Assembly (NCBI GenBank): GCA_963575745.1 | Contig: CAUYUJ010012113.1 | Coordinates: forward strand, 330,559-394,558 | DNA length: 64,000 nucleotides | DNA from: Prorocentrum cordatum | Lineage: Eukaryota; Sar; Dinophyceae; Prorocentrales; Prorocentraceae | Reading direction: 5' to 3' | Shown: positions 1-64,000 of the stretch, piece after piece | Layout: every line of letters starts with the position of its first letter | How positions within the stretch are numbered: the first letter of the stretch is position 1 | Notes under the pieces: model-generated | The model's input: only the letters and a program-made list of their open reading frames with translations | The model's database searches: none | What the model was told of the DNA's origin: nothing | Program-made: the position numbers and the translations under genes

Positions 1-1183
1 TTGGGCCTGCTTGCCTCCATTCGCGAGGGAGCCGTGCTTGCGGATGAGGTTCTTCCCTGAGGCGTGGGTGAGAGCGAGGCCTCCTGGCGTGCTCATCAGA
101 TGAAGCTGCCGACGTAGCCTGGGCGGGAGCCGGCGGGGGCCCCTGCGAGATCCCAGGCGGATCATCTAGAGTGGGCAAGTCTCCCTGCTGACTGGAGCCC
201 GGCGCCGGTGGTGGTGCGTCGGGCATGTCGGGACTAAAGTCCACCTCTTCTTCGCCATTGACCTCCATGATGAGGATTGTGGTCTCGTCCTCGCACAGCC
301 CACATCCATCGCCCTCTTTATCTTCTGATATAAAATCACCAATGACGACGGTCATCGGTCCAGCCGGGACGGGCAGGTTTCCCTGCGTTGCCAGCGTCTG
401 AGCATCGCTTGGCTGTCCCGGCGTAGGCGGTACGGTTGTCGGCTCAGGCTCGTTGCCGAGCACAGGCTGCCCGGCAATATTGCGCATGGCCGTATGGTTG
501 GGCCGCAATCCCGCCGCCTGGAGACCCCATCCTGGCGGAGGAAGAGCCTGACCGCGCATGGCGATGGCCCTTTCAAGGGCCTGGCGCCATCTCCCTCTGG
601 AGTACCACGCATGCCGCTGCACGTCCTCAGGGTGCACGCTGTCGATGAGAGTACGGGCCGCCAGCACTAACTCCGAGTCGTCACAGGCATCAGTGTCTTG
701 TAGCATCATTTGGCCAGCTGCGATGCTCTCTTGACTCTCGGGATATGCTATGACCAACACAGCGTGCATCTTCATGAGGGTCTGCAGTAGAGCGCGTGGT
801 CCGTACTCGCCTGGGGCAAGCGAGCCAGGGGGTATAAACGGGTCCCCTGGCACGCCCATCACGAACGCTTGAGACTCCATCTCCATCAGATCAGCGTAGT
901 TTGGAGGATATGTGGGGGTAGGCCGGTTCCCAAGCATGAGGTCGGGTTGAGGTTGAAGGTTGCGATCAACCTCCGAAGGCGAGGCTTGAACAATATCATC
1001 TTCTCCACTGCTCTCGTAGGCCATGATGTTGCCTGGATTGCCGAACATCCAGTCAAAGAAGGAAAAAGGCGGGTTTCCCAGCGTTCCATGTTCCACAGGC
1101 GTCAGCTCGAAGTTGCCGACAACGAACCTGCGGAGGTACTCGAGGTTGTACGCGTACAGTCCGCGGCCGTACGCCTCGATCAT
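1..1183 (-). CDS. copia-like retroelement polyprotein, segment after gag (partial, leaves window)
   Basis: The minus strand is open from a TGA at 1250-1252 to the left edge, about 415 codons; the first ATG is at 1181-1183. It runs off the window, so its 3' end is unknown. It follows the gag and zinc knuckle of the next entry but in another frame, so a frameshift near 1185 separates the two. The protein starts with an aromatic, hydrophobic stretch (YNLEYLRRFVVGNFEL) and becomes acidic and Pro-rich. No catalytic motif is visible. I place it in the long linker that dinoflagellate copia-like elements carry between gag and protease. Hairpin 14-mers at 133, 175, 373 and 462 lie inside it. The open frame is seen; the element assignment is inferred from the neighbouring gag. 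Confidence 0.6.
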   Translation of the reverse strand, partial: MIEAYGRGLYAYNLEYLRRFVVGNFELTPVEHGTLGNPPFSFFDWMFGNPGNIMAYESSGEDDIVQASPSEVDRNLQPQPDLMLGNRPTPTYPPNYADLMEMESQAFVMGVPGDPFIPPGSLAPGEYGPRALLQTLMKMHAVLVIAYPESQESIAAGQMMLQDTDACDDSELVLAARTLIDSVHPEDVQRHAWYSRGRWRQALERAIAMRGQALPPPGWGLQAAGLRPNHTAMRNIAGQPVLGNEPEPTTVPPTPGQPSDAQTLATQGNLPVPAGPMTVVIGDFISEDKEGDGCGLCEDETTILIMEVNGEEEVDFSPDMPDAPPPAPGSSQQGDLPTLDDPPGISQGPPPAPAQATSAASSDEHARRPRSHPRLREEPHPQARLPREWRQAGP

Positions 1184-1873
1184 CCAAATTATCCACGCTG
1201 CTGACCCAAGTGAAAAATATCTGCTCCATGACCTCAAATTCTTGGAGGCTCAGATATTCAATAACTGGTTCACTTGAGCCGAAATGGACTTCGGTTGATC
1301 TGCCCTTTCAATTTCCCTTCGCTGGGCAATCTTTCACAATATGATCGGTACTATCACACTCATGGCACTTTAGGATCTGGCCGTCTCTACCTCGCGGGCT
1401 TCCCCGCCTACCCTTGCCTTTGCCTGAGGTATCTCTACGGCCTTTACCACGGCCCCTTCCCCCGAAAAATATCTCATCCTACTGGTCATCTGAGAGCCTC
1501 TGGAGGAAGGCCGCGACGCCTCGTCCATTCAACCTACGACGACCCTGTTTGCCTTTACCTTTTCCTTTGAAGCTCCTCCGTATCCTCCTCCTAACACGAC
1601 GCACTGGTTTTCGTGTGAACCTCCTCCACCTCCGCTTTGCCTGTTGTAAAAACCAGAACAGGTGTTCGGCTCGCTGATTGTCACTTTCCATGTTCATGAT
1701 GTCTGACCAATCTAAAGGTTCAACACCGTCTGATGATATAGTATCGGTGTCGGTGCCGGAGTCGAAATCGTCGTCTCCCAAGTAGGTGGATACACCGTCG
1801 GTCAAGGGGTTTGCTTCACCCCATAAAGAGCGGTGTGGTTGAGGTTCTCTAGGAGGAGGGCTGGTTGCCCAGC
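133..1873 (-). repeat. 14-bp micro-hairpin family, copies in retroelement copy 1
   Basis: Copies (plus-strand stem/loop/stem): 133-146 GCGGG/GGCC/CCTGC; 175-188 GCAAG/TCTC/CCTGC (decayed); 373-386 GCAGG/TTTC/CCTGC; 462-475 ACAGG/CTGC/CCGGC (decayed); 1860-1873 GCTGG/TTGC/CCAGC. Only 462 reads in the Ala-Gly-X-Pro frame; the others are read in the other two frames (for example Trp-Ala-Thr-Ser at 1860). Confidence 0.6.
1273..1294 (-). other. spliced-leader-like relic
   Basis: Read on the minus strand, this 22-mer matches the 21-nt core of the dinoflagellate spliced leader except for two substitutions and one inserted T; it ends in GGCTCAAG exactly like the leader. It sits between the TGA after the zinc knuckle (1308) and the long open frame to the left. 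It could mark a retroposed trans-spliced mRNA, or it could be chance within coding sequence. Confidence 0.4.
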
Positions 1874-3221
1874 TTGGTTGTGATCGACCCCCTGCTAGTA
1901 GTGCAGTAGACTCTCCAGGATCGTCGGCCCATATGCTTGAGGGCCCGTTTCCAGGCTGAGCTTCAGTGGTTAAGGTAGCGTAGAAATTTCCACTGCCAGA
2001 TCCCCTCCCCCTTCCAAGCACTGATCCTATATTACCAGGAGACCGTTCTGACAGATGGCCTATCGAACGGATCCTCTCCAGCAACTCATCATACTGTTGT
2101 TGTTTTCGGGGAATTTGGTGGTTGAGTGGCTGTAAGAGTTGCATGGCTCGCTGGTTGCCAACGCCTAGGGTGCGGAATAGGATAGTAGTGAGCAGTTGGA
2201 AGTTGGGAAGGTCAAGTCCCACCGACTGTGCCTCAAGGCGGGCCATCTCGAACCGGGTGAGGGTGACATCGATTCGTTCTCCGTGAGGCACATGAAAGTC
2301 GATGAGCTGTGTGCCTGAAGTGAGCTGGCGCTCATCTTCCAGGCGCTCGAACTTCATGCTTAGGAGGAACATGATGTAGATTGCTGGGTCGGTGTGGACA
2401 CCATCGATGCCCGCGCCGTAGTTTATGATGTCAGGCAGTACCCTCATGGCGAGTGTCCTCGCTAGGCCACCCAGGCCGCGTTGTATGGCGGCCGCTTGGG
2501 CCTGTGGCGTCATGCGTCCACTTGTGACGTTGATCCACGCGTTGACCTCATAAACGTACTCGCGGAAAGGTACGTTGCCTTGAGGGTCCCAGTATGGGCC
2601 ATGCGTTTGCCCATCGGTGCTGTCATCTCCACGGCGCATGTGTCCGATTGCTGCCCCCAGCGCGAATTATATGATGGCGAATACAACCAGCCCAAGGCTG
2701 TGAAGATAAGGGTGGTTATTAGGCGCGTTGCCGCGCTGGGGTAGCGCCTTGTCAAGTCTTCGAAGCGCTTTATCTTGCGGGTCGCCCCGCCTCTGCTTCA
2801 AGTGCTGCGCTTTTGGCTCGTTGCAGAGCGGTTGGTAGTAGCGCAGTGATGAAGCGTATATGGTACCAATGTTGTTGTCTAGACGTCGTACCTCTCGTGT
2901 TGCTTCTTGCTCTTGAGTTGATCCTCGTAAATGTACTGGGAGCGGTGGCGCAGGGTGGTAGTTGGTCACGAAGATCGCGCCGTATAGCGCGAGGATAAGA
3001 AGAGCAAGAGTTGACCACACGAGAGTGCGGCCAGCTCCGCTACCAAGTCTGAAGTGACTATGGCAATTCAAAGAGCATCCGATCCCATGGGAAGCGGATG
3101 GCAAATAGCGTCCGGTATCGTACTGAGGTTGTTCAGTAAGAAAAATTGGACGGATAGGATTGGATAAGATCGATGTAATGATCTTTCCAGCACATAGCAA
3201 ACACAAGCAGCGTCCGGGCAA
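1308..3221 (-). pseudogene. copia-like gag with N-terminal membrane segment and CCHC zinc knuckle (copy 1)
   Basis: One reading frame runs from about 3221 to 1308 and is broken by TAA (2667-2669), TAG (1479-1481) and TGA (1308-1310). The first part has a hydrophobic helix (TLALLILALYGAIFV). The longest uninterrupted piece, 386 codons from 2639, is gag: it contains ERIDVTLTRFEMARLEAQ and PNFQLLTTILFRTLG, which match the second gag at 38.2-39.3 kb residue by residue in places. After the TAG comes a Gly/Arg/Lys-rich tract and a perfect CX2CX4HX4C knuckle (C-HE-C-DSTD-H-IVKD-C, 1326-1367), the nucleic-acid-binding motif of retroelement gag. No ATG is obvious at 3221 (the codon is TTG). All three stop types occur, so decay is likelier than a changed code. 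Confidence 0.75.
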
Positions 3222-3236
3222 ATAGGGCGCGCGTGC

Positions 3237-3254
3237 CTTGAGCCAAAGGCGACG
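3237..3254 (-). other. second spliced-leader-like relic
   Basis: On the minus strand this stretch ends in TTTGGCTCAAG, the last 11 nt of the dinoflagellate spliced leader, preceded by CGTCGCC where the leader has CGTAGCCAT (one substitution, two missing bases). It lies 16 bp upstream of the open frame that leads into gag, where a leader would sit on a trans-spliced mRNA. Confidence 0.4.
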
Positions 3255-3299
3255 ACGCGCGAGCTATACCCCCGATTCTATATAACATCTCCCAAAAAG

Positions 3300-4165
3300 C
3301 TACCCTCAAAGTTCGAGGATGTCTCAGGTTCCCATTTCCATGCGTTTGGTGAATTCGCGGTTTTCTTGTTCTGGTGAATGTCTCAGGCGAAGTGCTTGTT
3401 TTCGTGAAAGGCGGTGTTGCGAACAATTCATGTTGGTGAGGATGGCTCGAGCCACATGCTAACTTTGAGGAATCTCGAGGGCGCTCCTGGGGTCAGGTTG
3501 AGCCTCGTTTGGCGCTCATTTGGGGCTGCCTCGACGCCATCAAAAACATGCCAATGCTTTCTTGAGCATGTCCCAAGCGAAATCGTCATTTTTAGAAGCC
3601 TGGTTTGGGCCGTCTGGAAGCCTTTTCAAGAGCGATCCCAAGACGAGGTTAGAACAGCAATTTTCAAAACGTTGCTGTTGTATGTTTTGTTAATTGTTTA
3701 AAGATGTCCCAGCGAAATCGTCAGTTTCGGTAGTCACCAGGGCGCGTTTGGAGACATATTGAAATCTGTTTTGGGCTATCGTTTCTTCTTCGTGGAGCAC
3801 TTCAATAACGATGTCAAGACGAGGCTGAAACCATCTCACTAGTTTCGAATATGTCCCCAACGAACTGCAACATTTCTGCCGTGTTCTTTTTTCTGGTCCG
3901 CCGTGATGCCGAGCATTTTCCGAGGATGTCCCTAGAGAAAACGCCGTTTTCAACATAAACGGCAGTAAAACACCTCCGGAGACATCTCAATTGTGTGAGG
4001 ATGTCTCAGGCGAAACGCAAATTGTTACAGATGAGTAAATTTCGCGGCGATCAACTTTTCGAGGATGTCTCAAGCGAAACGCTTGTTTTTGTTAAACGCG
4101 ATGTCGCGAATATCCAATGTGTGTGAGGATGTCTCGACCGAAATCGCTTGTTCTGTGGATCCGCT
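3300..4165 (+). repeat. degenerate repeat with core GAGGATGTCTCARGCGAAA
   Basis: About eleven diverged copies of a core near GAGGATGTCTCARGCGAAA recur at uneven spacing (about 60-150 bp): near 3314, 3373, 3434, 3563, 3625, 3699, 3849, 3921, 3995, 4060 and 4121. Some copies share longer flanks, such as the run after 3390 and after 4080 (CGCTTGTTTTTGTTAAACGC and its variant). No coding signal is seen. Confidence 0.6.
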
Positions 4166-4501
4166 AACGAAAAATGTCGTGCGATCCGCCACCCTCTATT
4201 GAGTAAGATATGATTGGATATGATGCAGACTCGGCCACAACGTCCAGCTCGCTTTTCAGACCTCGAAGACGCTTCCCATCATCCGCCGGCCCCCTTGTGG
4301 GGCCACCAGGCTGTAGGGCGAAGTTGCTGCTCCCTGCCCCAGTTGCAGTTTAAGTCTCCAAGGTTACAATGCTGCTTTCTGTTTCCTCTTGAAAATTGTG
4401 CAAGTCCGCGCGAGGGGGGGAGCCCCAAAGGACCCCGTTACCACACCCGGATCGCGTTCGCTGAATTCCTGGGGGGGAATGGCACACGTACAAGTATGCG
4501 A
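4166..4501. other. no gene recognised
   Basis: GC-rich unique-looking sequence between two repeat blocks. Open frames here overlap in several frames and show no family signature. Confidence 0.5.
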
Positions 4502-4685
4502 GACTCGCGCCCCCGAGGCCGTAATCCCTCGTAAATTATACAATGCTCGCTCGCGTTCCCGAGGCCACAAACCCTGGTAAATTACATCATTGTTGCGTCC
4601 CTGAGGCAACAAGCCACAATACATTACGTACGCTACATTCGCGCCACCGAAGCCATGAACGTTCGCAAATGATGCATATTTGCGT
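4502..4685 (+). repeat. four diverged copies of a 47-bp repeat
   Basis: The pattern CGCG-CCCGAGGCC followed by an A/T-rich tail (TAAATTAYAYMATG) recurs about every 45-50 bp, starting near 4506, 4553, 4599 and 4643. Confidence 0.5.
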
Positions 4686-4689
4686 TGCC

Positions 4690-5175
4690 GCGGACAAGAA
4701 TGCTCCAAGGCCCCCGAAGATGGTCCAAGACGGCCCAAGAGGGCCCAAAGAGGCCCCAAGAGGCCCAAATCGTAAATTCCACAAAGATTTGTCTAAGAGT
4801 TTGGGCCTTCTCGCATGTTTGGCTTTCCGACGCTCCAAAACGGCTCAAAAAGCTCCCCAACCGCCCCAAAACAACCCAAAACGCCTCCAAGAGGGCCCCA
4901 AGACGGCCCAAGAGGGCTCCAAGATGGCCCAAGAAGCGCTCAAGACGGTCCAACCGGACCGCAAGACGGCCCCAAGAGGGGCCCAAGCAGGGGACCACGA
5001 ACCGAACATTCGATATGTGATATGTGTGTGTGCCCCGAACACCCCCAGGAGGCCCCAAGAGGCCGCCAAGAGGTCCCAAGAGGCGCCCCTGACGCGCCCA
5101 AGAGGCCTCCAAGAGGCCCAGAAGATACCCCACGAGGCCCTGAGGGGCCCCCAAGCGGCACCCACACCCCAACAC
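4690..5175 (+). repeat. GC-rich minisatellite (CCAAGAGGCCC type)
   Basis: Imperfect short repeats built on CCAAGAGGCCCC and CCAAGACGGCC. They keep several frames open at once and translate as Pro/Arg/Lys-rich or Trp/Leu/Gly-rich shadows, which I do not take as genes. The same repeat class recurs at 17.4, 18.8, 26.7, 35.2, 60.0, 61.6 and 63.1 kb. Confidence 0.7.
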
Positions 5176-6730
5176 ACATATACAAGAGGCCTCACACCCA
5201 CAACCCAAGCACGGTGGCGGGATGGGCCGAAGACCACTAGGGCAACGCCAACGTTTCAATATGCGCTGATCATTCCGATCAGCACCCGCATGATGTTCTC
5301 AGATGCGCCAAAGCAGCGCCGAGACGCACCGACGCGACTCTGACGTACCCCATTATGATAACGAGGAGGCTGGTGGCAGGGGGTGGAGCCCTTCCGGATA
5401 AACGGATGTGTCATGAGTTGGCGCACCCCATAATTACGTTTCCTCTGCACAGCGCGGTCCGCACAGGTGACCCACCTGCGGGTGGGTCACCGGAGAACGA
5501 ATTGAGAAAACTCAGTTGTTTCACTCGCGCGTTGGGCTCCAACCGCGGCGAATGCAACCCCGGCGAAGGCGAGCGCTGGCGAGGTCGACCTCAGCGAAAA
5601 CGACTCGTGCTGGGCCTAGAGCCCGTTTCCAACATGACTCACACTCCTGAGCAAGGCCCAGCGGGTACTGCGGACTCGTGCCGTGACAACCTGCGCGTGG
5701 ATCGTTCTTGAACGAATCGTGGTTTCCTGACCCCGTTTTTGCCAAGCGCCCCACCCTCTGCAAGGGGGATCCCAGGGAGCCAGCCAATCCCTGCCCACGG
5801 CGCAATGTCGCCTAGCAAGCGCCGTACGGTCGGACCTAGGACCGAAGACCATCCTTCAAGAACATGAGACCCTGCTGGCCAAAGCACACGTAACAGCCAA
5901 GGGTATCCTCCTCAGGATGCACAAGAACATCCAACAAGCACGCTGATTAGCAAGGTACCCTCCTCGAACCGACCTCGATCTTATACCTCGGGCCGGCCCT
6001 AGCATCACCCCTCGGTGCGCACATCTCCGAAGCCCCGACCCTTCTCCCAAGGGCCAGCCGGCTTTTCATCCTGAGTAGTTCTGTTAGCTGTCCTGGGGCA
6101 TGGCGGGGGCCCCCATAGGGGCCGAGAACGGCGAACCGCCTGCAAGCTCAGCGCTCTTCGATGCCTTCGAGCTCCGAGGGGTCGCCACCGCTTCAGCCCG
6201 GCGCGGAGACTGCTGCAGCCGCGCGGGCCGCGGCGCCCACGGCGGCCGGCCGCATGGCCCAACGCGGCCACGGTGGCCCGCGCGTGCCGCGCGCGCCGTA
6301 CGGCGACCGCCAAGGCGGGAAGGCGAGGGGGGGGGGGCCGGGCCCTTCGGAGCAGGGTGCGCTCGTTGGAGACTGGGGACGGCAGACGCCCGCGACTGGC
6401 GGCGGCTGGCAGCGGTGACCTGCGACGGCGGCGACTGACAACGGAGACGGACGACGACGAACACCAACGGCGACGTGCGAGGTACCGACGAAGACAACTG
6501 AGAACGGCGACCGGCGACGACGGACACCAGGCGACGACGGACGATGGACGGCTGCCGCGAACCAGCAGGGGTCCTCCAGAGCAGCACGCACTTGTCGATG
6601 ACCACCCCCTCCCGCGTGGGCTTCCCGTCCTGGCTTGGCGGGTGGCAGAGAGGAGCTCGCAACCCCAGCGCCTGATAATCGCAACGTCGTCGTCGCCTGG
6701 GAGTTACCTTCCAAATCGAACCGACATCCT
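5176..6730. other. no recognisable gene; GC-rich
   Basis: Several open frames overlap on both strands but none shows a domain. The 6.1-6.6 kb part is extremely GC-rich with CGACGG-type microrepeats. The only structure noted is the inverted repeat at 5466-5491. Confidence 0.4.
5466..5491. repeat. perfect 11-bp inverted repeat
   Basis: GGTGACCCACC (5466-5476), loop TGCG, GGTGGGTCACC (5481-5491). No T-run follows, so it is not terminator-like. Confidence 0.8.
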
Positions 6731-6734
6731 CCTC

Positions 6735-6880
6735 GACCTCGTCTGCCTTCTCCTCCTCCTCCTTCTCCTTTTTCCTCCTCCTCCTGCTCCACATCCACCT
6801 CCTCCTGCTCCTTCTCCTCCTGCTCCTTCTCCTCCTCCTCCTCCTCCTCCTCATCCTGCACCTCCTTCTGATCATGCTCG
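6735..6880 (+). repeat. CTC/CTT microsatellite
   Basis: Pyrimidine-only run of TCCTCC and TCCTTC units. A shorter CTC run lies at 7046-7070. Confidence 0.8.
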
Positions 6881-7261
6881 CACTTCACCTCCACATCCTC
6901 CTCCTTGTCTTGACCCCGTCTACATCTTCCAACTCAACCTGTGCGAGGCCAGGCTTTATAAATATCCGCCGCCTGGGAATCGATCTCCCTGGAAGATCGG
7001 CACCTTAGGCGGTGTAAGTGTGCGCGTCCTGGCATCGGACCTGTTCCTCCTCCTCCTCCTCCTCCTCCACCTCCAGGACCTGGCCCTGGAAGTGGCTGAG
7101 GGACGGTGGCGTGGCATCATACCAGCTTCGACGATGGAGGCCGTCGTGGGAGTGAGGCAACAAAAAAACGGTTTTCAGGCTAAGTTCCCCGGAAGATCGG
7201 TCGGCTCTCCGGGCGAACGTGACCAAATGCCGAATCGGTTGGATTTCCAAATGAGATCCTT

Positions 7262-7491
7262 GTCGGATTCCCCCAAGCCAAAAAAACAGACCAACACCCA
7301 AACAGCACGCACCAAACCCCAAACAACAAACCCCAAACCCAAATTCCCAAACAACAAAACGGAAACCCCAAACCCCAAATACCAACCCCTAACACCAAAC
7401 CCCCAAACCCCAAACACCAAACAACAAAACTCCAAACCCCAGACCCCAAACCCCCAACACCAAACCCCAAGCACCAAACCCCAAACTGCAA
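7262..7491 (+). repeat. C/A tract of CCCCAAACACCAAA units
   Basis: A strongly strand-biased tract, almost free of G and T, built from CCCCAAA, CACCAAA and CAACAAA words. It superficially resembles ciliate-type telomere repeats but is degenerate and internal. A sister tract lies at 8803-9092. Confidence 0.75.
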
Positions 7492-7524
7492 GCCACGGGC
7501 TGTGCAACGTCCGTAGCCCGTGGC
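7492..7524. repeat. 10-bp inverted repeat at the end of the C/A tract
   Basis: GCCACGGGCT (7492-7501) and AGCCCGTGGC (7515-7524) are exact reverse complements around a 13-nt loop, immediately after the C/A tract. Confidence 0.75.
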
Positions 7525-7794
7525 GCCTGGCCGAGCGCTCAGCGAGCCTGCCCATACAGGGTGCGCCGCGCCGACCAATCGCGTAGCGCTGAGGAGGAAT
7601 TCGCACGCCGCGCGTGTACGGCTCCGCTGGTTCGACCTGGAAAGAAAAACACCTTCAGCCTAAGCCGCAGCCGATGACGTCCTCGCGATGGGCTCCATCC
7701 CCTGAGCCCCTGCGGTTCCAAACCGATGAAAATACATCACGCGGCGTCTTTTCGGCCGCCCATGGGGCAACAACCTTATACAGAAATGCAGCAC

Positions 7795-8300
7795 GCGGCG
7801 CCCTCGGGCCTTCTTCCAGGCGTGCCCACGCTGTCCCAGGCGCTCCCAGGCGCACCCTGGCGCCTCCAAGCGCTCCCATGTGTTCCGCGGCGCTCCTAGG
7901 CCCTAGGCGTTCCCAGGCGCTCCCAAGTGCTCCCAAGCGCTACCAGGCGCTCCCAGGCGCCCCTAGGCACCGCCAGGCGCATCCAGGCGGTCCCCGGCGC
8001 TCCCAGGCGCATCCCAGGCGTTCCCGGCGCTCCCAGGCGCTCCCAGGCGTCCCCAAGCGGCCCCAGGCGCTCCCAAACGCTCCCCTGCGCTCCCAAGGGC
8101 TCGCGCTTCCTGGCGTTCCCGGTTGCTCCTAAGGTGCCCCCCGGCGCTATCAAGCGTTCCAAGGCGCTCACCAGGCGCCCCACTGCGCTCCCAGGCGCTC
8201 CTTTTGGCGCTCCCTGGCGTTCGCGAGCGCTCCCCGGCGCTCCCAAGCGCCCCCAGGTGCTCGAGAACGCTTCCTGGCGCTGCCAGGCGCTCCCCCGCCA
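7795..8300 (+). repeat. minisatellite with GCGCTCCCAG core
   Basis: About forty imperfect units of roughly 12 bp (GGCGCTCCCAGG). Open frames on both strands here are by-products of the repeat. From 8300 to 8720 no gene is recognised. Confidence 0.75.
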
Positions 8301-8720
8301 TGCAGGTGCTGCCGCAGCCATGCCCGCGCACCATAACGAGGGGTTGCCAACCCAACCCCCTCGCGCTCTCCTTCCAGCCATACGAAGTTCGCGCCGAAGG
8401 CGCATCGATGAATGCAGTCGCTTCAGCGGGGTCGATGCCAACGGCGAGCGCCGAGAGCGAATGCGACTGCCGTGCGCATCGCTGTCAACCCCCGTGGACT
8501 CCTGCGTTTGCGGCAGCCCTGCGGCGCCATTCAAAGCCGAAGGCCGCGACGAGCAGCTCGGCAAGGCAAGCTCGCGCACCAGCACAGAGCGCATCGCGTG
8601 CGTACTCCAACGCATTCGCCGAACACGACAGGCCCCCTTGATAGGGTCGTTGGGGGATAGAAGCCCTAAATCCTAAAGAGCTTCAGCGTGGGTGGTCTGG
8701 GACGGGAATGCAAAGTTCGG

Positions 8721-8791
8721 AGCGCGCGCGGCCTGGGCAGCGATCCCCCCAGACATTCTTGGTGAGGGGGGGATCGCAGCCAGCGCGCGCT
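8721..8791. repeat. long imperfect inverted repeat before the second C/A tract
   Basis: The outer arms are AGCGCGCGC and GCGCGCGCT, the inner arms GCGATCCCCCC and GGGGGGATCGC, separated by a short mismatched bulge and a loop of about 15 nt. It lies just before the C/A tract at 8803. Confidence 0.75.
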
Positions 8792-8802
8792 TTCCCGAAT
8801 GC

Positions 8803-9092
8803 AGACCCCAAACCCCAAACACCAAACAGCAAACACAAAACACCAAACCCCAAACACCAAATATACCAACCCCAAACACCGAACCCTAAAAAGCACACGC
8901 CAACATCCAAACACCACGCACCAAACCCCAAACACCACGCACCGAACCCCAAACCCAAATTCCTAAAACCCGAACACCACAAACACAAAACCCCAAACAC
9001 CCCCACAAAACCAGAAACACCAAACCCGAAACAGCAAACCCCAAACACCAAACGCCCCGCCACAAACACCCAAACCCCAGACACCAAACACC
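8803..9092 (+). repeat. second C/A tract (CCCCAAACACCAAA units)
   Basis: Same word composition and strand as 7262-7491. It ends at a purine-rich block. Confidence 0.75.
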
Positions 9093-9103
9093 AGGAGGTG
9101 TGC

Positions 9104-9352
9104 ACGAGGGGGACGAATGGGGTGAGGAAGAGAACGATGTGGATGAGACGGATGAGAACGATGAGGAGGAGGTCGAGGATCAACATTATGGGAGAAGGTG
9201 CAGGAGGACGAGGATGAGAACGGCGAGGATGAGGAGGGGGCGGGACGGAGGAGACGGGAGAGCGATGAGGATCACGAGGAGGAGCAGCAACAGCAGGAGG
9301 GGAAGATGAGAATGAGGCTTGAAGAGGAGAGGCTGAAGGAAACGGAGGAATA
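9104..9352 (+). repeat. GA-rich microsatellite
   Basis: GAGGAGGA and GATGAGGA units; the reverse strand reads as poly-Leu/Pro/Ser shadows. Confidence 0.7.
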
Positions 9353-10741
9353 GGAAGGCACAATGGGCTGCATTGCATTCGCCTCCCACACACGCGCTCA
9401 AGGGACAGTAACTCTTACACTCCTGCCTAGATACCTCATACGGAACAAAACTTAGGCGGTCTTTACAAGGGGGCTATCTGGACGGTGCGACACGTTTTTT
9501 TGCATGGGGACCGTCTGGACGCTCTGTGACATGTCACATACGGGTACGACATGTGTAGTTGCAGTATACAAGGAACCATTCAGCACAGCGAAGAAAGGGC
9601 TTGACATCATCGAGCCTAACACGCCATCGATTACATTCAACAGGCGAAGAGACCAAGGCCTACTCTACCGTTGCTGATTTGGCTCCAACCATGGTTACCG
9701 TATTACACGCTGTCTGTCCTGCGAGCACTGTCGAGCACCACGATACGCAGCACCGACCCACAGCGACAGCACGACTACGACCAGCACTACGACCGGCAGA
9801 CTACGAAAGCACCGACTACAAGCCTCATACCCAGAACGGGAGCCCACGCGGGCATACCTGGGGAAGAGGCATGGCTATGACCATTTCGTAACATGTGACA
9901 ATGAGTGTTTCATACTTCCTGCGCTCCGATTTTCAAACCAACCATGCTTGATGCGAATTTCATACCGCTGTAGTTCGCATGCCTTGACAGTGGAGACATA
10001 CCATACTGGTTTCGGCCAGCCACGCTGCTTTAACGTCATGACAGCAAGGCTCAAGCATGTCATTACTACAACGATGTCATATGTCATCGCCCTTTATATA
10101 TATATGTATATATATATATATCCGAACCATGTTCCCAGGACTAGCGCCATACATACTGACAACGACCGACACGTATGCTGTACATGCAGACAAGTGGGCA
10201 AACGCCACGCGCTTCGTCTACCTACCCGCCCTCTCCATTCACATGACCCACTCAGAAAAGAATGAAAACCAACGTGCCAGATAACGGAAACTTCTCATCG
10301 GACAACCATACCGGCCTTCTACCGAACCATACGAAGACGACGGCAACGACGAACTCCCACCACTACTCAAAACGCGACGCAAGAAGAACCCGTGAAAGTT
10401 ACTACGCGCTGCCACCCCCACGAAATACGAACCACCATCTGCGCAAGTACTACGAGCACAAGTACAGCCGAACAGACAGGACGACACCACCAACGCGCGG
10501 ATCAACAAATACTATGAATGTAGTTCCCAACCTTTGGGGTTCGAGTACGCACCAGTACCCACGTCTAAAGGGTAAATAGGGTGGGCACGCGCAACAAGAC
10601 AGGCACACATCACAATCGCCTATTTGCCCGACATCAATCGACAATACTTTACGTTCCTGCTGCAAAAAATTAAAAAAAGCCCTACAGAAGCGGATAACAC
10701 ACTCATCCCACACCACTATCATAACACACTTGTCGCAATGA
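9353..10741 (+). other. A/C-rich segment, no gene recognised; AT microsatellite inside
   Basis: The plus strand is rich in A and C with frequent CTACGA words. A TA dinucleotide run occupies 10095-10122. Short open frames have no family signature. It may be the decayed 5' part of the LINE whose end is at 10742-11389. Confidence 0.4.
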
Positions 10742-11389
10742 CCAACCAACACCACGTACTACAGACGGGCCGACTACCGCAAGAACCAGCAGCCGTTCGT
10801 GGAAGACGATGCTACCGACTACGAAGTACGACGACGACCGCTAGTCAACATGACCTGGGAGGGCCTCAAGCACGACATCGACAACATGGTCAGGCTGAGG
10901 TACTCGCACTGCAACTTAGACGGCACCGGAAGAAGCCTCCGAGAGATCCTGTGCAATATCTTCTACCAACAGCATGACAAACCATACGAGTCCCATATTG
11001 ACGAGGATTACGGCATGCCCGCCAAGTTCACCAGGGACAATAAAACCACGTTCCTTAGCTCAATGACCGACCCACAAGAACATTGCAACAGGACCAGGGC
11101 TCTGAGCCATAGTCTTGCGCGTAGACAGATGTTGTACATGGGCCATTTGGCGAGAAGATCAGACGAGGATCCAGTCAGAAGCTCGGTGTTTGAGCCGGGC
11201 GGTCTGGTTCTCAAGAGCCTTCTGGGGAAAAGGAGAAGAGGCCGCCCGAGACAGTCTTGGGGGCCCATGGTGCTGAAGAACTGCTTGAATGTTGCCGGCT
11301 CCCATGAGCGACTTGCTGATTACTTCCGCCGAGAGGGCGGTGCAGCTCGCAGGTGGGAGCAGGCGGTCAAGGCATGGGCGGCGTGCTGA
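10742..11389 (+). mobile_element. LINE-type reverse transcriptase, C-terminal end
   Basis: The frame is open from the TGA before 10742 to 11389 (first ATG 10799, 196 codons). The second half shows the C-terminal signature of non-LTR reverse transcriptases: RRQMLYMGHLARRSDEDPVR, then KRRRGRPRQSW (basic GRPR-x-x-W box), a conserved tail after the thumb domain. The catalytic fingers/palm with the FADD-type motif are not found upstream, so this is a 5'-truncated or decayed copy. The first half (QPFVEDDATDYE and following) I do not recognise. The call rests on the tail motif only. Confidence 0.55.
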
Positions 11390-11893
11390 AGGCATCCGTT
11401 TCCGTGCACATTTTCACCCATTGCTCACGCGCTGTGGCCGGCGCAAGGCTTCTGTTCTGTTCTGTTCATACACACCTCAGGCGCATCAACACTACACCCA
11501 CCTTGGGCCACTTGCACTCTGGAGAAGCAGCGCAGACATATCATCACGCCACCATCCACATACGACCTACCTGAATACGTAGAGCTTCACGACGCGACTG
11601 ACTACGAATGCGAATTGCTGGACGCATGGGCAGGCTCGGCACGCTAAAACCCGATAACTTCCAACCCAAAAGACCCATGCCACCCACGCACTACGAACTG
11701 ACCTCACCAACAGCTACCAACCCCATGTGGCCCCAAATGCCATGCAAATTAGCCCAAACACCAATTACTGCAGTACACCCCAACGCGCACCTTATCGAAC
11801 AACAGCGCAAGCCCAATCTCATCCGTCCACAGCCTACGCCAGAACTACCCCGCCCCAGCGGACCACAATTCCAATTCAGACCCAAGGAATCCC
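11390..11893. other. no gene recognised
   Basis: Continuation of the A/C-rich segment; a 135-codon plus-strand frame (11608-12015) has no recognisable motif. Confidence 0.4.
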
Positions 11894-12607
11894 ATGACAA
11901 GGGAGGCAGTCATCACACCCACGAACGTACCACACGACCATCTACACTACACTTTTGTTCAGGGCGAGCTTGCACAACTACTCATAGCAGAACGAAAACA
12001 GCACGAACACGATGACAAAGTGAGACTGACATGTACAGGGCACAAACCTGCCATTACACCACAGCAGCGCAAGCCGACAAATCAAGACAGACCGCCACCC
12101 GACGTAAGTCACGAGTACACACTGCCGCCTGATGCACAGATACCCACGCCACCGGCACAGACAGCGCCACAACAGCAGCCACAACCGCCCCCCCCCACAA
12201 CAAAATGGAGACATGTCCAAGACAACCTAATTGACCTAGTCTGCGACACAACCGATTCCGACAGCAGCACAGACGAAAACGACCCCTGGGCTAAAGTTGA
12301 CGGCGCAGCTGACACGCAGGAGTTCTACATCAGATCGCTACCTCCACATGGAGGACGCGACGCGCACTGCTCGCCGGCTGGACTCCCTGCTCCCGCCACG
12401 CCGGCGACAGAGACACCGACGGATGCGAGGACGACTGATGGCATTGCGCAATATATTACCATGAAACCACCAACACCTACACGTACCGATTCCAAGCCGA
12501 CGATCTACTACTACCAGGGTGGCACAGGTACTTCGATAAAACCAAAAACGAGCTCTGCACACACCGAGACCTCCCACACCCTCCACTGCGACCCGACTCA
12601 CAAGTAA
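11894..12607 (+). CDS. hypothetical Pro/Thr-rich protein, 237 codons
   Basis: An ATG-started frame with a normal-looking acidic stretch (DLVCDTTDSDSSTDENDPWA), Pro/Gln-rich runs and Thr-rich tail. No domain, signal peptide or membrane helix is seen. It follows the LINE tail on the same strand. The strong A/C bias of the region alone could keep a frame open, so coding status is uncertain. Confidence 0.25.
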   Translation: MTREAVITPTNVPHDHLHYTFVQGELAQLLIAERKQHEHDDKVRLTCTGHKPAITPQQRKPTNQDRPPPDVSHEYTLPPDAQIPTPPAQTAPQQQPQPPPPTTKWRHVQDNLIDLVCDTTDSDSSTDENDPWAKVDGAADTQEFYIRSLPPHGGRDAHCSPAGLPAPATPATETPTDARTTDGIAQYITMKPPTPTRTDSKPTIYYYQGGTGTSIKPKTSSAHTETSHTLHCDPTHK

Positions 12608-14050
12608 TGCCACTCTCGACTTTCCAACTACCACGCCCTAGCCGAATTGAACACTTCAAAACTCAAAGACGCTATGCACGCTGACACATCTCTACCACCC
12701 TGAAAACCCACGCGCGCCCAACCAAGGTTCCGATATGGCAACGACATGCCAGAATTTGCCAGCCACTATCGTAACAATGCAGAATTCAGACTTGCAGTAA
12801 CCACCGCCAACCAGCCCTTCAACTCACTGCATACAAGCAATCCTGCCCCCTGAATCATAACAAAATCAAAGCCATCCAGGAAGTCGCGCAATGACCGAAC
12901 GCGCGCCGCGACGACAATGATAATATGAAATGCGACTGGGCAACCAACATCGACGAAACGACGGCACTCCTACAAACGATCTGCAAACCGGCGGCGGCTC
13001 AAAGCACCGCCAGACCCACGCAGCCGACGCCGGCCACCAGCTCAGGTGACGATGGCATTCCGACCACACCACACTCGACGAACGACAGACCCGACACAGG
13101 TCCAAACCCTGCACCACCCACGCACATTCCATCTGCCAGAAAACAGTCATCGCAGCGCGCCACGCCAACTGCAAGAAAAGAGTTCCAAGGAGTCCGCCAC
13201 GGCCTCCAGAGCCCCCCCCACGACGCCAAGAGGGCCCCAGGGGCTCCACAATGGATTGAAAAAGCTGGGGGCACCCCGGGCCAGGAGCACCTTTGGCAAC
13301 CCCCGATATGTTGGTCATGGCAAACTGCTAGGGATCTTGCCCTTGCGGAGTCGACCATCTAACTGTCGCCGCTGTGAAGGGCCCAGACCTTCGATCTCCT
13401 GACCGTCTCAATTCGCGGTCCCCGGAACTAACGACTCGTCCTGGGGTCTGATTGCCACCATGAGTCGTTGTTAGGCAGTCCCGGAACCCTCTTTGCATCG
13501 TACTCGCCATGCTCCTGATCGTCACTACCCACCTCCGCCTCCTCCTTCTCCGCGTACTCCTTCGCGTCCTCCTCGGCTAATCATCTGTCAACGCATGCAA
13601 TTCCTCCGCTCACTCATCCACTACCTTTCTGTGCCCAGATCTTCCGCTTCCTCCTGCTGCTCCGACTCTGCTTCATCGCCCTCGCTCTCGGTCTCGATTC
13701 GTGTTCCCGTCTCCTGATCCGTGTCCCCCCCACCCCACCTCTTCGTCCTCCCTTGCCGTCGACCTCAGCCTCTCCTGCCAAGGGCATACACGGGAAAACG
13801 CAGTTCGCAAGCAGAAGCGGGCATGGGGTCCCTGCATGCCAGGGAGGCCCCCCAGACACATCGGCTGACACCGCTGCCAGAAAAGAGAACTGCAAAACCA
13901 TAACCCTGCGGAGGTCCGCGCGTAGTTCTTTGGTCGGTACTGGACCCTCCATTCCCTGGCGCGCAGGACGCGCAGGGGGGGGGCGCCGGAGGCGCTGCTG
14001 GGGGGGGGTGGAGAGAGCGAAGAGGGCCAGCGCCGACCCAGGACATCCGC
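12608..14050. other. no confirmed gene; possible intron sequence of the channel gene
   Basis: A 146-codon plus-strand frame (12925-13362) lacks motifs. From 13500 the plus strand becomes pyrimidine-rich, as expected if this is intron or flank of the minus-strand channel exon at 14075. G-runs occur at 13977-14012. Confidence 0.35.
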
Positions 14051-14074
14051 GCTGACCTCCGATCTTGTCGGCAC

Positions 14075-14173
14075 CTGTTTCTCAAACAGAGGCGCCCAGT
14101 CCTCGTAGCCCTCGAGGATGACCGCAATGACCAGGTTCATGATCATGAAAGTGATCAACAGCGTGTAGGTCAC
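14075..14173 (-). CDS. voltage-gated cation channel, exon with S6 helix
   Basis: Minus-strand codons read VTYTLLITFMIMNLVIAVIL and then EGYEDWAPLFEKQ. This is the inner-pore S6 helix of four-domain voltage-gated Na+/Ca2+ channels (NLxxAVIxE-type end) plus the start of the cytoplasmic tail. The exon is exactly 33 codons if it begins after the AG at 14174-14175 and ends before a GT at 14073-14074 (CAG/GTGCC). Upstream pore and voltage-sensor exons are not identified. The helix signature is seen; exact borders are inferred. Confidence 0.65.
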
Positions 14174-14184
14174 CTCCGCCGGAA

Positions 14185-14970
14185 ACGTCATTATCATGCT
14201 CATCGCCCACCTTCTCGTCCTTCTCATCCTCTTCGTCATGCGGGCACGCGTGGGCCGGAGGGGCCGCCCCCTTCTCTCCTGACTCCTCCCCATCCTCCAC
14301 ATCATCCCACTGCCTCCCGCTCATCCTGATCCTCCTCACCCTCATCCTTCCCGTCCTCCTCATCCTCTTCACCCCTCCCAATTGTCATCCAAGTAGATTC
14401 ATTATCATCCTCGTCCTCCTCTTCCTCCTCCTCCTTCTCCTCAACATCAATTTGCTTTAGTATTCCTCCTGCTCCTGGGCGACCGTCATTTCCTCCTCAC
14501 TCTTTTCCCTTCTGCTCCTCTCGTTCTCCGCCTCATCCCTGTGCCTCCTTTGGCATCATCCATCAAAACCATGCTCCTCCTAGCTATCCATGGGCCTCCT
14601 GTTCCTCCTCATCGTCATCCTTCTCCTCATCTCTTTGTCCTTCTTCTCCCTCCCCTCATGATTGTCTCCCATACCTGTCCAGGTGCGCATGGCGACGATG
14701 GCCCCCGTGAACGCCAACAGAGGCTCCTGTCGCGGAGTTTTGCAGAGGTCCCCACAGGCCTGCGCAAGCTTCTGGAGCACAAAGGAAAGGTCAAACATTC
14801 CGAAATCCTGTTCTCACTACTCTTCCTTTCCTCCTTCTCCTCATCTCCTCCCATCTGCTTCCCCCCCACCTCCACTCCCCCCCATCCTCTTCCTCCTCCC
14901 CCCTCTTCCCCCCTCCTCTTTCCCTTCCTCCTTTTGCCCCCGCATTTCCCCTTTCCATCCCTGTCCTAGT
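14185..14970 (+). repeat. pyrimidine-rich tracts around the candidate exon
   Basis: CCTCCTC, TCCTCAT and CCCTCC runs at 14200-14665 and 14815-14970 (purine-rich on the coding minus strand). Probably intron sequence of the channel locus. Confidence 0.5.
14675..14771 (-). CDS. candidate exon, 97 nt, same strand as the channel exon
   Basis: On the minus strand a polypyrimidine run and CTCCAG (ending at 14772) precede codons reading KLAQACGDLCKTPRQEP then LLAFTGAIVAMRTWTG, which end at CAG/GTATGG (14675). Acceptor and donor are both good, and the exon lies upstream of the channel exon in transcription. The hydrophobic second half might precede a pore loop, but I cannot assign it to the channel family. 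Confidence 0.35.
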
Positions 14971-15072
14971 CCCCAATAACAAATCTAAGCATACATGTTT
15001 CATCAGCCACGCAGGGGTGTCCCCTCTGACGGCTAAATAAGCCCGCGGTCAACAGGGATGCGGCGCCGGCCC

Positions 15073-15440
15073 GATGTTCTCCTTGTGTCGAGCACGGCAA
15101 ATATGTTCAACGAAACTCGGTAACGAAGCAAGCGCATTTGCGCATGGATCGATAGCTGCGGAGGCGACACACACAGAGTACGAGGCGCCACGCTGGAAAC
15201 AAAAACTGAAATCCGCCAGGGCGGGGGGGAGGGACTCTTTTGCAGATGTGCCACGGACAGTCGCCACAATCTCGTGCAGAGCACTCTCAGATGGTGACGG
15301 CCAGATATTGTCCTTTTGTCGAGCACAGCGAATATGTCGAGAGGAACTCGGTGACGAAGCAAGCGCATCTGCACAGGGATCGATTGCTGCGGAGGCGAGA
15401 CAAAGAGTACGCGGCGCCTCGCTGGAAACAAAAAATGTAG
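15073..15440 (+). repeat. two direct repeats, period 231 bp
   Basis: About 140 bp starting at 15073 recurs at 15304 with roughly 80 percent identity. Both contain AACTCGGTRACGAAGCAAGC and end in CGCTGGAAACAAAAA. Confidence 0.75.
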
Positions 15441-15590
15441 CCCCCGAGTAATCCCCGAATTCGGGTGTTTCCTGAATCGACTGGGGATTGGCAAACCAAG
15501 GGTAGGATTGGGCGACGAGAGTCCAACATATACGTCAGGTAAGACGTTGTCCTGTGATTTCAATATGTTTGACGGCGGTGAAAGAACAAT

Positions 15591-16137
15591 CCGCCGACCC
15601 TGTCGGCGTGTGGGAGAGGATTGTCCGTCTTCCTCACAGCGCCGTCGCCCCCTACACACGTCCACGGAAAAAATTGAACAACGTCGTCCTTTAGTCGAAG
15701 GGAAGCCCCTTCCATTGACCCCTTCCCCGCCGGGGGGGGGTCCCGGGGCAACTCCCGGGGGGGGGTCCCCCCTCGGATACGCAGCCCTCCGCCTCTCATA
15801 CTCCTGCGTTCTGGGGTTGCGTTGGCCCTCCGGGGCCGTCTGCGGGCCCTTTCAGCTTGTCTTAAAGCTCCTTGGGAACCTTTCTCGAATTTTGGACTCT
15901 CTTGGCAACCTCTGGCGGCACTTTTGACGCCGTCTTGGAACCCTCGCGGGCCACTTGAGGGCGCTCTTTGCCTATCTTGGCACTCTCTGGAGCCATTCCC
16001 GAACCCCGGAAGAGGCCTCGTGAGCTGTCTTCGGACGACCTTGCAGGCATCTGGCGCCGTCTTCGAGCCATCTGAGGGCATCTTGGGTCCCTTCTACCTC
16101 CATTGCCTTCGTCGTCGCTGCCTGCAGGGACGGCGGC
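15591..16137 (+). mobile_element. TIR-bounded element, copy A (about 547 bp)
   Basis: The left end CCGCCGACCCTG (15591-15602) and right end CAGGGACGGCGGC (16125-16137) form imperfect terminal inverted repeats. Just inside the left end, the blocks TCGGCGTGTGG and GAAGGGAAGCCCCTTCC, a CCCCGCC/G-run hairpin, and then CCTCTTGG-type minisatellite match copy B at 26404-27329 in the same order. After the right end both copies continue with CGGCC-CAAGGCCTT. No transposase is inside, so it is non-autonomous. No target duplication is evident. Confidence 0.55.
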
Positions 16138-17315
16138 ATCGGCCTCAAGGCCTTCGCAATACTTTCTGCCAGAGCATATCCGCCCAACGAACACTTAGAC
16201 ACATAATAACTCAGAATCAGGAGCATGGCCAAAAATGAGTCGGGCAATTTTTCTGAAGGGTCGTCCGTAAACACAAACGAAAATCGGCCACAACGTTGCG
16301 GCGGGTGTTTTTTCTCGCAGCGAGCTCGAGGACCTCGGGTAACTTCCACATATTTCTCTAGGTAGGTGTTCAAAAGCCCACGGGAACCTGAGGGCGCCCA
16401 GGGCCCAAATGAATTAAATGACCAAGTTCATGATGAGGTTGCCTGTCTCAAGGCTTGCTGCGTCTCTGTCGCTGGAGAGTGAGTGGTCTGTGACCCCCCA
16501 GGGACCAGCAGGACTCCGAATCGCGCAAGTTGAAACTGGCGCAGGGAGTAGCAACGCAGGCAGCAACAACCTTGTCTGTCCATTTCCTTTTTTTCGAGAG
16601 GTGCACCAGGGGGCCAAATCAGCGCCACCGCCGCTGCGCTGTGATGGGTGCGTGCTCACTGTGGTGGTTCAGTGTTGATGGCGACGTGATGTGATGCGAT
16701 TGTTTCCGCACTCGCGCCATCTCCGCCTGCGAATAGATGGTCGGCTCTCGCCCGGGGCGGGCGCGCGTGGGCATTGGCGCGCGCCCGGGGCTCCCGCCGA
16801 CAGCTGGTTGGATCAAATCTTGCCCCCTCGCGGCGGGAGGCTCTCCAGGCCCGCGGCACGTCGCCACCGCCCGCGCTATCCGGGGCGCCATCTCCCAGAA
16901 ACCTCGACAAGCTAAGTCGGGCGCCGCAGCGGCCCGCACGGCTCGCGCCACTGGGTTGCGGCTCGCGAAGCTAGCGAGGCGGCGCCAGCTCCAGATACGA
17001 GACCTATGTTGCTTCACATCACCAATTTGGCCCCTGCTGACTTTTTTCAAAATAATATATTGGGATGAAACGCTGCCGCTGGATATATCGAGCACAGTTG
17101 ATCACAACACAAACGCTCCTGCGAGCCCCCGCCAAAATGGCAAGAAATGGTAAGCTCAGATCCGCATGGCTACATTGCAACCGAACCGCTTGACCACCAT
17201 CTCGACCGAACTGGCGGAATTCGACCACGCGTCCGACAAAATGCGTTCGACGAGGGATGCGCTGCACAATGCCCCGGCCACGGGCAGCGCTGCCAGGGAA
17301 AGCGGGCCCTTCGAT
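16138..17315. other. no gene recognised; short channel-exon relic at 16414-16455
   Basis: On the minus strand 16414-16455 reads LIMNLVI then a stop; its DNA matches the S6 exon at 14.1 kb in 17 of 18 bases around ATCATGAAC-TGGTCATT. The rest is GC-rich with overlapping frames lacking motifs. Confidence 0.35.
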
Positions 17316-17508
17316 GTGTCACTTTCACCGCCCGTGAAAGTGACACCTCCCAGGGCCCACTTAAAGAGCACCAGAAAGGCTCCAAGAAGGCCCCGAGAAG
17401 GCCCCAGGGCGGCACCAAGAGGGCTCCCAGAGGGACCCAAGAGAGGCCCCAATAAGGGCCCAAGAGGGCCCTCCGCGGTGTCACTTTCAACGCCCGTGAA
17501 AATGACAC
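17316..17508. repeat. two 13-bp-arm palindromes 162 bp apart
   Basis: GTGTCACTTTCAC / loop CGCCC / GTGAAAGTGACAC at 17316-17346 is perfect. The second copy at 17478-17508 has mismatches. Both are followed by the same CTCCCAGGGCCCACTTA, so the whole unit was duplicated. GC-rich minisatellite fills the space between. Confidence 0.8.
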
Positions 17509-17584
17509 CTCCCAGGGCCCACTTAGGGCCTCAGAAAAGCTCTAAGAAGGCCCCGAAAGGGCCACAGAGAGCCGCCCTGGGTTC

Positions 17585-17896
17585 AACTCCGCGTGGCGGA
17601 GTTGGAAGCGATAACTTCAATACCCTACTGGAGGCCTCTTAGGGGCCCTAAGACGGCACTGAAGAACCCCATCGGGGCTTTTTCAAAGGCAGAGGAGGGC
17701 GCAAAAAGGGGCCTCAGTGAGCCCCTGGTCTAACTCCACCTGGCGGAATTGGAAGCGATATCGCCCGGCGCCTTCATGGAGCCGCTCGGAGCTTCCAAGA
17801 CGGCTCCAGAAGGCCCCAGGAGGGCCCCAAGAGGATCGAACGACGATTCCTGGAAGTGCACCAGTGAGACCCTTGTTGACCTCCGCCTGGCGGAGT
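17585..17896. repeat. three copies of a second palindrome, period 146-147 bp
   Basis: AACTCCGC-GTG-GCGGAGTT (17585-17603), a variant at 17732-17750 and another at 17878-17896, each followed by GGAAGCGA. Confidence 0.8.
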
Positions 17897-18129
17897 TGGA
17901 AGCGACAATTTCCAGTGCCCTCTTGGGGCCTCTGGGGGGCCCCTCAGAAAGCTTTGGGGAGCACAGTGAAGGCCTTCGCAGGGCCGCGTGAGAGCCGTAC
18001 CAGGGCCGCATGTGTGCGCGGATGGGGGCGACGAGTGCTGACGCTGACGAATATGAGAATGATGAGGGCGATCAAGGCTGGCCCGAAACAAATCCTGGCG
18101 CCATTGCAGGCCGCCGATTATCGGCCACG

Positions 18130-18410
18130 CCGCCAGGACGACGCCAAGCAACAAAACGACACCAACCAACAAACCGACACCAACCAACAAACCAACAAAT
18201 CGACACCGACCAACAAAAGGACACCAATCAACAAAACGACACCAAACAACGAAACGACACCAAGAAACACACCAACCAACGACGGCACCATCAACAAAAC
18301 GGCACTGACCAACCAAACGACAAATCACTTCACGACACCAATGAACAACGCGAAATCCACCGACCGCCAACCAAGCATAAAATCAACCGACACAACGAAA
18401 CCAACCCATA
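18130..18410 (+). repeat. ACCAACAAACCGAC tract
   Basis: Imperfect 10-14 bp units made of CAACAAA, ACGACACC and CAACCAAC; strongly A/C-biased. Confidence 0.75.
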
Positions 18411-18587
18411 GAGCCAGACCAACCACTGGATTCGTGAGTCGGGGTAGTCATGGAAGTGAGCCGCTGCAGCCCGCGGAAGCCATTAACAGTGACCAGAGCA
18501 CCGCAATGCAGCAGCGTCCCCGGGCGGCGGCGGGAGTCTCGGATCTCCCGCGGGACTGGAGCGTAGCGTGTTCGTCCTGGGTCCGGT

Positions 18588-18643
18588 TTAGTGAAGTGAA
18601 GAATTTCGGGGTGCTTGGCAGGCAAAAACCTTCACTTCACTAA
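18588..18643. repeat. perfect 14-bp inverted repeat, 28-nt loop
   Basis: TTAGTGAAGTGAAG (18588-18601) and CTTCACTTCACTAA (18630-18643) are exact reverse complements. A CTGGGGCCCC palindrome follows. Confidence 0.85.
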
Positions 18644-18829
18644 TCTGGGGCCCCTGGAGCCCCAGGGCGTTTCAGGTCCCCTCGCTGTCTGGGTAGTCCA
18701 GGGGGCGCAGTGGCGGCTTACCAGAGGCCCTGTTCCCTAGCCTCACTTGCTTTCACCCGCGGTGCTCGACGGCCGTCTCGGAGCTGTCTTGTGGCGGTCT
18801 GGGGCAATCCCGAAGCCTCTTGGAGCCAT

Positions 18830-19075
18830 CCCAAGGCCCCAAGGCGCCACCAATGGGGGCCCCAAGAGAGCTCCCAGAGGGCCCCGAAAGGCCTACAACA
18901 GATTGCACGTTCGCGCGAATTCTTTGTACCACTTTGGGGGGTCCCTCTTGGGGCCCTCGGGGAACGTTCTTGGGGCCCTCCGAGGGCCCACTGGGGCCCC
19001 GGGAAGGCCCCAAGAACGCTCCCAGAGGGCCCCAAGAATGCTCCAAGAGGGCCCCAAGAGGACCCCCACAAGTGA
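18830..19075 (+). repeat. GC-rich minisatellite (CCAAGAGGGCCC type)
   Basis: Same class as 4690-5175. Confidence 0.65.
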
Positions 19076-19109
19076 CAAAAACTATTTGCATGAGGGTGCA
19101 ACTTACTCG

Positions 19110-19610
19110 GCGCCTCTTGGGGCGCTCTTGGAGCCGTGCTGGGCGCCACTCGTGGACGACATGGGCTGGGCGACGGCATGTGGACCCTGTCGCTTGGGCC
19201 ATCGGGGGTGCTCCCCAATGGGGCCACGAAGCGTGTGAGCGTATGACGGAATGGGCTGGGCGGCGGCCTGTGGGCCCTGCCTGTGGGGCCGTCGGTGTAG
19301 CTCCCCGTGGGGCCACGAAGCGTGAGAAACGTATGCCGAAATATGCTGGGCGGCGGCCTGGGAAACCTGCCGCTGGGACTTTTTTGTTGGTGGAGCTGCC
19401 TATGGGGGCACGAAATGTTTGAGGGTGTCATCGATGTGGCCTGGGCGACGGCATGTGGACCTTGCCGCCGGGACCTCCGATGAGCTCCTCATGGGGGCAC
19501 GAAGCGTCTGAGGGGCGTGCCGACATGGGCTGGGCGGCGCACTAAGGACGCTGCCGATGGGGCCTTCGGTGGAGCAGCTCACAAGGCCACGAGACTTGCG
19601 GGGGATGTGG
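19110..19610 (-). repeat. 90-bp repeat family, about 5-6 diverged units
   Basis: Units carry GGGGCCACGAAGCGT (near 19226, 19308, 19402, 19493, 19578) followed by GACATGGGCTGGGCGGCG. The reverse complement is the 41.4-42.4 kb satellite (ACGTTTCGTGGCCCC). Confidence 0.65.
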
Positions 19611-20419
19611 CGAAGCAGAAACGCGGGGGAACAAGGGGGGTCTTTTGATGATGTTGATGAGGATGGTGAACGAAGAACCAACACTGCAATATGGTAGGAA
19701 ATTTCTGGACGACCCCCCCCCGTGGCGCGGTCAATGTCCGCGACAGCATCGCTGGCACTACGAACGAAATGATCGAACTTTTCCTGCGACGTTACCCGCG
19801 GGGTGGATCAGCCAGGGATGGGGGTCGAAACCGCCCCAGCGCAAAGCAAATGTACAATCCTGAGAAACCCCAGCCCACATCAACCGATCCGCAACAAGCA
19901 CGCAAGCCTTTGACGACCCCAACGCACGTGACATCGCATAACGCGACGCGCCATCGAAAACGTTCGACGCGCGGCCTCGGAATGACATCGGGCTTCATGG
20001 AACGCCGAATGGAAAACATGAAAAACCGCCCTGTGGGCTCCGAGACCCAAAATTACTGATGTGAAGGATTTCGGCTCGTCGACCAGAGGGCCCACCGGGG
20101 GCGTGGAGGCTTTCGGGGGCCATGCTTCCAAAAGGACGGGGAAGTGGATCGTGGTTGCCATCGGCGTCTCGCCGCGTTGGGCGCGCTTGCCCCGGGCGAA
20201 GGACCCATTCACGTGGCCCGCGAAGGCACCTTCGACCGCGTCGCCTCCTACGCGCTTTCTCGCGGCGCCGGGGGCCCGATTCCAGAAGTCGCGGGTGGTG
20301 AATGGCGTTCCTGCAGGGGCGGGCCGCGGCATCCTTGATCGTCACGCGCCCCGAAAAGCCGGCCTCGCCCGGGCGCTGGGGGGCCGCGGACTTGGCGATT
20401 AGCTTTTGCCCCCGGCGAA
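19611..20419. other. no gene recognised
   Basis: Overlapping open frames on both strands (plus 19691-20059; minus 19880-20332) without motif or splice evidence. Confidence 0.35.
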
Positions 20420-21127
20420 TCAGGCCCCCAGCTTCTGGCCCGTTGGAGACGCAGCCTCGGGCTCGGCGAAGGCTCGTCGTCCGAATTGGGCAACTTCTTG
20501 TCGGCAGGCTGCCGCGGCAGCGCATGCTCGAGGCGCGCGAGCTGATGGGCGGGCTGCCTGGCCGCGCTGCGGAGCCTCAGCTTCGCGGCGCTTGGAGGGG
20601 CCAGCGCTCTCTGCTTTTCCGAGGGCGGGCAGTCCTCCCGCTGACGGCCTGGCGGGCTCAAAGCCCTCAGCCACCGCCTCCGCGGAGGCGGTCGGGCCCG
20701 CTCCTCCTGCGAGAGGCCCTGGCCTAACTGGCCCCTGGTACCGGCCCATAGTGACGGTGGCGGCTCGAGGAGGAGACCGTGCTTCTGGGCGCGAGCGGAA
20801 GGGCCTCGCAGATCTGCGGCGGCCGAGGGGCCCCGCATCAGCTGGGGGTTGCGCGAAAATGTCGACGCAAGGTAACTTCAGCTCGTCAGAAGAATCCAAC
20901 TTCGCGAGAACATCAAGATCAACAGTCGCGTCCAATTCGGACGACTCATTCGCGTTCACCATGCCATCACGATCCTCAGAACCATCTGTCTTGCCATGTG
21001 AATCAGGCCTCGAGGTGAGCCAGGCAAGGGCATCATTCCTTTCTATGATGTCGTCGCCGTGTAGAATGCAAAAACACTTTGCATTTTCCATGCCCAACAG
21101 GCTTAAGGGTAGAATGCAAAAAAACAA
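20420..21127 (-). CDS. hypothetical protein, 235 codons
   Basis: The first hundred residues have ordinary composition with an acidic middle (ESSELDATVDLDVLAKLDSS); the rest is Ala/Pro/Arg-rich. The first codons sit in a near-duplicated 40-bp stretch (AAAAACACTTTGCATTTTCC and relatives at 21067 and 21115). An overlapping plus-strand frame of similar length exists; I prefer the minus strand because its first half looks protein-like. No domain is recognised. Confidence 0.3.
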   Translation of the reverse strand: MFFCILPLSLLGMENAKCFCILHGDDIIERNDALAWLTSRPDSHGKTDGSEDRDGMVNANESSELDATVDLDVLAKLDSSDELKLPCVDIFAQPPADAGPLGRRRSARPFRSRPEARSPPRAATVTMGRYQGPVRPGPLAGGAGPTASAEAVAEGFEPARPSAGGLPALGKAESAGPSKRREAEAPQRGQAARPSARAPRACAAAAACRQEVAQFGRRAFAEPEAASPTGQKLGA

Positions 21128-21164
21128 AAAAAAACTTACCGAGGGAAAAGTGATGGTCTAATTA

Positions 21165-22110
21165 TGGTCAAGCGTGGGGTCGCAGTATCGGGGGGCCTCG
21201 ATCGGCCGGGTCGACCTCGCTGGGGCGGGGGGGGCATCTCGCGTGCGCCCTGACAATGAACACCAAACATAGGGCCAGAGCGCGCCGAATACACGCCTGG
21301 AATGTGCAGTTACGGGATCGTCCACGTTCGAGCGGCAGGGCGACTGACATAATGATCGGACAGGATGAGCAGGCGACGCCGAGGGCCCCCATGAGCACTG
21401 ATAAAGACATCTAGGGCACGAAGAAGGGCACGGCTCTCCAGGGCCAGGGCCCCCTCGGAGACCCTCTCCCAGGGCCTCACCATCACTTCGTCCCAACGTT
21501 TCCCATGACAAATGGCGGTGCCCATCTCCTCGAACGAAAGGTTCAAGCCCCGCTCGGCACGATCAATTGAGGGCCCGAGATCATCCAATTCCGCACGGGG
21601 ACGCCAGTGGCCACTTGAATCAAGCACCATGTGACGCACGGCGTGGAAGTGGTCGCGGGCCGACCGGCCCGCCATGCTCCGGAAGCGCGAACGTTCCTGC
21701 ACATTGCCGACCTCGCTGACTGTCTCGACTCCGAACTCACTCGCGCTGACGGCACGCCCGTGCTCGAGGCGTCGGCAACAGTCGCAAAGAGATGCCAGGC
21801 CCGACCTCAGGGCGTTCACCTCCTGGCGGCTCGACTCCCACAGGGGCTCAGCTTTCAGAAAGGCTTTCAGGTAATTCGCCTTCGCCTGCGCGAACTCACA
21901 GAGAACTGGAAACGCCCAGTGCGCCCCATTTGCGGGCGTGGCCCGTCAAGGCCCGGCAGCTAAGGGCCCGCGCGAGGGCCTGCATTCCCATCCAGTAGCG
22001 CCTCAGAGTGGCGCGAGTGCGTCGGCCGTCTCCGTCCAAGAGACACCCGAGGGCCTCTCCTGCGCTCGCGAAGATCGCGCCGCCGCGAGCGCCAAGTCCC
22101 ACGGCCGCCA
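21165..22110 (-). mobile_element. retroelement reverse transcriptase/RNase H tail, decayed
   Basis: Minus-strand pieces fit the end of a LINE/DIRS-type polymerase of dinoflagellates. First LLDGDGRRTRATLRRYWMGM, then a stretch with CDCCRRLEHGRAVSASEFG, then WDEVMVRPWERVSEGALALE followed by SRALLRALDVFISAHGG and RRLLILSDH. The last parts resemble an RNase H core (W...W...LE.RALL.AL and L.L.D..V). The frame shifts at about 21310 and 21900. No polymerase YxDD box is present. Family assignment is from remembered pattern, not alignment. Confidence 0.45.
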
Positions 22111-22514
22111 GGCGGGGAGGGGGGCGTCAGCCCAGGCCCAAGGCATCTTTCACCTTTCCCTTGCTTAATCCGAGCGCGCCGAGATTGTCCGCGCGCGCAG
22201 TGGGCGCGCAGCGCGGCGGGCTCCGAGGCCTCCAGAACGCACTCAAGAAGTCCAATCCCCGAGGCTGGGCGCCGGGAGACACCGCGGAACGGAACCGACG
22301 ATGCTCTCGTCAGTGCGTTGGCAGTGCCACAGGGGCCAAGCGAAGCCCATTGGGGGTTTCCCGAAGGCAGGGTAGACCCAGGAGCCGGGCCCCACCAGGA
22401 CCCTCCCTATGTTTCTTCCTGCAAGGCGAAGTCCACCAGCGAAGTCCACCAGCTCGAACGAGGCGGGGGCAGAAGAAGGCCGAGAGATCCCGATGAATCT
22501 TGAACAAGTGTCAT

Positions 22515-23359
22515 TTACACCGGAGACCCCGAGGCATAATTTGAAGTCGCTAAATTTACCTGTCGGAAGATTTTAAGCGCGGCGGTCAACAATCCCCAGC
22601 TTCGGGTGTCAAATAGTGTCCTCAGTACCGGCCATACGAATGTCATCAACATGCTTGGCCGTGAGCAAATTGTTGCTCGTCTCGACCTCCTCGTCGTAAG
22701 ACGTGGGTCGGACGCCAAATCGTCTGGTGGTTCTCCTGAGCTTAAGTGAGAAAGCCCGTGGGGCGTCCTTAGTGCCTGTGCCCGGTTTCAAGCAGTGTAG
22801 ACAGTGCTTCGACTCGTCGTAGTTCGAATCCTGGAAGAGCACGGAGCGCAGTTGCCGATCCAGGCGGCGAAGTAAAGCACACCACGCGTTCCTTTTCACC
22901 AGTTGCCTCAGCGAGTTCCTGATAGGTCAATCCCTTCAGGAAGGCCACGTCGATGTCAAGGGAAGCAATGACCCACTGCTTCTTGCACGCTGCCGTGCTA
23001 GCATGTAGCCTCTGGCTCGACCTGCTGACAGTTCCCGAAAATGTTTCCACGCCGAAAGCTTCAAGGTCAATGAAGCCTCGAAGTACCAAGATAAGTCGGA
23101 TGGTACGTTCCATCTTGCCCTTGCCGTGCTTCACGAACTTCCATGTGTATACATTTCTCGAAGTCATCATGTTCGACGCTTTGGCTGTCTCCTGCATCTT
23201 AAAGCATTTCTTGTCGAACCATGTCTTGAGCTCAGTAAACAGGGCCTTCGATAATTTCTCGGGATTCGCCTGAATGTCAGCTTTGGCGAGGAGGTCGTCT
23301 TCCTTGACGACCACAGCTCGCTTTGCAGCGGCGGTAACATATACTCGCATAGTGTTCAC
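22515..23359 (-). pseudogene. Ty1/copia-type reverse transcriptase, frameshifted
   Basis: The frame from 23359 contains NVYTWKFVKHGKGKMERTIR, then SLDIDVAFLKG, the motif-A aspartates of copia reverse transcriptases (residues 135 and 137). The frame then breaks near 22870. In the next frame come GTKDAPRAFSLKLRRTTRRF and KHVDDIRMAG, whose V-D-D is the metal-binding motif C. RNase H is not found; from 22110 to 22514 nothing is recognised. It is the 3'-most part of the minus-strand element that continues rightwards to 39.3 kb. Confidence 0.8.
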
Positions 23360-23639
23360 CCGGTCGGCATCTAATAACGTGTGTTGCTACTCGGAAAAGG
23401 CTACCTTTGGCACTACTGTCGTAAAGCACAGTTCAACGTATCGACCGTTTTCGTCAGAGTCGAGTCCGTAGCTGTCGTCTTCGACCATGGTGCACAAGGG
23501 GGCGTCGTACGTCTCCTCGGTATCGGGATCGTGAGTGCGTCCCCACTTCGGCAGGTGTCCCCGCTGTTCCTCCACTACAGCCACCAGCGCAATCTGATCA
23601 GCAACCATCTGCGTGGGTGCGGTGAAGAGGTATTCTAAT

Positions 23640-24226
23640 GGATTTGCCCCAACAAGTCTCTTTCCTTTCGCAGTTCTGCGCGCCGCACCTCCATAACATG
23701 TGACTCAATATCAGCTTCTGCTTCCTCGTACCTCGTAGATCGTAGTCAGCCGTCCGTCATCATGTTCTGGTTCGGCTTCCGAAGGCTCTCGTGTGGCTCC
23801 TTCAGGCGTCGGTGCACCAGCCAAGTACTCAAACTTTGACATGTCCGGATCGAAGCCTGCCTGAGGTTTAGTGGACTTCAGGCATTGGATGATTCGTGAA
23901 TGTGCTGATCCAATTATGTCATGTAGACTCAGAGCAGTACCTTCTGCTTCGTAGTAGTGAAATCCCGGATTCACGTCGTTGTCGTAGTGGACCAATGTGC
24001 AGCTGTGAGCATAAGTAACCGGAGGTAGCTTATGAATACGCTTGGCTAATCTGAACGAAACTACGTTCTCGATGCGAAAGAAGTTTCTGACGAGATATTG
24101 TAGGGCCAAGTGTACCATTGGGGATAGACGACTTGCAGTTGTCATCTGAAGCGAACCTTTCTTGGTCGGCACAAAACCAAATGTCAGGGCAGGTCTCCCC
24201 GCTGACAGGCTGGCGACGAACGCCAC
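23640..24226 (-). pseudogene. copia-like element, region between integrase and reverse transcriptase
   Basis: A 171-codon frame between the integrase tail and reverse transcriptase, with a Pro/Glu-rich end (PEGATREPSEAEPEHDDG). It reads as linker; no domain is assigned. Confidence 0.5.
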
Positions 24227-24250
24227 TGTGCGCGGTGCAGCGTTGTCGGA

Positions 24251-25260
24251 TCAAATCTCTCGGGCGTTGAGTGCCTCAACGTAGAGCGAATGTACTGCAT
24301 CACCGAATTGTACTTGAACATCTCGATTGCCTACTCGGATGATGACCCGACCCCTTTCGGGATCATTCTGTACGACTGGGAACGGGCCATTCCAGCCTCC
24401 CCAGTCATCTTTAGAAGTCGTAGGGCGATGGTAGTCGACCAAATCTCCTTCGTCATAATAGTGCTGCCCTGCGATTGTCGTCTTAGTGCGTAGAGCGCGG
24501 TTGGTCTTAGCTACTGCCGTAGCCTGTGTGATCGCTTCAATACATACTCTGAGTATCGTCTGTTCACGAGAGTGATATGATGTCGCTGTCGGCTGCGCAT
24601 GGTCCAGAACAGGAAAGTCAGGGAGCGTTGTTGGTTGCCGTCCAAACAATGCGATGCATGGAGACACTTCATTATAGAAGGTAAATGCGTTGGCGGCGAA
24701 CAAGGCTTCGTGCAGTAGTCTGGTGAACACACGAGATATGTCTAACCTACTGAGTTCAGCCTCATTGCGTGAAGTAGATGACGTAGGATGCCATGTCTGG
24801 CCTCGGTCGTCGTAGATTGCCGCCCACCCGCGCGCATTCTATGTTCAGTGCCTTTCGCAGTGACATTATTAAGGGCACCTCCTCAGTCGGAGTAAAGTTT
24901 ATTGGCCGGTTCAAACTGCATCCAGCACTGATGATGTGAATTCAGGATGTGGTCATAGTTTTGTCTGGTATTTCCATTTCCATCCCAGTAGCATTTCGTA
25001 TACAACGGTCGATAGTGTGAAATTAATTGTGTTCTTGCTTGAAGAATATCAAGCCACATTCCACTTCATCATTTAATTTGCCATGTAATGCAGTAGGAGG
25101 GCATAACTGTGCGCCCAGGTTTGTCCCAAGCTCTGCATTCTCGGCACGTGTCGCAGACGCCCTTGATGAGGTTGAGTCTAACACTGCCCAGACCTATTTT
25201 GCTTAAGATGAGTCATCTTAGGCTCCTTCGCATGGAACCAGCGTAGGTGCAGCTTTCGCA
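24251..25260 (-). pseudogene. copia-like integrase, decayed
   Basis: In coding order: an HHCC-type zinc region (HLRWFH near 25235, CDTCREC near 25147); the strand that should carry the first catalytic Asp reads EVECGLIFF, with Gly where Asp is expected (about 25054); the second Asp is present (LYSD, 24886-24888) but followed by an in-frame TGA; the Glu is present (TTEARHGIL, about 24803), only 27 codons after the Asp where about 35 are usual. The last 159 codons form an intact frame ending in a C-terminal integrase region (YYDEGDLVDYHRPT, WGGWNGPFPVV). With a lost Asp, internal stops and a short D-E spacing it cannot encode an active integrase. Confidence 0.75.
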
Positions 25261-25269
25261 ACTCGCGTG

Positions 25270-26304
25270 TTACCGCGCTGGGGTCAAGGCTTCGCAAATT
25301 TTGTGAACTGATTTGTACATCGAACCGTGACCAGTCTGGTAGTCGTGGTCGCGCAGCAGGGTTCCCTGCCGGTGGTGGTGGAGGTGCTTCTCCACCTTGT
25401 TGTCGACCACGTCTGACTCTAACCTGTGGCAGTCGGAGATGGCCATCCGAACTACCAGCTCCGCTCGAGCAGGTTGCCCTGCAGCAGGCTCAGCAGCATG
25501 TCTCCCAACAACAATGTCGTGACTGCTTGCGCCCGCGGTAGGTCCAGCTCTCAAGCCAGGCCCCGGTGCTCTCAGTCGCGTAGGTGCTGGTGCTGCTGGT
25601 GCCTCAGGTGGTAGTGCTGCTGCTTCAGCAAGATCTGGTCGTGCAGGTCCTGCTGCCGGTTCGACGGGAACTGGCAGAATCTGCCCATGATTGTCGGGGA
25701 GCTTCCAAGGCTTGGCAAACTGACATTTGCCAGGTGCTAGTACATGTCCAGATTTGTTTTTCCCGTAGTTCTTCTTGCAGCTCGGGCGTTCCCAGTGATA
25801 GTCGCCCTTGTCGTGCCATCTGCAATGTCTCGGATCTCTATCATGAGATGGAGAGCGCATGTTAACGTAATCCGCGTAGGCAGGACAACCAAGCCCTCCC
25901 GACGGTGGTCTCGTGATCGAGCCATCAGGTTGTCGGGGAAGACTCGGGCCGCCCAAATCGCATCCCCTTGCTTTGGCCGCCAACGCGGCGGACGAATATG
26001 GGTAGCCATAGAAAGGACCACGAGTTGTCTGGAAGAGATCGCGTGCGATCTGAACATATTCAACAAAAAGCGACTGCGTCTTTGGTGTATATTGCGCAGC
26101 CATGGACAGTTCCTTATTGCATACCGACGAAGTGGCGGGAGCGAATAGTAGGCGATGGTTGGCCATGATCTCCATCGGTTTTCGTACCAGTACCCCATGG
26201 GAATCACGTAGACAGTAGTACATTGATTCACGTTCATTTTGCAAGTGCCCTTGCCGTTGACCAGCGTAATCCATGGTGGTACCTGAAAAAAACACAAGTC
26301 CCAA
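25270..26304 (-). pseudogene. copia-like element, segment upstream of integrase
   Basis: A 344-codon open frame with a Cys/His cluster (CRWHDKGDYHWERPSCKKN), a Pro/Ala-rich linker and the AGQPA hairpin copy at 25469. It ends just before the integrase zinc region. Position and strand make it part of the same polyprotein. The Cys/His cluster may bind zinc but matches no family I can name. Confidence 0.55.
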
Positions 26305-26403
26305 CTGGTTGTTCTCTTAGGTAGAATCGTCGAAGACCATTTTGACGTGCAGCTACCCTCCCAACAAGCATGGCGCGTGGTACATATATTTGTTGATGTT
26401 CAT

Positions 26404-27329
26404 GCCGCCGACCCTGTATCGGCGTGTGGAAGAGGCTTCTCCGCCTGTTCCCTCTTCGTCCTCGTCGCCGTCGTTCCTTCCCCTTTCCCAACAGCGTCGT
26501 TGCTTCCACCCCTCTTCCAGGGCCTCCACCTGAAGCGTGCCAGTCCAAAGCGAATTGAGCAACGTCGTAATTGAGTGGAAGGGAAGCCCCTTCCCTTTGA
26601 TCCCTTCCCCGCCGGGAAGGGGGGGGGGGGGCCCGGGGTGGGCCCCGGGGGGGGCCCGGGTTTCCACGCCGCCCCCCCTGGGAATCCCGGAGCCCAAAAA
26701 AGCCCCAAGACGGGCCAAGAGTGCCCCAAGAGGCCCCCAAGACGATCCAAGAGGGCCCCGAATCGCCGAATGATCTGTCCAAGACGCCTAGACGGCCTCC
26801 AGACGGCCCAAGAGGCCTGCGAGACGCCCCAAGAGGCCTCCAGGACTGTTCCCACGAGAGCCCCAAGCAAAAACCATGGATTCCCCATACGGTTTGCAAG
26901 AATTTTGGCGTTCTCGCCTCTTCCGCTTCCCCGCGCGCCAAGACGGCCCAAGAGGCCCCCAAGGTCGCCCCGAGACGGCCCAAGAGGCCTCCAAGAGAAT
27001 CCCCAAACGGCCCAAGAATGCCCCAAGACGGCCCAAGACGCCTCCAAGACGGCACAGGAGGCCCCCAAAACGGTTCCAAGAGTGCCCAGACGACGGCCCG
27101 AACGGACATTTCGAGCCCTCAGCCCCGAGAAGCCCCCAAGACGCCCCCAGGAAGCCCAAAGAAGCCCCAAGAAACTCCCAAGAGGCCCCCAAACATCCCC
27201 CCAGAAGCCCCCGAGAGCGCCCGGAAGAAACCCCAAGAAGCACGTTTGAGGACCCAACCAGCGCCAACATCGTCGTCGTCGCTACCGCCGCCGCCGCCGT
27301 CGTCGCCGTTGCCCTTCAGGGTCGGCGGC
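26404..27329 (+). mobile_element. TIR-bounded element, copy B (926 bp), inserted in the retroelement
   Basis: The ends GCCGCCGACCCTG (26404-26416) and CAGGGTCGGCGGC (27317-27329) are perfect 13-bp inverted repeats. The interior shares ordered blocks with copy A at 15.6 kb, then holds a longer CCAAGAGGCCC minisatellite (26700-27230). It interrupts the minus-strand copia polyprotein between its 26.3 and 27.4 kb parts. Open frames of 230-290 codons within it arise from the repeat. Confidence 0.6.
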
Positions 27330-28100
27330 ACCGGCCGCAAGGCCTTGGATCACTGCATCTTGGACCCCCTTGCTCCCAAGGTCAACGAAAGCACAGTTGT
27401 CGAGGTTTCCCCCTGAAGACAGATCTCGGCTGAATGCTAGCTGGGAGATGCCTCCAATTTCCCTGCGTAGTTCTAACCCATCTACATTATTGCGTCGTCC
27501 GTAACACAAGGGGGGGGGGTATGGGGAGTGCACCTGCATAGGGTTCAACAGGTTGCCCTGCAGGTAGGGAGATGAAGGTCTCCTCTTCGTCGTCACTACC
27601 CGTGTCGGAGTCCAAAGGTACGTCGGTGTAGTATGTAGTACGCCCGAGTCCTTTGAGGTCGTCTCCACAATCATCGTTGCCTTCTTCGACTATTGCGGGT
27701 GTCTTGCGCGGTTTGATGCCAGCTTCTTTGTCTGCTTGCTGTTTTTTTGTGCAATTCTGGCATATGTTGGTAGTGCTGTCTGTTGTTCTGTTTCTGGTGA
27801 GCTAAGTGTCGGAAATTCGGGAATAGAGGGTTGCACGCTGCCGCGCTCAATTGAAGGGGGAGGGGGGCGATCGTCATCGATGATCGCCACTCGCCTTGAG
27901 CGTGGCCGTGCTGCCATCTCCCAGAAGAGTCGGTTCCGGCTGCTCCCAGTACAATCGAATACGGATGTTGGTAACGCCATCGGTAATGGTGCGTTATAGT
28001 TGTACCCAGTCGGCTGGTCCTGGATCTTGATGTCCTGGACGATCGCATTGTCGCCCAGGTGCATCGCCGCCCGTCTCACAACGTGGCCCCGTTCAGGGCC
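27330..28100 (-). pseudogene. copia-like element, linker region
   Basis: Two frames continue the polyprotein: one ending in ELRREIGGISQLAFSRDLSS (27282-27674) and one with KIQDQPTGYNYNAPLPM (27690-28079). No domain. The break at 27.67 kb is a frameshift. Confidence 0.5.
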
Positions 28101-28176
28101 ATTCTTAGGAGACCGAACCCATTCTTAGGAGACTGAACGTAAGTTCGAACTACTTTATCAACACGAGCATGGATAC

Positions 28177-28760
28177 TCAGATGTACAGCACTTGTGTGCT
28201 CCCTTTGTGTTTATGTGAACCCATTTGGTCAGTCAACCTTGCGGTCAGGATCGTTTGTGTTTTGTTCTGCCATTCAGTCTTCTGAGCACCTTGTCCATGA
28301 CAGTCTAGAAAATGCTCAGTCGGTTCTGCAGGTTCCCCTGCTATATTGCATGCGAATCGCCATAAATTGGTAGGGATGCGTGTGCACGTAGTCGCCACTT
28401 GCAGATATGATCCTCTGGGCAACATGTTCGCGCGGTCGCACTTGAGGCCGAAGTGGCAGAAACGCATGCGCATGCCTTGCGAATTAAGATTTTCAATTAC
28501 ATATCGCATGGGACCTTGTCTCCAGAAATATATTGGTGGCCCCGCAAGTACAATGGTCACGCGTAGAGCCCGAGCCTGTAACATCATATTTTGGATGCGC
28601 TGCTAGTGCGGCCCTGCCCTCTTTCCAGGCGACCTCGCACGCCAGGTGCTGCAACCCACTACAGTTGGTAATCACCCGGGAGTAGCGCACCCAATTACTG
28701 TGAACCAGTAGAGGCCATAACCTCCGTATGTGTAATAAGATCGCACATATATCCACGGGC
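28177..28760 (-). pseudogene. copia-like element, unidentified internal domain
   Basis: A 136-codon frame with VLAGPPIYFW, MRMRFCHFGLKCDRANMLP and YLQVATTCTRIPTNLW. The order GPP-x-x-x-W then CHFGLK is faintly like class I methyltransferase folds, but I cannot assign it. AGEPA hairpin at 28328. The 28.76-29.2 kb stretch holds nothing recognised. Confidence 0.45.
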
Positions 28761-29207
28761 TCGGAGTTCAGCGCGAGCTTTCCTTATGTCCTCGACAACG
28801 AATGCACGAGAGTGGTAATGATGCGACGATCCTTCATTTTCTGCAGCGGCTACACAGCCGGGTCTACTGCTGTTCGCGGCAGCCGCGAAGCCGGGCTAGC
28901 CGCGGCCCCTGGCGCGCACAGCCGGTGCCTGGGAAAAGAATGCAGGTTCCCTCGCGTTTGCTGACAGCATCTGGGTGTTCGGCCTGTCCGTGCAAGCGCG
29001 AGTGGCCGTGGCGCGCGCCTGCCCCCGTCGCTCGTTTGGCGATGGGGGCGTCCAAATACCAGTGCCGAGCTGCGCTGCAGAACTGCTGCTTGAAGTAAAC
29101 ATATCAGACTTCTCAGCAGTATCATCCACTTCCGCAGGCGTCTCTGCCTATGCATCAGGAGGCGTCCACTTCGCACCCTCCTCGTAGATGGCCCGATCTA
29201 TCTTCGC

Positions 29208-29858
29208 CTACAAGTTGCGGAGGGCGAAGTCCTCATCGGCCGAGGTAGGGGTTGCCCCAAATGATATACTTCTACGATGCCATGTCCTCAAGGTGTTGTT
29301 TACCAAACACTGGATCGTGAAGGCGAACGTCTCCCCATTAATAGAGATAATGATGCCCTTCGTATATTGTGACATCATGTATGCGTGGGCATTATGCACA
29401 GCAGGTGCCCCTGCAAGTGGCTCTGGGCCGGATGCTTCTTTGACGAGTAATGGAGCTTCTTCGCGCTGAGGGCTGGCCGTGATAGTAGAGGACACCGACC
29501 CTTGATCCTCAGTAGCCGTCTCGCATTCGTCAGCTTTGAGTGCCAGATGCCCGGAAGGCGTCTTCATCAGGTCGAGTACCCTGGCACCCTTTCCGTGCAG
29601 AACATTGTGCATCTCCACTCCAGGGGTGATCATATTCTCGCGCCCCTGCTCAAGGATCAGGATGGCCCACATGTTGGACATGCTCCTGAGACCCAAGATA
29701 GCAGAGAGGTTCTCTCCAGAGCCCTCAGCCACATTTGCGGAGTACGTATCAAGTCTCGGCACAGCAGGTCGCCCCGAGGAATCTCCCCTTCCTTTGCATG
29801 CTATCTTGCAGCGCAAGGATTTATCGCAAATCGCGGCGCCACGTCCCACTCCTGACAC
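29208..29858 (-). pseudogene. copia-like element, protease-like region
   Basis: A 216-codon frame. ENLSAILGLRSM, then ILEQGRENMITPG and TPSGHLALKADEC follow the pattern I associate with the end of the retropepsin region in dinoflagellate copia-like polyproteins (ALLGL-R-S, GKE-LI-PG, PSGHL). The catalytic Asp triad is not identified in this or neighbouring frames. It contains AGAPA (29401) and a decayed hairpin copy (29764). Confidence 0.45.
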
Positions 29859-29912
29859 GGACAGCCTCTTCGCGAGGCTCAGCTGGCGTGTCCGTAAGAA
29901 AGTGATACTTGC

Positions 29913-30188
29913 TCAAAGTTTTGCGCCGTCTTCAATCCAAGGATATCGATAGTACTGCCAATGTCCAAACGAATAGTCAACATACCATTGATCATAACTC
30001 CTGGCGCGCACCACATATTCCAGGAACTTCAGATGCTGCCGTGCCAAGTCGACCTTTTTTGCGGTACCTCTGTTCCAGCACCCAAGCACTTCTTGACAAA
30101 GCTGTGAATCCATTACAAACCCACGAGCCTCTTCTTCCGTAGCAGGATTCTTTTCAAAGATCCAGGCTGTAGGGTATTCGTCATACAT
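29913..30188 (-). pseudogene. copia-like element, segment between RING finger and protease
   Basis: A 91-codon frame rich in aromatics (YDQWYVDYSFGHWQYYRYPW). No domain assigned; the upstream frame overlaps its start by a few bases. Confidence 0.4.
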
Positions 30189-31030
30189 ATATGGGTGTGA
30201 CGTGGAGGCGATGGGTACAACCAGAAGCGTATCCCCCTTCCGCGCGCATGCTCATCTGGCCATCGATATTTATTATTAATACCGCGTGCAGCATGTCGCG
30301 TTCAGGTATCCCACTGTTGCCGCTGAGTACGCTTACGGGGCTCTCAGTTCTGCGCTGGCTGCGTGAACGAAGACCTCGCCCATGTGGCATAGATGAGTGC
30401 GAAAACCGAAGCCATTGGGCACTCCTGTTGGTAGCCCATTCCATGCGCCTCAACCACGTGTCATCCACTGGTACCGAAGGTGGAGCCGATCGAGCAGGTG
30501 TCCCTGCGTTGCTGTCGGTCTCTGCTACCAGTGGCCTCGGTGCGTCAATAGCAAGTATCTCTGCAGGTGTAGCTGCCTCCGTTACTCGCCCCGCGTTGAC
30601 CAGTGATGCAGGTACCCCCGCTGGGGTCGTCGTCGCTATGGCCGCGGTGCTGGCCATCATGGCCGTTACGCGGTTGAGCACTTCACGGGGGTACCTGAAC
30701 TCGTTCGCACTTTGAAGAATGTCTTCGTGACGATTGAGTGATTCTTGATCTCTAGCAAGGGCGCAGTGGAACTCGGCAGTACTGAGGCCAACACCCCTGC
30801 ATATAGCACAGAGGGCCTCGCTCGCGGAACCTTCCATGTTTCCAGCCAGCTGTCTACCCACAAGGGCGTGTACCACGCGATCCCAGCATCGTGCGTGGAA
30901 TAAGTGGCTGCACTGGAGGCGCCAGATCTTGTCGTGGTTCATGAACAGGCCAGGCATATGGCACACTTGCTGAAATCGCCGTCACTGGTGATGGGCAGTG
31001 TTGCCGCTGGCCCGATGCGCATCTGACGCT
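30181..31030 (-). pseudogene. copia-like element, RING-H2 zinc finger module
   Basis: Coding order: CAIC (30954-30965), a 1-nt frameshift, then RLQCSHLFHARCWDR, a 25-residue spacer and CAIC (30799-30810). The ligands C-x2-C...C-x-H-x2-H-x2-C...C-x2-C are those of a RING-H2 finger, the E2-binding fold of many ubiquitin ligases. A Ser/Ala/Pro-rich tail with AGTPA and AGVPA hairpin copies follows. The first CxxC is out of frame with the rest, so this copy is broken. All eight ligands are seen; ligase function is only what the fold suggests. Confidence 0.7.
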
Positions 31031-32284
31031 CCAGGGTGGATTCTCCAGCTTCGAATCGGATAGGCGATCACGTCGGTAGCTGCATTGTTGCAGCCATGCC
31101 TGGACTGCTCGCAGGTGTCCCTGCTGCATTGTGGTTAGCAGGCTGCCCTGCGCGGCTCAGCATTCTTTTGGCCTGACGATCCTGATGTCGGCGCTGCCGT
31201 GTGGCCTGCGTAGCCAAATTGGCTTGCTGCGCCGCGTGTATGGCCAGGATTTCAGGGCGCATCTCGCCCGTGGTCTGCGGCAGCACTAGGCCTGGAGCCT
31301 GTTGCTGCACATCTTGATCCATGGGGGGGGGGGGGGGGCCAGATAACCGTAGTGAAGTATCTGTCCTGGCACACCTGATGCATGTCCTGAGCCGCGTGTC
31401 AACTGCGACTGGTAGAAATCGTTGGCCGTCGCCCGAACATATGGAATTTCGGGCTGCGTTCCTACCCGAGGAGTACCACTCACCTGTGCATAATAATCAG
31501 GAAAGAGTGGATGATCCATTGGCGCTGCCGTTGGACGGTCAGCAGGCGTTGGATCGCAAGTCGAATGACTGAAGAATGCTGGCACATGACTAAACCGATT
31601 GGGTTTGTCCGGCGAAAGATTTGGATCCGGAACATACTCCTACGGCGACGTCCAGATGGCATTGGGGAGGTCAATACCACCCATCCGCATCTTCTGAGCG
31701 GCCTCGCGCATCCGCCGGTACATCCACTCCTGCTGACCAACTGAACTTCTCTGTATGGCGTATGTGTCAGAAGTAGCAGGTTGCCCCGTAATTGGACGTG
31801 GCGATGCAAATGGCGACGTCGCCTGTAGGAGCCTGGTAGAGCTGCGGATCCATAGGAATACTTTGGAGCCTCGCCTGCAGACTGTTGTTGTTCCAAACAC
31901 TCTGGGAGTACCAGATGGTGTAGTAGCTCTTCTCATAGGGGCGAATGAAGCAGGTTGCCCTGCAGGTACTGGCAGCTGTTGAACCTGAGCACGCCGCGGA
32001 TCGTTGGCGTACAACGTGTCGGTAGGCGTAATGTCACTTGGCGTGATACCTGTCATATCAGCGCTCCGAGCCTGTATCCATGATCCATCAGATCCCCCTG
32101 CAGGTGCCCCCGCATAGTACGCGTCCATCATGAGTACGCGCGAGAATACAATCGGAGGTGGATCGGGACACTTCAACTTGTAGGGGGTATCTGGCATAAG
32201 CTTCCTCAAAGATGATGCATCATTGCGGGTCTCGTACATATCATCAATTCTAATATTCGTGCACGGCTGATTGCCGCCCTTCAA
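31030..32284 (-). pseudogene. copia-like element, linker with tandem AGxPA copies
   Basis: Three overlapping frames (31068-31322, 31286-31585, 31640-32284) form Ala/Pro/Gln-rich linker. It holds the AGTPA/AGQPA pair at 31111/31138 and copies at 31776, 31950 and 32100. A run of 16 G (31323-31338) causes or marks a frame break. Confidence 0.5.
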
Positions 32285-33074
32285 ATAAGGGATGTATCCA
32301 TATCTGTCCCGCGCGATTGTGCTGACAGACGTGGTTGGGCAAGGCCCCGATCAACTGGGCGATATGAGCGGGAGGGATCCTGCCATTACCAACTGCAGCC
32401 ATGGCAATGTCGTTCGCCGAGCGCCGTGCTGGAATATTGCCAGGAAACAAATTCCTCAAGCTAATCATGATCAGGACCTCGGAATCCATGCGTAAACCAG
32501 ACTGGATTATGTTGTCACCGGGCAGGTATGGGCATCCATGTACGAACTGTCTGCCCCTCTTCTTACCGGTGTCGTCGGCGCGGCAAGATAAGCCAACGCT
32601 GAGAATACCTAGTGTTTTTCTCCCACTGGGTTCCATGAATGAAATACCGAGGTGCCGCAGGTGCTGATAGGTCAGTGATCCTCATATATAAACATTCAGG
32701 GCACTTGATACCAAGGCTGCTGTCACCGCTGGTCTGGCGGATGAAGTAGGTGTCGTAATTCATATCGGAATACCTCATCTTCTTGATCTGCAACCTGTTC
32801 TTTTTCATTCCGGACTCATCTATCATGCCGATGAGCTCCAAGACAGCGTAAGCCTGGTACGCCCAGTCACGATGCTTGAGCAGGTGGCGTACCGTGTCAA
32901 GATGCTCGGGGTGGTACCTCTCGCATCCTTCTCAGGCCATGTACTGAGTAACTGCGATAAGTCTGCCCAACCGTCGTACTCGTCATATGTCGTAACCTCG
33001 CGAATACATATGTCTGACAAGCAACCACTGTGAAATGGTTTGCGACGGAGGGCTGTCGTCAGCCACTCAGACAC
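32250..33074 (-). pseudogene. copia-like element, possible zinc-ribbon segment
   Basis: LGIKCPECLYMRITDLSAP then FIHGTQWEKN in the 32563-32841 frame, continued after a frameshift by CPYLPGDNIIQSGLRMDSEV in the 32250-32636 frame. The CPEC knuckle suggests a zinc ribbon, but the second Cys pair is not clear. The 32823-33074 frame (YDEYDGWADLSQLLS) joins it upstream. Confidence 0.45.
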
Positions 33075-33140
33075 CTCACGTTAATCTTCGAATTTGAACC
33101 TCGGCCTGCGAACGTTGTCTGTGCTGGGGATGTTCTCCAA

Positions 33141-34912
33141 CTACTCCTTTTCTGAATCCAACGTGAGCGCAAGGCGCTTCCGCAAGATGTTGCGCACTAT
33201 TTGGCGCATCCGTGCACCTTCGTCAGACTGGGCAGCAGTGCCCATGGCATTGGATTGCACCACCATGTAGCGATCATATCCATCATGATTCCGCTGATGA
33301 TATGCTGGATTGATCTTCATGCGGCTGCCAGTGCGCAGCCTGTCCCAGTATTCTTTACATTCCAGTGGTACTCCCAGCGCAGGGGTAAGTTGCCCCGCTG
33401 GGCTGCCAGCAGGTTGCCCCGCAGAACTCTGAGCAGGTTGCCCCGCAGAACGTGGAGCAGCCTTTGGCGCTGGCGCTGCAAACGTTGCCGCGCTCGCCGC
33501 CGATGCGGTAGCACCAGCAGACCCCCTGGGCGCCCTTGGAGTTCCTTGCGGGGTACTGATGTCGAAGTCTGGGTGCTTCTTCTCCCTGGTGTTGTAGGAC
33601 TCGGCATCCTTGTCCCTGGGCACTGCTCCTGGCACCTTCGGTGTTGTAGCAGCGAGCTTATCAGTGCGCTTCGTGGAAGTGGCCTCCCTTGTCCTTCCTT
33701 CCAAATGAGGCGTCCCTCCTGACCTTTGCGTCCGACCTGGTGTAGGGCCGCGGCGTGGCACATGCTCTTTTGGAGTAGGCATGCTGGTGACCTGGAGTAT
33801 GGCTGCTGCGGCGGCCACTGCTGGTCCTCTAGATCGTTGTCGATCAGCGCGTTGCTCAGCAGGTTGCCCCGCGCATCTCTTGCTGTCCCCAAGATCAGGA
33901 TCATCTGGGATCTTCCGCTTCTTCTTCTTGGGCTTAAGATGATCAGGACCAAAAGATGGACTATTGAAGCAGAATCAGAATCACAAAGCGAGGGGAGTTC
34001 GATCGTTTCTGGCTTCGGCTCGTGCGCTGATTTTGCCGTAGACCTTGCCGGCGCCCCGGGGGTACACCGCCGATGACGCTTTATGGGACCTCGATCAGGA
34101 TTCAGATCGTCACCACCTGGCCTCCTGAGAGCCATATTCTTAATGGGTACTTTCATTTTCCATGCAAGTAAGTACTTATCAGCACCGCGCCTCTCGGCTA
34201 TGCATGTAATGATCCAGCCCGCACCTTGAGCGCGGTGAGCAATCCGCCTGCCAGGAGAGAGCTCCATGTCTCTGGTGACAACGCAAGCATGGTTGATCGG
34301 AGTACCAATTTCACAAGTAATGTCCGTGATGCCCGAATCACATGACTCACCGTCGTCAAGGGCAGCTTCCGTAGGATCCACCCTCTTCAGCCGTCTCATC
34401 ATCTTCATCTGCATCAGCTTCTGATTGGCTTTTTCTGGTTCATGGTCGGCAGGTTTCCCTGCGTGCCAATCGCGATTGAACTGCGCCAGGTAGTGATGAG
34501 GAGGCCGCGGCTTGCGTTCGTCGAGGCGACCCCGCCCTGCGCTGAAAAGGGCGCGCGGGGCAGCCGCGGGGCAGCCGCGGGGCAGCCGAAGCAAAGCGGG
34601 TTCTTGGGCGGCATCGCCGCGGGACGCCGCGACATAGCCGCAGCAGCACGACTGAGGACGGCTGCGCAGCTGCAGCACTGCTGTAGCACAGCGACGGGGT
34701 AGCATGTCGGCTACACAGGGACGATCTTCCACGATGGGGATATCCATAGGAACTACATCCTTGACAGGAACAGACACGGTCACGGACCTGGCGGACACAG
34801 AAAAGGAAAGCAACGTGGAGGGCGAACGACAAGAGAGCGCCGAGACGGCACAATGTGCACACGCAAGTCCGGGCATATATAACTCGGTGTGAAACGGCAG
34901 GTGCATGCGCAA
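33141..34912 (-). pseudogene. copia-like element, linker with four packed hairpins
   Basis: Two overlapping frames share this span: 34912-33317 (531 codons) and 33818-33141 (225 codons). The polyprotein probably passes from the first to the second near 33.8 kb. Early residues HYLAQFNRDWHAGKPADHEP resemble part of the minus-strand reading of TIR copy B (VAQFALDWHA). The end carries AGQPA-QSS-AGQPA-GSPA-GQLT from four packed 14-mers. No enzyme motif. Confidence 0.5.
34540..34612 (+). repeat. short GGGGCAGCCGC repeat
   Basis: Three units of GGGGCAGCCGC, then CCGAAGCAAAGCGGG. The same repeat-plus-tail order recurs at 35.6-35.7 kb. Confidence 0.7.
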
Positions 34913-35619
34913 TTGAATGCATGCCCTGGTTGTTGAACAGGTGTAGGAAATTCCGGGGCATGTGATCTCTTACAAAAATCAGTAAGAACAGGCGTCGGTA
35001 GGTCGAAACGGCGAGACACACATGGCCAATAATTGGAGGGCAGTGTGGAAACGCATGCGCGCGCGAGAAAACGCGCGCAACTGAACACGCACACACGAGA
35101 ACGCGTGCGTGAATACAATGGCGCGCGCATGAACTTTCACTGGAAGCGATCGGCGTGAATGGGCTCAGGGAATCGCTTTGCCCCCCCATGCGTCGCCCTC
35201 TTCCTAAAACCATGGGTCTGAAGCTCTTCCCCCGCGATGGGCTAGAGCGCCTAAGATGGCCCAAAATGGCTCCGCGACGGCCCCAGAAAGCCCATGATGA
35301 CCTCAAATATGACTCATGAGCACCCAGCGTCGTTCAAGATACCTTCCAATTTGCCTCCGAGATGCCCCGCGGCCGCCCCAAGGCGGCCCCAAGTGGCCAC
35401 GGCGCCCCCCCAGGAGGCCCCCGGGAAGCCCAACTCCTTTAATGACAATACTATGAACAAGTTGGCGTCGCCTTCTCGTTGTTCCGAGCAGTGTCCGCAG
35501 GCAACAATGCAACTATAATGATGATACCGACTGTGTGGGGCCGGACGGAGTGCCGCGTGCCGCTGGTATTGGCGACCGAAAACACATGTTCAAGTGTAAT
35601 ATGACAGCGCCAGACTGCG
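34613..35619. other. insertion or gap in the retroelement; no gene recognised
   Basis: Alternating purine/pyrimidine ACACGCGCGC-type sequence at 35.04-35.13 kb and a short CCAAGAGG minisatellite at 35.23-35.43 kb. Minus-strand frames are Cys/Arg-rich with no motif. Confidence 0.4.
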
Positions 35620-35875
35620 CCGGGACAGCCGCGGGACAACCACGGGACAGCCGCGGGGCAGCCACGGGACAGCCGCGGGACAGCCGCGGGACAGCCGCGG
35701 GACAGCCGCGGGACAGCCGAAGCAAAGCGGGCCGTCGGGCAATAAAGCTGCGGCCCGGGCCAGTAAAGCCGCGGCCCGCCGCGGGACAGCCGCGGGACAG
35801 CCGCGGGACAGCCGCGGGACATCCGCGGGACAGCCGCGGGACAGCCGCGGGACAGCCGAGGCGCAGGCGAGGCAA
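35620..35875 (+). repeat. 11-bp tandem repeat GGGACAGCCGC, about 20 units in two blocks
   Basis: Block 1 (35626-35715) and block 2 (35778-35860) are separated by CCGAAGCAAAGCGGG and GCCCGGGCCAG. The 11-bp period gives an 11-residue repeat in every frame (for example CPAAVPRLSRG on the minus strand). Confidence 0.85.
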
Positions 35876-35954
35876 ACATGAGGCCAAAATGCGATGGGAG
35901 CTCTGGGAATGGCCTTCAATCGAGTTGTCTGGCATTGAAGATTATCCATGGTTC

Positions 35955-36110
35955 GGATGACGAGGAAGGGAGCGAAGGAGGCAGGAGGGGGGCGAAGGAG
36001 GGAAGAAGGGAGGAGGGAGGAGCGAGGAGGGAGGGAGGAGGGAGGATGAGGGAGGAACGAGGAGGGAGGGACGAGAAGGGAGGAGGGAGGACCAAGGAGG
36101 GATGAAGGGT
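35955..36110 (+). repeat. GGAGGA-type microsatellite
   Basis: Purine-only GGAGGGA and GAAGGGAGGA units. Confidence 0.8.
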
Positions 36111-36798
36111 GGAGGAGCCATGGCAAAGAAACGAATGAGTGAACCCGACGTCGGGGTCACATAAGCCCCCGCCATCAAAGTGCATATTGGGGCTGGTCTT
36201 GTGGGGGGTGATTGCCGTGGGAGGGAGTCCAAGGGCGCGGGATGAGCGGGAAGGTTTTTTGCTGATGATTTATATGTGCTTGTATTGCAATAAAACGGAC
36301 TGTCATTTTCCCGCACAACCAAAATAGCAACAAACGAACGGGGGAAAGGCGCGCGCCACCTGCATCTCACGGGCGATCCCGCTGGACGCCCGTGAGCGCG
36401 AAAACCGCGAAGAGACCCGGACCGACGAAAAGCGCGAGAGACCCCTAAACCTTGCAAGATCTTGCAGTGCCCACCCAATCGGCCAGGGCAGACGAAGGCG
36501 CCCGTGCGGGGCGCGCGCATCATCACAGCGACAACAAAAAACACGCCATGTCCTGAAGCTCGCAGAACGCATCATGGAGCGATGGCGCACGCGCAGATCC
36601 GCAGTCGAATCGGGTTGAAGCTCGCACGGGCTGCGCTAGAGCAGACCGGCGCGCCCGACACTCAAACGCGCCGAAGCTCTAGCTACTCGCGCACGCAGAA
36701 AAGCTGCTCGCTCAATGAAAAAAGCCACGCTCGCAGGAAAGCTGCTCGCCCACAGGGCACGGCTACATTTCGGCTTTTCTTGGGCGGAATTATGCGAA
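36111..36798. other. no gene recognised
   Basis: Unique-looking sequence; frames overlap on both strands. Ends at an 18-G run (36799-36816) that abuts the retroelement linker. Confidence 0.4.
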
Positions 36799-36821
36799 GG
36801 GGGGGGGGGGGGGGGGTCAGT

Positions 36822-38177
36822 TTAAGCCGCGGCCTCCTCAGGTAGTGAGTAGATATCAAGTTCTGCCAAAAAGCTTTGTTTGCTCAATCTCTGTGAGCGT
36901 AGCAGGGGCGTACGCCTTCTCCGCCAGCTGCTCGTCGCATGGTGTTTCATTGGGGGGTCAGTGCAGTACACCCGACCATTTCCATGGGACCAAACCCACG
37001 GCGTCCTTTTGAAATTCGGGCCCCTTGATGGGCGTCTCATGGGACAGCCAAGCCTGTAATCGGCATGGCTGGGGCATCTGCAGCAAGCGCTTATGTGGCG
37101 CTTTCGGTCCTCGATGGTGGCCCTTTTGAGATCGCGCGCGACCAGCTGTTCCAGCGATTTTGAATGCCCCTTATTTGAGAGAATGATAGTGCCTTCATCG
37201 TTTCGCTTGGCCCGACGAAGAATACCAGTGTCGAATTTGATGTTCGTTCCAACCTCTGTTCAACCAGTATTCCATCTGATCTGAAGGCATGTGCTGACGA
37301 GATAATCCACGTGCGCCCCCGCCCTTTACACGCTGTACTTCACCTTCTGGACCTCCTTCTTTGATCATCTTGAGGCGGGTTCCCCCGCGGGCGCCCCCTC
37401 CTGGGGGGGGCATGCGCTCTTGGCGCCTGTCCAGGCGGGCCACTTGAAGTTCCCACCTCGGGAGGGTGAAGACGCTGAACGCCGCCCGAAAGAGCGCCGC
37501 TGGGGCGGGCTCGCACCCGATCTGGCGAGGGACTAGGAGCTCGACCGCGACGCGCCAGACGGTCATCATCTCCCTGTTCGTCCTCGTCGCCCATTGGCGA
37601 AAGACTTTGGTCGTCATGGTACTTCTTCTTCCTTATCAAGGGTGGGCGACTTGGCGCTCGCCTCGGACTGCTAGCGGACCGATCTGTCGCAACAGAAATA
37701 TGCGGAAATTGTTCATTATGTCCAAGCTCAGATTGAATGCGTTCAGATAGGTCACCAGCGTTGCGCGGGGTTCCCCGCAATGGATCATCATCTACCGATG
37801 CTGCGTTTGCCGGATTTCCAACCACACGAGGATGAAGCATTGCATGTGCTTCTTCATCCGTTGCAGGAATGGTAGATTCTGGGTCCGCGGGTGCCCCCGC
37901 CACACCAGAATCACCTTCGACGGGCATATGGAAGTTCTCGACAAACTCAACATCTGCAGGTTGCCCCGCGATGGGCGCACCCAGCCACTCAGCCAAGTCG
38001 ACGTCGCCGTGGCCAGCGAACACCTCCTCGAACAACTCGCCGGCGTTATTCTCGAGGGTCATGCTGGCACTTAGATACCTGGCAGCCATGAAATGAATAA
38101 CTGTGGCTGAGCCGTCGGCAGGGTCGGCCAAAAGCGACCCCCAATCAACATACTGTATGTCGGAATCCGTTTTGGCC
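36822..38177 (-). pseudogene. copia-like element, linker after gag (copy 2)
   Basis: Continues gag copy 2. The frame 38131-37340 reads VIHFMAARYLSASMTLENNA then acidic Pro-rich sequence with AGQPA (37956) and AGAPA (37887). The frame 37617-37195 overlaps it and continues with MPSDQMEYWLNRGWNEHQIR. The frame 37040-36822 ends in LDIYSLPEEAAA at the poly-G run. At least two frameshifts. Confidence 0.55.
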
Positions 38178-38821
38178 TAATATATTGACGGGCCCCTGCC
38201 TCTTCCATCACCTTGGGGGCACTCGCGTCGGAAACGTTGTGCACCCCATGATTCTACCGTTGGCATCCTTTGGATTTCCTCGTCGCCCTTTACCTTTACC
38301 TGATGTATGCCTACGGCTTCTGCCAGCGCCTAAAAAAAATGTTTTCGCACTGGTGCCCAGTGGAAGACGCTAGGGATGCTAGTATGCCTCTACAATGTAG
38401 TCGCCGACGCTTACCTTCGCCTTCTCTTCGACCCTTGCCTTTTCCTTTAAGATGTCCGCCGTACCATGCGTCTTACCCTTCTGACTGGTCTCTTCATGAA
38501 CCTCCGCCAACGGCGCTTGTGCTTTTGATGGCCAAAAAATTACCGCTGAGCTTGCTGCTCTTCGGTAAGGTATGTAGACATATCAGAGTAGTCCAAAGCG
38601 GTAGCTTCATCATCAGAAGACGCGTCGGTATCGGTGCCGGAGTCGAAGTCGGACGCGGCGGGTTGCCCCGCAGAGCACATCCGGGTCATAGCTTGTATAA
38701 GGGAGACCGCGTCGGGCGGCCCCCTAGATCTGGCCCAGGGGTCTTGCGACCCCGAGGCCGCTCCGCCATTCTGAGCCAACAGTGTTGTGGTCTCAGTCGG
38801 CGGTATAGCAGTTTGCCCTGC
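37375..38821 (-). repeat. 14-bp micro-hairpin family, copies in gag copy 2 and its linker
   Basis: Perfect GCGGG/CCCGC stems: 37375 (loop TTCC), 37765 (GTTC), 37887 (TGCC), 38658 (TTGC). 37956 is GCAGG/TTGC/CCCGC. Decayed: 37809 (GCCGG/ATTT/CCAAC) and 38808 (GCAGT/TTGC/CCTGC). 37887, 37956 and 38658 read AGxPA; 37375 and 37765 are in other frames. Copy 38658 lies just before a DFDSGTDTD motif that gag copy 1 also has, without the hairpin. Confidence 0.8.
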
Positions 38822-39260
38822 ATCGGCCTCTGCGTGGAAGGTTTCGGTTCGGTGACCGTTACTAAAAATACCACCAATGTTGCCAGGGGCCCTCTCAGCT
38901 ATGTGAGCATCTGACCTCGTACGTTCGAGGAGAGCATCAAATTGTGCTTGGCCCCTCGGCATGTGGCGGTTCAGAGGCAGCAGGAATTGCTGTGCCCGCG
39001 ACGCCCCCGCTCCCAGAGCTCTGAATAATATTACTGCTGATATCTGGGATCTGGAAGTTGGGGATGTTGAAGCCGGCGGCTTCGGCTTCGTAGCGGGCTA
39101 TTCTCGAACCGCGCTAACGTCTGGTCGATTCGTTCTCCCGCGTGGACACGGGAATCAATGAGAGCCGTGCCAGAGTTGGGTTGGCTTTCATCTTCTAGGA
39201 TCTCGAATTTGGTACGTCAGAGGAACATAATGTAGGTGGTGCAGTCGGTGCGGCGACCAC
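38178..39260 (-). pseudogene. copia-like gag, copy 2
   Basis: Shares with copy 1 at 1.3-2.6 kb: YIMFL, GERIDQTLARFE, PNFQI, LFRALGAG, FDALLERTRS, ERAPGNIGG and DFDSGTDTD. The start is truncated at 39260. Internal TGA near 39.22 kb and frameshifts near 39.09 and 38.5 kb break it. The Gly/Arg/Lys tract and part of the knuckle region survive (SGKGKGRRGNP, FRRECPQ) but the CCHC set is incomplete, unlike copy 1. Confidence 0.7.
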
Positions 39261-40124
39261 CTATATTGACATGTGATGTTCATTCCCCTTTGGCCTTTGT
39301 CCGGCAGGTGCCTCTTGCGCGACCTCAAGCGGCCCCGCAAACACACAAAAAAGCTCCCAAACGGCAGGAAAACGGCCGCCACACGGCCAAACAGGCCATT
39401 CGACCACCGCCCCATACAATTTATCTCTTCAGTTTTTGCGACGCGGATTTTCGTTGGTGGTCACGTTTCCAATTCTGTTTTTCCTATAATTTAAAAAATC
39501 ATGCTCTTTTTTGTCAACGTAAAAACCAAAGGCTCATGTTCTCTAAAATACAAGACTCCCGCGTTCGTTCCGCGTACAATCAATGGTTTTGCGGGTGTGA
39601 TTTCTGCATGTCAAGCAAAAAGATCGCTGCAATTGTGCGTTTCCTGTCGACCTGTAGCTGCAATATTCACTTCGAACACGACCTCTAGTATAAAAGAAAT
39701 CGTCGAACACAATATATTACAAAGGTCTCCGCGCAGCATCTACTCGCCTTCGGCCCGTCCCGCCGCCGAGCCTGGGTTAGGGATGCTCGCTGGGATCCTT
39801 TGGGAATATTTGGGGGGTGGGGGGGGGAGGGGGGGGGGGGGTTCGCGGGCCCTGGGGCCTCTTTGGGGATTTCTTTGGATTCAAGAATGGTGAACCTCTA
39901 TATCTTGCTGTTCTTCCTTGGGCACTCGCAGACGCCGCGACGCCTGGCATCGCCCCGGGGACTAGTCTCCAGGAGAGGAGGAAGGCGCTCTCTCTGCCGG
40001 CCGGCCAGCCGGCCAGAGGGGGAGGAGGGCGGAGGGATGGAGGGAGGGACCAGGAGTCCAGGAGTCAGGGGTCCAGGAGATCCAGGCGGGAGGACATGAT
40101 ATGGGCGATTTTCCCTAGCAGCGC
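39261..40124. other. no gene recognised; G-runs at 39.8 kb
   Basis: A/T-richer sequence to 39.75 kb, then G-runs at 39814-39842 and a GCCGGCCGGCC palindrome near 39998. Confidence 0.4.
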
Positions 40125-41136
40125 ATGCAATGATACCAAATTCGTAAATGCCTGCGCATCAGAGAGTCCAAGAAACCATCCATTTCCATCCTGTCCGTCT
40201 CCTCAGTTCCTCCTCTCAGAACATATATGATGGCCAGGGCGGGCGGGCGGCCAACGAGGCGCGCCGTTCCGGCGTAACAAACTTACGCTGCGGCTGTCCC
40301 CGGCCCGCCCCCTCGCCTGGAGCAGAGGCCACATGCCCGGGCATCGCAGAATCCAGAAACGTCATCCCTCCATGCCGTACCTGTCCTCTCTTCCTCCTCT
40401 CAAAACATCTGCGATGGCCAGGGCGGGCGGCAAGGCACGCCACTCCGGCGCCACTCCGGCGCGACAACCAGAGCAGAGGCCGAAGTCGGCGGCAGCGGCT
40501 ACTACGACGGCAAGACATCCCCCTAGCGGGAACTGTCTTCCGGAGTGGCACGCGAGGAAGGGAAGGGCGGGCTGACCATTGTTCAGACGTCCATTCCCTG
40601 TGTTTGTTCTTGTTGATTTCGTGCGTGTTTTTTTTTTCGCCAATGCAATGATGCCAAATTCGTAAATGCCTGCGCATCAGAGAATCCAAGAAACCCAGAA
40701 TTTCTAAGAAACCCCATCCATCCTGTCCGTCTCCTCAGTTCCTCCTCTCAGAACATATATGATGCTGATGGCCAGGGCGGACGGGCGCGGCTAGCTAGGC
40801 GCGCCACTCTAGCGCAACGAACTTACGCTGCGGCTGTCCCCTCGGCCGGAGCAGAGGCCAAATGCCAAATGTCAGGGCATCAAAGAATCCAGAAACGTCA
40901 TCCCTCCAAACCTGTCCTCTTCCTACTCTCAAAACATCTATGATGGCCAGGGCGGGCGGCAAGGCGCGCCACTCCAGCGTGACGCCACTCCGGCGCGACA
41001 ACCCGGCAGCGGCTAACGACGGCAAGACATTCCCCGAACTGTTTTCCGGAGTGGCACGCGAGGAAGGGGGGGGCCCTGGCCATCGTTCGGACGCCCATTC
41101 ATACCCTGTGTTTTGTTTCGTTTCGATTTTTTTTTG
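40125..41136 (+). repeat. two direct repeats, period 518 bp
   Basis: ATGCAATGATRCCAAATTCG starts each copy (40125, 40643). Both then show CCTCAGTTCCTCCTCTCAGA, GGCCAGGGCGGGCGG twice, CCAGAAACGTCATCCCTCC, and TTCCGGAGTGGCACGCGAGG before a T-run. Within each copy the GGCCAGGGCGGGCGG block is itself duplicated. Confidence 0.8.
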
Positions 41137-41212
41137 TTCTTCAACCATCCTGTGGTGTTGGGTCCTCGTTTTGAAGAGACGGTGCCCCGCGTCTCCTTCC
41201 TCCTCCTCTCCT

Positions 41213-41400
41213 CCTCCGCCTCCTCTCCCCTCCTATCATCCTCATCGTCATCATCATCATCGTCATCATCATCATTATCATCATCATTATCATCATCATC
41301 GTCATCAGCATCAACATCATGGCCGCCATCATAACCATCATCGTCATCATCACCATCATCGTCGTCATCACCATCATCGTTGTCCTCGTCGCCATCATCG
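41213..41400 (+). repeat. ATC microsatellite
   Basis: ATCATC and GTCATC units; adjoins the 90-bp satellite. Confidence 0.85.
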
Positions 41401-42430
41401 CACGTTTCGTGGCCCCATACGGAGCTCCACCGAAGGTCCCCCGCATGCGTCCCGCACGCCCATTTTGGCATACCCCTCACACGCTTCGTGGCCCCATAGG
41501 GAGCTCCATTTACGGTCCAAGTGGCGCAGCTCGCACGGCGCCACCGCTCCATTTTGGCACGCCCCTCACACGTTTCGTGGCCCCTCAGGGAGCTCCACCT
41601 GAGGTCCAAGTGGCGCAGCTCGCATGGCGCCACCGCCCCATTTTGGCACACCCCTCACGAATTTCGCGGCCCCTCAGGGAGCTCCTTTTGGCACACCCCC
41701 CACACGCTTCGTGGCCCCATAGGGAGCTCCACCTCAGGTCCACGTGGCGCAGCTCGCATGGCGCCACCGTCCCTTTTTGGCACGCCCCTCACACGTTTCG
41801 TGGCCCCATAGGGAGCTCCACCTGAGGTCCAAGTGGCGCAGCTCGCATGGCGCCACCGCCCCATTTTGGCACACCCCTCACAGATTTCGTGGCCCCTCAG
41901 GGAGCTCCACCTGAGGTCCAAGTGGCGCAGCTCGCATGGCGCCACCGCCCCATTTTGGCACACCCCTCACACGTTTCGTGGCCCCTCAGGGGGCTCCTTT
42001 TGGCACACCCCTCACACGTTTCGTGGCCCCATAGGGGGCTCCACCTAAGGTCCACGTGGCGCAGCACGCATGGCGCCACCGTCCCTTCTGGCACACCCCC
42101 CACACGTTTCGTGGCCCCCATAGGGAACTCCATTCACGGTCCAAGTGGCGCAGCTCGCATGGCGCCACCGCCCCATTTTGGCACACCCCTCACAGATTCC
42201 GTGGCCCCTCAGGGAGCTCCACCTGAGGTCCAAGTGGCGCAGCTCGCATGGCGCCACCGCCCCTTTTTGGCACACCCCTCACACGTTTCGTGGCCCCTCA
42301 GGGAGTTGCACCTAAGGTCCCAGTGGCGCAGTTCGCATGGCACCCCTTCACACGTTTCGTGGCCCCACAGGGAGCTCCATCTCAGGTCCAAGTGGCGCAC
42401 CCCACATGGCGCCGCAGCCCCACTGCGCAC
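41400..42430 (+). repeat. 90-bp satellite, 13 units
   Basis: CGTTTCGTGGCCCC recurs near 41402, 41481, 41571, 41662, 41703, 41793, 41884, 41975, 42017, 42104, 42195, 42287 and 42353. Units are 90-91 bp with two shortened by half. The rest of the unit includes AAGTGGCGCAGCTCGCATGG and CCCCATTTTGGCACACCCC. Short open frames here are repeat by-products. Confidence 0.9.
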
Positions 42431-42456
42431 TGCCCCCTCGGCCGAGTCGCCCAGGC

Positions 42457-42729
42457 GTGATCCTGGACTGCGGCCGCCACGAGGTCGGGAACGGCAAGAA
42501 GGAGGACGACGACTGGTGGCTGGAGCTCTATGCGCTGCTCTCGCGCGCCACGCGCCACGAGGACCTCCTGCTCATGCGGGCGCCGCGCATCGAGTTCTTC
42601 CTGGCAGGACCGCCGGAGGGCATGCGCAAGCAGCTGGGGCAGTTTGCAGCGCGCACGAAGCGGCGCAGGAGGGGGGCGACGGCCCTCGCCAGGGAGCTCG
42701 GCTTCACCGAGTTTATCCGCGAGGCCTGA
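42457..42729 (+). CDS. candidate terminal exon, about 90 codons, unknown family
   Basis: After the satellite, CGCCCAG (a possible acceptor ending near 42456) precedes VILDCGRHEVGNGKKEDDD, then WWLELYALLSRATRHEDLLL, a basic stretch (ARTKRRRRGATALAREL) and a stop at 42727-42729. Amphipathic helices and balanced composition look like real protein, unlike the repeat shadows around it. No family recognised; upstream exons are not found. Confidence 0.4.
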   Translation: MILDCGRHEVGNGKKEDDDWWLELYALLSRATRHEDLLLMRAPRIEFFLAGPPEGMRKQLGQFAARTKRRRRGATALARELGFTEFIREA

Positions 42730-43399
42730 CCTGAGGAGCGCCCCCCCCGAGCCGCGCCTTCTCTCGACTGCCCGCATAATTGTTCGGCCTCGCGCCGCGG
42801 ACGACCCGCGCGCGTCGCTGGGACCCTCTCGGGGCGACCAGCGCGCGTCGCGGGGATTCCGCGCGGCGCTCTGCTCAGCGCCTCGCTCGCCCGTCGTCGC
42901 TCTGCCCAGCGGCCGGAGCCTTGCCCGCAATCAGCCGGCCGGCTAGCTCTCTGTGCTCCGCGCAGCGGACGACCTGCGCGCGTCGCTGGGACCCCTCCGC
43001 GGCGACCTGCGCGCGTCGCGGGGGCCCCGCGCTGCTCTGCGCCCGCAGCTTTGGATTTTTGGAGCGCGCAGGCAAAGAGGGGGGAAAAGATGGGGCGGAA
43101 GCGGGTGCGATCCCCGTGAGGGGCGTGCCGACATGGGCGTCGCGGCGCGCGGGCGCTGCCGTCGGGGTTCCCGCGGAAGCTGCCTGCGGCGGCCACGCCC
43201 AGTGTCGCGAGTGTTCGGACAGGCATGCTCGAGCCATTCGCATTCATATACATTTACACTAGGCGTAGCCAAGATCGCACTCATGCAACTATACTCACTC
43301 CCACGCAGACCCATTCACACTCAGACTCTCTCGCGCTCTGGCTCACCCGCGTTCATTCTTTCGTAATTTGACCTATCGTATTCCTTTGCGTTGTGTACC
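42730..43399. other. no gene recognised; GC-rich
   Basis: CGCGCGTCGC-type repeats (GACCTGCGCGCGTCGC at 42837, 42970, 43005). Frames overlap on both strands. Confidence 0.4.
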
Positions 43400-43462
43400 C
43401 CGCCATATTTCGGCATACCCCTCATGGGTTCGTGGCCCCATAGGGAGCGCCACCGAAGAAGG
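43400..43462 (+). repeat. isolated unit of the 90-bp satellite
   Basis: CATACCCCTCATGGGTTCGT then GGCCCCATAGGGAGCGCCAC matches the 41.4-42.4 kb unit. Confidence 0.6.
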
Positions 43463-43623
43463 TACTCACAATTGCGGCACCCACAACTGCATATGGTTGG
43501 GTCTTTCGCCAGGATAATTTGTTTTGCCAAATTTTTCCACGTGGTCTAGGATGATCCTCGATGGTCCTCGCCGAAAGATAAATGCGCACGTCCGAGCGAT
43601 GCCAGGGGGCCAGCGCCAGCGGG

Positions 43624-43878
43624 TCACCTTGTCAAACGCTTCGCATTCGCCTTGCCCTTGGCCCTGGCGGTGGCTGGCGCCTTGGAATTGGACTTGGACG
43701 GATGCTCTCTTTTCTTGGTCTCGGCCGCCACAGCAGCTGCACAACCCGCCGGGAATCCATCCATCGTCTTGTCCTTAGAGCCCTTGCCACCGCCCTTGCT
43801 GCGCGACTTGGGCATCAGGGTCGCGTCCTCAAGACCATGGCAACTCCCGTTCAAGGGGGCTAGGTAGTGGATGGTCAA
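43624..43878 (-). CDS. Lys-rich short frame downstream of the unknown gene
   Basis: 84 codons ending in SKAPATARAKGKANAKRLTR. It may be the tail of the gene to its right after a frameshift, or untranslated sequence. No motif. Confidence 0.25.
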   Translation of the reverse strand: MTIHYLAPLNGSCHGLEDATLMPKSRSKGGGKGSKDKTMDGFPAGCAAAVAAETKKREHPSKSNSKAPATARAKGKANAKRLTR

Positions 43879-43893
43879 TGATTGCTGAATCCA

Positions 43894-46435
43894 TCATTCT
43901 GGACATGACTGGGCCAAGTCACTGACGTCGTTGAATTTCGAGAGCGGTGGCACAACGCCTCTGGGTGAAATGCTTATCTGAATGATCATCTTAGTTATCG
44001 ACATATCGGGCGTATCCTTCCTCCCGCCCTGCTTGACCATCCACGCGGCGACAGGGGCTTCGACGGCCACTGCATTGTGCCCCGACCCCGAGACCCAGAA
44101 GTCCACGCTTAAGAAGGCACCTATGAGCAAGCTGTTGGCGCCCTTCGTGGTCGACATGGGGCCTACAAGCGGGAGCTCGAAGTCTTTCTGCATCAAGGGG
44201 CACACGGGAATTGTCTTTGCCTTGTCGACGATGTTGAGGCGGACCTGAGTCGCCGACGTAAGTGCGTTAGTCCTTCCAGAATAAAAAAACCAACAAGAGC
44301 GCCTCCAAACATTTCTCCATGGCTTTGAAAAAACACGATGTCGAAGTCCGAAGCTTTCGTCTTGCGGAGCTTCTGAGCGTCTTCATGCTTCTCAAACGCC
44401 TCCTTGGGAAAAAAATGCGGCTGGGTCTCTGAGCGCATACAACTCCGATAGTGGTGCGTCGTCCTTCGGACCGGTAGTGGTATCCACGGCGAGGTCCTGC
44501 TGCTCGACGAGTGCGAGCTCCTCCTTTACCATGGCCTTGTCCAAGTCAAACCCCTCGGCGCTCGCGAGAGAGCACAGGAAGTGACCGCCGCTCCAGTTAT
44601 TCGTGGCATCGTTGGCGTCGGCATGCCTGCGTCTCGACAAAATTATCCAGAATTCAAACCGCTGGGTGTCACCGTGACAATGGCAATAACACGCACAAAT
44701 TCCCGCAACAACATCAGCGGATGCCGACTTCCACAGGGTGAGAAAGACATCAGGCCAACCAGTGCACTTCACGGTGCTCAGGCCGAGGAGCGTGTTTGCG
44801 CGTTCCAAGAGGCGCACGACGTACTTCGGACGTAGAGAGAGGCACTGCTCAAGCATCGTGCGGTCTCTGAACACATTCTTGGACTCCGATGGCGTTTCGA
44901 AGCCGAGGCGGACGCAGTCCACGAGGGTAGACATGGCTGACCACCATCCGAGCTTGAGGATCGAGAAGAGCGACACCTGAATAGCCTTAAGAAGGTTGGT
45001 ACTGCACTTGCCGGTGTTGGGTAACTGGTCGATGTCGTTGTAGACCAAGTCCGCCAACTCCTTCATCGCAGGTTGATATTGAATGTCGTTGGGCAAAGTG
45101 GTATCGACGAAGGCCTTAAACTTGGAAACCATCTCCTTGTCTGCGAACGTATCTGCGGCGCGTTTGACCGTTCCTCTTCTGACATTTTGTGTTCTGGCGT
45201 GCCAATCGTAGCAAAGGCCCCGTTGAGTTTGTCAGAGAGTGCACCAAGGGCCATGGACTTCCCTTGCACGTTTACCTGGGAGTGGGCAGCCTCAATGAAC
45301 CTCTGGAGCTCCTGGCGCAACGTCGACCGTGCAGTGTGCAGCATATTGCAGAAGATAACCTTTCCGGCGAATGCAAACTCCAAAGCGACGCTGACCATCG
45401 CTAACAACGTCACCAAAATCGCTGGCTCGTCGACGTGGTACCCGTGAAGGTTGGCCTCGGCCATCACCTGACTAAAGACAGCATGGGGAGCATACGCCAT
45501 GTCCTCGATCCATGTGACGCTGCGGTCGTCTCCATCCTCAGTTTGCACAGTGGTCTTGACCAGAGCAGCTGCCATGCGATCGTTATCGCTGCGACCTTTC
45601 GGCGTTCCTCCTCCTCTCCCCCTGCCTCTGCCTTGGCCGCCTCTGCTCTTGCCTTTCTTGCCATCGCCCTTGCCGTCTCTTTCGCCGTTGCCTCCTTCCT
45701 CCAGCCGGCCCGCTTTACTCGCGTTCTCGGAGGAACCCTCCAACGCCGGCCTCTTGCGAACACCCTCCTCCTGATCCTTCTTCGCCTTCGCCTCCTTCTC
45801 AGCCTCCTGCTCATTTCTCCTTCTCCTCCTTCTCCTTTGCTGCCTTAATGGCTGCTCTCTCCCGGGCCTTAATGGCATCCTTCGCCATCATATATTGTAA
45901 GAGACTTTGAATCTTGTCGGTCACGTCCTTGCTGTTCTCTTTGAAAAGGCATGGCAACTCCCGCTGGGCCCCCTCGCAGGCATTCACTGGAAAAGCAAAC
46001 TTGAGGGTCTCGAAAGCGACTGCGTACTTGAACTTTGAGATGTACTTCGATTCCACGTTTTCGAACTTCAGTCCCTTAACCACATCTCTGATCGCGTTGG
46101 ACACCTGGTGCGCTATACTAATTGCGTTGAAGAGCCAAACCAGGGTGTAGTAAGTCGACGTGCTGAAAGAACCAGTTCTCGAGATCATTGAACATGTTGT
46201 TCTCGTTCTCCTTGGATTCCTTGTCCTTGTTCCTTGTCTTTCCGGTGAGAACAGATTGAATGCCTTGGAGACCGTGACAAAAGCTTTTGGTTGTGACCCA
46301 GATCTTCAAATAATCTATGACCTGTGCTCCAGGGCCACCACTGCCGATGCTCTTCCACTTCGTTTCGACAAATTCCAAATAGTGCGCCTCGTACTTAGGA
46401 TTCTTGGTATTGACACCCGTGCTGTCGGCCTCAGC
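43894..46435 (-). pseudogene. unknown-family gene, exon 2 onwards, frameshifted
   Basis: Begins after the acceptor at 46436 with AEADSTGVNTKNPKYEAHYL. The coding trail then changes frame near 46.17, 45.81 (a TGA avoided by one base), 45.16, 44.66 and 44.29 kb. Each piece is protein-like: a helical domain (LFNAISIAHQVSNAIRDVVK), a Lys/Glu coiled region and Gly/Arg tract, a long helical part (KELADLVYNDIDQLPNTGK, LLERANTLLGLSTVKCTGW) and an end with GANSLLIGAFLSVDFWVSGS and a stop at 43894. Together with exon 1 it would be about 1000 residues. No known domain. Long homologous pieces with single-base slips suggest a recent pseudogene or assembly indels. Confidence 0.5.
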
Positions 46436-46572
46436 CTGGACGGAAGCGCGAGACACGAAAAAAAAAAGAGAAGGGGGAATACGGGGAAGGCGGAGCAGGA
46501 GTGGAGAGAGGAGGACGAGGGAAGAAGGAAGGGAGGGAGGACGAGGAGGAGAGTGAGGATTGCGATTGATAC
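46436..46572 (-). other. 137-nt GT-AG intron
   Basis: Donor CGAC/GTATCAATCG at 46572, acceptor TTCCGTCCAG/GCTGAGG at 46436, preceded by an 11-T run. The interior is pyrimidine-rich on the coding strand. Removing it joins two protein-like exons in frame. Confidence 0.7.
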
Positions 46573-47262
46573 GTCGGTGGCCTGCCACTCCGCCTCCAAC
46601 TGCAAGACCTCCCGCAGAATCTCGAACAGTGAAGCAGGAGAACCTTGGTGGAACCGGTTGTGATATTTCATCAACCATATGACACATTGCAACGGCGTGG
46701 TTGCTATCAGCACGCGAGCCCTCATCCCAAGTCTCTCTGTGTGTAGGACGCAGGGGTTCTCGGGATCACGTTTTTTGGCACGGTAGAAAGCTTCTGAGAC
46801 GTGGTTGCAGGTAAAGGCGAGAGCGGGGAAGCCCCGCTGAACCTCGGACGTGTCCTCCCCCGAATGGCCCCAGATGAGCCATGCCTCACCTCGAACTCCA
46901 AGCGAGAGGCCATCTGCCATAATCCGCCTGACATACCTTTCGCAGGTGGCTTCGGACAGCGGCCTGTTGTGAAGATGCTTGATTACGGCACGCTCTCCAG
47001 ATGGAGTGAACCAGGCGAAATTCACGGCGTGCTTACGGTCCCCAAACTTCTCGAAGATGGCGGACTCCATGAGCGCGCCCTGGCAGGTTACCGAATATTT
47101 TCCCCACTGGAGTTTGGTCGGTGATCTGCCCCGTCGGCATCGACAGTTGAACGCCCCCGGACGGCCCAGCGGGCCCAGTCCAGGACCGACTGGTAGGGCC
47201 CCTGTATCTTCGCCGTCGCCTCCGCCTCCGCCGCCGGCGCCGCCGGTCGCCACCATGGCCAT
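46573..47262 (-). CDS. unknown-family gene, exon 1
   Basis: Starts at ATG 47262 in a good context (GCCATGGCC). 230 codons: a Gly-rich start, then WGKYSVTCQGALMESAIFEK, FTPSGERAVIKHLHNRPLSE, WLIWGHSGEDTSEVQRGFPA, RAKKRDPENPCVLHTERLGM and a helical end LFEILREVLQLEAEWQATD, which meets the donor site. Codon use and composition are even. I have an impression that similar unnamed proteins are common in dinoflagellates, but I assign no function. The alternative start ATG at 47256 is two codons in. Confidence 0.6.
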
Positions 47263-47993
47263 GGCTTCTCACGAACAGGACGAACCCAGGACGAATTCCA
47301 AATGGGTTGGTTGCGCATGCGAGCGCGACACCTTGCCGAACTGCAAACAGCTTTCGCTAAATATACAAACTGCAATCGCACGCTGACACCAAACTCATGC
47401 CTTATTCTTTTGACTTGGCAGAGTCGACCTACGGGTGGGCATGTGTGACCATGCGACACCTTGTCGAATTGCAAACAACTGTTGCTAAATCTTACAGCCC
47501 GAGAGAGAACGCAAGACTCCTTGGCAGGAAGGCTAAGCAACTTGGAAATCATGACCTCACGACCGCTGATGTCACGTATAATGAATGATATAATGATGAT
47601 AATGAAACTTACTTTGGATAAGGGATTCGGAATCCAGGGCCCCGCGACCAAACCCCCTTCGCCTCGAAGAAAGAAGGAATGCGCCAGGGTCGAGCCCCTG
47701 ACATTCCTACCCCCCCACATCTGCCCCATATCATTCTGATTACGTTTGATTTCCGCGCTGCACGCAGCAGCCCGTTTCCCAACCCTCACAGTCACTCGGA
47801 AGCTTGACCCACGCGTACACAAAGAGTGGATCGATCAAAAAACGGGGGCTGGTGCTGGCATTAATTAGAGGCGGAAAGACCTCGGAAAGAGCGAAACACC
47901 GAGCGAACTTCTTCAGCGGCGTTGGGCCGCCCCTCCTGCCTTTCATCGTTTCAGTCTCTCCACATCCTCCCTCCATCCCCTCGCTGGACCCCC
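47263..47993. other. no gene recognised
   Basis: Separates the unknown gene from the methyltransferase-like gene. Contains two similar 60-bp stretches around ACCTTGCCGAACTGCAAACA (47331) and ACACCTTGTCGAATTGCAAA (47456). Confidence 0.45.
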
Positions 47994-50787
47994 CTAGATA
48001 GCCCTCCGGCGCTTCTTCTCGCCCTGAGAAACTGGCGTGGATTCGGCAATTGACTGCTTGTGCTGCCTCTGACTCATCATCCCAAGCATGCTGAGCATGG
48101 GATTGTGTTCCGCTCGGGATATGTAATTCTCGTAAGAATGCCACAACACTAAACCAACAACCTCAACGTTCATGGCGTTTCCAGACATCCCATTCACTCT
48201 GCGTGGATTACGAGTGATACCATATGTATTCAAACTCGTATAAGTTCTTTCGCCCAAGGGTGGCCCAGGAAAAGACGGATGAACTGGGGGGCCTTGCAGT
48301 AGTAGCGCCTCGCTGCCACCGAGCCAACGAGGACAACAATCCGGAATGGTGTCGCAGAAGATGAGGTGCATGTTTTTGATGAGAGTGTGCATGAAACCCC
48401 CTTGGGACTTCTCTGGGCGTGCAAAAGGGTCCTGGTTGAGTTGCCATGCTCTGCCTGGGTATTGAATGCTGTAGGTGTCCAAAAACTAGCGCTCGCATGC
48501 TGTGAGGCACTCAAAGAAAGGATTCGGGTCACTTATCTTGGGGGTGACCTCCAATGATTGAGCGAAGCTTTTTGGTCGCGCCATGGCCCATTGCAACTCT
48601 TGCTCCAGTTCATCACGGCCATGATGGAGCGGATTGGGGATATCTGGGCTGAGGTCGGCTCATTTGTGGAGGGAGTAGGCGTCTTTGAAGGCAATGCAGC
48701 ATTCACGGTGAAACTTGCGGCAGAAATCGCCCAGCGGGCAAAGTTGGTTCAGCGCTGCAGCTTTGCGACCAAAGATGGTGTATTTTCTTGATCGTGCGTT
48801 CGGCCAACAATAGTCCATTGAGTCCATCTCGAAGGTGTCGATATGATAGCGCTGGCCAGGCCAAAAGAGAAAATATAGAATCGTCTAGCAATATGAGGCC
48901 CACGCCCTGCTTCGACCATGGTTGGCACGTGGTGCCGGCGACGTGTCGCTTGGCCTTTCGCAATTGGCACATCTCGCCGTGAACCGAACATTTGGCCCAT
49001 GGTTGGGTGGCTTTCCCAGAACTAACAACATTACGCAGCGCATCAACTGCCATGTGCACTCTGCCTTCCGCTTTGAGAATTGAAATGGCGCCGTTGACCT
49101 CTGAACGAAAAAAATTGCAGATGACGCCAAACAGGCAGCCGCCGCTCTTGCCGAGGAAATTCTTCAGCTCTGTCTGACAGGCACTATCGTTCTCAATCGC
49201 GTGCGACAGATTGTCCTTAGGTGTCCAACGAACGCCTTGGTGGGCCAGGGCATCTGAAAGCGAGTCCGCCAGCATGCCGAGGGAAACCTCTGGCGCGTCG
49301 ATACCAGAAAAGGCAGTGCTGACCTCGTTGCTTTCAAAATATATTGCAATATCCTTTAAAGAATTACCACGTGGGCCGACCTCATCGACAACGCGGAAAT
49401 GCCAATTGAACGCCTCGCAAAAATTGGTGACCTTATAACGACCAGGACGCGGCTGGCGCCTGCGGCGACGCGTTGCCCCTGCCAAGTTGATTGACACAAT
49501 ATCCAAATCCGAGTCCACCGAAGCGGCCGCTGGCTCACCAGATGGTTCTGGCCGAGGTTGCGAGGCTGCTGCAGGGCGTCTTCGTGGAACCAGCGGAGCG
49601 TCAGAGTCCGAGGAGGTCTTCGTCTTGATCTCCACGGCTCCGTCTGGCTCCTTCACCTCCTTCGGGTCCTTCAGCGGAGCGTCAGAGTCCGAAGATGTCC
49701 TCGTCTCAATATCCGCGGCTCCGTCTGGCTCCGTCACCTCCTTCGAGTCCCTCGGCTCCGTCGCCTCGATCTCGGGTCCTTTTGCTCCGTCACCGTCTTC
49801 TGGGTCTCCTGGCTGAGTCGATGGCGTTCGTTCTTGTCCGCCAGCTCCTTCACCATCAAGTCCATCAGGTGCTGCAGCCTGATGAACTTGATCCATCGCT
49901 GGTACTCCTGATGCTGGTACTAAAGATGAAGATGGTTGCGCCAGCGAGTCGGCGCGGCCGGGCTCGGGGATGGCGCTTTTCTTTCTCGCTGCTGCCCGCA
50001 ACAAGATTTTTTGAGCAAGGAAAGTGAAACTACCTCTTTCGACAATCTCAACAATATAGCCTGAGCGTGGACTACTGGTTCCTGTGTAGGGTACCGTGCG
50101 CGGCCAATGATTGGGCCCACGATGTGTTTCCGGTGCTGAACTGCCGCTGGCTTCGGTTGGTTCATCGGGCTTGTCGGCTGAAGCTGCAGCTGCAGTAACT
50201 GATGTGGGCTTCTTCATCACACCCAGCATGCTTACCACTGGCGGTGCTGGTTGGACTCCATCTCTCAAAGCGAAGTTGATAAGTGTGCAATTGTGTGTTT
50301 GCATAGCACGCTTGCGTTCGATGTAGATGGGCTCTGGCAAACGCTCCGCATCCTTGACAATAATCCCAGCTTGCGGATCAAACTTCACCGATGCCCCACC
50401 ACCCCATCTGGCCCGCATGAGTTCGATAATAGCACCGTCGTTCACCTCGTGCCTCCAAATATCTCGAATGAAATCAGTCATGGTTGAATATGAAATGACG
50501 TCCTCGAAAATGGCAGAGCCCCAGACTGTGATGACGTGGTGGCACCCGCGACTCCTACAGCCAGTGCCGTTTTCGATGAGACAAATTTTCCGTCCAGAAA
50601 CCAAATTGTCAATAGGCTTGCCCCGGACTATGACTGTTGCTCGATCACCAGGATTGTCGGTGAAGAAACGACCGATGCTTTCAGAATCAACCAATATACC
50701 TTTCATATTCGACATCGATCCTTGCATGTCGTTCGTGAATTGGGAATGCAATGCGCCGTCTGACAAACTGGAAACGCATTTGACCAT
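47994..50787 (-). pseudogene. C5-cytosine methyltransferase-like gene, decayed
   Basis: A 694-codon frame (50787-48703, ATG start) and its continuation to 47994. Residues 1-200: a domain with SGRKICLIENGTGC and TVWGSAIFEDVISY that I cannot name. Residues 200-440: low-complexity acidic linker with a 30-residue duplication (TSSDSDAPL twice). From 440: FSGIDAPEVSLGMLADSL (motif I-like), HVAGTTCQPWSKQGVG (motif IV-like with catalytic-type Cys), then ENTPSL in the +1 frame (motif VI-like, 48777-48788), and after in-frame TGA (about 48690) and TAG (about 48487) MSGNAMNVEVVGLVLW (motif X-like). Motif order I-IV-VI-X fits a C5 methyltransferase; the frameshift before motif VI and the two stops make this copy inactive. 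Confidence 0.55.
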
Positions 50788-51049
50788 GAGGAGGCTGTCA
50801 TATGAACGCCATTCCTCCCAACGGTAACCCTGTGCAGAAACCTACGACATTGCCAAAAACGCCCCGGTGATATGTGGGCGGACTCGTTGGAAGCCCAAGA
50901 GGATGGAGGGGGGGGGGGGGGGGGGGGGGGTGGGGGGAGGGGGGGGGGGGGGGAGGAGGGGGAGGGAGAAGAGATGAGGAAGGAAAAAATAAGGAGGAGG
51001 GAGGGGGGAGGGAGGAGGGGAGGGGGGGGATACAGCGCCCTGGATTCCT
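50788..51049 (+). repeat. poly-G and G/A-rich block
   Basis: 23 consecutive G at 50908-50930, another G-run to 50953, then GGAGGG units to about 51030. Confidence 0.9.
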
Positions 51050-51370
51050 GCGAACCCTTGGGAACCACGTGAACCCATTGGGCCATGTGAGGCCCTGCGC
51101 CCATGTGGAACCTTTGAGAGCCCCTTGAACCTGAACCCCTTGGGCCCTGAGAGGCCCTGGACCCCTGGAGATCCTTTGGGGGGCCTTTTGAACCTCGTGG
51201 CCCCCTGGGCCTAGTCAGGCCCTGGACCCCCGTGGAACCTTTGGGGGCCCCTTGAACCCCTTGGGCCCTGAGAGGCCCTGGACCCCTGAAGAATGTGCGG
51301 GGGCCCCTTGAACCCTTCGGGCCATGTGGGGCCCTGGGCCCTTGTGGAACATCTGGGAGAGACCCCTCAG
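51050..51370 (+). repeat. short-period repeat related to the 223-bp satellite
   Basis: About five units of 60-70 bp with CCCTTGAACCCCTTGGGCCC and TGAGAGGCCCTGGACCCC. This 30-bp core is also the start of every 223-bp satellite unit to the right. Confidence 0.75.
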
Positions 51371-51429
51371 ATAATTCACACAGGCCACATGTGGCAGAGC
51401 AGACCGCCAGGGCAGTCTGCAGACGACCC

Positions 51430-51960
51430 CGCGCGAGCAAACAACGCACTAAGCAGTTGGCACGCAGGCCGCGCTGACAAGCGTTCGTGCCACAAGCCCA
51501 GGCTGCAAACCATCCCAGCACGTGGATCCAAGATTTTATTGCCACCACATCTCGGCTGCATGCTGCTCGCACATGTCTCGTGTCGACACCAAACATGTCA
51601 ACCCGACGCGCCAAATGCGTGCCGCGGTTGCGTGTGTCCGAAGCTGTTCGCGTGAGCCCATTGAACCCCCATTGGGCCCGTTGGGCCCTGAGATGCCCTG
51701 GGCCACTGGGGAACCCAGCGCTCGTGACACAAGCCCAGGCTACAACGAATATCAGCACGTGGGGTCAGGATGTTGTTGCCACCGCATCTCGGCCGCATGC
51801 TGCTCGGCTCGCACATGTATCGTGTCGACGCCGCGCGTGTCGACCCGACGCGCCAAATGCGCGCCGCTGCTGCGTGTCCGAAGATGTTTGGGAGCACAGT
51901 GAACCCCATTGGGCCCTGAGAGGCCATGGACCACTGGGTGGCCCTGCGGAGGTGCACGCC
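51430..51960 (+). repeat. 223-bp satellite, first block (2 units)
   Basis: Same unit as 53830-55930 (AACGAATATCAGCACGTGG, CATGCTGCTCGCACATGTCT, GACGCGCCAAATGCG). The block ends with CTGCGGAGGTGCACGCCAGC, a terminus repeated at the end of the second block (55912). Confidence 0.8.
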
Positions 51961-52011
51961 AGCGCAATATCACTGCATGTGCATCTGGAACACGACGAGA
52001 CCATCCCCCAG

Positions 52012-53815
52012 GGTCGTCGTCGGGAGGCGGCCCCCGACGAGGCCCCCCCCCCCCCAGTGTAGGCGTCGGGGGGTGGCTCCGACGAAGCTCTCCCCAAGGA
52101 TCGCCGTTGGGAGGCGGCCCCAGACGAAGCCCCCTCGAAGCGTCGCCGTCGGGGGGCGGCCCCCGGCGCGGTCACCCCCGCGGGTCGCCGTCGGGAGGCG
52201 GCCCCCGACGAGGTCATGCCAAAGGGTCGTCGTCGGAAGTCGGCCCCCGACGAGGTCATCCCCAAGGACGTCGTCGGGAGGCGGCTCCGACGGGGTCGCG
52301 TCAAGGGTCGTCGTCGGGAGGCGGCTCCCGACGAGGTCATCCCCAAGGGTCGTCGTCGGGGGGCGGCTCCCGACGAGGTCACCCCCGCGGGTCGTCGCCG
52401 GGAGGCGGCTCCCGACGAGGCCCGTTCCAGGGGTCGTCGTCGGGAGGCGGCCCCCGACGAGGCCATCTCAGGGGTCGTCGCCGGGGAGCGGCCCCCGACG
52501 AGGTCATCCCCAGGGGTCGTCGTCGGGAGGCGGCCCCCGACGAGGTCATCCCCAGGGGTCGTCGTCGGGAGGCGGCCCCCGACGATGTCTTCTCAAAGAT
52601 ATGTCGTCGGGAGGCGGCCCCCGACGACGCCCTCTCACAGGGTCGGCGTCGGGAGGCGGCCCCCGACGAGGTGATATCACAGGATCGTCGTCGGGGGGTG
52701 GCTCCAGACGAGGTCATCCCAAATGGTCGTCGTCGAGGGGCGGCCCCCGACGAGTCCTTCCCAAAGGGTCGTCGTCGGGGGGCGGCCCCCGACGACGACG
52801 CCCCCGCGGGTCGTCGTCGGGGGGCGGCTCCCGAAGATGCCCGTTCCAGGGGTCGTCGTCGGGGGGCGGCTCTCGACGAGGTCATCCCCAGGGGTCGTCG
52901 TCGGGGGGCGGCTCCCGACGAAGGCGCTCCCAAGGGTCGGCGTCGGGAGGCGGCCCCCGACGGCACCCCTTCAAGGGCCAGCGTCGGGAAGCGGCCCCCG
53001 ACGACGCCATCTCACGGATCGTCGTCGGGGGGGCGCCCCCGACGAGGTCCCCCCCTGGGGTCGTCGTGGGGTGGCGGCCCCCGACGAGGTCACCCCCACG
53101 GTTCGTCGTCGGGAGGCGGCTCCCGATGAGATTCGCCCCGAGGGTCGCAGTCACGAGGCGGCCCCCGACGAGGCCCTTCCCAAAGGTCGTCGTCGGGAAG
53201 CGGCTCCCGACGAGGCGTGTCCAAGGGTCGTCGTCGGGAGGTGGCTCCCGACGAGGCCACCCCCAAGGGTCGTCGTCGGGGGACGGCCCCCGACGACGTC
53301 ATCCCCCGGGTCGTCGTCGGGAGGCGGCCCCCGACGAGGCCCGTTCCAGGGGTCGTCGTCGGGAAGCGGCCCCCGACGAGCCCCCCCCGGAGGGTCGCCG
53401 TCGGGAGGCAGCTCCCGACGACGCCCTCCCCGAGGGTCGCCGTCGGGAGGCGGCTCCCGACGAGGTCATCTCCAGGGGTCGCCGTCGGGGGGTGGCTTCC
53501 GACGACGTCATCCCCAGGGGTCGTCGTCGGGAGGCGGCCCCCGACGAGGTCATCCCAAAGGGTCGTCGTCGGGAGTCGGCCCCCGACGAGGTCATCCCAA
53601 ATGGTCGTCGTCGGGGGGCGGCCCCCGACGAGGCCTTCCCAAAGGTCTTTGTCGGGGGGCGGCCCCCGACGAGATCATCCCAAGGGTCGTCGTCGGGATG
53701 CGACTCCCGACGAGCCCATTCCCTAGGGTCGTCGAGAGGAGGCGGCTCCTGACGATATCATCCCCAAGGGTAGTCGTCTGGAGGCGGTTCGCGACGATGT
53801 TATTCCCAGGCTTCG
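52012..53815 (+). repeat. 42-bp hairpin-forming tandem array, about 42 units
   Basis: Each unit is CGTCGTCGGGAGGCGGC, then CCCCGACGAGG and a variable 12-bp spacer such as TCATCCCCAAG. The halves TCGTCGGGG and CCCCGACGA are complementary, so every unit can fold. Because 42 is divisible by 3 and the unit lacks stops, three plus-strand frames stay open (51926-53752, 608 codons; 51909-53129; 52723-53844) with 14-residue repeats such as GRRREAAPDEVIPK. I see no start context or splice site; coding is possible but unproven. Confidence 0.85.
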
Positions 53816-53829
53816 TCGTCCGAAGCCGT

Positions 53830-55930
53830 TGGGGAGCACGTTGAACCCCTTGGGCCCCGGGAGGTCCTGGACCACTGGGGAACCCTGCGGAGGTCACACA
53901 AGCCCAGGTCGTAACGAATATCGGCACGTGGAACCAGGATGTTGTTACCACCGCATATCGGCTGCATGCTGCTCGCACATGCATCGTGTCGACACCAAAC
54001 GTGTCGACCGGACGCGCCAAATGCGTGCCGCGGCTGCGTGTGTCCGAAGCTGTTTGGGGGCAGATTGAACCCCTTGGGCCCTAAGAAACCCTGGACCACT
54101 GGGGAACCCTGCGGAGGTAACACACGCCCAGGCTGCAACGAATATCAACACGTGGATCCAAGATTTTGTTGCCACCACATCTCGGCTGCATGCTGATCGC
54201 ACGTGTCTCGTGTCGACACCAAACGTGTCGACCCGACGCGCCAAATGCGTACCGCGGCTGCGCGCGCCCAAAGCTGTCCGGGAACCCATTGAACCCCTTG
54301 GGCCCTGAGAGGCCCTGGGCCACTGGGGAACCCATTACGAGCCCAGTACTCGCGACACAGAGCCAGGCTGCAACGAATATCAGCGCGTGTTGCCACGATT
54401 CAGTTGCCACCGCATCTCGGATGCATGCTGATCGCAGAAAGTCTCGTGTCGACACCAAACGTGTCAACCCGACGCGCCAAATGCGTGCCGCAGCTGCGTG
54501 TGTCCGAAGCTGTTTGGGAGCCCATTGAACCCCTTGGGCCCTGAGAGGCCCTGGACCACTGGGGAACCATGCGGAGATGACACAAGCCCAGGTCGCAACG
54601 AATATCAGCACGTGGATCCAGGACTTTGTTGCCACCGCACCTCGGCTGCATGCTGCTCGCACGTGTCTCGTGTCGACGCCAAACGTGTCAAACCGACGCG
54701 CCAAATGCGCGCCGCGGCTGCGTGTGTCCGAAGCTGTTTGGGAGCCCATTGAACCCCTTGGGCCCTGAGAGGCCCTGGACCACTGGGGAACCCTGCGGAG
54801 GTAACAGAAGCCCAGGTCGTAACGAATATCAGCACGTGGATCCAGGATTTTGTTGCCACCGCATCTCGGATGCATGCTGCTCGCACATGTCTCGTGTCGA
54901 CGCCAGACGTGTCAACCCGACGCGCCAAATGCGCGCCGCGGCTGCGTGTGTCCGAAGCTCTTTGGGAGCCCATTGAACCCCTTGGGCCCTGAGAGGTCCT
55001 GGACCACTGGGGAACCCTGCGGAGGTCACACAAGCCCAGGTCGTAACGAATATCAGCACGTGGACCCAAGATTTTCTCGCCACCGCATCTCGGAGGCATG
55101 CTGCTCGCACATGTCTCGTGTCGACACCGAACGTGTCAGCCCGACGCGCCAAATGCGTGCCGCGGCTGCGTGTGTCCAAATCTGTTTGGGAGCCCATTGA
55201 ACCCCTTGGGCCCAAAGAGACCCTGGACCACTGGGGAACAGTCCGGAGATAACACAAGCCCAGACTGCAACGAATATCAGCACGTGGAACCAAGATTTTG
55301 TCGCCACCGCATCTCGGCTGCATGCTGCTCGCACATGTCTCGTGTCGACACCAAACGTGTCGACCCGACGCGCCAAATGCGCGCCGCGGCTGCGTGTGCC
55401 CGAAGCTGTTTGGGAGCCCATCGGACACCTTGGGCCCTGAGAGGCCCTGGACCATTGGGGAACCATGCGGAGATGACGCGAGCCCAGACTGCAACGAATC
55501 TCAGCACGTGGAACCAAAATTTTGTCGCCACCGCATCTCGGCTGCATGCTGCTCGCACGTGTCTCGTGTCGACACCGAACGTGTCGACCCGACACGCCAA
55601 ATGCGCGCCGCGGCTGCGGGTGTCCGAAGCTGTTTGGGAGCCCATTGAACCCCTTGGGCCCTGAGAGGCCCTGGGCCATTGGGGAACCCTGCGGAGATAA
55701 CAGAAGCCCAGGCTGCAACGAATATCAGCACGTGGATCCAGGATTTGTTGCCACCGCATCTCGGCTGCATGCTGCTCGCACATGTCTCGTGTCGACACCA
55801 AACGTGTCGACCGGACGCGCCAAATGCGTGCCGCGGCTGCGTGTGTCCGAAGCTGTTCGGGAGCCCATTGAACCCCTGGGCCCTGAGAGGCCCTGGACCA
55901 CTGGGGAACCCTGCGGAGGTATACGCCAGC
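53830..55930 (+). repeat. 223-bp satellite, second block (9 units)
   Basis: Units begin at about 53844, 54067, 54290, 54526, 54750, 54974, 55198, 55424, 55646 and 55870 (last one partial). Spacings are 222-226 bp with one of 236. Open frames of 100-260 codons in both directions are repeat by-products. Confidence 0.9.
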
Positions 55931-56705
55931 GCCACATCACGGCACACGCCTCACGCGGATCGTGGGGGCTGGCGCAAGGGCCGACAGCTTTGCCGATCAC
56001 ATGGCAAGGCAAGGTTTCTTATGAGAGTTCAAAGGTTTCCAAGCTTAGGGGGGCCATGCGATCAGCATCAATAGGACGGATGTTTGAACGCACGCGAATC
56101 AAAGTGCATCTCCGCGCCCGCGCCTGACCTCCTCCCACGAGCTGGCCCCCTCGGGCAGCAGCGTGGCGCGTCGCGCCCAGTGGCGGGCGATCGGCGCGCA
56201 TAGACATCCGCGAAACATAGCTTGCTTGTGGGGGGAGAGACGAAGAGGAGAGAGAGGACCACTCGCGGAAGGAGGGGGGGGGCAGTATGACAAAGGACGC
56301 GAGGTGAGACAGAGGATGAGAAGCGAGCAGGAAGGAAAAACCAATCCCCCCTCGCACGTCGGCAGACGGCAGACGGTCTCCCCTCGCACATCGCGCGCTG
56401 CTTCCTGTTGATCAGCGCCCCCTAGCGAATTGGGCCAGATACGCTGCCCCGAAGCTCCCCGATGCTTGCGCGCGAGGCAGGCCCGACCAGCAAAGTCACT
56501 CGTTAATTCCGCCGACTTCCGGAACCGCAGCACCGGCGCAAATTCCTGAGTATCTGATGAAACCTCGACGCAGATCGCAGCACGTTTTCCCGGGTGAGTT
56601 TTCACCCATCATATACTTGATTCGGGGGCCCCTTCCTTCGCCTCCTCCTCCTCTTTCTTTTCCTCCTTCCTCCACGCGAGCCTCCTCCTCCTCCTCGTCA
56701 TCCTC
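55931..56705. other. no gene recognised
   Basis: Flank beyond the satellite, GA-rich at 56.23-56.34 kb, CTCCTC microsatellite at 56640-56705. Minus-strand frames here have no motif. Confidence 0.4.
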
Positions 56706-56975
56706 CTAGCCTTTCGCCCGCGTGATCCTGTAGTTAAGCCGATCTGGAACGCAGACGCAGTTCTTCCAATCGTTCATGCTGCTGAACTGCGCGGTGACCT
56801 CGTCGGTGATGTTGCATAATTTCAACGATGTCTTGCAAGATTCGTGCCAAGAGCCGAGGCATAACGAACGTTGCATAACGCGTTCGTTCCTCGCCCTCTT
56901 GGCTGGCGGCAACCGCTCACACAATACGCATGTCCCTATTGAAGTCCCCGCTGATTTGGCGCCCACGTCCGTCTC
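56706..56975 (-). CDS. small Cys-rich exon, 89 codons
   Basis: Opens after TTCATAG (acceptor-like, at 56976) with ETDVGAKSAGTSIGTCVLCE, then CLGSWHESCKTSLKLCNI, WKNCVCVPDRLNYRITR and a stop at 56706. Two CxxC-like pairs and a His could bind zinc. Composition is that of real protein. It lies downstream of the transposase-like gene on the same strand and might be an exon of another gene or a part of it. Confidence 0.4.
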   Translation of the reverse strand, partial: ETDVGAKSAGTSIGTCVLCERLPPAKRARNERVMQRSLCLGSWHESCKTSLKLCNITDEVTAQFSSMNDWKNCVCVPDRLNYRITRAKG

Positions 56976-57211
56976 CTATGAATCAATATCAGCAGGGCTG
57001 AGCTGGGAGAGAGAGAGCTTTCCCAGCAATCAATGAAGCGTAACACTCATCGATGCACCTCAGGTCGGTCTTCTCCGCGTCTGTCCTTTCTCCTGTGCGC
57101 GTGCGTGTCGATGGCTGGGTGGATGATCTCAGAACCCCGCAGGTCTCGGATTTTGAATTCGCCTCGACCTGGATGAGTACTCACCAAGCGGTTCTCTGAG
57201 TAATACCGGCA
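56976..57211. other. no gene recognised
   Basis: Short gap between the Cys-rich exon and the acidic frame; intron or spacer. Confidence 0.3.
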
Positions 57212-58114
57212 TTACCACCCACGCATCTCGCTTACATTTGCCCATGAAACAATCTTTATCATCGGGCCGCCTTCGTGGTTCACCTCGACAAAGGAAAGAA
57301 TTCCACCGTAACCCACTGGGATATTCCCTTCACCAGGTTCTGCGGCCACCTTCCTTCTTCTGAGGGCGTCGAGGGTCATGACCACCGGATCTCTCCACGT
57401 CGGTGCGAGGTCCTCCACGGCCGCCTTCAAATAATCATCTCTAAGATCAACGTGGGCACACGGACCATCTGTATGTGGATGACCGTGTTGTTCCTGCTGA
57501 ATGCCAGTGTTGTCGCCGCCGTTTGCGTCGTCGTTGTCATCGTTGTCGTCATTGGTGCCCATGACTTCTTTCATGTTGAGCGTGGCCTCAATCATGATAT
57601 CTCCAGGGTGGTGAATACTTCTGACTTCATTCTCGTCGTCGGCGATCCATTCATCAGCTTTCGCCTGAGCGCGATCGGGCTTGAGAAGCCCAGAACCAAC
57701 AGCCTGCTGCAAGCGCTTCTTCTCAAGTGAGGCCAGTGGCCCTTCCCCAGATACCTTGGAGAAGATGTCACTGGTATCATCATAATCCTCGTCCTCGTCG
57801 TCCTCGGCCATCGCTCTCCTCGCTTCCTCGATTGCTTCGTCCGATTCAAGTGCTGATTCGTCAAGCCCGCCCATCCTTTCGGCAGCATCCATTGCCTTGG
57901 TGAGCTCTTCCTCTAAACAATCGCAGCGGCTAGCTTGATCCTCCTTGGCGCCCTCTCCCAGCAGCACTGGCGAAGTAACTGGAGAGGCCGCAGCGCTGCC
58001 GTTGCCCTTGCTGAGAGGGCGCTGCAAAACCGCTACGGCCGGCGGGTTCTCCTTCGGGATGGCGACAATACCGCAGATAAACAAGTTGCCTGAAGTCCCA
58101 AGTGCATCGGGCAT
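57212..58114 (-). pseudogene. acidic C-terminal part of the transposase-like gene
   Basis: A 300-codon frame with an acidic centre (AMAEDDEDEDYDDTSDIF), an Asp/Asn run (NDDNDDNDDANGGDNTG) and a more ordered end (GGILSFVEVNHEGGPMIKIV). It follows the next entry after an in-frame stop (58136). It may be a separate protein; no domain seen. Confidence 0.4.
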
Positions 58115-58135
58115 TCCATCCCAAGAGACTTTGAA

Positions 58136-59866
58136 CTATCGAAGGCACGTTTGTTCACCACCCTCGACGCACCGAGAATAGTAGCACCCAATCAACCGCT
58201 TAGTAGAAATGAAATTCAACGGGGTCACGATACGGAGTTTACCATTCATGCTCAAACTTGCTTCAACACGCCTCCATCGAGTACAATATTTTTCTGTGCC
58301 AAGCCATACTGCGTGCTCCGTGTGCACTGTGCTCGTGGTTATTGAACCGAAATACCAAGCCACGTCAAGAGGGCAATTGATTCCCTTCATGACAGCATTG
58401 AACAAAGAACTGCACTTGCAAGCCCATGCAGTTGACTTGTCGGGCGTCAGCTGCGGTATAAGATGCACGATTTGTTTATCCATCGACTTCTTGTCAGGCA
58501 GCGCCAAAAGAGCCAGAGGCGATATCCAACGCGTACTCGTGGAAAGCACGCGACTGACCGGCAGCCCTGGCATTCTTTCCATGGCGAGGTGCTGGGTCGA
58601 GTGCTCGGCCAAGGTAGTGCTCGAGCTGGAGCCGCGATGAGACCAGCTCGAGCGTGGAATTAGGGGCCCGGTCACACACGATGCCGATCTGCTTGTTGAG
58701 GCGCTCATTCTCGCGCACGTGGGCTTGCCACGCCCTCCCCAAAGTCTCAAGCGCGCGATGCACTCTCGAAGGGCACTTGCCTGTATCCTCTGCGCACTGA
58801 ACAGACTCTCTGTATAGATTCAGAAATTTCTTGGTGGATACATCCAAGACGCCGCGATCGTGAGCGCCGAGCAGGTCAGACGCAGTTCGGCGTCGACAGA
58901 AGCAGTCTGCATGCGACGGGTTGCGCGCCAGCTGGAGCAGCTTGAAAGGGAACTCCTGTAAAGGAAGAACCACTCTGCGGTAGATGCCTGCAGCGCTGCT
59001 CAAGAGTATGCGAAATGCGCATTTACAAAAGAATACAGCGTCACGGTGGTCCTCCAACATCAACGATGTCACCCTGGCTCGCCATTGGTCTCCTTGGGCT
59101 GCCGCCTCGAACTCCAACGCAAGGAGTTTCGCTTTCCCGTTCGCGAGCTGCTGCAATTGATTGCCGTGAGTCGCAATGGTTGGCTCGTCGACGGGCTTCT
59201 TCAAGATAAATGACAAGTGGAGCAACGGTTCTCGTAACGCATACAACATCTCCATCATGCTCCGAAACGAACTCTTTTTTGTTACATGTAAAACATCGCG
59301 GTGCCACCTGCCCATCGTCCTCCGATATGCCGCTTGTTGTTCTAAAGCCTGAATGTCAATATGACAAACCGCGCCGTCGATCTCTTCATCCCCCAGCTTG
59401 TGCAGGCGGTGCGTCAACACCAAATTCAGAAACTTGTGAATATTATCGCCTCCGGCCTCCATCATGCGGAACTCAACTTCATGAACAGATCCCCAACGGC
59501 CAGAGCAGCACTTAGGGAACATTCGCATTTGTTTTTTTTTCGCTTTGACCTTGTCCGTGAAAATGCCAGACCACACCTTGCAGAAGTCCTGGGCCCTCTC
59601 CCTCAGCACATTTGTAGTCTTGGCAACAGACGAATCGTACCCACATGACTTAAGCATCGCGTCGAGGATCTCCAGCCCGCTCAACAAGATGAGATGCACC
59701 TGGTGCTCGAAACAATCGCATTGGAGCATGATCACCCTCGGGCACTGTTCAGTGAGCGACGACATTAGCTTGAATCGGTAAACCTGGTCTGGGCCGTTGT
59801 CAGATGCAACTGAATACCAATGCTCACCACGAACGCCGTCGGGATGACGCCTGGAGTGCGAAAATC
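58136..59866 (-). pseudogene. transposase-like core (hAT-like pattern), frameshifted
   Basis: The frame is open from about 59866: VASDNGPDQVYRFKLM, then MLQCDCFEHQVHLILLSG (resembling the C-x2-H element of hAT transposases), FPKCCSGRWGSVHEVEF (TRWNS-like box), helical region to 58494. Continues after a frameshift near 58.53 kb with LPDKKSMDKQIVHLIPQL to a stop at 58136. The order D-N-G, C-F-x-H, R-W-x-S is why I suggest hAT; the third acidic residue is not identified. Likely an unnamed dinoflagellate family. Confidence 0.4.
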
Positions 59867-59966
59867 AACGCCTGCAAGACCACCCCAAGACGATGGTGGG
59901 CAGAAGCCTAAGGAATCATGTTCCTGTAAAGCTGTCTGGGAAATACGATTTACCGATGTCTCTTGG

Positions 59967-60250
59967 GGGCCCGTAGGGGGCTTTCCTGGGGGGGCCCTTC
60001 GGGGGCCCATTGGCCCAATGGCCTATTGGGGCTTCCGGGAGGCCTCTTGGGAGCCTCGCGGAGCTTCTTTTGATGGCCTCCGGAGGCGTCCTAGGAACCT
60101 CTCAGGCTGGAGATATTGAAATGTCTTGCTCTTCGGGCCCTCCTGGGTTGCTCTTGGGGCTCTCTTGGGGCGCTCTCGAGGCCCTCTTGAATTATCTGGG
60201 GGGCCTCCTTGGCTTGGGGCTGTCTTGGCAATCTCTAGGGCCCTCGCGTG
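59967..60250 (-). repeat. GC-rich minisatellite, probable intron of the transposase-like gene
   Basis: CCTCTTGGGAGCC and GCTCTTGGGGC units lie between two coding pieces of the same protein, so here the dispersed minisatellite behaves as intron filling. I could not fix the splice sites. Confidence 0.5.
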
Positions 60251-61168
60251 TTACGGCAGTTTTGCCCAAGGCCAAGGCGCCTCCACTCATCAGCAATACT
60301 CTTGAAAGTTGGACAGCCAATGCTTTCCGATTGCTTCGATGTCAGTCCCAAACAGCCCGCGCCAGTTCTGTCATCGACTGGGAGGACGTCTCCAATGCGT
60401 TCGAGGTAAGAGATCACTGGCACCGACTCACGAGGTCCTGGCGGGCCGCCCAAGTCCTGGAGCACGTCGGGGGGTTGGTCCTCCGCCAGGATGATTGCCG
60501 AGTGCAACTCAAGAGCGGAGAAAGCTCTTCCTCTGCCAGATGCTGCTGTTGGTCGCATTGGACTTGAAGTTGTGAATGCAAATGATGTCGAAAGAATCGT
60601 GATCGCCATCGGCCCCGCAGAACACAACGTCCTTCACGCGGTCGAAAAACATCCGGGCCGACCCTGCCAAGCAAGCACCAACTTTGAATTCAGCGCGACG
60701 CACCGTGTACCGGCTGATATCTTCCAAACTTATCTTCCCCAGATCTTCAGTAGAAACATTACTCATGTTCCGGCGGATCGCAATCGAGATGGCAATCGCA
60801 GGAATAAGCCAGCCCCGTGTCCTGCCAGTCCGGGGCAAAGCGAAGGCATCGTTGGGATCGCCTTGACCTGCAAGGGCTAGCTGCAGCTGCGACATCCGCG
60901 AGTCTGATGATGTGTGAGAGCCGCTCTCGGATGTTGTAGAAGTCTCGCGGCGTTTGAGTCTGCGCAGGTTTTCATTATCTCGTGGGATCTCAACTATTGT
61001 GGCATCCCTGTCGACAATGGTTTCAATGAGTTCTACACGGCTGAGAGCTTCGCACTTCTCCTGCGGGACAAGACAATAGCGACAGTGGGTTTTCTGGCAT
61101 TGGACAAACTCTCGAAGCACGGTGGTCAACAGGGACTCTGGCACCATCTCCGTGAACAACAGGAACAA
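60235..61168 (-). pseudogene. N-terminal part of the transposase-like gene
   Basis: Frame 61168-60509 (220 codons): TTVLREFVQCQKTHCRYCLV, a polar linker, then GWLIPAIAISIAIRRNMSNV, SLEDISRYTVRRAEFKVGAC and FKSNATNSSIWQRKSF. A frameshift near 60.53 kb leads to ALELHSAIILAEDQPPDVLQ and DDRTGAGCLGLTSKQ. The pieces look like one protein upstream of the minisatellite intron. The codon at 61168 is ATG. Confidence 0.45.
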
Positions 61169-61639
61169 TAGCAGACATATTCTGTCTATGCTTCACAGAA
61201 TGCACCAGACCGTCCCACTCTCCCAAAGATATATCCTGCCTAACACCCCTGAAGGCAACCATTACTGGGACTACATCGGGAGTGCACTTCCATGTTGCCC
61301 CTGCATGATGAAAAGAATTGGTTGGCACCAGACATGCGAACCACATCGCCGAAGTCAGCTAGTGTTCCAAAACCATCAACAAACTTCTGGACATCGCGCG
61401 CCATGGTTGAACCTGGGCATGGGGCCGGAAAATCCTCTGCCTCTTGGTCCTCCTACACCTCCTCATCACTATTCTGGCAGGGCGGGCTGGGCGTTTCGCC
61501 TGAGACTCCTTTGCAATGTGCTATAAGTTGTCAACATGGGCCAAAAAAAAGCTCTCGCCTCAGCGCCGCGCGCATTCGATTCAGAATCCTGCAACAGTTA
61601 CAAAGTTACAATGACGCAAGGGTTCTCAAAATGGTGCAG
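61169..61639. other. no gene recognised
   Basis: Possible 5' flank or intron of the transposase-like gene; frames lack motifs. Confidence 0.35.
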
Positions 61640-61835
61640 GATTTGAAGCCCTTGTGGAGCCCTTTTGGGGGCCCCTGGGGGGCCCCATGGGGCTTTTTGG
61701 TGGCCTCTTGGGGCCTTTTGGGAGCTTCTCGGGGCGAAGAGCTAAGACTTTTCGGTTCGTGGTCCGCCTCTTGGGGCAGTTGTGGGGCCCTCTTGGGCCG
61801 TCTTGGGCGCTTCTTGGGCCAATGGTGGACAAATT
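61640..61835 (-). repeat. GC-rich minisatellite (CCTCTTGGGGC type)
   Basis: Same class as 59967-60250. From 61836 to 62283 nothing is recognised except ACGCGTGT-rich sequence near 62.1 kb. Confidence 0.6.
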
Positions 61836-62283
61836 CAAACTGATGTTATCTCTATGCGACCATTGATGCTATCGGCCACCGCATCGAAACTCTTCAACAA
61901 TCGGGCGGCGCACGAGCGCGGCTCTCTCCGATATGACAGAGAGCCGCAGATTCAGAACAAGCCGAAATCCCTAAGTAAGAACAGTCTGTGATCATAATCG
62001 TTCTTAGTGCGATCCGCGCAGCTCCGAATACTTGAACTTTGAAAAACGCGCGCAGACTCACGCTCGCCGCAAGCAAGTATAATGAGATATGTGGCCTCGA
62101 GGCGGCCTCGCGTGTACGCATATGGTATATGCGCATGTAATACTGAGGTGGTGGCAGAAGGAACCGCGGGACACGCGTGCACAACGAGTCTGTGCAAGAT
62201 CAAGCGCGCCCCCAGCAATCGAGACCTAAGCGCAAAAATATCAATATGTGCGAAGCGATGTGTTCACATATCAGGCGGGGCGC

Positions 62284-62934
62284 TCACTCGACGACTGCGA
62301 AACCCTTGCCTGGTTTTGGGAACAAGCCCCGGCGCGAGCGGCCAAGGTTCTCACGGCCAGCATCGCCGCGAAATTTCTTGCAGGCTGCAACCATCGCGCG
62401 TGGTACCTGGGTTTGCTGGAAGCACCCGCACACGATGCAAATCGTCGCCGTCTTGTAGCTCCGCACCGTGTGACTCGGATGGATCCCGGCAAAGAAATGG
62501 GCCCAACCTCCAATCCGAGGGCTGCCGTCGCGAAAGATATCGCTGTCCCACGGCGCATCCGCAGGCCAACCCCGCTGATTGGCAGGACCTCCGCCAGCAA
62601 GAACTGCTGCGCCGGCATTGCCTGCCTGATCTTCGCCATCTGGAACTGCTGAACCTGCAGTGCTAGACTGATCAGACTGGTCATCGTCGTAAGCGAAGGA
62701 ATCGATGGAATCCAGATCCGCTGCTACACCAGCGACACGAGCAGGGCCATCTTGAAGAGCAGGCATACTGAGCATGTCGGGAAAGCGAACAACGGGGCGA
62801 ATATTCTCACGCGGGCCGAGGTTTTCGCGCATAGCACGACGGAACATGATGCGGTATGGCTGGGGGCTGCGGCTGCGGCTGCTGGCGCACTCCGCCTGCA
62901 TCGCTTCGCGAATGAGGAGGGCGATGCCGAACAA
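62284..62934 (-). CDS. probable exon, unknown protein with Cys-rich end
   Basis: Follows a strong acceptor. Reads LFGIALLIREAMQAECASSR (ATG at 62898), an acidic middle (LDSIDSFAYDDDQSDQSS), a Gly/Ala/Pro stretch (AGNAGAAVLAGGGPANQRGW) and a compact end WAHFFAGIHPSHTVRSYKTA, CIVCGCFQQTQVPRAM and a stop at 62284. CxxCxC may bind zinc. Even composition and the splice signal support coding. The GGGPA stretch is reminiscent of the AGxPA hairpins but does not have their stem. Confidence 0.5.
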   Translation of the reverse strand: MFGIALLIREAMQAECASSRSRSPQPYRIMFRRAMRENLGPRENIRPVVRFPDMLSMPALQDGPARVAGVAADLDSIDSFAYDDDQSDQSSTAGSAVPDGEDQAGNAGAAVLAGGGPANQRGWPADAPWDSDIFRDGSPRIGGWAHFFAGIHPSHTVRSYKTATICIVCGCFQQTQVPRAMVAACKKFRGDAGRENLGRSRRGLFPKPGKGFAVVE

Positions 62935-62958
62935 CTGCAGAAAAAAAAAAAAAAAAAC
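62935..62958 (-). promoter_or_regulatory. 3' splice acceptor with long polypyrimidine tract
   Basis: On the minus strand a 17-T run followed by CTGCAG ends at 62935, immediately before the exon above. It could serve a cis intron or spliced-leader trans-splicing. Confidence 0.55.
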
Positions 62959-63089
62959 ACGGATGGCGCGGCGAAGAAGGTTTGAGCACAAAATGGTTAC
63001 GGACGGCGGGGCCAACACACCGGGCTCTCGCCTCAACGCCGCGCACGATTCAGAATCCTGCAACACTTATTAGGACGCAACAAGAACGG

Positions 63090-63290
63090 AATGATGGACA
63101 AATGTGGCTTGGAGGCCTCTTGGGGACTCCGTGTGCTGTTTTGGGCCATGTTGAGGTCTTCTCGAGCAGTCTTGGGCGCATATTTGGCCGTTTTGGAGCT
63201 CTCGGGGCTTTTTGGGTCTTCTTGGAGGCGTCTTTGGACAATGTTCGAGGCCATCTGGGGTTATCTTGTCCGTAGTCTTGGAGCCGATGG
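63090..63290 (-). repeat. GC-rich minisatellite (GTCTTGGGCGC type)
   Basis: Degenerate TCTTGG-based units, same class as 61640-61835. Confidence 0.5.
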
Positions 63291-64000
63291 GGACTCAAAA
63301 CAAAGCCCTGCTGCATCCTGGGTTCTCTCTGGTCCTCCTCCTCCTCTTCCTCCTCCCCCCCCCTCCTCCCTCCTCCCTCTGGGACGCGGTCCCGCAGACA
63401 GGTTTGGTGCCCGAGGTGAGCCATCTGGAAGCAAGTTCTGCTCCAGCCACGCGGCGAATCGCTCTTTCGGGAGACACATGTCGCGGCGAAAAATATGGCA
63501 ACCCTGCAAGCAAAAACGGCTGTGTACAAAACGTCCGCTGCCCTTACTCAGGGTTCCCAGCGCGTGAAATCGTTGATCTTGTATGGTTTTGCGAAGCACA
63601 TTTCCGTGGCTGATCTGGATTTCGAGGTGTTTTTATTTCGGATGAGTTTTGGAGAATGCAATTTCAATTCCCCTGCCGTTTCAAGTGTTTTTTCCCCCCC
63701 CCCCGAGGCTGTGTTTTATGTAATGTAAATTCGTGCACCATGTTTGGGTAATCTTGGGCTGTTGGCAACCAACAATTGTTTTGATGATCGAATGTGGCAC
63801 TATGTTTATATGTTTTGTGCGTTGTTTGCTCTTGTTTTCGGTGAATTTTTGTCATTTTGAGGGGTCGACCACAAGCAAGGCGCCGGACAACCCTATGGGT
63901 GGGTCCGCACGTCACAATATATTGACAGTAAACTTGATGACTGTTGGGGGATACCTCATGGCTATGGTCCGCGCGAGCCCTCCAAGACCGCGTTGCAGTG
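63291..64000. other. no gene recognised
   Basis: CTCCTC microsatellite at 63332-63380, then unique-looking A/T-richer sequence with a C-run at 63695-63705. Confidence 0.4.

Follow-up and report, generated by a model that had tools for sequence, protein, structure and literature searches.

In a probable dinoflagellate genome, the coding strands of two families of copia-type LTR retrotransposons (A and B) carry a conserved array of short RNA hairpins, which read in the sense direction as GC-NNG-GNRA-CNN-GC: a 5-bp stem and a GNRA tetraloop, usually with a C next on the 3' side. The hairpins are under RNA-level selection within the polyprotein frame, and the motif is almost certainly a selected sense-strand RNA hairpin array. 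As the best explanation, to which we give a probability of about one half, we propose that the element's own Gag recognizes the hairpins as sites scattered along the genomic RNA, with a role in packaging.

In the window (the whole stretch of 64,000 nucleotides that was analyzed), the strict motif GCNGG-N4-CCN'GC occurs 19 times, against a mean of 1.03 and at most 5 when 1-kb blocks were dinucleotide-shuffled 300 times. The density is thus higher than in shuffled sequence, and chance is ruled out as the origin of the array. With any central letters allowed there are 32 motifs (shuffle mean, 3.9), in agreement with the count of about 30 given in an earlier, sequence-only reading of the window. 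Genome-wide, one stem form gave 8,730 matches, compared to 175 for the reversed control of that form. The 16 coordinates which that reading had listed as perfect copies all carry perfect 5-4-5 stems, although it missed the copies at 1394 and 2777 and included 33397, which results from a junction in a 24-bp tandem repeat. The loop is canonical GNRA at 8 of the 16 sites (373, 1860, 25469, 28328, 31950, 34449, 37375, and 38658); the remaining sites have the loops GACA, GGCA, GAAC, or GCAG or are the tandem-repeat junction product. One of the 19 strict motifs, at 40000, is part of an unrelated palindrome.

The hairpins of family A in the window are as follows.

175..188, minus strand, GCAGG-GAGA-CTTGC, one G.U (GNRA-form scan)
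373..386, minus strand, GCAGG-GAAA-CCTGC (kept in 6/6 other aligned family-A copies)
448..461, minus strand, GCTCG-GCAA-CGAGC (GNRA-form scan)
1069..1082, minus strand, degenerate GCTGG-GAAA-CCCGC, one mismatch (motif scan, aligned copies; GCTGG/CCAGC in 4/6 other family-A copies, GCTCG/CGAGC in one)
1394..1407, minus strand, GCGGG-GAAG-CCCGC, loop one base off (GAAA in most other copies)
1860..1873, minus strand, GCTGG-GCAA-CCAGC (perfect stem, aligned copies)
1943..1956, minus strand, GCCTG-GAAA-CGGGC, one G.U (GNRA-form scan)
2723..2736, minus strand, GCGCG-GCAA-CGCGC (GNRA-form scan)
2777..2790, minus strand, GCGGG-GCGA-CCCGC (perfect stem, aligned copies)

Those of the family-B region are as follows.

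23551..23564, minus strand, family-B GCGGG-GACA-CCTGC, G.U, loop not GNRA (motif scan)
24189..24202, minus strand, family-B GCGGG-GAGA-CCTGC, G.U (GNRA-form scan, aligned copies)
25356..25369, minus strand, family-B GCAGG-GAAC-CCTGC (loops TAAC or CAAC in other copies)
25469..25482, minus strand, family-B GCAGG-GCAA-CCTGC (perfect stem, aligned copies)
28328..28341, minus strand, family-B GCAGG-GGAA-CCTGC (perfect stem, aligned copies)
29401..29414, minus strand, family-B GCAGG-GGCA-CCTGC (perfect stem, aligned copies)
30494..30507, minus strand, family-B GCAGG-GACA-CCTGC (perfect stem)
30608..30621, minus strand, family-B GCGGG-GGTA-CCTGC, G.U (motif scan)
31111..31124, minus strand, family-B GCAGG-GACA-CCTGC (loop GAGA in L043)
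31138..31151, minus strand, family-B GCAGG-GCAG-CCTGC (loop GCAA in other copies)
31950..31963, minus strand, family-B GCAGG-GCAA-CCTGC (perfect stem, aligned copies)
32100..32113, minus strand, family-B GCGGG-GGCA-CCTGC, G.U (motif scan)
33389..33460, minus strand, 24-bp tandem repeat with hairpins GCGGG-GCAA-CCTGC at 33409 and 33433 (motif and GNRA-form scans)
33859..33872, minus strand, family-B GCGGG-GCAA-CCTGC, G.U (GNRA-form scan)
34449..34462, minus strand, GCAGG-GAAA-CCTGC (perfect stem, GNRA-form scan)
37375..37388, minus strand, family-B GCGGG-GGAA-CCCGC (perfect stem, GNRA-form scan)
37765..37778, minus strand, family-B GCGGG-GAAC-CCCGC (loop GGAA in L039)
37887..37900, minus strand, family-B GCGGG-GGCA-CCCGC (perfect stem)
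37956..37969, minus strand, family-B GCGGG-GCAA-CCTGC, G.U (GNRA-form scan)
38658..38671, minus strand, family-B GCGGG-GCAA-CCCGC (perfect stem, GNRA-form scan)

Confinement to the coding strand, also claimed earlier, was borne out: GNRA-form hairpins with G.U allowed number 18 on the minus (coding) strand of the window and 0 on the plus strand, and 204 sense and 0 antisense hairpins were counted over 200 kb of copies, in 20 stretches picked for containing motif matches. The true motif is likewise restricted to copia-like regions, with no GNRA form in the rest of the window, but the limits drawn for these regions were too narrow, since 2777, 23551, and 24189 lie just past them and yet within retroelement sequence. 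Relaxed matches outside retroelement sequence (12377, 21655, 39996, and 40000) all lack the loop. At the central pair, G.U was seen 30 times and A.C 3 times, as expected for a sense RNA, and all nine 54-mers tested fold with the hairpin present.

The carriers have the features of copia-type LTR retrotransposons, represented in the window by the following pieces.

3046..3312, minus strand, family-A LTR (5' LTR in coding-strand sense; matches other copies at both their ends over 267 bp)
3035..3045, minus strand, primer-binding-site-like motif TGGTAGCGGAG adjoining the LTR (motif at 1480 in another copy)
1479..2639, minus strand, family-A Gag, capsid-like domain and Arg-rich tail (ORF, predicted structure)
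2..1249, minus strand, family-A polyprotein continued, open frame running off the window edge (ORF)
22906..39270, minus strand, family-B retroelement pieces from one or more diverged copies, broken frames (blastn to L037-L040 and L043-L045; ORFs)

TGGTAGCGGAG is a putative site for a tRNA primer. In another family-A copy the two LTRs agree at 97.2% over 253 bp, and GAATG, read by eye, flanks both of its ends as a short target duplication. A copia-type reverse transcriptase was recognized in L042:3025-6531 (RVT_2, 36.7 bits; cut-off, 31.6). The predicted structure of the family-A Gag has the Copia, PNMA2, and Ty1 capsids as its best matches, and in this model Gag has a Copia-like retroelement capsid fold; its Arg-rich tail is conserved across the Gag alignment. 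The idea that part of the L031 ORF encodes a DNA methyltransferase was dropped, as Pfam gave no such match and the Symbiodinium Copia superfamily is described as having no domain of this kind (PMC5890265).

The hairpin sites are common to diverged copies in both families. Of 943 ungapped projected comparisons in family A, 886 retained GNRA. Where both sides of a stem pair had changed, 43 of 44 cells still paired in family A and 1 of 6 in family B; among all cells, pairing reached 98.1% in family A (25-48% for slid partners) and 94.7% in family B (30-48%). Stem pairs interchange among G-C, C-G, A-T, and T-A with pairing preserved, which CpG decay, suggested earlier as a source of stem variants, fails to explain. 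This is nearly the reverse of the earlier statement that loops vary and stems do not: loops are GNRA or GNN-like, and stems vary with compensation. The GCTGG/CCAGC pair had nevertheless been correctly taken as a sign of a constrained hairpin. Since the family-B copy in the window is split into short ORFs, some of its off-consensus hairpins may reflect decay.

Family-A identity at the loop N (.834) is close to that of the flanks (.832), while stem positions range from.955 to.996, and third codon positions are identical at 96.5% in stems and 67.4% in flanks. Selection might instead act on the peptide that the hairpins encode (AGxPA, RGNPP, or QGNLP), as many family-B hairpins encode AGxPA in one frame, but the nearly frozen third positions, the distribution of hairpins in intact frames over three codon phases (31, 5, and 4), and the hairpin copies in the 3' untranslated region contradict it and leave it extremely improbable. 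Frozen third positions, a loop N drifting at the flank rate, and three phases together argue for RNA-level selection and not for the dispersal of the motif that had been supposed; with the compensated stem changes and the kept GNRA, they uphold the earlier suggestion of an RNA element.

Two further suggestions of the sequence-only reading, a bypass element and a minimal mobile sequence, deserve no more weight, despite the high copy number and although the sites within one element have unrelated flanks. Short hairpins repeated inside genes are known as mobile palindromic mini-elements and as byp elements, but these insert as DNA. Here, in contrast, the hairpins have one orientation and compensated substitutions at orthologous sites, and in 1,120 site-to-copy comparisons none of the 24 gap runs that touch a hairpin (0/24) matches the 14-nt unit. 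The aligned copies, with common sites and no exact empty sites, thus refute the mobile reading and leave that of an RNA element untouched. A translational bypass-like signal is unnecessary, since a single uninterrupted frame of 2,242 codons contains 17 strict hairpins, spread over three codon phases. Location also sets the hairpins apart from dinoflagellate introner elements, which are found at intron ends.

In the ∼16-kb element L041/L042, 33 strict sense hairpins with a median spacing of 458 nt span the polyprotein region and reach into the 3' untranslated region, while its LTRs contain no strict hairpin. This even spread through the frame would also suit hairpins that serve the RNA itself, by compacting a 16-kb RNA, blocking long-range misfolding, resisting decay, or pacing ribosomes, without making a dedicated contact to Gag, and loops of the GNRA type form stable caps. 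We nevertheless consider such a purely structural role rather unlikely, since the fixed GC base, G-C closing pair, GNRA loop, and C after the stem are stricter than folding requires, and pairing immediately beyond the stem is rare (7.4% in family A, 20% in family B). The 11-nt GNRA receptor was not enriched (5 sense versus 3 antisense), and docking into it was therefore dropped.

Recognition by Gag would most likely proceed via its Arg-rich/zinc-knuckle tail, with each GNRA hairpin as one anchor; with many anchors per RNA, an unusually long genome could then be condensed and packaged cooperatively and with self-specificity. Lineages appear to retain the loop and alter the stem, as coevolution of Gag and stem would predict. 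The Copia-capsid-like model, the conserved Arg-rich tail, the hairpin-free LTRs, and the apparently lineage-specific stems all support a role of Gag. A host RNA-binding protein, recruited by the hairpins or whose ligand they mimic, might instead export, localize, or protect the element RNA, and within one genome both families do share the motif. This appears somewhat less probable still than a purely structural role: the GNRA form is missing from the rest of the window, and relatives seem to have other stems, for which an element-encoded reader is the easier explanation.

One family-A frame contains a Tpt1/KptA RNA 2'-phosphotransferase domain (E 3e-24), and in the genome 150 Tpt1 matches were scored among 2,877 candidates, many of them in long frames that are stop-free for up to 4,482 codons. 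The hairpins might mark where the element RNA is cut and rejoined or repaired, in connection with this domain. We regard this as improbable, as the frames are open straight across the hairpins, so that no removal is required, and a partial test on ten family-A and family-B window ORFs gave no Tpt1 match. At E 0.001, no homologs of the Tpt1 region came up in a word-based search that protein length restricted.

Among known systems, lambda boxB is a 5-bp stem with a GNRA-like pentaloop that is read by the Arg-rich N peptide in antitermination. The stem length, the GNRA-like loop, and the candidate Arg-rich reader, here the Gag tail, are similar, but the loop is a tetraloop and there are dozens of copies, which does not correspond to a boxB-type element. 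The array resembles the dispersed packaging signals of ssRNA viruses (PMC6281560), in which many short stem-loops with a common recognition motif are spread across the genomic RNA, as are the 33 hairpins of L041/L042. The signals reviewed there are viral, whereas here a retrotransposon carries near-identical 5-bp GNRA hairpins with strong covariation and putative capsid binding. At gathering score, Rfam gave 0 matches in the window, L041, and L042, although its models may not suit hairpins as short as 14 nt.

Ty1 is likewise a copia-type element whose Gag must select its own RNA (PMC4974528). That Ty1/Ty3 review finds no clear definition of the cis-acting sequences and regards scattered sites as likely; the known cis regions lie near the RNA ends, and the review's passages on packaging describe no dispersed hairpin array. 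For the open question of how an LTR retrotransposon picks its own RNA for packaging, the array offers candidate sites specified to the base, along with covariation and third-codon-position evidence, and a single recombinant fragment of Gag and short RNAs would suffice to test the role of Gag. The array is also a clean example of dense RNA structure over a protein code, in an element with a Tpt1 domain.

Closest metagenomic relatives apparently use other stems, as suggested by a protein-only test; the putative stems include CCGG for P0011 and CACG for P0015 and P0022. With counts from the clustered test and the close/distant split (one looser clustering set aside), a matching protein signature was seen in the 31 closest relatives and in neither the 18 distant relatives nor the 39 gag homologs. 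An IMG/VR scan with relative P0003 returned nothing. It is possible, if still tentative, that a marine copia clade carries an array of ∼30 hairpins whose stem is a lineage barcode, with its own Gag or some other protein of the element as the reader. Elements in a common nucleus would thereby distinguish their RNAs, and a self-recognition code would be overlaid on the polyprotein frame; we found no such RNA system described for retroelements in the open-access literature. Without clustering, the signal in the protein-only test was strong for GD and weak for GN (p.019), but GT and GV also scored. At clustering thresholds of 6, 8, and 10, which were the analyst's choice, GN and GD ranked as the first two in the close set each time.

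All 16 perfect stems listed in the sequence-only reading proved to be perfect 5-4-5 hairpins. The window contains 19 copies of the strict motif (shuffle mean, 1.03; 300 shuffles), one of which (at 40000) lies inside an unrelated palindrome, and 32 copies of the relaxed motif (shuffle mean, 3.9; 300 shuffles). The motif had been described on the plus strand, where its loop is mostly KTNC; on the minus (gene) strand the loop reads as a GNRA tetraloop, giving GC-NNG-GNRA-CNN-GC as the coding-strand form. With G.U pairs permitted, this GNRA form was present 18 times on the coding strand and 0 times on the opposite strand of the window; with Watson-Crick stems only, it was present 11 times versus 0.34 in shuffles.

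Across the assembly (4.13 Gb, 21,875 contigs), we counted 8,730 copies of GCAGGTTNCCCTGC versus 175 of its reversed control; for the G.U form and its control, the corresponding numbers were 8,892 and 846. Two copia-type LTR retrotransposon families, A and B, both defined from stretches fetched from the assembly, accounted for 29 of the first 30 genome hits, a non-random sample taken by contig order. The sole exception, L015 (C11:7484), matched neither family and may represent a third carrier family.

The hairpin had also been proposed as a minimal mobile sequence. Hairpin sites were common to copies that are ∼68 to 95% identical around them, and in 1,120 comparisons 24 gap runs touched a hairpin, with 0 sharing its boundaries. 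These shared sites, and the absence of any gap run matching hairpin boundaries, rule out the hairpin as a mobile unit. A tandem repeat at 33389-33460 represents one route to hairpin duplication. One site near the integrase/reverse transcriptase boundary seems to be common to families A and B, as judged by eye from the encoded peptide.

Several observations point to selection acting on the hairpin RNA. Third codon positions were.965 identical in stems versus.674 outside, and all three codon phases were in use (31, 5, and 4 hairpins) in the five open frames examined. We projected each hairpin site onto other copies, where pairing had not been a selection criterion. In the 943 ungapped comparisons used for family A (27 gapped ones were excluded), identity was.832 in the flanks,.955 to.996 at stem positions,.834 at loop N, and.915 at loop R, and GNRA was retained in 886 of the 943 targets. 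Pairing was retained in 60 of the 145 cells with one side of a pair changed and in 43 of the 44 with both sides changed (17 distinct combinations), counts that include shared events more than once; about five independent compensated changes could be counted from the alignments. The signal was weaker in family B (193 comparisons, 12 gapped), with GNRA in 157 and pairing retained in 1 of 6 cells with both sides changed. Among distinct rows, which lean towards pairing because every copy was also a reference elsewhere, 98.1% of cells paired in family A (217 rows; slid partners, 25-48%; shuffle mean, 78.1%) and 94.7% in family B (90 rows; 30-48%; 86.0%). At the central pair, G.U outnumbered A.C by 30 to 3, a bias that was milder over all single changes (family A, 49 versus 26; family B, 26 versus 19). 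Both minimum-energy and centroid structures contained the hairpin in 9/9 54-mers tested; taken whole, these 54-mers were mostly without unusual stability (z, -0.3 to -2.8). At the site matching window position 25356, the fetched stretches L038, L040, L043, and L045 carry TAAC, CAAC, or GAAC loops in place of GNRA, with the stem type kept; the UAAC loop is of the UMAC type, which folds like GNRA.

In one ∼16-kb element copy (L041/L042), 33 strict hairpins were spaced at a median of 458 nt (range, 33 to 1,323). The array starts ∼200 nt past the primer site and extends into the 3' untranslated region, and the LTRs contain none. Over 20 stretches, each picked for containing hits, all 204 occurrences of the strict form were in sense orientation and none in antisense; for any 5-bp Watson-Crick stem with a GNRA loop, the counts were 224 in sense versus 7 in antisense. 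Eleven stem classes had at least five occurrences, and a C directly followed the stem on its 3' side in 177 of 215 copies. Since the next pair outward was complementary in merely 7.4% of family A rows and 20% of family B rows, the stem is five pairs long.

Using the reverse transcriptase region as query, we retrieved 49 proteins, mostly from metagenomes and one from Polarella. These were tested from protein sequence alone: in its commonest phase, the hairpin encodes x-G-N-y or x-G-D-y, with the codons of x and y reverse-complementary. Among 39 dipeptides, GD ranked first (36 versus 18.7, z = 4.58) and GN second (34 versus 20.2, z = 3.57), the third reaching z = 1.84. The signal was confined to the 31 closest proteins and absent from the 18 distant relatives. 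Some of these proteins contain repeats of a single peptide (P0011, four copies of DPGNRIP; P0015 and P0022, three and four copies of HGNV, respectively), which suggests lineage-specific stems.

Fixed size, a GNRA loop, many copies per genomic RNA, a covarying and apparently lineage-dependent stem, and absence from LTRs and antisense strands together argue for a protein that would read the element RNA via the hairpins. Gag, with a Copia-like capsid and an Arg-rich tail, would be the natural candidate, a putative binder; however, this tail is also conserved among Gag homologs, and the GD/GN signal was absent from the 39 homologs searched. Two Gag homologs, P0051 and P0065, come from Pyramimonas-labelled transcripts (one is 57% identical), which may reflect contamination, prey, or horizontal transfer. 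As a working analogy rather than proven membership, the array might act like the dispersed packaging signals of RNA viruses (PMC6281560).

Alternatively, the hairpins could serve RNA compaction or decay control, be read by a host factor, or serve a step tied to the element's Tpt1. A Tpt1/KptA RNA 2'-phosphotransferase domain lies within a copia-type polyprotein (fetched stretch L032:1654-8379, minus strand); genome-wide, 150 Tpt1 matches were scored of 2,877 candidates, and a protein search with this region returned no homologs at E 0.001.

No description of a comparable hairpin array in retroelements was found in searches of an open-access literature library, and no such array was found in Rfam. 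We class the array as a fresh form of the already known dispersed stem-loops on genomic RNA; if the stems do act as a lineage barcode, it would be a new kind of system.

An open reading frame in the fetched stretch L031 (coding strand, 462-4604) and the related protein P0003 share a conserved region that contains motifs of the type LELCGGEGGISELAF...LQPSCR...FIREQP. This region is reminiscent of a degenerate methyltransferase; Pfam returned no match that would support such a reading. The window also holds two large tandem arrays, at 51993-53820 (42-bp unit, ∼44 copies) and 53818-55921 (224-bp unit, ∼9 copies).
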